Assembly (NCBI GenBank): GCA_012031875.1
Contig: JAAUSZ010000012.1
Location: forward strand, 1 to 39,751
Length of the DNA: 39,751 nucleotides
Origin: Desulfobacula sp.
GTDB taxonomy: Bacteria > Desulfobacterota > Desulfobacteria > Desulfobacterales > Desulfobacteraceae
Reading direction: 5' to 3'
Shown: one piece after another, positions 1-39,751 of the stretch
How the letters are laid out: every line of letters begins with the position of its first letter
How positions within the stretch are numbered: the first letter of the stretch is position 1
Program-made: the position numbers and the translations under genes
The notes under the pieces: generated by a model
The model's input: the letters and a program-made list of their open reading frames with translations, nothing else
The model's database searches: none
What the model was told of the DNA's origin: nothing

Positions 1-1
1 C

Positions 2-147
2 TGCTCATCCTGCAAAAAAATCCGGGATGACCAGGGGTATTGGATCCAGATTGAAAACTATATCAGCGAGCGCTCCGACGTGCAGTTTTCCCACGGAATA
101 TGTTCGGAATGTGCAAAAAACTCTATCCCGGCTTTGATCTCCCCTGA
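2..147 (+). CDS. C-terminal fragment of a sensory / two-component protein (5' end outside window, apparent frameshift)
   Basis: Only the last 48 or so residues are in the window. They carry a cysteine-bearing tail, CSSCKKIRDDQGYW near the start and FSHGICSECAK later. This tail is common at the C-terminus of PAS-containing sensors and response-regulator-like proteins in sulfate reducers and other environmental Proteobacteria. As written, the frame runs on to a TAG at 200. Adding one A to the A6 run at 115-120 restores the usual ending (CAKKLYPGF) and a TGA at 145-147, so I give that end. The four cysteines in two CxxC pairs suggest metal or redox binding, but no function is proven. The type of upstream sensor domain cannot be seen. 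Convergent with the next gene. Confidence 0.6.
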
Positions 148-171
148 TAAAACCGGGGTCCACCATACATT

Positions 172-966
172 TCAGAAAGCGCCGATATCTTCGGACAGAT
201 AGGTTTTGAGGATTCTTTTCACATCCCCTTTCTTTTTAACCCGGTCCAGGGCCCTCTGGAATACACTGATGAAACCGTTGGAAACATCATTGCTGAAGGC
301 GAAGTACATCTGCTCCTCTTTTAAAACATAAAGGGTTTTAAAATCCCGGGGAGCCCGGGCGTTTTTCTTGATGAGCCATCTGGCAGCCAGATCCCCCTGG
401 GCCCAGGCATCAATCATTCCCCGGTCCAGATCCTGGATCAGGTCCAGGGCCGCGTGGCTGCCAAAGGCCCGGGAAAGGCTCTCCGGCGGCAGGTCCGCTT
501 CCAAAAGGATTTTTTCCGCAATATCGTCCGTGACCACCCCGGTTTTCAGGCTCCTGATCCGGGCCAGGGCATTGATATGGATATCACTGCCCGCCTTTGA
601 AATAAGGAGAATGCGGTTAAGGACCACGGGCCCGGCCCATTTGAACAGGGTCTCCCTCTCCTTGGTCCTGGCTGTCCCGAACAGGCATTTTTTCCCGCCG
701 GCCGACAGGGACTGGTATCCCTTGTCCCTCGGCATCACCGAAATCCGGTCCCAGCCCAGGGGGGACTCCATCTGCCTGGACACGGCCATCAGCACTTCCA
801 CAAATATGCCCTTGATTTTATCATCTTCAATATAATTGAAAGGCGGGGAATTCTCGGTGATAAACCGGATTTCCTGGATGCTTTCCGATGCTCCGGCCGG
901 GGCCGGGCAAAAATACGGATTTAAAAAAACAAGACCCAGAATCAGCAGAAGGATGTTTCTTTTCAT
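172..966 (-). CDS. Periplasmic solute-binding protein, family 3 (amino-acid ABC type)
   Basis: A protein of about 264 residues with a signal peptide (MKRNILLLILGLVFL followed by a polar/Ala region) and the family 3 bacterial extracellular solute-binding fold. After cleavage the mature start reads IRFITENSPPFNY, the usual first strand of this family. A later segment (QDLDRGMIDAWAQGD) matches the 'dependence on pseudo-symmetry' region where these proteins fold back to the first lobe. I start at 966 rather than 1005 because AAGGGAAAA lies 7-10 bases upstream and the signal peptide begins there. No permease or ATPase is adjacent, so it may serve a distant transporter or act as a sensor-type binding protein, as is common for orphan copies in Desulfobacterota. 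The ligand cannot be predicted. It faces the upstream sensor fragment tail to tail. Confidence 0.8.
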   Translation of the reverse strand: MKRNILLLILGLVFLNPYFCPAPAGASESIQEIRFITENSPPFNYIEDDKIKGIFVEVLMAVSRQMESPLGWDRISVMPRDKGYQSLSAGGKKCLFGTARTKERETLFKWAGPVVLNRILLISKAGSDIHINALARIRSLKTGVVTDDIAEKILLEADLPPESLSRAFGSHAALDLIQDLDRGMIDAWAQGDLAARWLIKKNARAPRDFKTLYVLKEEQMYFAFSNDVSNGFISVFQRALDRVKKKGDVKRILKTYLSEDIGAF

Positions 967-1160
967 TGTGTTTTCCCTTAACGTTACTTTGTCCAGCCTT
1001 TTCAAGGGGCTGAAAACTTCGCACCCACCATAAAGGTTATTGAAGCTAAAATCAAGACGGATAGCAGGGTCTTTTCATTATTCAGCGGGGATTTGAGGGT
1101 AAACACCCTTTGGGATCTCCGGGATAAATATCCAACCATTTTTTATAAAGGAGAAAAACC

Positions 1161-1795
1161 ATGCCGTTTCCTTTAATCGGGGCAGCTTTGGCTGCCGTTG
1201 CCCCAGAGCTTGCCAAACGCGGGCTTGATCTGTTGAGCGGGATATTCCGGGGCGCTGTGGACCAGGGTGCGGGCAAAGTGTCCGAGCTGATCCGGGAAAA
1301 AACCGGGATCGACGTCCATGATATTGCAGAAAAAAGATCACGGAGGACCAGTGGGTGGCGCTCAAGGAATTTGAGCTGGGGCACCAGGAGCAATTGCTTG
1401 AATACCGCAAAGCCATAGACGCCCATGGGCTGGAACTGGAAAAACTGAGGATGGAGGATAGTAAGAACGCAAGAGAAACCCAGGCTGACCGCGACAAGAT
1501 CGAGGACCCCTTTATCCGGCGGTTTACTTATTTTTATGCCTATATCATCACCATTCTCACCTTTTTGTTTATTTTTACAGCCGCGTTCGGGCCGGTATTT
1601 CTGGATGCAGATATTCCGGAACAGTCCTGGCGGATCATCGACACCGTGGTCGGCTTTCTTCTCGGCGTGGGGCTCTCGGCCATCATCCAGTTCTTTTTCG
1701 GGTCCAGCAGCGGCAGCGCCAAAAAATCCGAAGCCATCAGCAACCTGCTGAAAGATCAGGCCTCGGGCCAACCCTCTGGAAACGGAGGGCGATAA
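1161..1795 (+). CDS. Phage-type holin-like membrane protein (one apparent frameshift)
   Basis: Corrected length is 211 residues. The N-terminal 50 residues are Ala/Gly-rich and amphipathic. A charged helical segment follows (KEFELGHQEQLLEYR and a long E/K/R run). Two hydrophobic helices then come at roughly residues 130-150 and 163-182, with a polar tail. This resembles the holin proteins found beside endolysins in Mu-like prophages and gene transfer agents (Pfam GTA_holin_3TM-like), though I recognise the layout more than the sequence. The reading frame breaks in an A6 run at 1330-1335. One extra A joins AEK to KITEDQWVALKEF without loss. The start is supported by AAAGGAG upstream. The next gene, an endolysin, begins 1 base after the stop, which is the classic holin-endolysin arrangement. 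Role inferred: pore for endolysin release. Confidence 0.55.
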
Positions 1796-1796
1796 T

Positions 1797-3010
1797 ATGA
1801 ACTATAACCAAGAACAGGCGGTGTTTTTACAGCATGTGGGGGAACTCATCCGGAAGGCCCGGGATTACGGTCTTGTCCTGACCGCCGGGGAATTGTACCG
1901 GACGCCGGAGCAGCAGGCCCTTCACATCAAAAACGGACGCAGTAAAACCATGAACAGCCGGCACCTGGTCCGGATGGCCATTGACCTTAATTTTTTCGAG
2001 CCGGGGCCGGACAACACGCTCAAACTGGTGTATGACGGTGATGGGGTGGCCCGGCTCGGGGCCTTCTGGGAGAGCCTGGACCCGGCCAACCGCTGGGGCG
2101 GGAACTGGCCGAGTTTCAAGGACACCCCCCATTTTGAAAGGAGCCAAGGCGCTTTTGAAGCCGGCATTTTTTCCCAGGCAGGCGCAGGCCCCTTCGGCCC
2201 CCGGCCTCGGGCCGGGGGGGCAAACTGCTCACGGACACGGTGGGGCCAAAATGCCGGAACCTGTCCCGGGATGTCAAATCCATACAAAAACTCCTGAACC
2301 TGAACTTGAGCCGGTTCAGCCCGCCCGCCCCCCTTAAATGCGACGGGATCATGGGGCAAAAGACCGCGGATGCCGTCTTTGCCTTTCAAAAAAAGGTCCT
2401 GCCCCCTGCCGAACCCGATGCCGTTATCCGTCCGGGGGACAACACCCTGCTGGAACTGTGCACTGCCCTGCCGGGAGGGTTCAATGAGGCCGTGCTGGGA
2501 ATCTTGTATTTGAATGCGGCCGACGAGGCGGTCAACTCCCTTATCACCGCCATGGCCGACACCATGGCAAAATATAATATCCATACACCCTTGCGGCAGT
2601 CCCATTTTCTCGCGCAGATCGGCCATGAAAGCGGTGAACTGAGATTCCGGGAAGAGCTGGCCTCGGGAGCCGCCTATGAGAACCGGCGGGACCTCGGCAA
2701 TACCGAACCCGGTGACGGACCCCGGTATAAGGGCCGCGGGCTGATCCAGCTCACGGGGCGGGCCAATTATGCAGACTATTCCCGGGTCAACGGGTTCAAG
2801 AAAAATATCGAAGCCGATCCCGGCCTGGCCGCAACGGATGACAGGCTGTGCGCGGATGTGGCCGGGTGGTTCTGGGACAGCAGAGGCCTCAATGTCTTTG
2901 CCGACCGGGATGATCTTGAGAGCCTCACCCGCAGGATCAACGGCGGGCTCAACGGCCTGGAGGACCGCCGCCGCTTGCTTTTGCGGGCCAAAACCCTGTT
3001 GCCGGCTTGA
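1797..3010 (+). CDS. Modular endolysin: M15 peptidase + peptidoglycan-binding + GH19 glycosidase (one apparent frameshift)
   Basis: Corrected length is 404 residues. The N-terminal 120 residues are a VanY/L-Ala-D-Glu-type M15 zinc peptidase, with metal ligands in SRHLVRMAIDL (H, D) and DTPHFE (H). After a Pro/Gly linker comes a PG_binding_1-like repeat (DVKSIQKLLNL ... GIMGQKTADAVFAFQKK). A GH19 chitinase/lysozyme domain follows, with the catalytic-region HESGELRFREE and the signature YKGRGLIQLTGRANY. The M15 part and the rest lie in different frames. Adding one G to the G7 run at 2214-2220 gives AGGGKLLTDTVGP and fuses them. Without the correction the second part would need a GTG start at 2240. 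The protein would cut both the peptide stem and the glycan strand of peptidoglycan. It follows the holin-like gene directly, so I infer a phage lysis enzyme from a prophage remnant. Confidence 0.75.
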
Positions 3011-3101
3011 TCCTTGGGCCGGAGAAAATCCAAAAACCCGGGGCCGGGAAAAGCACAGGGCCGGATTGACAGACCGGAAATGATGATGATACCTTAATCC
3101 G

Positions 3102-3130
3102 CCGGGATTCCTCAGAGGGATGAATCCCGG
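3102..3130. repeat. Inverted repeat between endolysin and ybiI
   Basis: CCGGGATTC at 3102-3110 and GAATCCCGG at 3122-3130 form a 9-bp perfect stem with an 11-nt loop. There is no T-tract, so it is not a clear intrinsic terminator. It may act as an attenuator or mRNA-stabilising hairpin ahead of ybiI. Confidence 0.45.
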
Positions 3131-3184
3131 GTTGGGCCGGGAGGTTGACCGGCTGTGAATATTGCAGATTCTCCGGAGGAAGGG

Positions 3185-3451
3185 ATGGCGGTAGGATGGG
3201 CCCGGGACGGGGCGGTTCAGGAACAGATGGATGCCGATGTGCAGGATGCGGTGAAGCGGGCCAGGATGCGGCTGCCCCGCGGGGAAAGCCTGACGCATTG
3301 CAGGGAATGCGGGGAAATCATCCCGGATCTTCGCCGTAAGGCCGTTCCCGGAGTTTCCCTGTGTGTGGATTGCCAGTCCGTCCTGGAAGCACAACAGCCC
3401 GCGGCTGCCGGTTATAACCGGCGGGGCAGCAAAGACAGCCAGTTAAAATAA
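3185..3451 (+). CDS. ybiI: YbiI family TraR/DksA-type C4 zinc-finger protein
   Basis: An 88-residue protein, the same length as E. coli YbiI, and very similar along its whole length: N-terminal MAVGWARDGAVQEQ, central RARMRLPRGESL, and the C-terminal NRRGSKDSQL that is diagnostic of the family. The zinc finger is CREC ... CVDC with about 17 residues between the pairs. The family relates to DksA/TraR, which bind RNA polymerase through its secondary channel, but YbiI lacks the long coiled coil and its role is not known. I start at ATG 3185 because GGAGG lies 5 bases upstream and YbiI proteins begin exactly here. A GTG at 3155 would add ten unrelated residues. Such zinc fingers are frequent in P2- and Mu-like prophages beside lysis genes, consistent with the two preceding genes. 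Confidence 0.9.
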   Translation: MAVGWARDGAVQEQMDADVQDAVKRARMRLPRGESLTHCRECGEIIPDLRRKAVPGVSLCVDCQSVLEAQQPAAAGYNRRGSKDSQLK

Positions 3452-3497
3452 TCCCCTTTGCTTTGGAGCCGGGACAAATCCCGGTAAAGAGACAAGA

Positions 3498-4409
3498 ATG
3501 ATCATTACAAAAAGCGGAAAAATCACTGACGGATTTTATATTGTCGGCCCTGCGGCCGTTCCGGTGTATCTTTTAGACGGCCCTGCGCCGGTTCTTTTTG
3601 ATGCCGGGTTCACGGCCCTGGGTCCCCTTTATGAGGCCGGGATAAGGGAAATCCTGGGGGACAGAAGCCCTGAATATTTATTTTTTACCCATTCCCATTT
3701 TGACCATATCGGGGCGGCCGGCTATTTTAAACAAGCTTGGCCCGGACTCAAAATCGGCTGCTCCCGGCGTTGCCGGGAGATCCTGTCAAAGGAAAGTGCG
3801 CTCCGGCTTATCCGGGAACTGAACCGTGAGGGCGCCGGGAATTTAATCAAAATGGGGGTCCGGCCCCTGAGCGAAGCCCCTTTTGAACCCTTTGATACGG
3901 ATATTGTGATCCAGCCGGGAAAAATGATGGAACTGTCCCCCGGATTGACGCTGACGGGCCTGGATACCCCCGGGCACACCCGGGATTTCATCTCCTACTG
4001 GATCCCGGAAAAAAGGATACTCATCGCCTCTGAAGCCGTGGCCTGTTATCAGAATAACGGATATATCCAGACCGAATTTCTCGTTGATTTTGACGCCTGT
4101 CTTGACTCCCTTATGAAAATCAAAAACCTGGACCCGGCCGTTCTATGTGCCGGCCACAATGCCGTGTTTACGGGTGAGGACGCAGGCCGGCACATCCGGG
4201 CCTCGGTTGGGGCGGCAAACCGGTATCTGGCCATGACCGAGGGCTTTCTGAAAAAAGAAAAAGGGGATATGGACCGCACGGTTTCAAGTGTTAAAGCCCT
4301 GGAATGGGATGACCGGCCCTGGCCCAAGCAGCCTGAATCCGCCTACCTCCTGAACACCCGCCAGAGGGTAAAAACCATATGGGCGCGGATGAACCAACCG
4401 GTTTTATGA
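3498..4409 (+). CDS. Metallo-beta-lactamase-fold hydrolase
   Basis: A 303-residue MBL-fold protein. The metal motif HxHxDH is visible as THSHFDH at residues 64-70. A second-shell GHTRDF lies near residue 160 and a late CAGH near residue 217, both as expected for the zinc or iron ligands of this superfamily. No signal peptide. Members include glyoxalase II-like thioesterases, lactonases and persulfide dioxygenases. The substrate cannot be told from the sequence. The C-terminal 80 residues form a separate helical region (DAGRHIRASVGAANRY and after) often seen in lactonase-like members. A 6-bp hairpin CCGGGA-CAAA-TCCCGG lies just upstream of its ribosome site. The next gene follows after 19 bases. 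Confidence 0.8.
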   Translation: MIITKSGKITDGFYIVGPAAVPVYLLDGPAPVLFDAGFTALGPLYEAGIREILGDRSPEYLFFTHSHFDHIGAAGYFKQAWPGLKIGCSRRCREILSKESALRLIRELNREGAGNLIKMGVRPLSEAPFEPFDTDIVIQPGKMMELSPGLTLTGLDTPGHTRDFISYWIPEKRILIASEAVACYQNNGYIQTEFLVDFDACLDSLMKIKNLDPAVLCAGHNAVFTGEDAGRHIRASVGAANRYLAMTEGFLKKEKGDMDRTVSSVKALEWDDRPWPKQPESAYLLNTRQRVKTIWARMNQPVL

Positions 4410-4428
4410 ATAGGGATCTCCTTCCGGC

Positions 4429-4800
4429 ATGATCTTGTCCCTGGCGGCCGATGCCGCACTCCTGGTCCATCTGGCCTTCATCCTCTTTGCCGCGGCAGGC
4501 GGACTTTTGGTCCTTTGGCGGCCATGGATCGCCTTTCTTCAGATCCCGGCCGGGGCCTGGGGCGCCTTTGTCGAAATCTCCGGCAAAGCCTGCCCCCTGA
4601 CCCATCTTGAAAATTATTTCCTTATCAGGGCCGGCCGCGCGGGGTACACGGAAAGCTTTGTCAGCCGTTACCTGATGCCCGTGGTGTATCCCCCGGGGCT
4701 GACCCGAGAAATCCAATACCTGCTGGCCGCCCTTGTCCTGTGTTTAAACCTGGCGATCTACGGTTTTTTAATTTACCGCATCACCGGAAAAAGGGCCTGA
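4429..4800 (+). CDS. DUF2784 family membrane protein
   Basis: 123 residues with three or four hydrophobic helices: an N-terminal helix with AALLVHLAFILFAAAGG, a second around LQIPAGAWGAFVEI, and a C-terminal helix. The family signature is clear: VHLAFILF, a central W, the CPLTHLEN motif, and GYTESFVSRYLMPVVYP. DUF2784 proteins are small inner-membrane proteins of unknown function. The conserved cysteine-proline and the histidine suggest a metal or redox site, but this is not established. It probably forms a two-gene unit with the MBL hydrolase upstream (19-base gap) and converges on apt with a 13-base gap. Confidence 0.8.
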   Translation: MILSLAADAALLVHLAFILFAAAGGLLVLWRPWIAFLQIPAGAWGAFVEISGKACPLTHLENYFLIRAGRAGYTESFVSRYLMPVVYPPGLTREIQYLLAALVLCLNLAIYGFLIYRITGKRA

Positions 4801-4813
4801 CGCGGAAGCAGGA

Positions 4814-5335
4814 TCAGTCCCCTTCAAATTCCGTGATGGCAAAGATCCTGCAATCCTTGATCTTTTCCCTTCCTTTCAGATCCGGCAGCTCCACAATAAA
4901 TGCACATTCAATAATCCTTGCCCCGAGTTTCCGGGTAAGGCTAACCGTAGCGGCCACGGTGCCGCCGGTGGCAATGAGGTCATCCACAATGACGACGGCT
5001 TCACCCGGTTTGATGGCATCGGCATGAATTTCAAGGATGCCCTGCCCATATTCAAGACTGTAGGTTTCCTCTATGGTTTTCCAGGGCAGCTTCCCTTTTT
5101 TGCGGACCGGCACAAAACCGATGCCCAGCTTATAGGCGAGAACCGCACCGAATACAAATCCCCGGGCATCAATCCCCACGATCTTGTCAATGTCCATGCC
5201 TTTATAACGCTCATAAAGAATATCGCAGGATTCCCTGAAGGCTTCAGGCTCCTGCATCAGGGTGGTCAGATCTCTGAAAATCACTCCTTCCATGGGCCAG
5301 CCCGGAATACTTCTGATCGTTTCTTTCAAATCCAT
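4814..5335 (-). CDS. apt: Adenine phosphoribosyltransferase
   Basis: Catalyses adenine + PRPP to AMP + PPi in the cytoplasm. The protein is about 173 residues, normal for bacterial Apt. It shows the N-terminal family start DLKETIRSIPGWP, the GVIFRDLTTL loop, the GIDARGF substrate loop and the PRPP-binding VVIVDDLIATGGT. I prefer the ATG at 5335 (MDLKETI...), which matches family starts. A second ATG four codons upstream (5347) is also possible. It is the last gene of a minus-strand operon (SAM hydrolase, mtnP, apt), 11 bases after the mtnP stop. In this setting it would recapture the adenine released by MtnP. No internal damage seen. Confidence 0.95.
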   Translation of the reverse strand: MDLKETIRSIPGWPMEGVIFRDLTTLMQEPEAFRESCDILYERYKGMDIDKIVGIDARGFVFGAVLAYKLGIGFVPVRKKGKLPWKTIEETYSLEYGQGILEIHADAIKPGEAVVIVDDLIATGGTVAATVSLTRKLGARIIECAFIVELPDLKGREKIKDCRIFAITEFEGD

Positions 5336-5358
5336 TCTTCTTTCCATCCTTTCCGATT

Positions 5359-6108
5359 TTATTCCTTAAATTCCTCAATTACTTTTACCAGAAGCGTTTT
5401 CACATTGTCCGAATTATGGTGAAACACCTCAAGGATTTCATCCCAGGTCACCGGCGCTTCATCCTCTTTCCAGCAGTCATAATCCGTGGACATGGCCACC
5501 GCGGCATAGGGGATACCGGCTTCATTGGCCAGCATGGCCTCCGGCGCGATGGACATATTGATGACATCCGCGCCCCAGATCCGGAACATCCTGGATTCGG
5601 CAACGGTTGAAAACCTCGGCCCCTCAATGGTGATGACACAGCCTTGGTCATGAACCGGCAGATCCAGCTTGCGGGCCGACTCAAACAGGCATTTCCGCAA
5701 TCCTTCATGAAAGGGGTGGGCCATGGCCGTATGGACCGGGCCGTTTTCAAAAGACTCCACAAAAGAAGTCTTCCTGAACCGTGTAAAATCAATAAATTGA
5801 TCCAGGATCACCAGGTGTCCCCGGTTGATTTCCTCCCTTAAGCTGCCGCAGGCTGTGGTGGCAATGATATGGGTAACCCCTGCCTTCTGAAGAGCCCGGA
5901 TATTGGCCCGATTGTTGACCTGGGTGGGGCTGAACTGGTGTTTCCGGCCGTGCCGGGCCAGGATAACGGTTTCTACGCCGCAGATCCGTCCGGATAAAAG
6001 GGAGGAGGAAGGCTCTCCATATTCGGTCAGGATGTGAAGCGCTTCCGGATTCTGTAAAATATGCGGGTCATCCAGTCCTGATCCGCCGATGATACCGATT
6101 TTCAACAT
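5359..6108 (-). CDS. mtnP: S-methyl-5'-thioadenosine phosphorylase (MTAP type)
   Basis: Phosphorolysis of methylthioadenosine to adenine and methylthioribose-1-phosphate. About 249 residues of the PNP/MTAP class 2 phosphorylase fold. Visible motifs are IGIIGGSGL at the N-terminus (phosphate site), RHGRKHQFSP followed by NNRANI, TTACGSL, and MSTDYDCWKEDE near the C-terminus. The last is characteristic of MTA phosphorylases rather than guanosine/inosine phosphorylases. The start at 6108 is chosen because AGGAG sits 7 bases upstream. Upstream in-frame ATGs lack this. It lies between the SAM hydrolase and apt, so the operon would turn adenosyl products into adenine and then AMP. Some members of this family also accept adenosine or methylthioinosine, and the sequence does not settle which. 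Confidence 0.92.
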   Translation of the reverse strand: MLKIGIIGGSGLDDPHILQNPEALHILTEYGEPSSSLLSGRICGVETVILARHGRKHQFSPTQVNNRANIRALQKAGVTHIIATTACGSLREEINRGHLVILDQFIDFTRFRKTSFVESFENGPVHTAMAHPFHEGLRKCLFESARKLDLPVHDQGCVITIEGPRFSTVAESRMFRIWGADVINMSIAPEAMLANEAGIPYAAVAMSTDYDCWKEDEAPVTWDEILEVFHHNSDNVKTLLVKVIEEFKE

Positions 6109-6171
6109 GGGCATTCTCCTGTAAAATTCTGGGTTTATCCTGAAAGCGCCTAACACAATTGGATGGACTTA

Positions 6172-6984
6172 TCAAGGGGGACTGCTTCTTTTTAAGACGG
6201 CCCGGCCCAGGCGAACTGCCTGAAGCGCAAGGGCCGCATTTGAATTTTTAAGGGAGATCTCCATATGGGAAGAGGAGGAGGCCATGAGAAAGAATTCCCC
6301 GTCCCCGGCCTGGGCATAATGCGAAAGGACTTTATTGATCCTTTCTCCGTTAATGGCAAGGCTGAACTCCCGGCCCTGGACAAACCGGATAAAGGATTCA
6401 TGTTCGATATTCAGGATCAGGTTTCCAAACCGGTCGATATGGAGGATGCATAAGTCTAAAGTGTCCCTGTTTCTTACGATCCGGGGGAATTCATATTTCA
6501 CGCAGCTCTCCAGGGGGTTTCCAAACCGGGTGATATCGCCCGGTTCCTTTGAAATATGAGCGGCAACAGGTACGAAGATATCCCGGCCGTGGAAGGTGCC
6601 GGATACCGGATTCAAAAAATAGGCCGGCTGGGTCAGGTGGATTATGTCCTTGATCCTGTTGCGGTTTGCCGCTTCCCACAGGATACCGTTATCCGGGCCG
6701 ACAAAATAATAATCCTCCGTTTTGATACAGATCCCCTTCCGGTCCGAGCCCACTCCGGGATCAACCACCACGCAAAACACACTGCCTTTGGGGAAATAGG
6801 AAAAAGAAGCAGCCAGCAGAAAAGCGCCATGCAGAATATCCTGGGGGGCAACCCCATGGCTCAGGTCAATTGTCCGTGTTTCAGGGCTGATGGAAGCCGC
6901 CACCCCCTTTAAGATGCCGGCATAGGCATCATCAAGCCCGAAATCCGTTAACAGGACCACCGGTCCTTTTCCCATGGCCGTCAA
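6172..6984 (-). CDS. SAM hydrolase / SAM hydroxide adenosyltransferase (DUF62 family)
   Basis: Members of this family split S-adenosylmethionine with water (or hydroxide) to adenosine and methionine; relatives are the fluorinase and chlorinase. 270 residues. The N-terminal VVLLTDFGLDDAYAG holds the adenosyl-binding aspartates. VVVDPGVGSDRKGI and the GTFHGRDIF motif carry the Asp-Arg-His triad typical of the hydroxide-using subfamily rather than the halogenases. Start: TTG at 6984 with GGGGG eight bases upstream. ATG at 6975 is the alternative. It heads a minus-strand operon with mtnP (63-base gap) and apt. The combination suggests a route from SAM through adenosine/MTA to adenine and AMP, either to control SAM level or to recycle by-products. 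The physiological role of these hydrolases is poorly known. Confidence 0.88.
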   Translation of the reverse strand: MTAMGKGPVVLLTDFGLDDAYAGILKGVAASISPETRTIDLSHGVAPQDILHGAFLLAASFSYFPKGSVFCVVVDPGVGSDRKGICIKTEDYYFVGPDNGILWEAANRNRIKDIIHLTQPAYFLNPVSGTFHGRDIFVPVAAHISKEPGDITRFGNPLESCVKYEFPRIVRNRDTLDLCILHIDRFGNLILNIEHESFIRFVQGREFSLAINGERINKVLSHYAQAGDGEFFLMASSSSHMEISLKNSNAALALQAVRLGRAVLKRSSPP

Positions 6985-7085
6985 ATTATGATCCCCCTCT
7001 TTAAATTGTATTGATATTTGGGTGACGCCTGCACTATATCAACAACCAGGGACAAGATTAAAGTTTTTTTTAAGAAGGAGGGCCA

Positions 7086-7965
7086 ATGATACCGGATGCC
7101 GAACCCACCCCGGTCAGGGTTATGGGGCTGACGGCCCTTGCCGTGACCGGGTTTTCCGCCAATTCCATCCTGTGCCGGTTTGCACTGGGAGGCGGCCTCA
7201 TTGACGCGATCGGGTTTGCATCCCTCCGCATCTGTTCCGGGGCCCTGTTTCTGGGGCTTGTTCTTCTGCTGAAAAAATACCGGCTAAAGGGGATCAGGAA
7301 TCCAAAAAATTGGCTCATGCCCGTTATGCTGACCCTCTATGCCCTGTTTTTTTCCCTGGCCTATACCCGTCTGGATGCAGGAACAGGGGCCTTGATTCTT
7401 TTCGGGGCTGTCCAGGCCACCATGATTCTATACGGATGGGCGGCAGGGGAAAGAATGTCCGGCCTGCAAATGACCGGATTTTTCATGGCGGTATCAGGCC
7501 TTTTCTATCTGGTGTTTCCGGGCTTAAGCGCCCCCTCCCCCCCTGGGCGCGGGGCCTGATGGCCGTTGCCGGTGCGGCCTGGGGCATATATTCCCTGCTG
7601 GGAAGAAAAATTTCTGATCCGGTATCAGTCACAACCTTTAATTTCATCACCTCCATTCCCCTGATTCTTATCCCTGGACTTTGTATCCCAACCCCGGTTT
7701 TATCACGTTTAAAGGGGCGGCAGCGGCCATCCTGTCCGGGGCCCTTGCCTCGGGCGCGGGATATGTGGCCTGGTACGCGGCATTAAGGGGATTAAGCCCG
7801 GCCAGGGCCGCCATTATACAATTGACCGCGCCGGTGATCACCGCCCTTGCCGGAATTGTTTTTTTATCGGAAAAGTTATCTTCAAAGTTTTTGATTGCCT
7901 CTTTTTTTATCCTCGCCGGTATCGGACTCGTGTTTTTGAAAAACCCGCTTGAAAAAAAATCGTAA
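7086..7965 (+). CDS. EamA/DMT-family transporter (two apparent frameshifts)
   Basis: Corrected length is 293 residues with ten predicted membrane helices in two EamA repeats, an inner-membrane metabolite exporter of the drug/metabolite transporter superfamily. The first repeat reads normally to about residue 152. The frame then breaks in a C7 run (7537-7543), where one extra C gives SPPWARGLMAVAGAAWGIYSLLG. It breaks again near 7680-7682, where one extra T gives PGLLYPNPGFITFKG. After both corrections the second repeat is complete (ALRGLSPARAAIIQLTAPVITALAG, ending AGIGLVFLK), as in intact family members. AGGAGGG lies a few bases before the ATG. The substrate cannot be assigned. It is divergent from the SAM hydrolase with a 101-base gap. 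Confidence 0.82.
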
Positions 7966-7988
7966 GCCCGTTAATATCGACATAAAAA

Positions 7989-8020
7989 TTTTATCCATAT
8001 TTTATCCATACTTTATCGAT
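7989..8020. repeat. Three near-identical 11-bp direct repeats
   Basis: TTTTATCCATA at 7989-7999 and again at 8000-8010, then the variant CTTTATCGAT(T) from 8011. The 11-bp period keeps the copies on the same face of the helix. They lie 66-97 bases upstream of the response regulator and may be binding sites for a regulator or simply AT-rich promoter DNA. Confidence 0.55.
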
Positions 8021-8031
8021 TATTGTGACAG

Positions 8032-8071
8032 CACCTGTATTTTTCTTGGCATCTGAAGATAAATACAGGTG
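8032..8071 (+). promoter_or_regulatory. Perfect 11-bp inverted repeat before a response regulator gene
   Basis: CACCTGTATTT at 8032-8042 and AAATACAGGTG at 8061-8071 form a perfect stem with an 18-nt loop. The right arm ends just before the ribosome-binding AAAGGA (8073-8078) of the gene starting at 8086. As RNA it could control translation. As DNA it could be an operator. It is not followed by a T-tract, so it is not a terminator. Confidence 0.55.
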
Positions 8072-8085
8072 AAAGGACGTCTACC

Positions 8086-8474
8086 ATGAAAATTCTTGTT
8101 GTTGATGACGAGCTGGTCAGCCGGAAAAAATGATGAAGATCCTAACCGACTTTGGGCAATGTGAAGGGGTGACTAACGGGAAAGCCGCCATCAGCGCTGT
8201 AAAAACAGCTCTTGAGGAATGGAAACTCTATCACCTGATCACCCTTGACATTTCAATGCCGGACATCAGCGGAACCGATGTGCTGAAGGCCATCCGGAAA
8301 ATAGAAACGGAACGGGGCCTTGACCCCCAGGAAAAGGCAAAAATCCTCATGGTGACCTCCCATTCCGATATGGATACGGTTAAGGCCTGCATTGGGAAAT
8401 GTGACGGTTATGTGATCAAACCCTTTAATAAGGAAGTCGTGGTCGAGAAAATGAAAAAGATAGGAGTTCTCTAA
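8086..8474 (+). CDS. Single-domain CheY-like response regulator (one apparent frameshift)
   Basis: Corrected length is 129 residues, a lone receiver domain. MKILVVDDE supplies the acidic pair, LDISMPDISG the phospho-acceptor aspartate, MVTSHSD the conserved Thr/Ser and VIKPFNKE the conserved lysine. The first 15 codons are in a different frame from the rest. Adding one A to the A6 run at 8125-8130 joins SRKK to MMKILTDFG. No output domain, so it would act by protein contact or in a phosphorelay. The SSDTVKAC-like stretch (MDTVKACIGKCDGY) resembles receivers paired with PAS histidine kinases in Desulfobacterota, but no kinase is adjacent. The 5' region holds 11-bp direct repeats and a strong hairpin. 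Confidence 0.88.
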
Positions 8475-8592
8475 CCCGCTGGTTTCTTTTACCCGCCTTC
8501 TTTAAAGCACAGACACACCTTTTACAGAGGGCGGGAAGCATGCGAATTCCGATTTCAATTCCTCTTTAATGTTTCCATGAAGTCATTGAAAC

Positions 8593-9074
8593 TCATTTTT
8601 CATAGTTTCCCGAGTGGATATAGGTTAACACCTTGGAAAGGTAATCTTCATCTACGTACCCGGGAAGGCTGTCGAGCCTGGCGCCGTCGGGGTTGAGAAA
8701 CCAGATGGTGGGCAGACCCCTGACCTTCCATTGATTTGCAATCTCGGTATCTTTTCCGTATCCACCTGGATACTGATGAAATTTTCATTTAAATCGGCCC
8801 ATATTTTTTTATCCATAAATGTGGTGGCTTCCATTTTTTTGCAATAGGTGCACCAGTCGGCATGAAAATATAAAAATACATGCTTGTTCCGGCTTTTGGC
8901 CAGTTTCAGGCCCTCATCATAGGATTGCCACTGGATGCCCGCGTCTTTTGGATTCGGCTTGCTTGTTTTCCCAGGAGTTTCAACCGCCTCTCCATCCGTA
9001 ATACGGTTATGGATCATCACACCGGCAAAAGCGACACAGATCAGCGCAATCACAAGCATATTTTCTTTTTTCAT
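8593..9074 (-). CDS. Membrane-anchored thioredoxin-like protein, DUF255/thioredoxin_7 type (one apparent frameshift)
   Basis: Corrected length is 160 residues. An N-terminal signal anchor (MKKENMLVIALICVAFAGVMI) leads to a periplasmic thioredoxin-like domain with YFHADWCTYCKKME, i.e. a WCxxC active site. The next residues ATTFMDKKIWADLNENFISIQVDTEK match the thioredoxin_7 family used in periplasmic thiol-disulfide exchange. The frame breaks at a 4-base homopolymer (8752-8755). One extra base restores KDTEIANQWKVRGLPTIWFLNPDG with the cis-Pro loop (GLPTIWF) and a stop at 8593. Start 9074 has AAGGAC seven bases upstream. Likely keeps cysteines of exported redox proteins reduced; the target is unknown. 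A cluster rich in haem c and sulfur proteins follows on the other side of the DsrE-like gene. Confidence 0.82.
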
Positions 9075-9265
9075 GCTCAAGTCCTTTATGTAAATAAAAT
9101 TATACCCCATGACCGGGTCCAACCATATCACAGTTCTCAGCAATGTTCATGCCAAAACTTGATTTTTGGGAGAGTGATAATAAATACCACCCTGTGGCTT
9201 TACATCCCATGAAACTTTATTTATGAATACACTTTATATTTTTACATCAACCAAAGGAGAATAAA

Positions 9266-9625
9266 ATGACCAACAATGTAGTTGTGACACTGTCCTGCGG
9301 GACCGACAACCCCAACCGGGCGACACGGGCGCTTTTTCTTGCCGCGGTAGCCCAGAAAAAAGGAAAAAACGTAACCGTATTCCTGCTGGATGACGGGGTG
9401 TTCCTGGCCAGGAAAGGCGCTGCAGAAAATATCAAGGCCGCCACGGGTGATTCAGCCGATGATTCCCTGGCCCATTTGCAGGCCCATAATGTCCCGATCC
9501 TGGTCTGTACCCCCTGTGCCAAATCAAGGTTTATTGAAGAAAAAGACCTGGCCGAGTCATGCCGGTATGCCACGGCCGCGGAACTGGTCGATCTTGCCTG
9601 TGATGCAGCCGTCATCAGCCTTTAA
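9266..9625 (+). CDS. DsrE/DsrF-like family protein
   Basis: 119 residues, small cytoplasmic protein of the DsrE/F-like fold. It shows an N-terminal strand VVVTLSCGTDNP, the helix NRATRALFLAAVAQKKG, strand NVTVFLLDDGVFLA, and a cysteine pair in VPILVCTPCAKSR. In DsrE-type proteins a cysteine at this position accepts sulfane sulfur from TusA- or rhodanese-like donors. The presence of two cysteines (CTPC) could also permit disulfide chemistry. It ends 12 bases from the end of the convergent sigma-54 activator gene, whose divergent target encodes a triple rhodanese, so a shared sulfur-transfer role is plausible but inferred. AAAGGAG lies ahead of the ATG. No sigma-54 motif was found upstream. Confidence 0.8.
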   Translation: MTNNVVVTLSCGTDNPNRATRALFLAAVAQKKGKNVTVFLLDDGVFLARKGAAENIKAATGDSADDSLAHLQAHNVPILVCTPCAKSRFIEEKDLAESCRYATAAELVDLACDAAVISL

Positions 9626-9636
9626 GCAGGTTCATG

Positions 9637-11004
9637 TCAGTTGTATCCCGTATTTTTGATGCGCTTCCAGACGGTGACCCGGCTCACCCCTAATCTTTCA
9701 GCGGCCCTGCTCTGGTTTCCGTCTGATTTTTGAAGCGCATCCATCAGGCTTTCTTTTTCAGACATCCCCACCCTGACAACCGGCTCCATGTTCAGGTCAT
9801 TCACCGGCTCCGGCAGGGGCGGCTTACAGGAGGCGATCTTTTCCGGCAGATGCTCGGGTCCGATGCTTTTCCCCCTTGCCAAAACAAAGGCGTATTCTAT
9901 GGTATTTCTTAATTCCCGCACATTCCCGGGCCAGGGATAGGCCACCATCATGCGCATGGCTTCAGGTCTGAATCCCAGGATATTCTTCCCTGTTTTTTCC
10001 GACAGGAACTGGATGAAATGCTGGATGATCAGGGTGATATCATCCTTGCGCCGGCGAAGGGGGGGAATGGTCAAGGGAAAGACATTGATCCTGAAATACA
10101 GGTCCTCCCGGAAGGCATTGGCTGCGATGAGGGCTTCCAGGTCCCGGTTGGTGGCCGTGATGATGCGGACATCAATGGGGATGGAGCGGTTCGCCCCCAC
10201 CCGCTGGATCATTTTCTCCTCCAGGACCCGGAGCAGTTTGACCTGGACCGGGGGAGGGATATCCCCGATTTCATCCAGGAAAAGGGTTCCCTTATGGGCG
10301 GCTTCAAATCTGCCTATCCGGTCGCTGTCCGCGCCGGTATAGGCCCCTTTGACATGTCCGAACAATTCGCTTTCCAGGATGCTCTCACTCAAGGCCGCGC
10401 AATTGACCTTGACAAAAGGCTTCTGGGCCCTGTTCCCGGTTTCGTGCAGGGCCTTTGCCACCATTTCCTTTCCTGTTCCGCTCTCGCCCAGGATCATGAC
10501 CGGAGTATCCAAAGAGGCCAGACTTTCAATTCCTTCATAAAGGCTCTGCATGACCGGGGTTCTTCCGATGATGCCGTGGAAGCCGTCGTCAATATGGTAC
10601 ATCCGCTTGATGGAGGCCAGCTCGTTCTTATAATGGATGTTTTCGGAAATATCTTTCAGGGTTTCAACGGCCCCCACAATCTCATTTTTCTGGTTATACA
10701 GCACCGTGGCATTTTTAATGATGGGTACGGCCTGGTTTCTGCGGTTGGTAATCACACACTTCTTTTCCCGGATAAAATCCTCGGAAAACAGCGCACACCA
10801 TTTTTTTCCGGAGCCCTCGCCGATGATTTTACACCCGGTGCAGTTCAGTATCCTGCAGGACCGGCCCCTCAGCTCTTCTTCAGTATAGCCGGTCATTAAT
10901 TGGGCATTCTGGTTGGCCGCCACAAAGCATCCTTTTTCATCCACGATAATAATACCGTCCTGGACGGAATCGATGATCGCCCGCCAGTGTTTGTCAATAT
11001 CCAT
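9637..11004 (-). CDS. Sigma-54-dependent transcriptional activator with cysteine-rich PAS sensor
   Basis: 455 residues with three parts. The PAS domain, about 8-118, carries five clustered cysteines (C50, C55, C58, C70, C83). The AAA+ domain, about 145-375, has Walker A GESGTGKE 173-180, the sigma-54 contact loop GAYTGA 220-225 (F to Y variant of GAFTGA) and Walker B LFLDE 241-245. The Fis-type helix-turn-helix, 420-450, includes NQSRAAERLGVSRVTVWKRI. There is no receiver domain, so sensing is direct through PAS. The cysteine cluster suggests an Fe-S cluster, metal or thiol redox sensor (inference). It is divergent from the triple-rhodanese gene, whose upstream region has a near-perfect sigma-54 promoter and clustered GTTAA half-sites, so that is the likely target. 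Other sigma-54 promoters in the window may also respond. GAGGGTGAT precedes the ATG. Confidence 0.93.
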   Translation of the reverse strand: MDIDKHWRAIIDSVQDGIIIVDEKGCFVAANQNAQLMTGYTEEELRGRSCRILNCTGCKIIGEGSGKKWCALFSEDFIREKKCVITNRRNQAVPIIKNATVLYNQKNEIVGAVETLKDISENIHYKNELASIKRMYHIDDGFHGIIGRTPVMQSLYEGIESLASLDTPVMILGESGTGKEMVAKALHETGNRAQKPFVKVNCAALSESILESELFGHVKGAYTGADSDRIGRFEAAHKGTLFLDEIGDIPPPVQVKLLRVLEEKMIQRVGANRSIPIDVRIITATNRDLEALIAANAFREDLYFRINVFPLTIPPLRRRKDDITLIIQHFIQFLSEKTGKNILGFRPEAMRMMVAYPWPGNVRELRNTIEYAFVLARGKSIGPEHLPEKIASCKPPLPEPVNDLNMEPVVRVGMSEKESLMDALQKSDGNQSRAAERLGVSRVTVWKRIKNTGYN

Positions 11005-11019
11005 ATCACCCTCACAGCC

Positions 11020-11057
11020 GTTAACATCCTTAACAGTTAAATTAACAATTAGTTAAC
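11020..11057. promoter_or_regulatory. Cluster of GTTAA/TTAAC half-sites, candidate enhancer for the divergent activator
   Basis: GTTAAC at 11020 pairs with TTAAC at 11030-11034 (GTTAA-N5-TTAAC). GTTAA 11036-11040 pairs with TTAAC 11042-11046 (1-bp spacer). A complete GTTAAC follows at 11052-11057. Five half-sites within 38 bp lie 111-148 bp upstream of the sigma-54 promoter at 11168, the usual distance for an enhancer-binding activator, and just before that activator's own gene, which would allow autoregulation. Confidence 0.55.
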
Positions 11058-11167
11058 ACAAATGCAACCTCATTTTTTCGCCGCCCCAGGGTCAGGATTT
11101 GCGGGTTGTAAGGTTTTAATATTTAAATTCAATATGTTATCTCACATCGCCCATATTTTATGAATCA

Positions 11168-11183
11168 TGGCACAGTCATTGCT
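11168..11183 (+). promoter_or_regulatory. Sigma-54 promoter of the triple-rhodanese operon
   Basis: TGGCACAGTCATTGCT matches the -24/-12 consensus TGGCACRNNNNTTGCW at every fixed position, with exactly 10 bases between GG (11169-11170) and GC (11181-11182). Transcription would start near 11194, giving a 5' leader of about 55 bases before the ATG at 11249. Confidence 0.85.
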
Positions 11184-11248
11184 CAAGGGATATGAACGGT
11201 TACAAGAAAGATTATTATACACCTAACCCTGGTAATAAAGGAGACCCC

Positions 11249-12384
11249 ATGAAAAACAACCTTACGAACATAATGGCTCTTGTGTTTCTCTCAGGGCTTT
11301 TGCTGCTGACGGGATGCGCTCCTGTCAAAACCGCGAAAACCGCCGAGACCGAAGACCGGTCATGGATGTTCCATGACATTGTGGATGCCGCTTTCGTCAA
11401 GGCCCACATGGACATTCCCATGCCCGCCAATGTCATGCTCATTGATTCACGGCCCTATAAAACAAAATTTATCCAGGGCCATATCTCCGGCGCTGTCAGT
11501 ATCCCGTTTTCAGAATTTGACCAGAAAACAAATCTTCTTCCGGAAGATAAAAGCGCTCTCCTGATCTATTACTGCGAAGGCGAAACCTGCAAACTCAGCC
11601 ATAATTCCGCCCGGAAAGCCGAAGCCCTGGGCTATAAAAATGTGAAGGTGTATTCCAAGGGATATCCGGAATGGGTTACCCTGAAAGGCCATTACCCTTC
11701 CGTCAGCGCAGAGCAGGTGGCCCTGATGATTTCCGAGAACAAGGCCCTGATTGTGGATTCCCGGCCAAAACAGGCCAAATACGACAAAGGGCACATCCCC
11801 ACGGCCGTCAACATCCCCGACACCCAGTTTGACGAATTCAAGGGCAAACTGCCCCGAGACGCAAAGACTCCAGTGGTCTTTTACTGCGGCGGCCTGGATT
11901 GCCCCTTGAGCCATAAATCAGCGAAAAAGGCCATTGAGATGGGATACACCGATGTGTCCGTGTTCAGCCAGGGCTATCCGGAATGGGAAAAACGCTATGG
12001 CGGGTCCGCCCCTGCCGTGGCGGCAAAATCCGGCGGAGTCGAAGGCGCCATAGACCTTGACCGTTTCGCCGGCATCCTGGCAAACAATCCCGAATCCATC
12101 CTGCTCGTTGATGTCCGTGATCCCGATGAATTCGCCAAGGGATCATTTAAAACCGCGGTCAATATCCCGGTGGAAAAGCTTGAGAAAAAAATCAACGACC
12201 TGCCCGAGGACAAACCCGTTGTCTTTGTCTGCACCACGGCGCCCGGAGCGGAGAGGCTTTTTATATGATAAAAGACTTGAAAAATTCCTTAAAAGAAGTG
12301 TACTATGTGGAGGCTGGCATCACCTTCAAAGGCGACGGCCAATACGAAATCAAAAAACCCAAAAAATCCGGATCAGATAAATAA
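11249..12384 (+). CDS. Lipoprotein with three rhodanese domains (one apparent frameshift)
   Basis: Corrected length is 378 residues. A lipoprotein signal (hydrophobic core then LLTGC, Cys23) anchors it in the periplasm. Three rhodanese-like domains follow. Each has the opening LIDSR / IVDSR / LVDVRD and the GHI..AV.IP (GS in the third) stretch. The active-site loops are YYCEGETCKLS, FYCGGLDCPLS and FVCTTGARSGE, so all three keep the catalytic cysteine. Loops one and two carry an extra cysteine. The third loop is restored by adding one G at 12238-12239, which carries the frame to TAA at 12382. I reject the in-frame ATG at 11192 because it lies at the predicted sigma-54 start site. AAGGAG precedes 11249. 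Inferred role: moving sulfane sulfur in the periplasm. It lies 15 bases before the next gene. Confidence 0.85.
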
Positions 12385-12399
12385 AAAAGGAGATCTTCC

Positions 12400-12750
12400 A
12401 TGTTTAAAAAATTAACCATCCTGTTTGCGGCAGCCCTGTTCATCCTTGTGTCCAATACCATGCTTTTTGCCTCCGAAGGCCCCGGCGGCAATGACAGAAA
12501 AGGCAAATACACCTATCGGAAAGTGTATAAATCCTGTTCAGAAGCCGGCCAGGTTGAGTCTGCAACTCCAAAAATCAGTCCCGCCGATAAAACCATGGCC
12601 CAATGGAAGGCGATTTTTGAGGCTAAGAAATTTAATGAATTCGGCTGCGAGCAGCATTGGACCGCCTTATCCGATGAGGATATCCTTGATATCTATTCAT
12701 ATTTTTACGGCCATGCCTCGGATTCCCCTTCGCCGGCCACATGCAAATAG
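12400..12750 (+). CDS. Exported cytochrome-c-like protein lacking the haem motif
   Basis: 116 residues with a signal peptide (MFKKLTILFAAALFILV...LFAS). The mature part looks like a small class I cytochrome c. KGKYTYRKVYKSCSEAG sits where such proteins have the CxxCH helix, then a helix with TMAQWKAIFEAKKF, and a C-terminal DEDILDIYSYFYGHASD, like the final cytochrome helix. The expected CxxCH is replaced by YKSCS (43-47), so covalent haem attachment in the normal way is not possible. Three cysteines remain (C46, C83, C115), which could form a disulfide or carry persulfide beside the rhodanese lipoprotein. The resemblance is my reading of the pattern, not a database match. It is second in the sigma-54 operon and is followed by a strong terminator. 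Confidence 0.6.
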   Translation: MFKKLTILFAAALFILVSNTMLFASEGPGGNDRKGKYTYRKVYKSCSEAGQVESATPKISPADKTMAQWKAIFEAKKFNEFGCEQHWTALSDEDILDIYSYFYGHASDSPSPATCK

Positions 12751-12757
12751 GCAATAA

Positions 12758-12786
12758 AAAAGGACGGGGATGCTCCCCGTCCTTTT
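12758..12786 (+). terminator. Intrinsic terminator after the rhodanese operon
   Basis: AAAAGGACGGGGA (12758-12770), loop TGC, TCCCCGTCCTTTT (12774-12786): a 13-bp perfect stem ending in TTTT. It lies between the haem-less protein and the octaheme cytochrome, so it either ends the first operon or trims read-through into the second. Confidence 0.85.
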
Positions 12787-12820
12787 CACCAGTTCATATT
12801 CCTTAACCATGGAGAAGCCT

Positions 12821-14451
12821 ATGAATAATAGAATCTTATTCAGTTACGGAACGGCTGCAACAGCGATTGCCGTCCTTTTGTGCGCTCTTTCCCCGGCCTT
12901 TGCATCCACGCCGGAAAAGGGCGAGGACGCTTTGGGAAGGCGTCTTGCCCGGCAGGCCGTGAAGGACAGCAAACCCTGGACCACCACGGACCACAAAAAG
13001 CAGAGGCCCTGAACAGGGATTTCACCTCCGGGGAAGAGATTTCCCGGGCCTGTATTTCCTGCCATTCGGAAGCCGCCGGCCAGTTCCACAAGACCATTCA
13101 CTGGACCTGGCTGGCATCTGAAGACAAAACGGACCGCCGCTACGGCAAGGCCGGGTTTTCCGTGAACAATTTCTGCATCTCCGCCAATGCCATGGAGGAT
13201 AAGGGCTGCCTGAGCTGTCATCCCGGATGGAGCCAGAAGGGGGTCCAGGGTGAGGTCAATTGCCTGAAATGCCACAACTCATCCGGGTTTAATTTTGAAG
13301 AGGCCCTCACCGACATCCGATCCTTTTTAAAAGATGACGACCCCGAAGCCCATGAAATGGCAAAAGATCTCCAGCAGGAGATCAGGACTGCGGTCACCCA
13401 GGTGACCTTTCCCAATCGTAAAAACTGTGGGGACTGCCATTTTACCGGCGGCGGCGGCGACGGGGTGAAGCACGGGGACCTGGACACCTCTCTGACCAAA
13501 CCCAACCGCATGCTGGATGTGCATATGGGAACCGACGGGAAAAATTTCACCTGCACCCGGTGTCATACCACGGCGGAACACCATATTGCCGGGCGGATTT
13601 ATACCAACCCGGCTGTTGAATCCAGGAAAAGCCTCATCGAAGATGACCTGGCCCCGAAGATCACCTGCGAATCCTGCCACAGCGCCATGCCCCACAAGAA
13701 TGATTCCAAGATGAATGACCATACGGATGTGGTTTCCTGCCAGGCCTGCCATATTCCCAGTTTTGCCCGGGTGAATCCCACCATGATGTCCTGGGACTGG
13801 TCCAAGGCGGGAAAGATGAAGGACGGCAAACCCTATATCGAGGACGGCGAATTCGGGAAACCCGTGTATAAGACCATCAAAGGGGAATTCAAATGGGAAA
13901 AGAACGTGATCCCGGAATATTTCCGGTTCAACGGGTCTTTGACCAGCACCACGGCCGACGACATCATTGATCCCGGGAAAATTGTGGAGGTCAGCCGTCC
14001 GGTAGGGGACAAATCCGATCCCCAGACCCGCATCTTTCCCTTTAAAATCCACCGGGGAAAACAGCCCTACGACAAGGTCCACAACAAACTGCTGGCCCCT
14101 GTGCTTTCGGGACCCAAGGGATTCTGGACCACCCTGGACATGAATGACGCCATCGAGCGGGGCAATAAGGCCCTCGGCCTGCCCTATTCCGGCCAATTTG
14201 ATTATGTGGAGACCACCTATGCCGTGCCCATCACCCATATGGTGGCGCCCAAGGAAAACGCCCTGGCCTGCACGGAATGCCATATCCGGGAAACCTCCCG
14301 GCTGGCCGGGATCACGGACCTGTACATGCCGGGCCGGGACCGGTTCCGCCTGGTGGATACCATCGGATGGGTGTCTGTTCTCGGCGCCTTTGTGGCTGTC
14401 CTGCTGCACGGGCTGGGCCGGTTTTTCATGCGTAACGGCAAGGAGGATTAA
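12821..14451 (+). CDS. Octaheme c-type cytochrome, tetrathionate reductase family, membrane-anchored (one apparent frameshift)
   Basis: Corrected length is 543 residues. Signal peptide at 1-29. Eight CxxCH motifs start at about C78, C130, C148, C203, C245, C283, C307 and C484. The family also has a long haem-free stretch between motifs seven and eight and a C-terminal membrane helix (IGWVSVLGAFVAVLLHGLG). This matches the octaheme OTR family, whose Shewanella member reduces tetrathionate, nitrite and hydroxylamine in vitro; the true substrate here is not known. The first 60 residues are in another frame. One extra A in the A5 run at 12995-12999 joins DHKK to AEALNRDF. Start ATG 12821 has GGAGA five bases upstream. 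The next gene, a cytochrome b, begins one base after its stop, which implies electron input from quinol. Confidence 0.88.
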
Positions 14452-15096
14452 ATGACGGATCAAAAAACCATCAAAATCTATCTGTATACCCGGTTCGAAC
14501 GGCTCTGGCACTGGTTCCAGGCCGCGGTGGTCATCACGCTCATCATCACCGGCCTGGAAATCCACGGCGCCTATTCTTTCCTGGGATTTAAAACCGCGGT
14601 CCGGGTCCATAATTATATCGGCCTGACCTGGCTCACCCTGTTTGCCTTTTTTGTTTTCTGGCTGTTCACCACCGGAGAATGGAGGCAATATATCCCCACC
14701 ACCAAAAGGCTTTTTTCCGTGGTCCGCTATTATGCCTGGGATATTTTTCAGGGCAAGCCCCATCCGGTCCAGAAATCAACCCATGCAAAGCATAATCCCC
14801 TGCAGAGGCTGGCCTATCTGGGCATTTCCGCCATGCTTTTGCCGGTGCAGATGGCGACCGGGCTTTTATATTATCTTTACAATCATCTCCAGGGAGTGCT
14901 CCCGCTTTCCGTTCTTGCCGGGATCCACACCCTGGTCGCTCTTTTCCTCCTGAATTTTCTGATCATCCACCTTTATATGATCACTACGGGACATTCCGTC
15001 CTGGGGCATATTGCGGGCATGGTCACGGGCTGGGAAGAAGTCACCGACACCACGGCCATTGAAGACTGGGAAACCAAGGCTGTCAGAAAAACTTAA
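14452..15096 (+). CDS. Membrane cytochrome b subunit (b561 / thiosulfate reductase type)
   Basis: 214 residues with four to five membrane helices. Candidate haem b histidines lie in RLWHWFQ (helix 1), VRVHNYIGL (helix 2), and IHTLVAL plus IIHLYMITTGHS in the last helices. This pattern fits the Ni/Fe-hydrogenase/thiosulfate-reductase cytochrome b family. It starts directly after the octaheme cytochrome stop, with the ribosome site AAGGAGG inside that gene's end, so the two are translationally coupled. Expected role: quinol oxidation at the membrane and electron transfer to the octaheme protein. It could also work in reverse. A hairpin follows at 15100-15140, and the cydAB promoter lies 195 bases downstream. 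Confidence 0.85.
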   Translation: MTDQKTIKIYLYTRFERLWHWFQAAVVITLIITGLEIHGAYSFLGFKTAVRVHNYIGLTWLTLFAFFVFWLFTTGEWRQYIPTTKRLFSVVRYYAWDIFQGKPHPVQKSTHAKHNPLQRLAYLGISAMLLPVQMATGLLYYLYNHLQGVLPLSVLAGIHTLVALFLLNFLIIHLYMITTGHSVLGHIAGMVTGWEEVTDTTAIEDWETKAVRKT

Positions 15097-15099
15097 AAA

Positions 15100-15140
15100 A
15101 TTTCCCCTGCGGGAGCAGCTCCGGCTTCTGCAGGGGAAAT
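15100..15140 (+). terminator. Probable terminator hairpin after the cytochrome b gene
   Basis: ATTTCCCCTGC (15100-15110) and GCAGGGGAAAT (15130-15140) form an 11-bp perfect stem starting 4 bases after the stop. The loop holds a second small inverted repeat. There is no strong T-tract, so it may protect mRNA or terminate weakly. Confidence 0.55.
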
Positions 15141-15290
15141 ACCTGTCTCACTTAAACAATACAACAGTGTTTCATTTTTTTGCCTTCCGGCTGTCTCAAA
15201 AACAAAAATCCTGCTTGCCATCCCTTGTAAAATCCGGTAATGTGCTGATATTTATAGCCCAATAATTAAATTTTTCTTTCTTTTCACCCA

Positions 15291-15306
15291 TGGCATATGA
15301 ATTGCT
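15291..15306 (+). promoter_or_regulatory. Sigma-54 promoter of cydAB
   Basis: TGGCATATGAATTGCT: GG at 15292-15293, 10 bases, GC at 15304-15305. It matches TGGCAY-N5-TTGCW. Predicted start near 15317, about 62 bases ahead of the cydA ATG. Confidence 0.75.
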
Positions 15307-15378
15307 TTTTTTCCCAAAAAAGTAATCTATGAATTTTGTAACAGTATCAGGCTAAAACAGTATTAAGTGGAGGGATTT

Positions 15379-16685
15379 ATGGATCCGGTTTTTCTGTCAA
15401 GACTGCAATTTGCCGCAGCCACCATGTTCCATTTTCTTTTTGTGCCGCTGACCCTTGGGATTTCCATCATTATCGCCTATATGGAAACAAAATACGCACG
15501 AACAGGGATACGGTATATCTGAGAATGACCAAATTCTGGGGCAAGCTTTTTCTCATTAATTTCGCCCTGGGGGTGGTCACGGGCATCACCCTTGAATTCC
15601 AGTTCGGCACCAACTGGTCCAGGTATTCCGAGTATGTGGGGGATGTGTTCGGGTCCCTGCTGGCCATTGAAGCTTCCGTGGCCTTTTTTCTCGAATCCAC
15701 CTTCATCGGCATCTGGATTTTCGGTTGGAAAAAAATGTCGGCCAAGGCCCATGCCGGCGTCATGTGGGTGGTGGCCGCGGCCGGGAACATCTCCGGCATC
15801 TGGATTCTGACTGCCAACGGGTTTATGCAGAACCCCGTGGGATACGCCCTGCGCAACGGCAGGGCCGAGCTGACCGATTTTTTTGCCGTTCTTTTCAATT
15901 ATAACAGCATCCTTCAAATCCTCCATGTCCTTCCCTCGGCCCTTGTTCTTTCCGCATTCTTCATCATGGGCATCTCTGCCTACCACCTTTTGAAAAAACA
16001 GCATGTGGATGTTTTCATGCGATCCTTTAAAATGGCTTTGCCCGTTGCCGCAGCGGGCTCGATTTTTGTCGCTCTGATCGGTGATTTCCACGGCGTGAAT
16101 GTGGCCAAAACCCAGCCCGCGAAACTGGCCACCATGGAGTCCCACTGGGAGACCCAGACCCGGGCCCCCATTATCATGTTTGCCCTTCCCGATGAAGAAC
16201 TGGAAAAAAACACCATTGAGATCCTTCCCCTGCCCGGCCTCTTAAGCTTTCTGGGATTCCACGATTTCAACGCGGCGGTCAAGGGGCTCAAAGATATTCC
16301 CAGGGATGAACGTCCTCCGGTTCTGCCGGTCTTTGTCGGATTCAGAACCATGGTGGGCATCGGGACCCTTCTGATCCTTATCAGTGTCTACGGCTGGTTC
16401 AAGAGGAACAAACTCATGGAAAGCCCGGGATATCTGAAATTAATCATGTTCTGCATCCCCCTTCCCTATCTTGCCATTGAAATGGGCTGGATGGTGACGG
16501 AAGTGGGCCGCCAGCCCTGGATTGTCTACGGAGTTTTGAAAACCGCGGAGGCTGCCTCGCCCATTGCAGCCGGCCAGGTCCTGTTCTCCCTGATCGGTTT
16601 CATCCTGGTCTACGGCCTTCTAGGCGCCATCGGATTCTACCTTATTGTTCAAAATGCCAAAAAAGGCCCTGAGACTGCACATTAA
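15379..16685 (+). CDS. cydA: Cytochrome bd quinol oxidase subunit I (one apparent frameshift)
   Basis: Oxidises quinol and reduces O2 to water. Corrected length is 435 residues, the short (short-Q-loop) form. Visible features are the N-terminal [21 protein letters not shown] with H18, equivalent to the haem b595 ligand. [25 protein letters not shown] and FFLESTF follow in the first half. The quinol-site region is [12 protein letters not shown], and later [12 protein letters not shown] gives the GRQPW signature. The first 45 codons end early at TGA 15520. Adding one G to GGG at 15505-15507 restores [19 protein letters not shown] lies six bases before the ATG. With cydB it forms a sigma-54-preceded unit, followed by rubredoxin. 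In an anaerobe this most likely serves O2 removal and protection, as known for Desulfovibrio and related genera. Confidence 0.95.
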
Positions 16686-16708
16686 CCAAAAAATACAGGA
16701 GTGATGAT

Positions 16709-17736
16709 ATGGAACTTCAATCGATATGGTTTTTTTTATGGGGACTCTTATGGGCTGTGTTTTTCATGACCGACGGCTTTGATTTCGGAGTGGGGACCCT
16801 TTACCCTTTTCTCGGAAAAACAGACCAGGACAAACGGATCATGATCAATTCCATCGGCCCCCTGTGGGACGGCAATGAAGTCTGGCTTCTGACGGCCGGC
16901 GGGGTCACTTTTGCCGCCTTTCCCAAGGTCTATGCCGTCATGTTTTCCTCCCTTTACACCCCGTTGATGCTGATCCTGTTCGCCCTCATTTTCAGGGGGG
17001 TGGCCTTTGAATTCAGGGGAAAAATCAACGGCGAGGGCTGGAAAAACTCTGGGATACCTTTATCTTCCTAGGCAGCTTTCTGCCGGCCCTTCTTTTCGGA
17101 GTGGCCTTTGCCAATATTTTCCAGGGCATCCCCTTTGACGACCAGGGCATCTATCACGGCAATACCCTAAAACTCCTGAATCCCTACGGACTTCTGGGCG
17201 GACTCCTGTTTGTCCTGCTGTTTCTCCAGCACGGGGCCAACTGGCTCAATATCCGGACCAGGGGGGAGCTTCAACAGAGAGCCATTGCCGTATCCCAGAA
17301 AATCTGGCTTATTCTTGTGCCGGTAGCTGTGATTTTTCTTGCAGCCTCTTATTTTGCCACGGACCTTTATGCCAATTATTTCAAAACCCCGGCCCTGTTC
17401 CTGGTCATCCTGGTCACCGTGGCCGCGCTTTTCGCGACCCGAATCTTTATTGCAAAGCAGCAATTTTTCAAAGCCTGGTTTGCCTCGGCCCTGACCATTG
17501 TGGGAGCTACTTTCTTCGGAATCATCGGGCTTTTCCCCAGGTTGTTTCCCTCCAGCATGGACATCAATTTCTCCCTGACCGCCTTTAACGCCTCATCCAG
17601 CCCCCTGACATTGAAAATCATGCTGGGGGTGGTCCTGGTCTTCATCCCCCTGGTCATCATCTACCAGGCCTGGTCCTATCATTTTTTCAGGCATCCGATG
17701 ACCCGGGAGGACCTGGATCTGGAAGACGCATATTAA
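16709..17736 (+). CDS. cydB: Cytochrome bd quinol oxidase subunit II (one apparent frameshift)
   Basis: Corrected length is 342 residues with eight membrane helices. It opens with QSIWFFLWGLLWAVFFMTDGFDFGVG, the CydB signature where the acidic pair in TDGFDFG is conserved. It continues with GPLWDGNEVWLLTAGGVTFAAFP and RGVAFEFRGK. The frame breaks in the A5 run at 17042-17046. One more A gives GWKKLWDTFIFLGSFLPALLFGVAFANIFQG and restores the rest. It starts 23 bases after cydA. Together they form the haem-bearing bd oxidase; CydB stabilises the complex. No CydX-like small ORF was recognised in the 54 bases between cydB and the rubredoxin gene. Confidence 0.95.
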
Positions 17737-17790
17737 TGCAATTCAACCTTATGGCGCCCCTTAACCCCAATCATCAAAAGGAGATAAAAC

Positions 17791-17949
17791 ATGGACAGAT
17801 ATGTTTGCGGACCCTGCGGCTATGTGTATGACCCGGCAGACGGAGATCCGGACAACGGCATTGATCCGGGAACCAGCTTCAAAGACCTTCCCGAAGACTG
17901 GTGCTGCCCCATCTGCGGAGCCTCAAAAGAGGATTTTGAAAAAGAATAG
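17791..17949 (+). CDS. Rubredoxin
   Basis: 52 residues, a complete single-iron rubredoxin. The two cysteine pairs are [10 protein letters not shown] and CCPICGA, with the conserved [15 protein letters not shown] between them. AAAAGGAG lies 7 bases before the ATG. It follows cydB by 54 bases, probably on the same transcript, and ends with a terminator at 17964-17999. Rubredoxins carry electrons to oxygen- or superoxide-reducing enzymes such as flavodiiron protein, rubrerythrin and superoxide reductase, all of which lie 11-14 kb away. It is close to the second rubredoxin at 29182 but differs at the first pair (CGPC against CSIC) and has CC before PIC. Confidence 0.95.
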
Positions 17950-17963
17950 GAATTGATATGGCG

Positions 17964-17999
17964 GGCCGGGCTGAATACTCTTTTTTGCCCGGCCTTTTT
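17964..17999 (+). terminator. Intrinsic terminator after rubredoxin
   Basis: GGCCGGGC (17964-17971) and GCCCGGCC (17987-17994) pair around a 15-nt loop and are followed by TTTTT (17995-17999). It lies between the rubredoxin stop and the next gene start. Confidence 0.8.
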
Positions 18000-18017
18000 A
18001 TGTCCCAAGGAAGACCC

Positions 18018-18830
18018 ATGGCCCTTTCCGTTGTCGATCTCTATACCCGGGTATTGCCCAGGACCAATTGCAGGGACTGCGGATACCCCACCTGCCTTGC
18101 CTTTGCAGGCATGGTGGTATCCCAGCGCCATCCCCTGAAGAACTGCCCCCATATTGACCCGGATGTATTGCCATGGGCTCTGAGCGAGCTTGAAGAGCAA
18201 TATAAACAGGGCAAATGGCTGAAAAAAGACATGGCCAAAGAGGCCCTTGAATGGGCAAAACAAAGGGCGGCTTCCATAAAACCGGAAGATATCGCCCCCC
18301 GGATCGGCGGGACATTCATCCGGGCCGGAGAAAAGGGAACGATTCTTCTCCCCTGCTTTGACCGCCGGCTCTCCATCACCATGGAGGGGGTGCGGGATGA
18401 ATCCGGACGGGAACTGAGCCAAAATGAACAAACCTTTGTCTATATCCACATGGCCCGGGGGGGCGACTCCAAGCCCACCGGGAAAATGAAAAGCCTGAAG
18501 GAATTTCCCAACACCGTATCCAAGATCGTCACCCTGCGGGAACGGGTTGAAACCCCTCTGAAAAATACCTTTTCCGAAGACCCGGCCGCGCTTTTTGCAG
18601 CCTGTAAAAAAATCCGCGGCATTGATGTGCAAAATCAATATCCATCCTGTGACCTTGCCTTTCAATTCCATGCCTTTCCAAAGGTTCCGGTGGTCCTTTT
18701 ATTCTGGAAGGCCGCGGACGGGTTTGAGGCCGATGTAAAACTTCTCTTTGACGAAACCATCCTCCAACACCTGGACATTGAGGCCATCCTGTTTCTAAGC
18801 GAGCATCTTTGCCGCATACTGACGGCTTGA
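18018..18830 (+). CDS. Fe-S domain plus DUF3786 protein
   Basis: 270 residues from ATG 18018. I prefer this start because AAGGAAG precedes it and the earlier ATG at 17958 would lie inside the terminator. Residues 5-50 form a small Fe-S domain with TNCRDCGYPTCLAFA and a fourth cysteine in KNCPHI, the CxxCx4C...C pattern of the 4Fe-4S family in corrinoid and RnfB-type proteins. The rest is DUF3786, including GTFIRAGEKGTILLPCFDRR, FVYIHMARGGDSKPTGKMKSLKEFPN and the closing LPFWK-like VVLLFWKAADGFEADVKLLFDET. Such proteins are common in Desulfobacterota and near methyl-transfer genes, but their function is unknown. Here it sits alone between rubredoxin and a carrier gene. Confidence 0.8.
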   Translation: MALSVVDLYTRVLPRTNCRDCGYPTCLAFAGMVVSQRHPLKNCPHIDPDVLPWALSELEEQYKQGKWLKKDMAKEALEWAKQRAASIKPEDIAPRIGGTFIRAGEKGTILLPCFDRRLSITMEGVRDESGRELSQNEQTFVYIHMARGGDSKPTGKMKSLKEFPNTVSKIVTLRERVETPLKNTFSEDPAALFAACKKIRGIDVQNQYPSCDLAFQFHAFPKVPVVLLFWKAADGFEADVKLLFDETILQHLDIEAILFLSEHLCRILTA

Positions 18831-18887
18831 TCCACGCGGGAGACTCAGGTTTCCTCACGGAGCAAGACCCGGGTTCAAGCAGAACAC

Positions 18888-19796
18888 TCAGGGAAACAAT
18901 TTTAACAAAAGATTGAAAAAAGGAAGGGTCATAAAGGACAGGATCAGCCCGTAACCAATGGCGGCATTGGCCATTTCCGCATTGAGACGGCCGGACTGGG
19001 CAAGAACCCCGGCCATCACCATGGAGGGCATGGCCGCTTCAAATACGGAAATCTGAAATACAGGCCCCCGGATATTCAGCAAGAAAAGCACTGCAAACGC
19101 AATCATCGGGAAAAGAATCATTTTTAAAAAAATAGTCACGGCAATGGGTTTAATATTGGAAAAAGGTTGCCTCAGCCTGAGCTGGGCCCCCACGGAAAAC
19201 ATAACCAGGGGGATAAGGGTGGCCGACAACCCTTCAAGCAGCTTTATGATAACGGCAGGATAGGCGGTCTTCATAAGGCAAAAGCTTGCCAAGAGGGCAA
19301 GGAATGGGGGAAACCCGATGATATTAAGGACTATTTGCTTTATTGACGGGCTTGTTGAAGTTCCATAGACCGATACCACCAGGGTTCCGAATATGGAAAG
19401 AGCGAGAAAGGTGCCAAGCTGATCATAAATAATGGCATAGGGGAGAAGGCCTTCACCAAAGAAAGCCGTTACCGCGGGAAAGCCGAAAAAAGAGGTATTG
19501 CCGAGCCCGGTGCACAGCATGACGGCCCCGGTGGTTTTCCGATCCCAGTTCAACCGCGGGGAGATCAGCCTGACCAGGAAAATGGAGACAAGCACCAGAA
19601 CCCAGGGGGTCATTGCCAAAACGGCAAGTTCAGGCGCCATCTCAAGCCTGCCTGCCTTTAATAATACAGTGGCCGGGAAAGAAAAATAAATCACAAACAG
19701 GTTCAAAATCTGCGGAGTGGCCTCGGGAAATGCAGGCACCCGCCGGGAAATCTTTCCCAGGGCAAGCATTACAAACAGATAAATCAGGTTTTCCAT
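18888..19796 (-). CDS. AEC family transporter (auxin-efflux-carrier-like)
   Basis: 302 residues with about ten membrane helices in two five-helix halves. The N-terminal half has ILNLFVIYFSFPATVLLKAG, and the second half SATLIPLVMFSVGAQLRL and FEAAMPSMVMAGVLAQ, both typical for AEC carriers. GNTSFFGFPAV marks the crossover region. Bacterial members move malate, malonate or other small organic acids, sometimes in exchange; the substrate is not predictable here. It is 80 bases downstream of the TRAP large permease on the same strand and could be the last gene of that operon, though a weak GCTGAAA/TTTCAGC hairpin lies between. Confidence 0.85.
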   Translation of the reverse strand: MENLIYLFVMLALGKISRRVPAFPEATPQILNLFVIYFSFPATVLLKAGRLEMAPELAVLAMTPWVLVLVSIFLVRLISPRLNWDRKTTGAVMLCTGLGNTSFFGFPAVTAFFGEGLLPYAIIYDQLGTFLALSIFGTLVVSVYGTSTSPSIKQIVLNIIGFPPFLALLASFCLMKTAYPAVIIKLLEGLSATLIPLVMFSVGAQLRLRQPFSNIKPIAVTIFLKMILFPMIAFAVLFLLNIRGPVFQISVFEAAMPSMVMAGVLAQSGRLNAEMANAAIGYGLILSFMTLPFFNLLLKLFP

Positions 19797-19876
19797 ATTT
19801 CCTCGGGTGTTTTAAGTCTCCAGGGCTTATATGCTGAAAGACAACCGTCAGGGTTTCAGCCTTTGCAAATTCAGGC

Positions 19877-21196
19877 CTATTTATACAGAAGATTGGGCAG
19901 AAAGAGAACGATTTTCGGGAAAACGATCATCAAAAGGGTTCCGATAATGACCGCCACCAGAAAGGGAAAGATGCCCCTGAATATTTTTTCCAGGGGGATT
20001 TCTTCCTTTAATACATTTTTGGCCACCCCGTAAACCACATAGACATTGATGCCGACGGGCGGGGTGATGACCCCCATTTCAGTGACCAGGACAATGATGA
20101 GGCCGAACCAGATGGGGTCGTATCCCAGGGTCTGGACAACGGGGAAGAAAATGGGAACCGTCAGAGTCACAAAGGCCAGGGAATCCATGAAACAGCCGCC
20201 GATGAAATAGATGCCGATGATGACCCCCATGATGAAGACAGGCGCCATATCCAGCCCGCCGACCCAGGATGCGATCTCAAAGGGAATCCGGGTCACGGCC
20301 AGGAATTTCCCGAAAATGACCGCGCCGGTGATGAGCATGAGTACCATGCAGGAGGTCCTTAAGGTTTCCATGAGGGATTTGACAAAGGCGGCCCAGGAAA
20401 TCTGCCGCCGGATCACGGAAACGGCCAGCACGGAAAAGGCCCCGATCCCGGCCCCTTCCGTGGGAGTGAAAAGGCCGACAAAGATCCCGCCGATGACCGT
20501 CACAAAAATAATCAGGGTTTCGGTCAGGCCCAGGAGGGCCTTGAATCTTACGGCCCAGGAAAAATTTTCTCCGGCAGGCCCGAGGTCGGGGTTGATCCGG
20601 CACAGGATATAGATGGTGATGATAAAAAGGGTGCAGATGACAAGGGCCGGGATGATCCCGGACATGAACAGGGCGCCGATGGATTGCTCGGTGAGAATCC
20701 CGTAAATGATCATGACCACGCTGGGGGGCATGATCATGCCGATGCCGCCGCCCGAGGCCACGGACCCGGTGGCCAGCTCATCATTATAATGGTAGCGCTT
20801 CATTTCCGGAAGCCCCACCGTGGCCATGGTGGCGGCCGTCGCGGGGCTGGAGCCGCAGATGGCCCCAAAGGCCGTGCAGGAAGTCACCGTGGCCATGGCA
20901 AGTCCGCCCCGGGTGCTTCCCAAAAATTTATAGGCCGCATCATAGAGGCGTTTGCTGATGCCGGAATTGAACCCGAGCTGCCCCATGAGGATGAACAGCG
21001 GGATGGTGGTTAATTCATAGGATTGAAACGTCTCATATACATTTCTGGACAAAAGGGCCAGGCCGGCATCCGGGGAGATCAGGGTGGAAAAACCGACAAA
21101 CCCCACAATGCCCATGACAAAAGCCACGGGCATTTCCGTAAAAAACATGAGAATCATGATGACAATGCCGATGATGCCGATGGTAGTTGGGCTCAT
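19877..21196 (-). CDS. dctM: TRAP transporter large permease (DctM family)
   Basis: 439 residues with about 12 membrane helices. The DctM pattern is plain: EMPVAFVMGIVGF at the start, PLFILMGQLGFNSGISKRLYD, GGLAMATVTSCTAFGAICGSSPATAATM, and LATGSVASGGGIGMIMPPSVVMIIYG. FTPTEGAGIGAF and FIGGCFMDSLAFVTLTVPIFFPV follow. It catalyses sodium-coupled uptake of a substrate delivered by the DctP binding protein. Its start overlaps the end of the small permease by four bases (ATGA), so they are coupled. The partner genes lie just upstream on the same strand. Confidence 0.95.
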   Translation of the reverse strand: MSPTTIGIIGIVIMILMFFTEMPVAFVMGIVGFVGFSTLISPDAGLALLSRNVYETFQSYELTTIPLFILMGQLGFNSGISKRLYDAAYKFLGSTRGGLAMATVTSCTAFGAICGSSPATAATMATVGLPEMKRYHYNDELATGSVASGGGIGMIMPPSVVMIIYGILTEQSIGALFMSGIIPALVICTLFIITIYILCRINPDLGPAGENFSWAVRFKALLGLTETLIIFVTVIGGIFVGLFTPTEGAGIGAFSVLAVSVIRRQISWAAFVKSLMETLRTSCMVLMLITGAVIFGKFLAVTRIPFEIASWVGGLDMAPVFIMGVIIGIYFIGGCFMDSLAFVTLTVPIFFPVVQTLGYDPIWFGLIIVLVTEMGVITPPVGINVYVVYGVAKNVLKEEIPLEKIFRGIFPFLVAVIIGTLLMIVFPKIVLFLPNLLYK

Positions 21197-21681
21197 TTAT
21201 TTTCCCTCAGTTTCATAAAATTTTCGATCATCGTCTCCAGGATGGTCACAGAGAATATCACAAGGCCAAAGCTGATCAGGTACGCCAGATAGTGTACGGG
21301 AAAATGAAGGTTCATGGAAACCTCCCCTGTCTTATCCAGCTCCCGGGCATAAAGAAACATCTGCCAGGAGATCAGGCAAAACAGAAACAGGGTCAGGGCC
21401 TGGGTGATGATCTTGATGCCGGTCTGAATTTTTTTGGGAAGCAGGCGAACCAGGATTTCCACGCCCACATGCCCTTCCACCTTGTGGGTATAGGGCAGGG
21501 CCGCGGCCACCGTAATGGCGGCCAGGAACCCGATGATCTCAATGGAGCCGAAAATGGGATGCTTGAAAAAACGGCCGACGACGTCAAACACCGTCAGCAC
21601 CATCATGGCGGTGATGGCAATGCACCCGATAATTTTTAAAATAGCGGAAAATTTGTCCAGTGTCTTAGAAAAAAGGGTCAT
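21193..21681 (-). CDS. dctQ: TRAP transporter small permease (DctQ family)
   Basis: 162 residues with four membrane helices, matching DctQ. The first helix contains IAITAMMVLTVFDVVGRFFKHPIFGSIEI, where DVxxRxxF-like residues are family-typical. The second has FLAAITVAAALPYTHKVEGHVGVEILV, with H-V/E-G-H-V. It forms the integral membrane pair with DctM. The stop overlaps the dctM start. A 13-bp stem-loop lies between it and dctP. Confidence 0.92.
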   Translation of the reverse strand: MTLFSKTLDKFSAILKIIGCIAITAMMVLTVFDVVGRFFKHPIFGSIEIIGFLAAITVAAALPYTHKVEGHVGVEILVRLLPKKIQTGIKIITQALTLFLFCLISWQMFLYARELDKTGEVSMNLHFPVHYLAYLISFGLVIFSVTILETMIENFMKLRENK

Positions 21682-21708
21682 ATCATTATCCTGCGGTTGT
21701 TAAATCAG

Positions 21709-21744
21709 TTCATGCTGAATGACAAAAAAGCCATTCAGCATGAA
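21709..21744 (-). promoter_or_regulatory. Stem-loop between dctP and dctQ
   Basis: TTCATGCTGAATG (21709-21721) and CATTCAGCATGAA (21732-21744) give a perfect 13-bp stem with a 10-nt loop. On the coding strand no T-run follows, so it looks like a 3' stabiliser or partial terminator that keeps binding-protein mRNA more abundant than permease mRNA. Confidence 0.75.
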
Positions 21745-21754
21745 ATCATAAATA

Positions 21755-22750
21755 TTACATATTTGCCTTGATAAAATCCACCACGGCCTTTCCGTCAATA
21801 CCCTTGCCGCTTGTGCTTTTGATATATTCATCAAACACCGGGGCCATGGCTTTCAGCCATTTTTCAGATTCTTCCGCGCTCTGGGGGACTGTTTCCCCGC
21901 CCTTTTCCTTGAAGAAATCCATTCCGGCCTTGTCTATTTCATCCCATCCCTCGCCGGTTTTGGCAATCCATTCCGCATTAATTTCGTTTATGATTTTCTG
22001 CTGTTCCGGTGACAGAGCCTCCCATTTCCCCTTGTTCATCATGACCCCAAAGGCAAGGGAATAGGCGCTGGAATAATTCTCGGTCATGTATTTTACCACC
22101 TCACCCAGTTTCCAGCCCTTATTGGATTCGATTGGGTAAAGGGCTCCGTCCACAACACCCTTTTGCAAGAGTTCATAGGTTTCATTCATGGGTTTGCCCA
22201 CGGGTGATCCGCCCAGGGCGCTGATAATGCTGCTGCTTGTCCCGGTTCCCCGGATCTTAAGGCCCTTCATGTCCTCCAGGGTGACGACCTTTTTGCTGCT
22301 GGTATGAAGAAGTCCGGGACCATGGGCGTGGAGATACATGATTTTGGTATCGTCAAATTCCTTGGGTTGAAATTTGTTCAAGACCGCATTGGCCACCTTG
22401 GTGGCCTGGGTCCCGGATTTATAACCCAGGGGAAGATCAATGGCCGTTGCCACCGGAAAACGGCCCGCGGTGTAGGAAAGCACGGTAAGCCCGACATCGG
22501 CTATTCCGCTGATCACCCCGTCATATATCTGGGGACCCTTTGCCAGGGTGCCGGCCGGAAAATATTTCAGCACTATTTCTCCATTGGTTCTTTTTTCTAC
22601 TTCAGCACACCAGCTTGCGGCAAGCTGGCTCTGTTTGTGGGTGGGGGGAAAGAAATCCGCATAGGTGAGTTCGGTTTTCGCAAATGCGTTGAGAGTAAAC
22701 ACAGCACTCAAGCAAAAGATTAAAAAAGATAGAAACATAATTTTCTTCAT
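21755..22750 (-). CDS. dctP: TRAP transporter substrate-binding protein (DctP family)
   Basis: 331 residues with a signal peptide (MKKIMFLSFLIFCLSAVFTLNAFAK). The mature start TELTYADFFPPTHKQSQLAASWCAEVEKRT is the DctP first strand and helix. LKIRGTGTSSSIISALGGSPV contains the conserved arginine that binds the substrate carboxylate. MNETYELLQKGVVDGAL is the usual helix after it. Start 22750 has AGGAG nine bases upstream. The family binds organic acids. The CoA ligase encoded upstream in the same direction suggests that the acid is activated on arrival, perhaps an aromatic or other monocarboxylic acid (inference). Confidence 0.92.
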   Translation of the reverse strand: MKKIMFLSFLIFCLSAVFTLNAFAKTELTYADFFPPTHKQSQLAASWCAEVEKRTNGEIVLKYFPAGTLAKGPQIYDGVISGIADVGLTVLSYTAGRFPVATAIDLPLGYKSGTQATKVANAVLNKFQPKEFDDTKIMYLHAHGPGLLHTSSKKVVTLEDMKGLKIRGTGTSSSIISALGGSPVGKPMNETYELLQKGVVDGALYPIESNKGWKLGEVVKYMTENYSSAYSLAFGVMMNKGKWEALSPEQQKIINEINAEWIAKTGEGWDEIDKAGMDFFKEKGGETVPQSAEESEKWLKAMAPVFDEYIKSTSGKGIDGKAVVDFIKANM

Positions 22751-22907
22751 TTTATTATCTCCTGAAAATGTTAAACGGGCCATTGGAAAACTCATTGATT
22801 ACCTTGCTGTTTCAAACAATCCTGTATAGTGCCGGGGTCACCTCCTTTCAAAACCATCTTAATTTAAAGGGTTGCAAATTCATACTGCCGGGTCACAAGG
22901 TTTCCGG

Positions 22908-23099
22908 TCAGCGCTCAACAAGATCCATTGCTATCATATCAGAGACGTTCAACTCCAGCATTTTGATGCTGGCCAGGGCCCGTTTTGAATTTCGGGATAA
23001 GGCCGGAAAATCCCGGGCCATGGACTCCATCTCGGTCAGCAGGGATTTTATTTTAAGGATGTGGTCATTGATTTTATATACATCAGGGCCGGGTCTCAT
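22908..23099 (-). CDS. Small helical protein of unknown function, coupled to the CoA ligase
   Basis: 63 residues, no recognised domain. Predicted mostly helical and charged: NDHILKIKSLLTEMESMARDFPAL, then NSKRALASIKMLELNVSDMIAMDLVER, which could make a helical hairpin or coiled coil. Its ATG overlaps the ligase stop (ATGA at 23096-23099), a strong sign that it is translated. No cysteines and no signal peptide. It could be an accessory or stabilising subunit for the ligase, but that is only context. 157 bases separate it from dctP. Confidence 0.6.
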   Translation of the reverse strand: MRPGPDVYKINDHILKIKSLLTEMESMARDFPALSRNSKRALASIKMLELNVSDMIAMDLVER

Positions 23100-24445
23100 G
23101 GTCTGATCTCCTTTTGCGTCATATCCGTTTTCCTTAAATCTTTGAACCGTTTTGCCTTGGCCTCATATCTCGGCAAGGCGCCGTAATCATAATATTCAAT
23201 CAGGTATCCCAGGTTTGTTTTCAACCGGAGCTGATCTTTTAAGCGGTTTTCAACACTGAGCCGGGTGGCTTCCGGCAGAAGCTCCACCTTGAGTTTGATC
23301 CGGTCCACATCCCCCTGTTTATCGACAATGACTTCAAATTCGTCGCCAAGGCCGTCAATGGACCTGACAACCTCTTCTATGGCCGCCGGTGAGATAAGAA
23401 CCCCCTTGATCTTCGTAATATCATCGGCCCTGCCCAGAACACCGCCCCGGATCAGTCTGAAGGAGCGGCCGCAGGAACAGGTTTCCGAATCCCATTCGAT
23501 GATGTCCTTGGAATCAAACCGGATACAGGGCTGGGCAATGCGGTCCAGGGCCGTAATCACCATTTTCCCTTTCCGGCCCGGTTCTTCGATGATCTCACCC
23601 GTCTCCAGATCTTCAATCTCCACAAGAAACATGCCTTCATTGACATGCATGCCGCAGGGCTGTTTTCTGCATTCATAGGACCAGGCCCCGATTTCCGTGG
23701 CCCCGGAATGGTCAAAGACTTTCGCTCCCCAGGCCTGTTCCATTCTTTTCTTGGTGCTGGGAATCCCGGCTCCCGGCTCTCCCGCACAGGTGATCTTATT
23801 GATGGAAAGCGTCGCCGGGTCAATCCCCATCTTGTTTTTGGCCACATCCGCCATATTCAGGACATAGGTGGGGGTGGCCATCATGGCGGTGGCCTTTAAT
23901 TCCCTGATTTTCAAAATCCTGGACTGGGTATCCAGAACACCGCCGGGAACCACTTCGCACCCCAGCTTTTCAGCCGCATAATGTCCGGCCCAGAAGGCCA
24001 CGAAAATATTATATCCAAAGGGAAGAAAGACCCTGTCGCGGGGACGGTACCCCTGGGCCCACAGGATAAAGGACCAGCATTCGGACCACCATTCCCAGTC
24101 CTGCCAGGTGTCGGGCTGGTATACCGGCTGCCCTGTGGTGCCGCTGGTCTGGCGGAATGCGGACACCTCTTCCAGCGGCACACAAAGGGCATCCCCGTAG
24201 GGAAAGGGGTCTTTGTTCTGGATTTCCCGCATCATGGATTTTTCAACCTTGGGAATTTTTTTGATATCATCAAACGAGCGGATGTCCTCCGGGGTTAATC
24301 CGGCCTTATCATACAGGGCCCTGTGAAATTTTGAACGGGTATAGGCCCAGGCCAGGATCCGTTTGAATTTATTAAACTGCAACAGCCTCAGTTTTTCCAG
24401 GGGCAGTGTCTCAAGGACCGGGTTCCAGTATTCCTGATCGACCAT
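23096..24445 (-). CDS. AMP-forming CoA ligase, phenylacetate-CoA ligase (PaaK) family
   Basis: About 449 residues. The ANL-superfamily P-loop is SAFRQTSGTTGQPVY, the adenylate motif is FDHSGATEIGAWSYEC, and the late GRADDITKIKGVLISPAAIEEV carries the hinge aspartate and gate residues. The order and length fit PaaK-like ligases rather than acetyl-CoA synthetase. They activate aryl acetates, benzoates and related acids with ATP and CoA. The CCSCG-like SETCSCGRSF is also typical of the PaaK group. Start 24445 (MVDQEYWNP) is preferred over 24490 by the GGATAT/GGAAA spacing and family N-termini. The gene is followed by a coupled 63-residue protein and the TRAP genes, so import and activation of one acid is a reasonable inference. 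Confidence 0.9.
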   Translation of the reverse strand: MVDQEYWNPVLETLPLEKLRLLQFNKFKRILAWAYTRSKFHRALYDKAGLTPEDIRSFDDIKKIPKVEKSMMREIQNKDPFPYGDALCVPLEEVSAFRQTSGTTGQPVYQPDTWQDWEWWSECWSFILWAQGYRPRDRVFLPFGYNIFVAFWAGHYAAEKLGCEVVPGGVLDTQSRILKIRELKATAMMATPTYVLNMADVAKNKMGIDPATLSINKITCAGEPGAGIPSTKKRMEQAWGAKVFDHSGATEIGAWSYECRKQPCGMHVNEGMFLVEIEDLETGEIIEEPGRKGKMVITALDRIAQPCIRFDSKDIIEWDSETCSCGRSFRLIRGGVLGRADDITKIKGVLISPAAIEEVVRSIDGLGDEFEVIVDKQGDVDRIKLKVELLPEATRLSVENRLKDQLRLKTNLGYLIEYYDYGALPRYEAKAKRFKDLRKTDMTQKEIRP

Positions 24446-24516
24446 TTTCCATATCCTTTTTTTATTGGGTGAAAAAATATTTTTTATCAATATCTTGATG
24501 GAGAAAGGTTAACAAG

Positions 24517-24556
24517 AGGTATATTCCAGGGATAAACCAGGTATGAAATATACCTG
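24517..24556. promoter_or_regulatory. Palindrome and extra half-site between PAS-LuxR gene and CoA ligase operon
   Basis: CAGGTAT (24538-24544), 5 bases, ATACCTG (24550-24556) is a perfect inverted repeat. A further AGGTATAT at 24517-24524 repeats the left arm 21 bases away. It sits directly downstream of the regulator stop and 72-111 bases before the ligase start, as an operator would. Confidence 0.55.
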
Positions 24557-25447
24557 TTATTTGGAAGAAGACAGAAAGGTCCTGAGGTTGACACCCTGGT
24601 TGGTAATTCCGATTTTTTTGCGGATGCTTTTGCGGTAGAACTCAACGGTTTTCTCAGACAGGTTTAAAATTCCGGCAATCTCCTTGGTGGTCTTTCCGAA
24701 TTTAACCATATTGGCTACCTGAACTTCCGACGGGGTCAGGTTTAAAAATTCCAGGGACATCCGGTGCAAAAATGGGGCAACGATGTCTTTGAGGGTGGAT
24801 TCAATGATATCCAAACATCCTTTTTGCCGCTCATCCAGGTCCGACTCCCGCATTCTCTCAATATAGGGCATGACCAGCTCCCGGATATTGAGCACCATTC
24901 TTTCTTCCAGAAGGGTCTTGTCCTCTTCTCTTTTCTTCAAGAGAACCCGCAGGGCCGTATTCACTTCTTCAAGGCTCTGGGTCTTATTTTCAATCTCCTT
25001 TGTCCTTTGCCGGACCCTGAGTTCCAGAAGGTTTTTTTCTTTTTTCTGGGTGGAGATATCCGTCACAATAGCAAAGCTTCCCTTAAACCGGCCCGCTGCA
25101 TCAAAATAGGGGGTGGGTGTCATGATGGAATGGAGGTGTGATCCGTCCTTTTTGATCCAGACGATCTCATAGGGATCGCGCCCTCCTTTTCTTCGCTTTT
25201 CAAGCTGGTCCAGAAGAATTTTTTTATTCTCATCATCCAGGAACTGATCCACCTTCTGGCCGATGATCTCATCCCTTGACCGTCCCCACATCCGGCAGAG
25301 CCTCTCATTGGCATAGGTGGTCACCTGGTGTTCATCGACTTCGCTCAACCCGTCCCCCATGGTTTCCACAAGGGTCCGGTATCGCTGTTCGCTTGTAAAT
25401 AAGGCGCTTTCCCTGTCGGGTTTCAGTTCTTCATGGGTCATTGGCAT
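24557..25447 (-). CDS. PAS-domain LuxR-type transcriptional regulator
   Basis: 296 residues. PAS domain at about 20-135 (SEQRYRTLVETMGDGLSEVDEHQ through GRFKGSFAIVTDIS). A coiled coil follows at 135-190, rich in E/K/L/R. A linker with ERMVLNIRELVMPYIERMRES is common in this regulator group. The C-terminal LuxR helix-turn-helix at about 232-290 (LTPSEVQVANMVKFGKTTKEIAGILNLSEKTVEFYRKSIRKKIGI) is complete. No receiver domain, so it senses a ligand or redox state by PAS. This architecture is frequent in Desulfobacterota beside catabolic genes. It is followed on the same strand by a palindrome and the CoA ligase-TRAP operon, its likely target. It begins 6 bases after the NrnA-like gene, so it may be co-transcribed with it. 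Confidence 0.88.
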   Translation of the reverse strand: MPMTHEELKPDRESALFTSEQRYRTLVETMGDGLSEVDEHQVTTYANERLCRMWGRSRDEIIGQKVDQFLDDENKKILLDQLEKRRKGGRDPYEIVWIKKDGSHLHSIMTPTPYFDAAGRFKGSFAIVTDISTQKKEKNLLELRVRQRTKEIENKTQSLEEVNTALRVLLKKREEDKTLLEERMVLNIRELVMPYIERMRESDLDERQKGCLDIIESTLKDIVAPFLHRMSLEFLNLTPSEVQVANMVKFGKTTKEIAGILNLSEKTVEFYRKSIRKKIGITNQGVNLRTFLSSSK

Positions 25448-25453
25448 ACAGAA

Positions 25454-26442
25454 TTATTCAATCTTCCTCCCTGCGGTTTTTTCAATGGCCTCAATGATCC
25501 ATCCGGAAACGGCTTTTTTGCCGGCGCTCCGGGTTTGTTTTTTCACCCGTTTCAATTCAAGCTCGGCCCGGGCCATGGTTTTATGCCCTCCTGCAGAGCC
25601 GAAAGCGGAAAAGGCCTCTTTGGCCGTATTGCCCGCCCCCTTTCTCAAGCCGTCATTGCGGATGACAATGATGAGTCTGCTTTCATAAATCCCGGATATG
25701 ATGCTCCAGTTGACCTTTGACAGGGTTAGAAAAAAATCCGCCACCACCACAAGCCCGTCGGGTTTTGAGATCTTTCCGGCATGAAAAAACACCCGGTTAT
25801 TGATTATCTTTCGGTGCCTTATGGCCCTTCCCAGAAAATCAAGGTCTTCCTGGGTCAAGGCGGCTCTTTCCACCTTTGTGACGATATTGTTGTCCGCGAA
25901 CCTGTAAAGATACTGGAAGGCCTTGATGTCTTTGAGGGTTGCCCCCCGGGTGAAATCCGCAGTGTCTGTTTTAATGCCCAGCATCAGGCCGCGGCCAGTT
26001 TTGCAGAAGGCTTGATCTTCCGGGTTTTCAGATATTCCGTCATCATGGTGGAGCAGGCCCCGTAATCGGACCGGATATCCACATAGGGCGCTGCATCAAA
26101 ACTCAAGGGATGATGATCAATGATAACATCAAAGGTGAACCCTGAAAACTGCTCATGATGGTCCGGCTGCGAGTCTATAATAACAAAAACATCAAAGTCT
26201 TTTTTATCAACCTTATCCAGCTCAACCAGTCCGGATTCCGTATGTTCGATCATGGCCAGGTTGTCCGGGCGGGTGATCCGGTTAAAATGGGCGATAACGA
26301 CTTCCGCGGCTTTCCGCCACAGGATCCGTTTCACCGCCATGGCGGACGCAATGGCGTCGGGATCTGCATTGATGACCACCAGCACCTTTGAGTTGCCGGT
26401 GAAAAGATTTAGAAACCGTTTGAGTTTTTCCTGATTGTTCAT
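25454..26442 (-). CDS. DHH-family phosphoesterase, NrnA-like (one apparent frameshift)
   Basis: Corrected length is 329 residues, normal for NrnA-type bifunctional nanoRNase/pAp phosphatase. The first half has the DHH motifs: VVINADPDAIASAMA (motif I, here NADPDA), FVIIDSQPDHH, IDHHPLSFDA and SDYGACSTMMTEYL. The second half is DHHA1, with the RNA/substrate-binding SAFGSAGGHKTMARA near the end. The two halves lie in overlapping frames (TGATG). Adding one base in the CC at 25987-25988 (minus strand) gives KLAAALMLGIKTDTADF, as in intact family members. A true split is possible but less likely. Its ATG overlaps the stop of the membrane protein gene (ATGA). Confidence 0.82.
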
Positions 26443-27539
26443 CTCAGACCTTTCTTTTTATTGCTGCTGAAAAACAGGGTCAGGGTGATGAAGGCATATC
26501 CAAGGATGGCCGGAACGGCAAAGATACCGTAAAACACACCCAAAGGAGCAAGCACAAGGGCCGTTATCCAGTGGATACCGATAACGGTAGGCGAGTGAAG
26601 CCGGATGGGAAAATCATCAAACCGGCAGATCACGGCAAGGCCGGAAAGGTTCCAGCCGTAAAGGGAGGCAAATACGTGCATGTGCAGCAGCCATTTGGTT
26701 TTAGAAGGATCATAATCCGGCGACATCTGCAATAAGATATAGGCGATCCCTGAAACAGCCGTGAAATTCAAAAATCCGATTCCCGAGGTCAGAAAAAGTT
26801 TCTGCTGGATATTATCGGCAAATTTAGCATAGAGAAAAAATACCGTGGCAACGGCCAAAAACAGGGCCGATGTGACAAAAATCTGGGGGATAAACCGTTC
26901 AAACAGGATAAAGACAAAAAAGATGATCACTCCCAGGGTAATGGTCCAGAAACACATTTCCATCATGATTTTGGTTGAGGTGCCTTCCCTCTTTCTCAGC
27001 ATGGAAAAGACAAGGGATAAGGAGATCAGGGACAAGGGAAAGGAAAATCCAAGGAAAAACGTGTTCAGGGTCAATTTTTCCATATAGATAAGCTTGAGGT
27101 ATTCATTGTTCAGGATCACCAGGGAAGCCATGGCAATCCCTATGGAAAGGCAAAGCAGGGATGCCTGGTGAAATTTTTTAGACACGGATTCCTTTGAACT
27201 GAAAAATGAAATGGGAAACAATGAAAATTCTTCAATCCTGATTTTCTCCACCAGGATGGCCAGGGGGATGGATACGGCAATGGTTATGGGGTATACCTTT
27301 AAAAAAGCGGATATGGCATAAATGATGGACCCTGCAAAAAACAAAAGCACCGTCCCGGATATCCGGGGCCTGGCCTGGGTATAATAGAGCAGGATGGTTC
27401 CGCCGGTGCAAAGATTGAAAAGGAAAATATGAAGCCTTTCAAAACTGTACTGCTCTGCAGGAAAATAAATGTGCATAAACCCGAAGATAAGGGCTGAAAT
27501 CATTAAAATGGAGAAAAGAATTTTCAATCTCTTGTTCAT
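26439..27539 (-). CDS. Polytopic membrane protein of unknown function
   Basis: 366 residues with about ten to twelve membrane helices, no signal peptide, no recognised domain. The most distinctive part is near residue 290-330: WLLHMHVFASLYGWNLSGLAVICRFDDFPIRLHSPTVIGIHW. It contains four histidines, two in one helix (H-M-H) and two on either side of the next loop, which could bind haem or metal as in NnrS-like or oxidase-like membrane proteins. That resemblance is weak and I do not assign it. The stop overlaps the NrnA-like start by four bases, so the genes are coupled; the SRPBCC-epimerase gene lies 51 bases upstream. Confidence 0.6.
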   Translation of the reverse strand: MNKRLKILFSILMISALIFGFMHIYFPAEQYSFERLHIFLFNLCTGGTILLYYTQARPRISGTVLLFFAGSIIYAISAFLKVYPITIAVSIPLAILVEKIRIEEFSLFPISFFSSKESVSKKFHQASLLCLSIGIAMASLVILNNEYLKLIYMEKLTLNTFFLGFSFPLSLISLSLVFSMLRKREGTSTKIMMEMCFWTITLGVIIFFVFILFERFIPQIFVTSALFLAVATVFFLYAKFADNIQQKLFLTSGIGFLNFTAVSGIAYILLQMSPDYDPSKTKWLLHMHVFASLYGWNLSGLAVICRFDDFPIRLHSPTVIGIHWITALVLAPLGVFYGIFAVPAILGYAFITLTLFFSSNKKKGLR

Positions 27540-27590
27540 GGCATAATTTAACCTATTGTCCTGTCTGTAAAATCCCCGGCATCTGGTTTC

Positions 27591-28964
27591 CTATCGTCCC
27601 AGGATGTGTCTCAATGCCGGGACAAGTGTCTCATGATGGTATGAAAATCCGCTATCCAGAAGCTTTTCCGGTTTAACCCGGGCGCTTGCCAAAAGGGTTT
27701 CCTGTCCCATTTCCCCCCCACAACAGCCGGGCCGGAAGCACGGGGAACCTGAAAAATACTTTTCTGGAAAAGATTTTTGCCAGGGTGTTGGAAAACTCCC
27801 GGTTTGTGACCGGATTGGGCGCGGTCAGGTTTACAGGCCCTTGGATGGCCTCTGTGTTTAAAATATGGAGGATACCGGATACGGCGTCATCCATGCTGAT
27901 CCAGCTCATATACTGCCTGCCGTGGGAAAGCGTCACTCCGCAACCGGCTTTAAACGGCAGGACCATCCTGGCCAGGGCGCCTCCTGCAGGGGTAAGAACA
28001 ATCCCGATCCTGAGCTGAACCGTTCGGATTCCGGCCGTCTCCGCTTCCTTGGCCTCATCCTCCCATTGTTGACAGACCCGAGAAATGAAGCAATGGCCCG
28101 GGGCCGAAGATTCCGTTAAAACCCTGTCTTCCCCTTCCCCGTAAAAACCGATGGCCGACGATGAAATAAAGATGCCGGGCTTGTGCTTCAGGGCTTTCAT
28201 CTTTTCCACAAGAAGCCGGGTGGGCATGATCCTTGAGTCCAGGATCTTTTTTTTCTGCTCCTGGGTCCACCTCCCCCTTGAAATATCCAGCCCGTTTAAA
28301 TTGATGACGGCGTCGATGGGGCCTGCCGATTCCAGGTCGAGATCTCCCTTGTAAGGATCCCAGAAAAGCTCGTCCTTCTGCAGGCCGTCTTTTTTGCGGA
28401 CAAGCCGGATCACCTCATGGCCGCGGGTTTGCAAAAATGGAACAAGGGCGCTGCCGATGGTGCCGCTTGCGCCGGAAACAAGGATTCTTTTTTTTCGGCA
28501 TATCCCCTGAATAGTGTTCAAGGTCGTATTTGAGTACCCTGTGGCGGTAACTGAACATCCGGTCGAATTCTTTTTCAGCGAATCCGTAGAAAGGCCTGCT
28601 TAAAAATCCAAAAGGCAGCTTGAATTCCACCCGGTCTTCCATCACCATCCCGGATTCCCCGTCGGAATGAAAGCAGTGGGTATGCTCCCACTTTGCAAAG
28701 GGTCCTTTGAGCTGGACATCCTTGAATTCCCGGTTTTCTTTATAATCTGTATGTTCGGCCACCCAGGGCAGGGGAAGGTTGAACATGCGGATCTGAAAGG
28801 TCACCCTGACCCCTTTTTGAATCCCTTCCCCCACGCGGGAGATGAGTTTCAGGGCGCCCAGGGAGGAGTCAGCCTGGCGATGGCCCCGTTTCTTTTATGC
28901 CATGAAAAACCGTCTCAACCCGCGCATGGATCTTTGTCTTTTTTATAAAGATTTTGCTCTTCAT
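27591..28964 (-). CDS. SRPBCC-NAD(P)-epimerase fusion, TIGR01777 type (four apparent frameshifts)
   Basis: Corrected length is about 457 residues. The N-terminal 150 residues are an SRPBCC (START-like) domain: HARVETVF, then IARLTPPWAPLKLISRVGEG and the closing RVLKYDLEHYSG. The rest is a short-chain dehydrogenase-like epimerase: RILVSGASGTIGSALVPFL (nucleotide site), NLNGLDI, SSSAIGFYG, and a TIGR01777 C-terminus GEMGQETLLASARVKPEKLLDSGF. Both domains are known to occur fused. Indels break it at 28884-28887 and 28852-28854 (one base missing each), in the run of eight at 28488-28495 (one extra) and in the run of seven at 27713-27719 (one extra). Correcting all four gives one reading frame of exact codon length. 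The substrate is unknown. Start 28964 has AAGGG upstream. Confidence 0.78.
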
Positions 28965-29070
28965 GGACAGCCCTTAAAAATAATTCATTCATTGATTTTG
29001 CAGGCCTTATACTATAATAATAATTTTTAAGTTTAAACCCTTTTTATCAGCAAGGGTTTTATTATTTTCA

Positions 29071-29086
29071 AGGCACATTCTTTGCA
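29071..29086 (+). promoter_or_regulatory. Sigma-54 promoter of the rubredoxin-FprA-rubrerythrin operon
   Basis: AGGCACATTCTTTGCA: GG at 29072-29073, 10 bases, GC at 29084-29085. It matches TGGCAC-N5-TTGCW except for A at the first base. Predicted start near 29097, about 85 bases before the rubredoxin ATG. An AAACCCTT/AAGGGTTT inverted repeat lies upstream (29035-29059). Confidence 0.7.
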
Positions 29087-29100
29087 AACATATTGCAAAG
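29080..29100. promoter_or_regulatory. Perfect palindrome overlapping the -12 element and start site
   Basis: CTTTGCAA (29080-29087), 5 bases, TTGCAAAG (29093-29100). It covers the sigma-54 -12 box and the predicted start, a position suited to a repressor. It contains no known operator I can name. Confidence 0.55.
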
Positions 29101-29181
29101 GGTTTTTTTAGCCTGGATGTGCGCGTAGGTGTGAATTATTAATACTGATCTATTAACCGGTTAATTTTTGGAGGATTGAAT

Positions 29182-29343
29182 ATGAGTAAATATGAATGCA
29201 GTATATGCGGTTATGTGTACGACCCTGCCAACGGCGACCCGGACAACGGCATCGCTCCGGGAACTTCCTTTGAAGCCCTGCCGGAGGACTGGGTATGCCC
29301 CCTTTGCGGAGCTGCCAAGGAAAATTTTGAAAAAATGGATTGA
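29182..29343 (+). CDS. Rubredoxin (FprA-linked)
   Basis: 53 residues, complete. Cysteine pairs [10 protein letters not shown] and CPLCGA, with the [15 protein letters not shown] bridge. TTGGAGG lies seven bases before the ATG. It is first in the operon rubredoxin-FprA-rubrerythrin-like, 25 bases ahead of FprA. In Desulfovibrio gigas the flavodiiron enzyme takes electrons from rubredoxin encoded beside it, so this is probably the direct donor. Compared with the rubredoxin at 17791 it shares most surface residues. Confidence 0.95.
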
Positions 29344-29368
29344 TACTCAAACAGGGAGGCCATAAAAA

Positions 29369-30565
29369 ATGTACAAACCCATTGAAATAGCGGACAGGAT
29401 CTATTCCGTCGGGTGCCGCGACTGGGATATCAGGGATTTTCATGGGTATTCCACCTATGAGGGAACAACTTACAATGCATTCCTGGTGCTTGGCGAAAAA
29501 AACATCCTCATTGATACGGTCAAAGAAAAATTCGGGGATGAGCTTATTTCCAATATCAGCAGGATCATCGACCCTAAAAAAATCGATATCCTCATCAGCA
29601 ATCATACGGAAATGGATCACTCCGGCGCCATCCCCAAGGTGCTTGAGATCATTGGAAGCGATAAACCCCTGTATTGTTCAAAAATGGGGGCAAAAAACCT
29701 GAAAAGCCATTTTAACCGGGATTTTAATTTCAAGGTGGTGGGAACCGGGGACGAACTGAAAACCGGGGACAGGACCTTTTCCTTTCTTGAGACAAAAATG
29801 CTTCACTGGCCGGACAGCATGTTCACCTATCTTGTGAACGACGCTGTCCTGTTTTCCAGTGACGCGTTTGGGCAGCACTATTCCGGGGATAAATTCTTTG
29901 ATGATGAAATCGGAGATGAAATCATCCCCCATGCCAGGAAATATTACGCCAATATCCTGCTTCATTTCTCCCCCAGGGTTCAGGCCCTGCTGAAGGATGT
30001 GGCCAAAATGAACCTGAAGCTGAACATGATCTGCCCGGATCACGGTATCATCTGGAGGGACAATCCTTCCAAGATCATTGAGGCCTACGACAAATGGTCC
30101 AGACAGGAACCGGCGAAAAAAGCGGTCGTGATTTTTGATTCCATGTGGGAGAGTACCACAAAGATGGCCAGGGCCGTCACCAGCGGCATAGAATCCGAAG
30201 ATGTGCATGTCAGGCTCATGAATACCCGGAAATGGCACAGGAGTGATATCATGACCGAAATCATAGACGCCGGCGCCATTGCCGTGGGCTCCCCTACCCT
30301 GAACAACAGTATTTTCCCCGTTATTGCAGACGTCATGACCTATATCAAGGGCCTCCGGCCCCAGAATAAAATTGCAGCGGCCTTTGGGTCCTATGGATGG
30401 AGCGGGGAGGCCGTCAATATCCTGAACAAGGAATTTGCCGAAATGAAGCTGGATATCATTGACGAAGGCGTAAAAGTTCAATATGTTCCGGATGAGGAAG
30501 ATCTGAACCGATGTTTTGATCTGGGTGTAAAAATAGCAAAAACACTAAAGGAAAGGTTATCATAA
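29369..30565 (+). CDS. fprA: Flavodiiron protein, rubredoxin:oxygen (or NO) oxidoreductase, FprA/Roo type
   Basis: 398 residues, the usual two-domain length. The N-terminal metallo-beta-lactamase-like domain holds the diiron ligands at H79, E81, D83, H84 (NHTEMDHSG), H146 (LHWPDS), D165 (SSDAFGQ) and H225 (CPDHGIIW), close to the D. gigas ROO numbering. The C-terminal flavodoxin domain from about 250 has the FMN loop SMWESTTKMA and SYGWSGEAV. No extra rubredoxin or reductase domain, so electrons come from a separate rubredoxin. It reduces O2 to water and may reduce NO; sequence alone does not tell the preference. It lies between rubredoxin and a rubrerythrin-like protein behind a sigma-54 promoter. 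Confidence 0.95.
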   Translation: MYKPIEIADRIYSVGCRDWDIRDFHGYSTYEGTTYNAFLVLGEKNILIDTVKEKFGDELISNISRIIDPKKIDILISNHTEMDHSGAIPKVLEIIGSDKPLYCSKMGAKNLKSHFNRDFNFKVVGTGDELKTGDRTFSFLETKMLHWPDSMFTYLVNDAVLFSSDAFGQHYSGDKFFDDEIGDEIIPHARKYYANILLHFSPRVQALLKDVAKMNLKLNMICPDHGIIWRDNPSKIIEAYDKWSRQEPAKKAVVIFDSMWESTTKMARAVTSGIESEDVHVRLMNTRKWHRSDIMTEIIDAGAIAVGSPTLNNSIFPVIADVMTYIKGLRPQNKIAAAFGSYGWSGEAVNILNKEFAEMKLDIIDEGVKVQYVPDEEDLNRCFDLGVKIAKTLKERLS

Positions 30566-30590
30566 ATAAACGGATAACCCGGAGGAAAGC

Positions 30591-31064
30591 ATGACAAACG
30601 AATTTAATGCAGATGATATATTTGAAATGGCCGTAAAAATTGAGCAGAACGGCGCGGTGTTTTATAGGGAGGCCGCCGGTCAGGTTGAAGGAAAGAAAAA
30701 TCAGGATTTTCTTTTGGAACTTGCCCGGATGGAGGATGAGCATGGAGTTGTTTTTTCCAACCTGAAAAAAGAATTGACAGCACAGGAAAAAATCACGACA
30801 ACTTTTGATCCCGAAGATGAAAACATTCTTTATCTGAATGCCTTTGCCGATTCAAAGGTGTTTTTCAAAAAAGAAAAACCGGACAACAGCTTTAAAAACA
30901 TTTTGCACTGCGCCATCCAGACGGAAAAGGATTCCATTGTCTTTTATCTGGGTATTAAGGAACTGGTTCCGGAAAAATACGGCCGGTCAAAAATAGACGC
31001 CATTATCAAAGAAGAAATGGGTCATATCAGGCTTCTTGCAGGCAAATTGGCCGAACTTTATTGA
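30591..31064 (+). CDS. Rubrerythrin-like diiron protein without rubredoxin domain
   Basis: 157 residues, a four-helix ferritin-like domain. Diiron ligand candidates are in EMAVKIEQNGAVFYREAA (helix 1), EDEHG (helix 2), QTEKDSIVFYLGIKE (helix 3) and KEEMGHIRLL (helix 4). The usual C-terminal rubredoxin domain of rubrerythrin (two CxxC) is absent, so it must receive electrons from another rubredoxin, such as the operon's own. Expected role: peroxide reduction. It is the third gene of the operon (25 bases after FprA) and ends at a strong bidirectional terminator. Confidence 0.88.
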   Translation: MTNEFNADDIFEMAVKIEQNGAVFYREAAGQVEGKKNQDFLLELARMEDEHGVVFSNLKKELTAQEKITTTFDPEDENILYLNAFADSKVFFKKEKPDNSFKNILHCAIQTEKDSIVFYLGIKELVPEKYGRSKIDAIIKEEMGHIRLLAGKLAELY

Positions 31065-31080
31065 GTTTTATTGCTTGAAT

Positions 31081-31120
31081 AAAAATCCCCTGAGGGTCGC
31101 CATCAGGGGATTTTTGTTTT
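31081..31120. terminator. Bidirectional intrinsic terminator
   Basis: AAAAATCCCCTGA (31081-31093), 9-nt loop, TCAGGGGATTTTT (31103-31115), then TGTTTT. The 13-bp perfect stem has A-tract and T-tract on both sides, so it can end both the rubrerythrin operon (plus) and the superoxide reductase gene (minus). Confidence 0.92.
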
Positions 31121-31137
31121 CAGGAAAATAAAAAGGA

Positions 31138-31518
31138 TCAGGCTTTCCAGAGGCCATGAAGATTGCAGTACTCCCTTGCCACAACCTTTGCCGCATCGGT
31201 CTTAAACTCGGCTCTGGGGGCGCTGGTCGGGGTCAGCATCTGTCTTTGAACAAAGGTATTATCTTCTGAGGCAAGCTCAATCCATTCAATCCAGTGATCA
31301 TTTCCCATGGGATGGGGAACGCTGCCCACTTTTACCGCATATCCTCCCTGAATTTTTTCAATGACCGGAACATGCTTTTCCTTTGCCGCGTCCACGGTAT
31401 TCTCCACCAGCCGGTCCATGGGCTGGCCGCAACACATGACCGGCGGATTTTCGCCGTGAAGGACCTGGACGATATTTCCGCATTTGCCGCATTTGTAAAT
31501 ACCCATTTTTTCTGCCAT
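31138..31518 (-). CDS. dfx: Desulfoferrodoxin, superoxide reductase (2Fe type)
   Basis: 126 residues. The N-terminal desulforedoxin domain has C10, C13, C29 and C30 (YKCGKCG ... MCCGQPM), which bind the FeS4 site. The C-terminal SOR domain has the EKHVP loop with catalytic-region Glu/Lys and H49, then H69, H75 (VPHPMGNDHWIEWI), and C118, H121 (EYCNLHGLW), the His4Cys site that reduces superoxide. Full length and all key residues present. The stop is 18 bases from the bidirectional terminator. GGAGATACTAA precedes the ATG. Upstream on the minus strand is the terminator of the 31643 gene, then an AT-rich -10-like TATTAT. A weak sigma-54-like match (AGGCTTGCGATCTGCG) lies inside that terminator and I do not rely on it. 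Confidence 0.97.
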   Translation of the reverse strand: MAEKMGIYKCGKCGNIVQVLHGENPPVMCCGQPMDRLVENTVDAAKEKHVPVIEKIQGGYAVKVGSVPHPMGNDHWIEWIELASEDNTFVQRQMLTPTSAPRAEFKTDAAKVVAREYCNLHGLWKA

Positions 31519-31573
31519 TTAGTATCTCCTTTAGTTTAATGTTGAGGTTAGTAAATTCATATAATATTTAATA

Positions 31574-31611
31574 AAAAACAGACTTAAACCGCAGATCGCA
31601 AGCCTGTTTTT
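31574..31611 (-). terminator. Intrinsic terminator of the small minus-strand gene
   Basis: On the minus strand AAAAACAGGCTT (31611-31600) pairs with AAGTCTGTTTTT (31585-31574) through 12 pairs including one G-U, and a T-rich tail follows. It supports a real gene ending at 31643. Confidence 0.7.
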
Positions 31612-31642
31612 ATATTCAGAGAATATACCGTATATATCCAAT

Positions 31643-31855
31643 CTAAATCTTATTTGCCACAAAAAAATCCGGTTTTTTCATGTTCAATAAAATCCCGATC
31701 ATCCTTTGGGTCGATTCTTCTTCATCCTTTGTCACTGCCTTAAAAACAGAAGCCATCTGATAATAAATCTCATTTTGAGATCGGACGGCAAAATAAGAAT
31801 ACGCGGTAAGCGGTTTTTTCAGGCGATGCTGCTTCTCTTTTTTTGAACGAATCAT
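31643..31855 (-). CDS. Small basic protein of unknown function
   Basis: 70 residues, no recognised domain. Basic N-terminus (MIRSKKEKQHRLKKP), then an aromatic stretch LTAYSYFAVRSQNEIYYQMASVF and a C-terminal helix with DEEESTQRMIGILLNMKKPDFF. GGAGG lies 9 bases before the ATG and an intrinsic terminator follows, so it is probably expressed. No signal peptide, no cysteine. It stands alone upstream of dfx on the same strand. AT content is higher here than in the neighbouring genes. The stretch 31856-32160 upstream is AT-rich and holds only a doubtful 70-codon ORF on the other strand. Confidence 0.55.
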   Translation of the reverse strand: MIRSKKEKQHRLKKPLTAYSYFAVRSQNEIYYQMASVFKAVTKDEEESTQRMIGILLNMKKPDFFVANKI

Positions 31856-32160
31856 GGGTCATCCCTCCAGAATTTAAGTTTCCTGGAAATTTATACAGCA
31901 AACATCATACCAGATGATCAAAAAGCATCCATTCACCTGGAAGGCCTAAGGAAAAAGCGGCGAAAAATGAATGGAACCTATAAAAACAGATAAAACAAAA
32001 CGAGACAGCCCTGTCTCAAATATCGTATCCATTCCTCAAAAGAGCAAGACAACCCTGTACCAGGAGAAGCGAATGATAAAAAACTATAAAAAAGGCGATG
32101 TAACTCCAATCCAGATCATGTATCCTAACAGAAAAAAGATATATATTTCAAGTCCATATT

Positions 32161-33132
32161 TCAAAGCCGCCATTCTTTTCTGATTTCCTCCATGTGATCA
32201 ACCAGAATTCCCATATAGGTTTCTTCCATGTCAAGCATGATTTGGTCTTTTTTCCTAAGCCATTCCGACAGCCAGGCAAATCTCAAGGCCAACACGTATT
32301 CCGGGAAGAATCGCCGGCTTGTTTCGCTGATCACAGTCCTCTTTTGGATCTCTTCGAGAAAGGCCATGACCATGTCCATCCCCAGGCCGTTGGGATTTTC
32401 AATCCCGGCGCAGCCCACCAGATTGGCCGCGTCGTAAAGGTCCGGCTTGATTCCGGCAAATTCCCAGTCAATGACGGCCCTTATCTCATCCCTTTGCCAG
32501 ATGACATTCAAGGGATGCAGATCTCCGTGACAAAACCCGAGCGGCAGCCGATCATGGGCCTGCATAAACCCGGATTCAAGACATCCCAAAAAAGGCAGAA
32601 ATTTTTCATAGACCGGCCGGTCATGAATTTTCATTTCGCTGAACAGCTTGTAAATATAGGCTTTAAGGGAAAATAAAGGAAAGGACAAAACGCGTTCAAT
32701 TCCTTGGGAAGCCCTTTGCATCCGGGACAGAAACAAGGCAAAGCTTTTTCCCATGCCCGGTGAATCAAGATAGTCCGGTCTTTCCAGGGCTGCCCCCGCG
32801 AGGAAAGAAGAGAGCTGGAAGCAGGCTCCCCTGAAAAACGGCAGGAATTCCCCTTGATCCGATTTCCGGTATGGCAGGGCTTCAAAGAGCCCTTGCAGAT
32901 TCAGAAAATCAACCGCCTTTGCCACCTGATCCCGGACCTGAAATTTTTCTGCAGGGAATTTTTCAAGCAGGAAAAGCCTGCCGTCTCTGTCCTGAACCAC
33001 CACCCGGGATATGGTTCGCTCAGGACTGCCCTGAATCTCGATATCCTCCCGGACACATGGCAATTCAAGCCCCCATTGATCGTGAAGCCACTGAAGAAAT
33101 TCTCCCTTTGACGGGTCAGAGAATTCTTGCAA
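32161..33132 (-). CDS. Aminoglycoside-phosphotransferase-fold kinase (APH/CotS-like)
   Basis: 323 residues of the APH/choline kinase superfamily. The catalytic loop is FCHGDLHPLNVIW (HGDxxxxN) and the metal site VIDWEFAGIKPDLYDAA (DWE, then D). A long N-terminal lobe contains the weaker VVVQDRDGRLFLLEKF lysine region. Relatives phosphorylate small molecules such as choline, homoserine, sugars or antibiotics; this sequence does not point to one. The TTG start overlaps the end of the thioredoxin gene by 17 bases; no better start is near. It is the last gene of the minus-strand operon FMN dehydrogenase-flavodoxin-thioredoxin-kinase. Confidence 0.8.
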   Translation of the reverse strand: MQEFSDPSKGEFLQWLHDQWGLELPCVREDIEIQGSPERTISRVVVQDRDGRLFLLEKFPAEKFQVRDQVAKAVDFLNLQGLFEALPYRKSDQGEFLPFFRGACFQLSSFLAGAALERPDYLDSPGMGKSFALFLSRMQRASQGIERVLSFPLFSLKAYIYKLFSEMKIHDRPVYEKFLPFLGCLESGFMQAHDRLPLGFCHGDLHPLNVIWQRDEIRAVIDWEFAGIKPDLYDAANLVGCAGIENPNGLGMDMVMAFLEEIQKRTVISETSRRFFPEYVLALRFAWLSEWLRKKDQIMLDMEETYMGILVDHMEEIRKEWRL

Positions 33133-33557
33133 TGGCAGACTCCAGTTGTTCCCTGGGCAGGGCGCCCAGAAGGGTATCCATGATCCTGCCGTTTTTCACG
33201 AGAAACAGGGTGGGAACACTGGAAATGGAATATCTGGAACCGATTCCGGGGTTTTCATCCAGGTTCAGCTTGGCGATCTTCAGCCTTCCCTGATATTTTC
33301 CGCAAGCTGGTCAAGCACCGGCCCCACGGCCCGGCAGGGGCCGCACCAGGCGCCCAGCAATCCACCAGGACAGGGAGGGCTGACCCCAGTACCTCCCCGT
33401 CAAAGGTGGCATCCGTCACATTCACCGGCCGGCTTAAGGTTTCCTTTGGCAGAAGGGTTCCACATTTCCCGCATCTTGGGGTTTCATTCATCCGCGATAC
33501 CGGGACCCTGTTTTTTGCCGAACACTTTTTACACACCCATATCACACTGTCAGCCAT
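33116..33557 (-). CDS. trxC: Thioredoxin 2 (TrxC type) with N-terminal zinc ribbon (two apparent frameshifts)
   Basis: Corrected length is 147 residues, as for E. coli TrxC (139). The N-terminal zinc ribbon has VCKKC and RCGKC pairs (C9, C12, C29, C32). The thioredoxin domain begins at VNVTDATFDGEVLGS. As written the active site is scrambled. Adding one base at 33349-33350 restores WAPWCGPCRAVGPVLDQL. Adding one to the four-base run at 33296-33299 gives AEKYQGRLKIAKLNLDENP, and the rest reads to ISSVPTLFLVKNG (cis-Pro) and TGA at 33116. In an operon with flavodoxin and a flavin dehydrogenase; the FTR-like gene nearby on the other strand could be its reductase. Confidence 0.88.
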
Positions 33558-33570
33558 GATGGACCTTCCT

Positions 33571-34002
33571 TTACATCAATGCGGCAATACTCTTCCCATA
33601 GGCCTGGGCTGCCTGAATACCACCCTGGACCCAGCTCGCCTTGAGCATGAGGGGACCGGATACCATCTTCATTCCGTAAATATGCTCCATGGTATCGAAT
33701 ATCCTTCCGGGGGCTTCACCGCTCCACCCGTAGGCGCCAAAGGCCCCGCCGATTTTACCCTTCAATTCCGCCCGTTCCGCAATAAACAGGGTCTGTTTCA
33801 TGGAGGTGATCATCTCCCCGTGATAGGTGGCGGACCCAAAGGCATATCCGTCATATCCTTTTAAATCCTCTTCAGTTTTGATATCCCCGGTTTTTTTGAC
33901 CTCGGCCTCATGTCCTGAAATACGAACCCCTTCGGCAATCAGATCAGCTATTTTTTTGGTTTCTTCGGCCCTTGACGCATAAACGATCAATACTTTTCCC
34001 AT
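33571..34002 (-). CDS. Flavodoxin
   Basis: 143 residues, a short-chain flavodoxin or flavodoxin-like domain. N-terminal VLIVYASRAEETKKIADLI gives the FMN phosphate loop. YDGYAFGSATYHGEM and GGAFGAYGWSGEAPGRIF supply the two isoalloxazine loops. The last resembles the flavodoxin part of FprA (SYGWSGEA). Cytoplasmic electron carrier. It sits 13 bases after the FMN dehydrogenase and the same distance before thioredoxin 2, all on the minus strand. Confidence 0.9.
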   Translation of the reverse strand: MGKVLIVYASRAEETKKIADLIAEGVRISGHEAEVKKTGDIKTEEDLKGYDGYAFGSATYHGEMITSMKQTLFIAERAELKGKIGGAFGAYGWSGEAPGRIFDTMEHIYGMKMVSGPLMLKASWVQGGIQAAQAYGKSIAALM

Positions 34003-34015
34003 TTTTTTCTCCTGT

Positions 34016-35176
34016 TCAATCCTGGTTAAATAAAATTCTTGAACCTGCCATCTTCAGGTTTTTTGTCCCTGTCATAAACATGGCTTTTTTTAAGGTCTTA
34101 TGAACATGTTCCAGATGCAGTTTCACGCCCAGGGTCCCGGCTCCCACGGCGGCCCGGATGATGTCCCGGCCCAGAAGGACGGCATCCGCGCCCAGGGCCA
34201 GCATTTTTAAAACATCATACCCGGTTCTGATGCCTCCGTCCGCGGTGAGGATCACTGATTTCCCGACCTTTTTTCGGATCAGAGGCAAGACCGCAGCCAC
34301 GCCGGGCGTTGAATCCAGAACCCTTCCCCCATGGTTGGACACGGCAACGACACGAACCCCGGCATCAGCACATTTCTGAGCCTCTTCCGGCATCATGACG
34401 CCCTTGGCGATGAAAGGCAGCGAGGTAAACCGGACCAATTCCTCAATATCCCTGACGCTCTTTTTAAACACCGGCTGGCCTTGCCGGGCCATGATGGTGG
34501 ACCCGCACCCGTCCAGGTCCACGCCCACGGCCTTGCATCCATACTCCTGTGCGGTGTCGATGAGCGCTTTCAACACATCCTGGGACCTGGGTTTAAATAT
34601 GGGTATCCCGTAACCGTTACAGGCTTTCATGGCCTTAAGGGAGGGGTGGTTTTCCGGTGTATAAAACCAGGTATCCCCTCGGAGGCCTATGGTCCCGGCC
34701 TCCTTTGACCCTCTTAATACCGAGGTGCAGAACTGGGTTTCATCCAGGGCCTCATTGTATTTTTGGGCCCCTGCCGTGGAGGCCGCCAGCACCGGAAATT
34801 TAAGATCCACCCCGAGAAAGGAACAGGAGGTATCCGGTTCAAAATGGTCCCCCAATACCGACATATTAAACTGAACCCTGGCCAGGGCCTCCGCATTGGC
34901 CCGGAAGGATCTTCCCTGACCCGCGCCGCCAAGCCCGATGGGTTTTCCATAGGCCTCCCTCTGGCAGATTTTATCAAAATTGCCGTCACAGGACGGATAG
35001 GCTGCACAGATCCCCTTGAGTTTTGTCCTGGCCAGATCCCTGACCTGTTCCAGGCTTCCGGGGACATCTTCCATTCTCATGATCATCCGGTCATCGGCCC
35101 GGCAGATATCACAGGAAACAGGTTTGTTTTCAGCCTTTAATATCTCATGACAGACAGAGCAATACCATTGATTCAT
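34016..35176 (-). CDS. FMN-dependent alpha-hydroxy-acid dehydrogenase with N-terminal rubredoxin-like domain
   Basis: 386 residues. Residues 1-40 are a small metal ribbon with C6, C9, C22, C25 (WYCSVCH ... SCDICRADD), the CxxC-x12-CxxC spacing of the rubrerythrin-type rubredoxin domain. The rest is the FMN-dependent dehydrogenase barrel of the lactate/glycolate oxidase family. It shows PVLAASTAGAQKYNEALDE, GVDLDGCGSTIMARQ, LPFIAKGVMMPEEAQKCADAG and the signature VSNHGGRVLDSTPG, and ADGGIRTGYDVLKMLALGADAVLLGRD binds phosphate. A fused rubredoxin would offer electron exit to an FeS4 centre instead of oxygen. Substrate unknown, perhaps lactate. First gene of the operon, with a weak sigma-54-like site 128 bases upstream and the glutaredoxin operon divergent. 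Confidence 0.85.
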   Translation of the reverse strand: MNQWYCSVCHEILKAENKPVSCDICRADDRMIMRMEDVPGSLEQVRDLARTKLKGICAAYPSCDGNFDKICQREAYGKPIGLGGAGQGRSFRANAEALARVQFNMSVLGDHFEPDTSCSFLGVDLKFPVLAASTAGAQKYNEALDETQFCTSVLRGSKEAGTIGLRGDTWFYTPENHPSLKAMKACNGYGIPIFKPRSQDVLKALIDTAQEYGCKAVGVDLDGCGSTIMARQGQPVFKKSVRDIEELVRFTSLPFIAKGVMMPEEAQKCADAGVRVVAVSNHGGRVLDSTPGVAAVLPLIRKKVGKSVILTADGGIRTGYDVLKMLALGADAVLLGRDIIRAAVGAGTLGVKLHLEHVHKTLKKAMFMTGTKNLKMAGSRILFNQD

Positions 35177-35303
35177 TGATGATCTCCTTTTTTGATTGAG
35201 GCCCTGCCAAGAATATCATTCATTTCCGGTTTATCAAATCTGTTTCTCTGTTTTTTGGATTCATCGGGTTATTTATCCCTGACGGATCACGACACCATAA
35301 CTT

Positions 35304-35320
35304 AGCAAAATTCAGACCAA
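35304..35320 (-). promoter_or_regulatory. Possible sigma-54 promoter of the FMN dehydrogenase operon
   Basis: On the minus strand TGGTCTGAATTTTGCT: GG, 10 bases, GC, with a perfect TTGCT at -12 but C-to-T and other changes at -24. It would start near 35293, leaving a leader of about 117 bases. Weaker than the other four. Confidence 0.35.
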
Positions 35321-35380
35321 GGCGGTTAAGAATTATGACCGGGCCGGAATTGTTTTTTCTGTATTTTAAACTTGCAAATA

Positions 35381-35396
35381 TGGCATAAATCATGCA
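35381..35396 (+). promoter_or_regulatory. Sigma-54 promoter of the glutaredoxin-FTR-citrate synthase operon
   Basis: TGGCATAAATCATGCA: GG at 35382-35383, 10 bases, GC at 35394-35395. Only the first T of the -12 TTGC is changed to A. Predicted start near 35407, about 58 bases ahead of the glutaredoxin ATG. TTGCA/TGCAA arms flank the element. Confidence 0.6.
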
Positions 35397-35464
35397 ATTG
35401 TTTATGACCTGAAAAGCTTGAACAGAACCGTTTCTTAAACCTGTGCCGCCTTAAGGAGAAACCT

Positions 35465-35731
35465 ATGTCCGAAAATAATACCATCTTGTATGCCTTGAGT
35501 ACATGCAGCCATTGCAAATCGACCAAAAAACTGCTTTCCGAATGCAATGTGCAATTTAATTATATTGAAGTGGATGACCTGGAAGGTGAAGAACGAAAGG
35601 CTATTCTGGCTGAAATCAAGGCCCTGAACCCGCGCTGCTCTTTTCCGACCATCAAGATTAATGAAACCGTCATTGTGGGTTTTAAAGAAAGAGAAATAAA
35701 GGAGGCATTGGGGATTCATCATGAAAGTTGA
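35465..35731 (+). CDS. Glutaredoxin-like protein
   Basis: 88 residues, thioredoxin fold of glutaredoxin size. NNTILYALSTCSHCKSTKKLL carries the CxxC active site (C14, C17). CSFPTIKINETVIVGFKEREIKEALG holds the cis-Pro TIKI loop and the GF(K) substrate-binding turn. AAGGAG lies seven bases upstream. It overlaps the FTR-like gene by 11 bases. The pairing with an FTR catalytic subunit suggests that the FTR-like protein reduces this glutaredoxin, as known pairs of these families do in other anaerobes. Confidence 0.9.
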   Translation: MSENNTILYALSTCSHCKSTKKLLSECNVQFNYIEVDDLEGEERKAILAEIKALNPRCSFPTIKINETVIVGFKEREIKEALGIHHES

Positions 35732-36050
35732 ACAATTATTTCAGGCCTTAAAAAAATCCCAGGAAGCCAAGGGCATTTATTTTAACAAGGATAGGGATCT
35801 TGTATTCGAACTGCTTGAAGCCCTGCTGCTGAACAAGGACCGTTACGGCTATATGGCCTGCCCCTGCAGACTGGCCTGCAACGACAGAGAAAAAGACAAG
35901 GATATCATCTGCCCCTGTGTTTACCGGGAGCCGGATCTGGAAGAATACGGGGCCTGTTTTTGCGGCCTTTATGTGTCAACAGCCCTTCACAACAATGAAA
36001 TCGAATCTGAATATGTGCCTGAAAGACGGCCCCCTGAAAAAATATTCTAG
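35721..36050 (+). CDS. Ferredoxin:thioredoxin reductase catalytic (beta) chain-like protein
   Basis: 109 residues. The FTR signature is visible as CPCRLACNDREKDKDIICPCVYREPDLEEYGACFC: cysteines at 47, 49, 53, 64, 66, 79 and 81. It has two CPC motifs and a CFC in place of the plant-type CHC. These bind a 4Fe-4S cluster next to a redox-active disulfide, so ferredoxin can reduce thioredoxin- or glutaredoxin-like partners. No variable (alpha) subunit is encoded nearby, which is usual for bacterial and archaeal FTR-like proteins. Translationally coupled with glutaredoxin (11-base overlap) and 17 bases ahead of citrate synthase. Confidence 0.9.
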   Translation: MKVEQLFQALKKSQEAKGIYFNKDRDLVFELLEALLLNKDRYGYMACPCRLACNDREKDKDIICPCVYREPDLEEYGACFCGLYVSTALHNNEIESEYVPERRPPEKIF

Positions 36051-36067
36051 CACCTGAGGTGATTGTC

Positions 36068-37243
36068 ATGAATGAATGCATGCCTATTCTCAATACCGGA
36101 CTTCGGGGAATCGATGTGGCCAGCTCCAAAATCTGCGATGTCCGGGGAAAGGAAGGAAAGCTTATCTACAGAGGGTTTCTGGTCCAGGACCTGGCCCAAA
36201 AAGCCGGTTTTGAAGAAGTCTCTTTTCTTTTATTGTATGAAAGGCTTCCCAAAAAGGAAGAACTTTCCGGCTTCAGCCAAAGCCTGAAACAAAAAAGAAT
36301 CATCCCTGAAAATATCTTGACCCTTCTTAAGGCCCTGCCCAAAGCGATGAACCCCATGGATGTACTCCAGGCGGCCACCCCCCTTCTGATCCAGAATGAT
36401 CAGACCGTTGGTACACCCGGCATTGAAAACACCCTTTACAGTGCTGAAAATCTGATCGCCGGGATGGCAACCATTACCGCGGCCTGGGACAGGATCAGAA
36501 ACAACAGGGAAGTGATTCCTCCCCATGACGGCCTGAGCCATGCCGCCAATTTTGTATATGCTCACCGGCGACATGCCTGATCCTGAAACCGCCCGCTTCT
36601 TTGATACCGGCCTGGTGCTGCATGCCGAGCACTCCTTTAACGCCTCCACCTTCACGGCAAGGCAGGTGGCCTCCACCCGGGCCCATATTTACGCCGCGGT
36701 TTCCGCGGCCATCGGGTCCCTGTCCGGGGCCCTCCACGGCGGGGCCAATGTCCGGGTCATGCAGATGCTCAAGGAAATCGGATCAAAGGACCATATTGAC
36801 GCCTATATCAACCGCGTGCTGGACTCGGGGGACCTTATAATGGGCCTTGGCCATGCCGTCTATGAAACCGATGACCCAAGGGCACTGATCCTTGGCCCCA
36901 TGAGCAAGAGGATGGGAGAGATCGCGGGGCAGCCCCACTGGTATGAGCTGTCAAGGGAACTTGAAATTAAGGCCAAGGCCGCGTTTAAGGCCAAAAAACA
37001 GAGGGAAATTTATTGCAACGTGGATTTTTACAGCGCCTCCCTTTTCCATGCCATGGGCATTGCCACGGATCTTTTTTCCCCTGTCTTTGCCGTTTCAAGA
37101 ATCAGCGGGTGGTCGGCCCACGTGATCGAGGAACAGTTTGCCATGGCCGCGCCCAAGCCCTCTCTCTACCGGCCGGAGCAACCTATGTGGGCAATTATTG
37201 CGGGCCTGATGAATGCGTGTTTGTGGATCTGGATAACCGTTAA
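36068..37243 (+). CDS. gltA: Citrate synthase (two apparent frameshifts)
   Basis: Condenses acetyl-CoA and oxaloacetate to citrate. Corrected length is about 392 residues, the short Gram-positive/archaeal-like type II form (CitZ-like). Features: LIYRGFLVQDLA near the start, AEHSFNASTFTAR and GALHGGANVRVM, the catalytic histidine in GLGHAVYETDDPR and the aspartate in NVDFYSASLFHAMG. Breaks: in the T4 run at 36550-36553 (two bases missing gives HAANFLYMLTG; one extra is the alternative) and near 37178, where one extra G gives RPEATYVGNYCGPDE and a stop at 37243. ATG 36068 is preferred over GTG 36059 because of GAGGTGATT spacing. It lies in a redox operon, unusual for this gene. Confidence 0.9.
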
Positions 37244-37264
37244 CCCAAAAAGGAAAATTGAATT

Positions 37265-37930
37265 ATGAAAGTCTGGCAATGCACCATATGCAAATATATT
37301 CACCGGGGGGAGGAACCCCCTGAAAAATGCCCTGTCTGCGGTGTGGACAAAAGCAAATTTATTGAAATCGATGAATCCATGATACCGGAACGGCCTGTGC
37401 GAAAGGATGCTGCAAATCAGGCAGGCCCTGTGGCAGGAGCCGCTGTCAAGGCCCCACCCGAGCCTCCCAAAAAACAGCCGCCGCCCCCCCCTGAAACAGG
37501 GTTTGAAAAAATCAAAGCCTTGGCCCTGAAGCACCACATCCACCCGGTTTCCGTTCACACGCCCAACGGTATCCTGCCCGTTGCCGTGGTCCTTTGGATT
37601 TTAGCCTGGATATTCGATTCCGAGCTTTTGGCCAAGGCGGCCATGATCAATATGATTTTTGTGGTGCTGGCCTTTCCGGTGGTCATCTTTACAGGAATCC
37701 TGGAATGGCAAAAAAAATATCAGGGCGCGCTGACCCCGGTCTTCAAAATCAAGATTCTGGCCGCGGCCCTGACCACGATCTCCTGTGTGATCAGCCTTCT
37801 CTGGTATCTTTTTGATCCAAAGGTTTTGTCAAGCCCAAAAGCCCTTGTCTTCATCCTGGTCAACCTCGTCATGCTGGCCGCGGCCGGTGTAGCCGGGTTT
37901 ATCGGCGGGAAACTCGTGTTCAAGGATTAG
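37265..37930 (+). CDS. Membrane protein with N-terminal rubredoxin-like domain and DUF2231-like membrane domain
   Basis: 221 residues. The N-terminal domain WQCTICKYIHRGEEPPEKCPVCG has C6, C9, C22 and C25 (CxxC-x12-CxxC), the rubrerythrin-type rubredoxin spacing. A Pro/Ala-rich linker of about 45 residues (ending KKQPPPPPETGF) leads to a membrane domain with four helices from about 103. It is preceded by KHHIHPVSVHTPNG, where four histidines lie within nine residues. This His-Pro-x-x-x-H-x-P pattern marks DUF2231-type proteins, thought to bind haem b. I infer a quinone- or haem-linked port for rubredoxin electrons. It follows gltA by 21 bases and overlaps the convergent xth stop. Confidence 0.72.
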   Translation: MKVWQCTICKYIHRGEEPPEKCPVCGVDKSKFIEIDESMIPERPVRKDAANQAGPVAGAAVKAPPEPPKKQPPPPPETGFEKIKALALKHHIHPVSVHTPNGILPVAVVLWILAWIFDSELLAKAAMINMIFVVLAFPVVIFTGILEWQKKYQGALTPVFKIKILAAALTTISCVISLLWYLFDPKVLSSPKALVFILVNLVMLAAAGVAGFIGGKLVFKD

Positions 37931-38717
37931 ATTTCAAGAATCAGACCCACGGGGCAGTGATCCGACCCCTGGACCTCATTATCGATAAAGGCGCCTTTAA
38001 CCCTGCCTTTATCGATAAGGTCCCGGGTGGCAAAAAATAATCAATGCGCCAGCCGGCATTGTTTTTCCGGGCGTTGAACCGGTAGGACCACCACGAATAT
38101 TTGACCGTATCCGGATAAAAATAGCGGAAGGTATCCACATACCCGTTTTCCACCATCCGGTCCAGGACATCCCTTTCAATTCTTAAAAACCCGGATGTCT
38201 TGGAGTTGGGCCCCGGATGCTTCAGGTCGATCTCATTGTGGGCCGTATTAAAATCCCCGGTGATAATAATACCTTTGCCTTTTTTTCGCAGGCCGTCGGC
38301 ATGGGCCAGGAGCCAGTCATAAAAATCCAGTTTATATTTCAGCCGTTCATCACTCATCTGGCCGTTGGGAAAATACACATTAAACAGGGTAAAGTCCTGA
38401 TAATCCAGTTGGATGACCCGGCCTTCACCGTCAAATTCAGGCCTGTCAAAGGATGTCGTGACGCTTAACGGCGCTGTTTTTGAATAGGCCGCCACCCCGC
38501 TGTACCCCTTTTTCAGGGTGGAATAGGCCCAGAAGGACTCATAGGGCGGCAAAGCGATCATTTCCTCGGTTCGCTGGTCTTCCTGGAGTTTTGTTTCCTG
38601 CAAGAGGAGGATGTCGGCATCCAGATCTCGGACGATTTTTTTAAACTCCTTGTTCATGACGGCCCTGAGTCCGTTTACATTCCAGGAAATGATGGTTAAC
38701 TGTTTTTTATCCGGCAT
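37927..38717 (-). CDS. xth: Exodeoxyribonuclease III (one apparent frameshift near the end)
   Basis: DNA repair nuclease: AP endonuclease and 3'-5' exonuclease of base excision repair. Corrected length is 263 residues. ISWNVNGLRAVMNKEF, ILLLQETKLQE, YSGVAAYSKTAP, GRVIQLDY, NVYFPNGQMSDERLKYKLDFYDWL and GDFNTAHNEIDL all match Xth. The last 30 residues are out of frame. Adding one base in the six-base run at 38032-38037 restores RIDYFFATRDLIDKG and the catalytic-region QGSDHCPVGL, ending at 37927. CAGGAAG precedes the ATG. It converges with the rubredoxin-membrane gene; the two ends overlap by 4 bases. Confidence 0.93.
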
Positions 38718-38775
38718 GATTCTTCCTGTTCATATATTTGTCTCATGATACACCTGTGTCCCGGCCCGGACACCA

Positions 38776-39465
38776 TCAGTTTTTTTTCAACATCATCCGG
38801 GCATCGGCAATGATGCACCGGTCCCTTGTACAGATGACGGGGTTCAGATCCATGGATTCCACATCGTTTTCCAGTTCCATGACCAGATGGGAAAACCGGA
38901 CCAGGGTATGGGTGAGGACTTCCATGTTCACCCCGGCCCTGCCCCGGTATCCGGATAAAAGGGCCTTGGCCTTCAGGGAGTCTGCCATGGAAAACACGTC
39001 CCCGGGTTTCAGCGGCGCCATGCGGATGGCCGTATCATTATAAATTTCAACGGAAGTCCCGCCCATGCCGAAGACCACCACCGGGCCGAACTGGAAATCA
39101 TTTTTTGCACCGATGATCACTTCAAGACCCTGAACCATTTCCTCCACCAGGACGGCTTCGCAGCCCTCCAGCCCCAGGAGCCTTTCCATCTGCTTTTTCA
39201 GTTCCCGGCCCGAGGTGATTCCGGTCACCACGGCCTTGCATTCGGTTTTATGGAGAATTTTTTTTGAGACCGCCTTGGCCACCACCGGGCCCTTTACCTG
39301 TTTTAAAAATTTTTCTGCTTTTTCAAAGGAGCCGGTCCATACGAATTCCGGGATATCCAACCCTTCCATCTTCATGACAGCCTTGGCAGAAGGCTCCAAA
39401 ACCCATCCCAAATCCTTGTGCGCGTCAATGAGAACCCTGATTTTTTTCTTCAGCACGGTCTGCAC
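38776..39465 (-). CDS. ADP-forming acyl-CoA synthetase, ATP-grasp (beta) subunit
   Basis: 229 residues, an ATP-grasp_5 domain. FVWTGSFEKAEKFLKQVKGPVVAKAVSKKILHKTE gives the nucleotide-binding lysine region. VLVEEMVQGLEVIIGAKNDFQFGPVVVFGMGGTSVEIYND carries the metal-binding glutamates and the glycine-rich turn. DLNPVICTRDRCIIADARMML ends the domain. It conserves energy by turning acyl-CoA + ADP + Pi into acid + CoA + ATP (acetate-CoA ligase, ADP-forming, and relatives). The GTG start at 39465 overlaps the alpha-subunit stop by 16 bases (TGA at 39450-39452). The substrate may be acetyl-CoA or an aryl/branched acyl-CoA. Confidence 0.88.
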   Translation of the reverse strand: MQTVLKKKIRVLIDAHKDLGWVLEPSAKAVMKMEGLDIPEFVWTGSFEKAEKFLKQVKGPVVAKAVSKKILHKTECKAVVTGITSGRELKKQMERLLGLEGCEAVLVEEMVQGLEVIIGAKNDFQFGPVVVFGMGGTSVEIYNDTAIRMAPLKPGDVFSMADSLKAKALLSGYRGRAGVNMEVLTHTLVRFSHLVMELENDVESMDLNPVICTRDRCIIADARMMLKKN

Positions 39466-39751
39466 CTCTTTAATGCCTTTGCCATGAGAACGGCCCCTTC
39501 CACAGAGGAAGCCACCGGAATATCGTTGAGTTCAAAGCCTTCAATGATAATCCTGTATTTTTCCTCGTTGGGCACATAGGCGATCATGGGTTTGCCTTCA
39601 TTTCTGGCCACCTGGCTGAGCTTGGCCCGATATCCGCGGAAACCCCCGGTGAGTACGGGATGAGCAGGGCCAACAGGCAGTCGATTCCCTTATCCCTGGC
39701 AAGATGGGCCGCCGCGGTCACAATATCATTGTCCACGGAACTTCCCGTCAG
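39450..39751 (-). CDS. ADP-forming acyl-CoA synthetase, CoA-binding (alpha) subunit, C-terminal part (start outside window, one apparent frameshift)
   Basis: About 100 residues of the C-terminus are visible, entering from the right edge. The succinyl-CoA-ligase-like domain is seen in LTGSSVDNDIVTAAAHLARDKGIDCLLALLIPYSPG, then ADIGAKLSQVARNEGKPMIAYVPNEEKY and FELNDIPVASSVEGAVLMAKAL, which match the KPV and GIP..SVE.AV patterns of ACD alpha subunits. As written the frame stops early. One extra base in the three-base run at 39626-39628 restores it to TGA 39450. The beta subunit follows with overlap. Confidence 0.82.

Follow-up and report, generated by a model that had tools for sequence, protein, structure and literature searches.

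Gene content and predicted promoters of the window

The window is the whole stretch of DNA analysed here, 39,751 nucleotides from Desulfobacula sp. (contig JAAUSZ010000012.1), and its features bearing on redox functions are given below with coordinates and strand.

8652..9074, minus: thioredoxin-like protein (Pfam Thioredox_DsbH/Thioredoxin_7), frame apparently shifted in the last third
9139..9154, minus: predicted sigma-54 promoter TGGCATGAACATTGCT, strict match, ahead of the thioredoxin-like gene
9266..9625, plus: DsrE-like protein, weak (TIGR03012 E 7e-4, under cut-off), adjoining the gene for the enhancer-binding protein (EBP) in part of the loci
9637..11004, minus: local one-component EBP with cysteine-rich PAS, AAA+ with GAYTGA loop and Fis HTH (Pfam)
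11020..11062, no strand: GTTAAC-type half-site array, candidate local-EBP binding sites, between the EBP and the rhodanese gene
11168..11183, plus: predicted sigma-54 promoter TGGCACAGTCATTGCT, strict match, ahead of the triple rhodanese gene
11249..12268, plus: triple rhodanese gene, lipoprotein-like start, 3 Rhodanese stretches (Pfam)
12400..12750, plus: small protein, no Pfam or NCBIfam match, staying in the operon in relatives
12880..14451, plus: octaheme c cytochrome, tetrathionate reductase family (TIGR04315 494.7 bits, cut-off 375), N-terminus frame unclear
14452..15096, plus: cytochrome b561-type membrane subunit (Pfam PF01292)
15158..15173, no strand: dyad AATACAACAGTGTTTC, which lies 133 bases ahead of the cydA promoter, a candidate target of the EBP on contig C84
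15291..15306, plus: predicted sigma-54 promoter TGGCATATGAATTGCT, strict match, ahead of cydAB
15380..17736, plus: cydA and cydB (Pfam PF01654, PF02322), each interrupted by a frame break in the assembly used
17791..18830, plus: rubredoxin and Fe-S/DUF3786 protein, after cydB
29007..29023, plus: AT-rich element TTATACTATAATAATAA, 64 bases upstream of the fprA promoter
29071..29086, plus: predicted sigma-54 promoter AGGCACATTCTTTGCA, GG-N10-GC in 19/19 genus loci, ahead of rubredoxin-FprA
29182..31064, plus: rubredoxin (read from sequence), flavodiiron FprA and rubrerythrin-like protein (both Pfam)
35381..35396, plus: probable sigma-54 promoter TGGCATAAATCATGCA, GG and TGCA invariant in 18/18 aligned, ahead of glutaredoxin-FTR
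35465..37930, plus: glutaredoxin (grx), FTR beta, citrate synthase (frame break) and rubredoxin-DUF2231 (Pfam)

Re-reading located the four GG-N10-GC sequences reported by the initial annotation at 11168, 15291, 29071 and 35381, and the genes behind them agreed with its description (triple rhodanese, cydAB, rubredoxin-FprA-rubrerythrin-like and glutaredoxin-FTR-citrate synthase). The spacing of 58–85 bases to the ATG given there does not fit fprA by either measure: the distances were 81 (rhodanese), 89 (cydA), 111 (fprA) and 84 (grx) bases from the first base of the 16-mer, and 66, 74, 96 and 69 bases, respectively, from its last base. The count of four was right for these sites but overlooked a fifth, TGGCATGAACATTGCT, which reads from 9154 to 9139 on the minus strand ahead of the thioredoxin-like gene.

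Conservation of the sigma-54 sites

The strict pattern TGGCAY-N5-TTGCW occurred at 40 sites in the 4.95 Mb genome, compared to 1 for the reversed control, and three of the 40 lie within the window (9139, 11168 and 15291). The one-mismatch class, which contains the fprA and grx sites, comprised 246 genome sites against 110 in the reversed control, so either site taken singly could be a chance match. When up to 3 mismatches were allowed, the loose pattern was not enriched in the window (143 found vs 175 expected), and therefore only strict or conserved sites were counted.

In relatives, the strict site was present ahead of the rhodanese gene in 35/36 loci, the thioredoxin-like gene in 31/35 and cydA in 16/18, and GG and GC were invariant across 19 aligned fprA promoters and 18 aligned grx promoters of the genus; the compared genomes are related, and these conservation counts, like the dyad counts below, are non-independent. 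The sites are thus kept in the corresponding upstream regions of relatives, a comparison that had also been suggested. At a spacing of 12, GG/GC was the only dinucleotide pair without variation ahead of grx; ahead of fprA there was one other. Conservation of GG/GC across the genus alignments rescues the fprA and grx sites from the possibility of chance.

We also weighed a reading in which sigma-54 does not act at the grx site and perhaps not at the fprA site either, with TGGTATAAAT acting as a housekeeping extended -10 and fprA being driven from the TTATACTATAATAATAA region. TGGTATAAAT stands ahead of grx in several relatives, and the AT-rich element ahead of fprA is strongly conserved (0–3 mismatches in 18/19 genus loci; 1 found in the window vs 0.08 expected). 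However, GG and TGCA ahead of grx do not vary among the 18 aligned regions while the -10-like hexamer does (CACAAA, CCTAAA and TATGAA among the variants), and the GG/GC ahead of fprA is invariant in all 19. We consider housekeeping control of these operons improbable and retain the sigma-54 reading for both.

The genome contains one match to the rpoN DNA-binding domain as well as EBPs, and the sites behave as conserved promoters, as the initial annotation had supposed. Strict-site enrichment, conservation and invariant GG/GC argue that the promoters are real by their footprint; the conservation footprint supports all five as sigma-54 promoters, with grx the weakest case. First genes behind the other strict genome sites were mostly flagellar, ammonium, transport, signalling or unknown (9 first genes behind strict sites had no Pfam match), so that sigma-54 does not act in this genome as a regulator of redox genes in general.

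GTTAAC dyads and the local EBP

The local EBP keeps its PAS cysteines 50, 55, 58, 70 and 83 in 38/38 aligned rows. This EBP occurs, along with the promoters of the rhodanese and thioredoxin-like genes, in a cultured relative, Desulfospira joergensenii DSM 10085. The half-site array beside it includes an exact RTTAACAN4RTTAAC at 11041–11057. Within 300 bases and under common dyad definitions, GTTAAC dyads were found in 22/35 rhodanese and 14/31 thioredoxin upstream regions, this dyad type, like the cydA type below, having been defined on the same regions where it was later counted. The remaining 13/35 and 17/31 regions, the window's own thioredoxin promoter included, were without the dyad as defined.

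Across 38 whole genomes, the exact GTTAAC dyad occurred at 38 distinct places, 15 of which are no more than about 600 bases away from an EBP; in nine re-read genomes these EBPs were 52–80% identical to the local one. Seven of the nine are assemblies already in the locus panel, and the new information is limited to specificity across whole genomes, to G008 and to two other families, G035 and G023. One further exact place lies beside a thioredoxin-like gene and another beside p124-rhodanese homologs of another family. The other 21/38 places are elsewhere, and ten of them, when re-read, had none of these genes. A possible second GTTAAC target on contig C340 was rejected since its dyad lies within a long ORF.

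The cydA dyad and the C84 EBP

A different dyad, GAWACA-N4-TGTWTC, was found in 11/16 cydA upstream regions, the other 5/16 being without it as defined. With up to one mismatch it was found in 0/35 rhodanese, 0/31 thioredoxin and 0/19 fprA regions (within 300 bases for fprA) and in 1/18 grx regions (300 bases), the single case being the window's own, 266 bases away inside the neighbouring coding gene; in the dyad scans, shuffle means per promoter class were 0.15 or less. Genome-wide, the cydA-type dyad with one mismatch was not enriched (46 sites vs 39 control), and 4/5 examined unassigned exact copies sit in coding DNA.

Contig C84 encodes a second cysteine-PAS EBP whose start carries the same kind of dyad; with up to one mismatch it was found there in 14/21 genus loci (one sits 95 bases upstream). 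The EBPs carry PF00158, PF02954 and PAS, with GAFTGA-like loops reading GAYTGA and GAFSGA, and among the aligned cysteine-PAS EBPs five and four PAS cysteines are invariant. Orthologs of the C84 EBP were examined in seven other families. In G023 and G035 they share one stretch with cydAB, in G023 and G027 they share one with rubrerythrin-desulfoferrodoxin-FprA, and in G030, G031 and G036 glutaredoxin-FTR is found at a distance of about 3 kb or less. The sigma-54-like sites behind the dyad in G023, G027 and G035 are without the C of the -12 element.

These linkages raise the question of whether the C84-type EBP could be the oxygen regulator of all operons except rhodanese and thioredoxin, reaching fprA and grx through degenerate sites. 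In 6/7 other families, orthologs have cydAB, FprA, rubrerythrin or glutaredoxin-FTR in the same stretch, and the glutaredoxin-FTR operon of G017 comes after a rubrerythrin gene that has both an exact dyad and a sigma-54-like site. The dyad counts at fprA and grx given above speak against so wide a role, which we judge unlikely.

Several further candidates were rejected. Rubrerythrin was predicted as a general member of the cydA circuit, and the prediction failed: the dyad and a sigma-54 site occurred together in 1/29 ortholog loci, the query itself. A box shared by fprA and rubrerythrin was present with up to 3 mismatches in only 4/29 rubrerythrin loci. The exact dyad on contig C18, about 395 bases from a one-mismatch sigma-54 site, lies inside an ORF, and the one-mismatch dyad near an EBP on contig C179 lies within a long ORF.

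Separately, a cydA-type dyad was observed 35–90 bases ahead of exoIII in seven genomes, where no sigma-54 site was seen.

Number of regulatory circuits

The initial annotation had proposed one stress programme in which bd oxidase and the flavodiiron enzyme go together with thiol reductases and periplasmic sulfur chemistry, with the local cysteine-PAS activator as a candidate sensor; in such a programme this activator would drive every promoter. The operons do adjoin in this genome, cydAB comes after the rhodanese operon in many loci, and every operon has a predicted sigma-54 promoter. However, GTTAAC dyads were found in 0/16 cydA (300 bases), 0/19 fprA and 0/18 grx regions (up to 300 bases), cydA has its own conserved dyad, and no upstream activator site is common to all target promoters. 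The genome also offers many other candidate activators, with 36 matches to the EBP core above 180 bits among 55 rows, and cysteine-rich PAS domains in at least two other EBPs, so this domain does not single out the local one. A single programme under the local activator is therefore very unlikely.

Because the adjoining control sites differ, we favour several separate circuits over one shared programme; the best reading is at least two, perhaps four, sigma-54 circuits in this redox neighbourhood. The account assigning rhodanese and thioredoxin to the local EBP and GTTAAC, cydAB to the C84 EBP and its dyad, and leaving fprA and grx apart appears somewhat more likely than not from sequence comparison. 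Promoter conservation, the distinct dyads and the gene linkages are what was observed for it; its predicted part comprises EBP binding, the use of sigma-54, the redox signal and the way in which the operons respond.

At each of the five sites, read as sigma-54 promoters, RNA polymerase would be active only when an ATP-driven EBP bound roughly 100–200 bases upstream opens the promoter. In the first circuit, the local cysteine-PAS EBP would bind GTTAAC dyads and activate the divergently transcribed operon for rhodanese, octaheme cytochrome and cytochrome b, as well as, in relatives, the thioredoxin-like gene. With the GTTAAC array placed between its own start and the rhodanese promoter, the EBP may also repress itself. 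In the second, cydAB would be switched on via GAWACA-N4-TGTWTC dyads, most likely through the C84 cysteine-PAS EBP; a dyad of this kind stands at the start of that EBP, which in other families is linked to oxygen-defence genes. The redox signal could be received at the PAS cysteines, through an Fe-S cluster or through thiols. The fprA and grx operons would have conserved sigma-54 promoters with other upstream elements, neither dyad being a conserved feature of their promoters (19 and 18 genus regions).

More tentatively, and with somewhat more doubt than confidence, we propose that the C84-type EBP may be an oxygen/redox switch across an order of sulfate reducers, acting on bd oxidase and elsewhere on rubrerythrin, desulfoferrodoxin and FprA, with a sister activator in the window switching a periplasmic sulfur operon. 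If so, an anaerobe would run oxygen respiration through sigma-54. To our knowledge, the timing of oxygen-removing enzymes in sulfate reducers is poorly known; a conserved sigma-54 promoter, a defined dyad at cydAB and a candidate activator make it directly testable. Neighbouring redox operons with similar promoters need not have a common regulator.

Comparison with known systems

Among the titles and abstract openings listed by the literature searches, none dealt with control by sigma-54 of cydAB or of the other operons here in sulfate reducers, and no description of a C84-type cysteine-PAS activator was found. By term look-up, PMC12316311 had no mention of cydA, rubrerythrin, flavodiiron, rhodanese or cytochrome bd, and PMC4641369 none of oxygen, rubrerythrin, rhodanese or thioredoxin.

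A precedent for a flavodiiron gene driven by an EBP from a sigma-54 promoter is NorR-norVW of E. coli, in which NorR senses NO through a GAF domain. The window and C84 EBPs scored 333.3 and 323.3 bits with NF003451 (NCBIfam), under its 476 cut-off, and no EBP was linked to fprA in the genus.

DVU2106, later named OrpR, has an Fe-S PAS domain. For DVU2106/orp, palindromic EBP sites and sigma-54 targets are described, with one site overlapping the EBP's own promoter in a negative loop (PMC3897727). The window likewise has palindromic sites, sigma-54 targets and a site at the EBP's own start, here as candidates, whereas the DVU2106 targets are described as operons with a putative part in cell division rather than bd oxidase or sulfur genes (PMC3897727).

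In Desulfovibrio vulgaris DVU3142-ohcBAC, the sigma-54 operon codes for a haem b membrane protein together with an octaheme cytochrome of the periplasm, and a one-component EBP is transcribed divergently from it (PMC4641369). The window operon differs from this in that it opens with a triple rhodanese; an ohcB-like Fe-S gene was not recognised there, and the circuit seems to include a thioredoxin-like gene as well. In arrangement, the only aspect compared, the two systems are alike, the window also having a one-component EBP divergent from an octaheme cytochrome/membrane cytochrome b operon.

Sigma-54 sites and gene content of the window

All four GG-N10-GC sites proposed in the initial annotation were found, and a fifth site, matching the strict pattern TGGCAY-N5-TTGCW, was detected on the minus strand. 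The sites and the adjacent gene for a cysteine-PAS sigma-54 enhancer-binding protein (EBP) are:
9154..9139, minus strand: strict site ahead of a thioredoxin-like gene
9637..11004, minus strand: local EBP
11168: site ahead of the rhodanese operon
15291: site ahead of cydAB
29071: site ahead of fprA
35381: site ahead of the glutaredoxin-FTR (grx) operon

Pfam and NCBIfam searches bore out the gene content originally described, namely the triple rhodanese, cydAB, FprA with a rubrerythrin-like protein, and glutaredoxin-FTR-citrate synthase, and the small rubredoxins were recognised by sequence reading and tblastn. Between the triple rhodanese and cydAB, the same searches placed genes for a small unknown protein, a tetrathionate reductase-family octaheme cytochrome (494.7 bits to TIGR04315; cut-off 375) and a cytochrome b561, with DUF3786 alongside cydAB. 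Several genes appeared frame-broken: thioredoxin-like (8652-9074), octaheme cytochrome N-terminus (12770-13012), cydA (15380-15525), cydB (17071-17101), SDR-type epimerase (27673-28834) and citrate synthase (36059-36580). These many breaks are probably sequencing or assembly indels.

Sigma-54 sites across the genome

Over the 4.95 Mb genome the strict pattern gave 40 matches and a reversed control gave one; three of the 40 sites fell in the window, all within 9139-15306. With one mismatch allowed, 286 matches were obtained versus 111 in the control (positions are listed for the first 100), so that a one-mismatch site standing alone, as at fprA and grx, runs a high risk of being noise. Beyond the window lie 37 strict sites; for all of them but locus L096, giving 36, the first gene was guessed by rule and scanned against Pfam. 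At E 1e-5, 27 had a match and nine had none. The matches included ammonium transporters, FliL, a FlgEFG-type protein, FlgN, TauE permeases, GlnD, kinases, PEP-CTERM proteins, 4Fe-4S proteins, NifU_N, iron alcohol dehydrogenase, an EBP and others; none of the 27 was a bd oxidase, flavodiiron protein, rubrerythrin, rhodanese or glutaredoxin. Judged by these first genes, sigma-54 shows no general link to oxygen defence in this genome. Nine of the 37 sites lay within an ORF of >250 aa on some frame, and some may therefore be chance matches. Separately, five strict sites occurred within ~10 kb of contig C251 of G000 (L106, 2129-13778), preceding CBS, universal stress, cytidylate-kinase-like, response-regulator-CBS and unknown genes.

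Promoter conservation in relatives

A scan of 413 relatives for the local EBP kept 80 loci, of which 39 with at least 67% identity were taken as orthologs (two of them, L040 and L044, being contigs of one assembly); among the 41 set aside, three (45-48% identity) were also printed. The orthologs came from Desulfobacula, Desulfotignum, Desulfospira and assemblies named only to higher rank. Across the window and these 39 loci, the strict site preceded the rhodanese gene in 35 of the 36 loci having it, the thioredoxin gene in 31/35 and cydA in 16/18; the compared genomes are related assemblies in two overlapping panels, and these counts are not independent events. In L010 (3048-5372), L011 (3721-5505) and L027 (3134-5390), cydAB genes ~40% identical to those of the window occupied the same place. 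A strict site preceded them in L010 and L011, whereas the site in L027 was weaker; the pattern looks like an exchange of the oxidase genes in situ under the old control.

GG-N10-GC was kept in all 19 genus fprA loci and was absent from all 11 more distant ones (30 fetched in total). The grx site was present in 18 of 22 genus loci and in none of eight more distant loci; of the genus loci in which it was not found, L160 and L167 end at a contig edge, the site of L169 lies too near the gene to fall in the window searched, and L168 is without it. Among dinucleotide pairs with a spacing of 12, GG/GC alone was invariant in the grx alignment of the genus, and in the fprA alignment it was one of two. 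Some 64 bases upstream of the fprA promoter, an AT-rich near-palindrome, TTATACTATAATAATAA (window 29007-29023), was kept with at most three mismatches at nearly fixed distance in 18/19 fprA loci; it resembles a Fur/PerR-type box.

Distinct dyads ahead of the promoter classes

The rhodanese and thioredoxin promoters were preceded by GTTAAC dyads, and cydA by GAWACA-N4-TGTWTC. Under one definition throughout (300 bases upstream; one fprA and one grx region shorter), the GTTAAC dyad occurred in 22/35 rhodanese, 14/31 thioredoxin, 0/16 cydA, 0/19 fprA and 0/18 grx regions, and the GAWACA dyad in 0, 0, 11, 0 and 1 of the same regions, respectively; the within-class counts are partly circular because the definitions came from those very regions, and the between-class separation is free of this circularity. 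Forty dinucleotide shuffles gave a mean of at most 0.15 per class. The single grx dyad was the window's own, within an adjacent coding gene. At the window's thioredoxin promoter the GTTAAC dyad was absent, though present in the closest relative (L001).

Across 38 whole genomes, the exact GTTAAC dyad was located at 38 different places. Fifteen of these lay no more than ~600 bases from an EBP gene: the window contributed one, G016 two (arranged like L001), and nine re-read genomes, whose EBPs were 52-80% identical to the local EBP, the remaining 12. Seven of these nine were already in the locus panel (G014=L004, G022=L006, G003=L027, G001=L032, G002=L029, G009=L011, G006=L005), and the scan therefore adds only genome-wide specificity, G008, and G035 from another family. 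One further place adjoined a thioredoxin-like gene (G007) and one p124-rhodanese homologs (small unknown protein plus rhodanese) in another family (G023). Among the other 21 places, ten were read (nine re-read places and contig C340), and none had the window's redox genes.

The GAWACA dyad showed no enrichment over the genome (46 versus 39 in the control, one mismatch). Five exact copies without an assigned target were read in relatives; four lay inside coding DNA. Among rubrerythrin orthologs (30 fetched, 29 with enough upstream sequence), dyad and sigma-54 site occurred together in 1/29, the query itself. The dyad also lay 35-90 bases ahead of exoIII (exonuclease III) in seven genus genomes (L247 3029-3044, L248 3005-3020, L249 2714-2729, L250 3051-3066, L251 1524-1539, L252 2898-2913, L262 2341-2356); no sigma-54 site was seen there, and some occurrences may therefore have another reader. 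A degenerate copy lies near 38747 of the window. The glutaredoxin-FTR operon of G017 begins with a rubrerythrin gene that carries both an exact dyad and a sigma-54-like site (L184 1016-2102). In G003, TGGCACAAAACTTGTA lies ~100 bases downstream of an intergenic exact dyad and precedes a lipoprotein-like gene containing a DTSSSM motif (L260 2380-2565), possibly a further target.

A second cysteine-PAS activator

Contig C84 (L181) encodes a second cysteine-PAS EBP. The GAWACA dyad, as defined on cydA, accompanied this EBP with at most one mismatch in 14/21 genus loci (13 at the gene start, one 95 bases upstream); three others had a two-mismatch dyad and four had none. Outside the genus, the C84 EBP was read in seven genomes (52-57% identity). 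Its neighbours were rubrerythrin, desulfoferrodoxin, cydAB, rubredoxins and FprA in G023, rubrerythrin, desulfoferrodoxin and FprA in G027, and cydAB in G035; glutaredoxin-FTR lay within ~3 kb in G030, G031 and G036, and none of the window's redox genes occurred in the 5.8 kb read in G026. In G023, G027 and G035, the stretch from EBP to target contained or adjoined a dyad with at most one mismatch, and the sigma-54-like sites after the dyad were without the C at -12.

PAS cysteines 50, 55, 58, 70 and 83 of the local EBP were conserved in 38/38 aligned rows, and cysteines 78, 87, 91 and 94 of the C84 EBP in 25/25 rows (24 of 27 loci met the length and identity filter). PAS cysteines also occur in two further EBPs of the genome, and they are therefore a lead on the signal only.

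Proposed mechanism and comparison with published systems

Most likely, a closed sigma-54 polymerase at each operon is opened by its EBP; we infer the signal, the binding and the use of sigma-54 alike. Every operon would be held under closed polymerase. The local EBP would sit on the GTTAAC array lying in the stretch from its own start to the rhodanese promoter, read a sulfur or redox signal via its PAS cysteines, and open the rhodanese-octaheme cytochrome operon and, in relatives, also the thioredoxin gene. The C84 EBP would open cydAB likewise. The fprA and grx promoters are likewise predicted to be of the sigma-54 type and may be opened by other activators.

Among the listed titles and abstract openings of open-access papers, no report of sigma-54 control of cydAB in sulfate reducers was seen, and oxygen-stress work on these organisms did not mention sigma-54 under the terms looked up (PMC11451228). 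Desulfobacteria are described, in the part of the source consulted, as having high EBP numbers (PMC12316311). The dyad at the C84 EBP's own start suggests, by analogy, a negative loop as for DVU2106, for which the part of the report consulted describes such a loop from a site covering the EBP's own promoter (PMC3897727). Judged from the portion of the source consulted, the published regulon nearest to that of the window is DVU3142-ohcBAC (PMC4641369).
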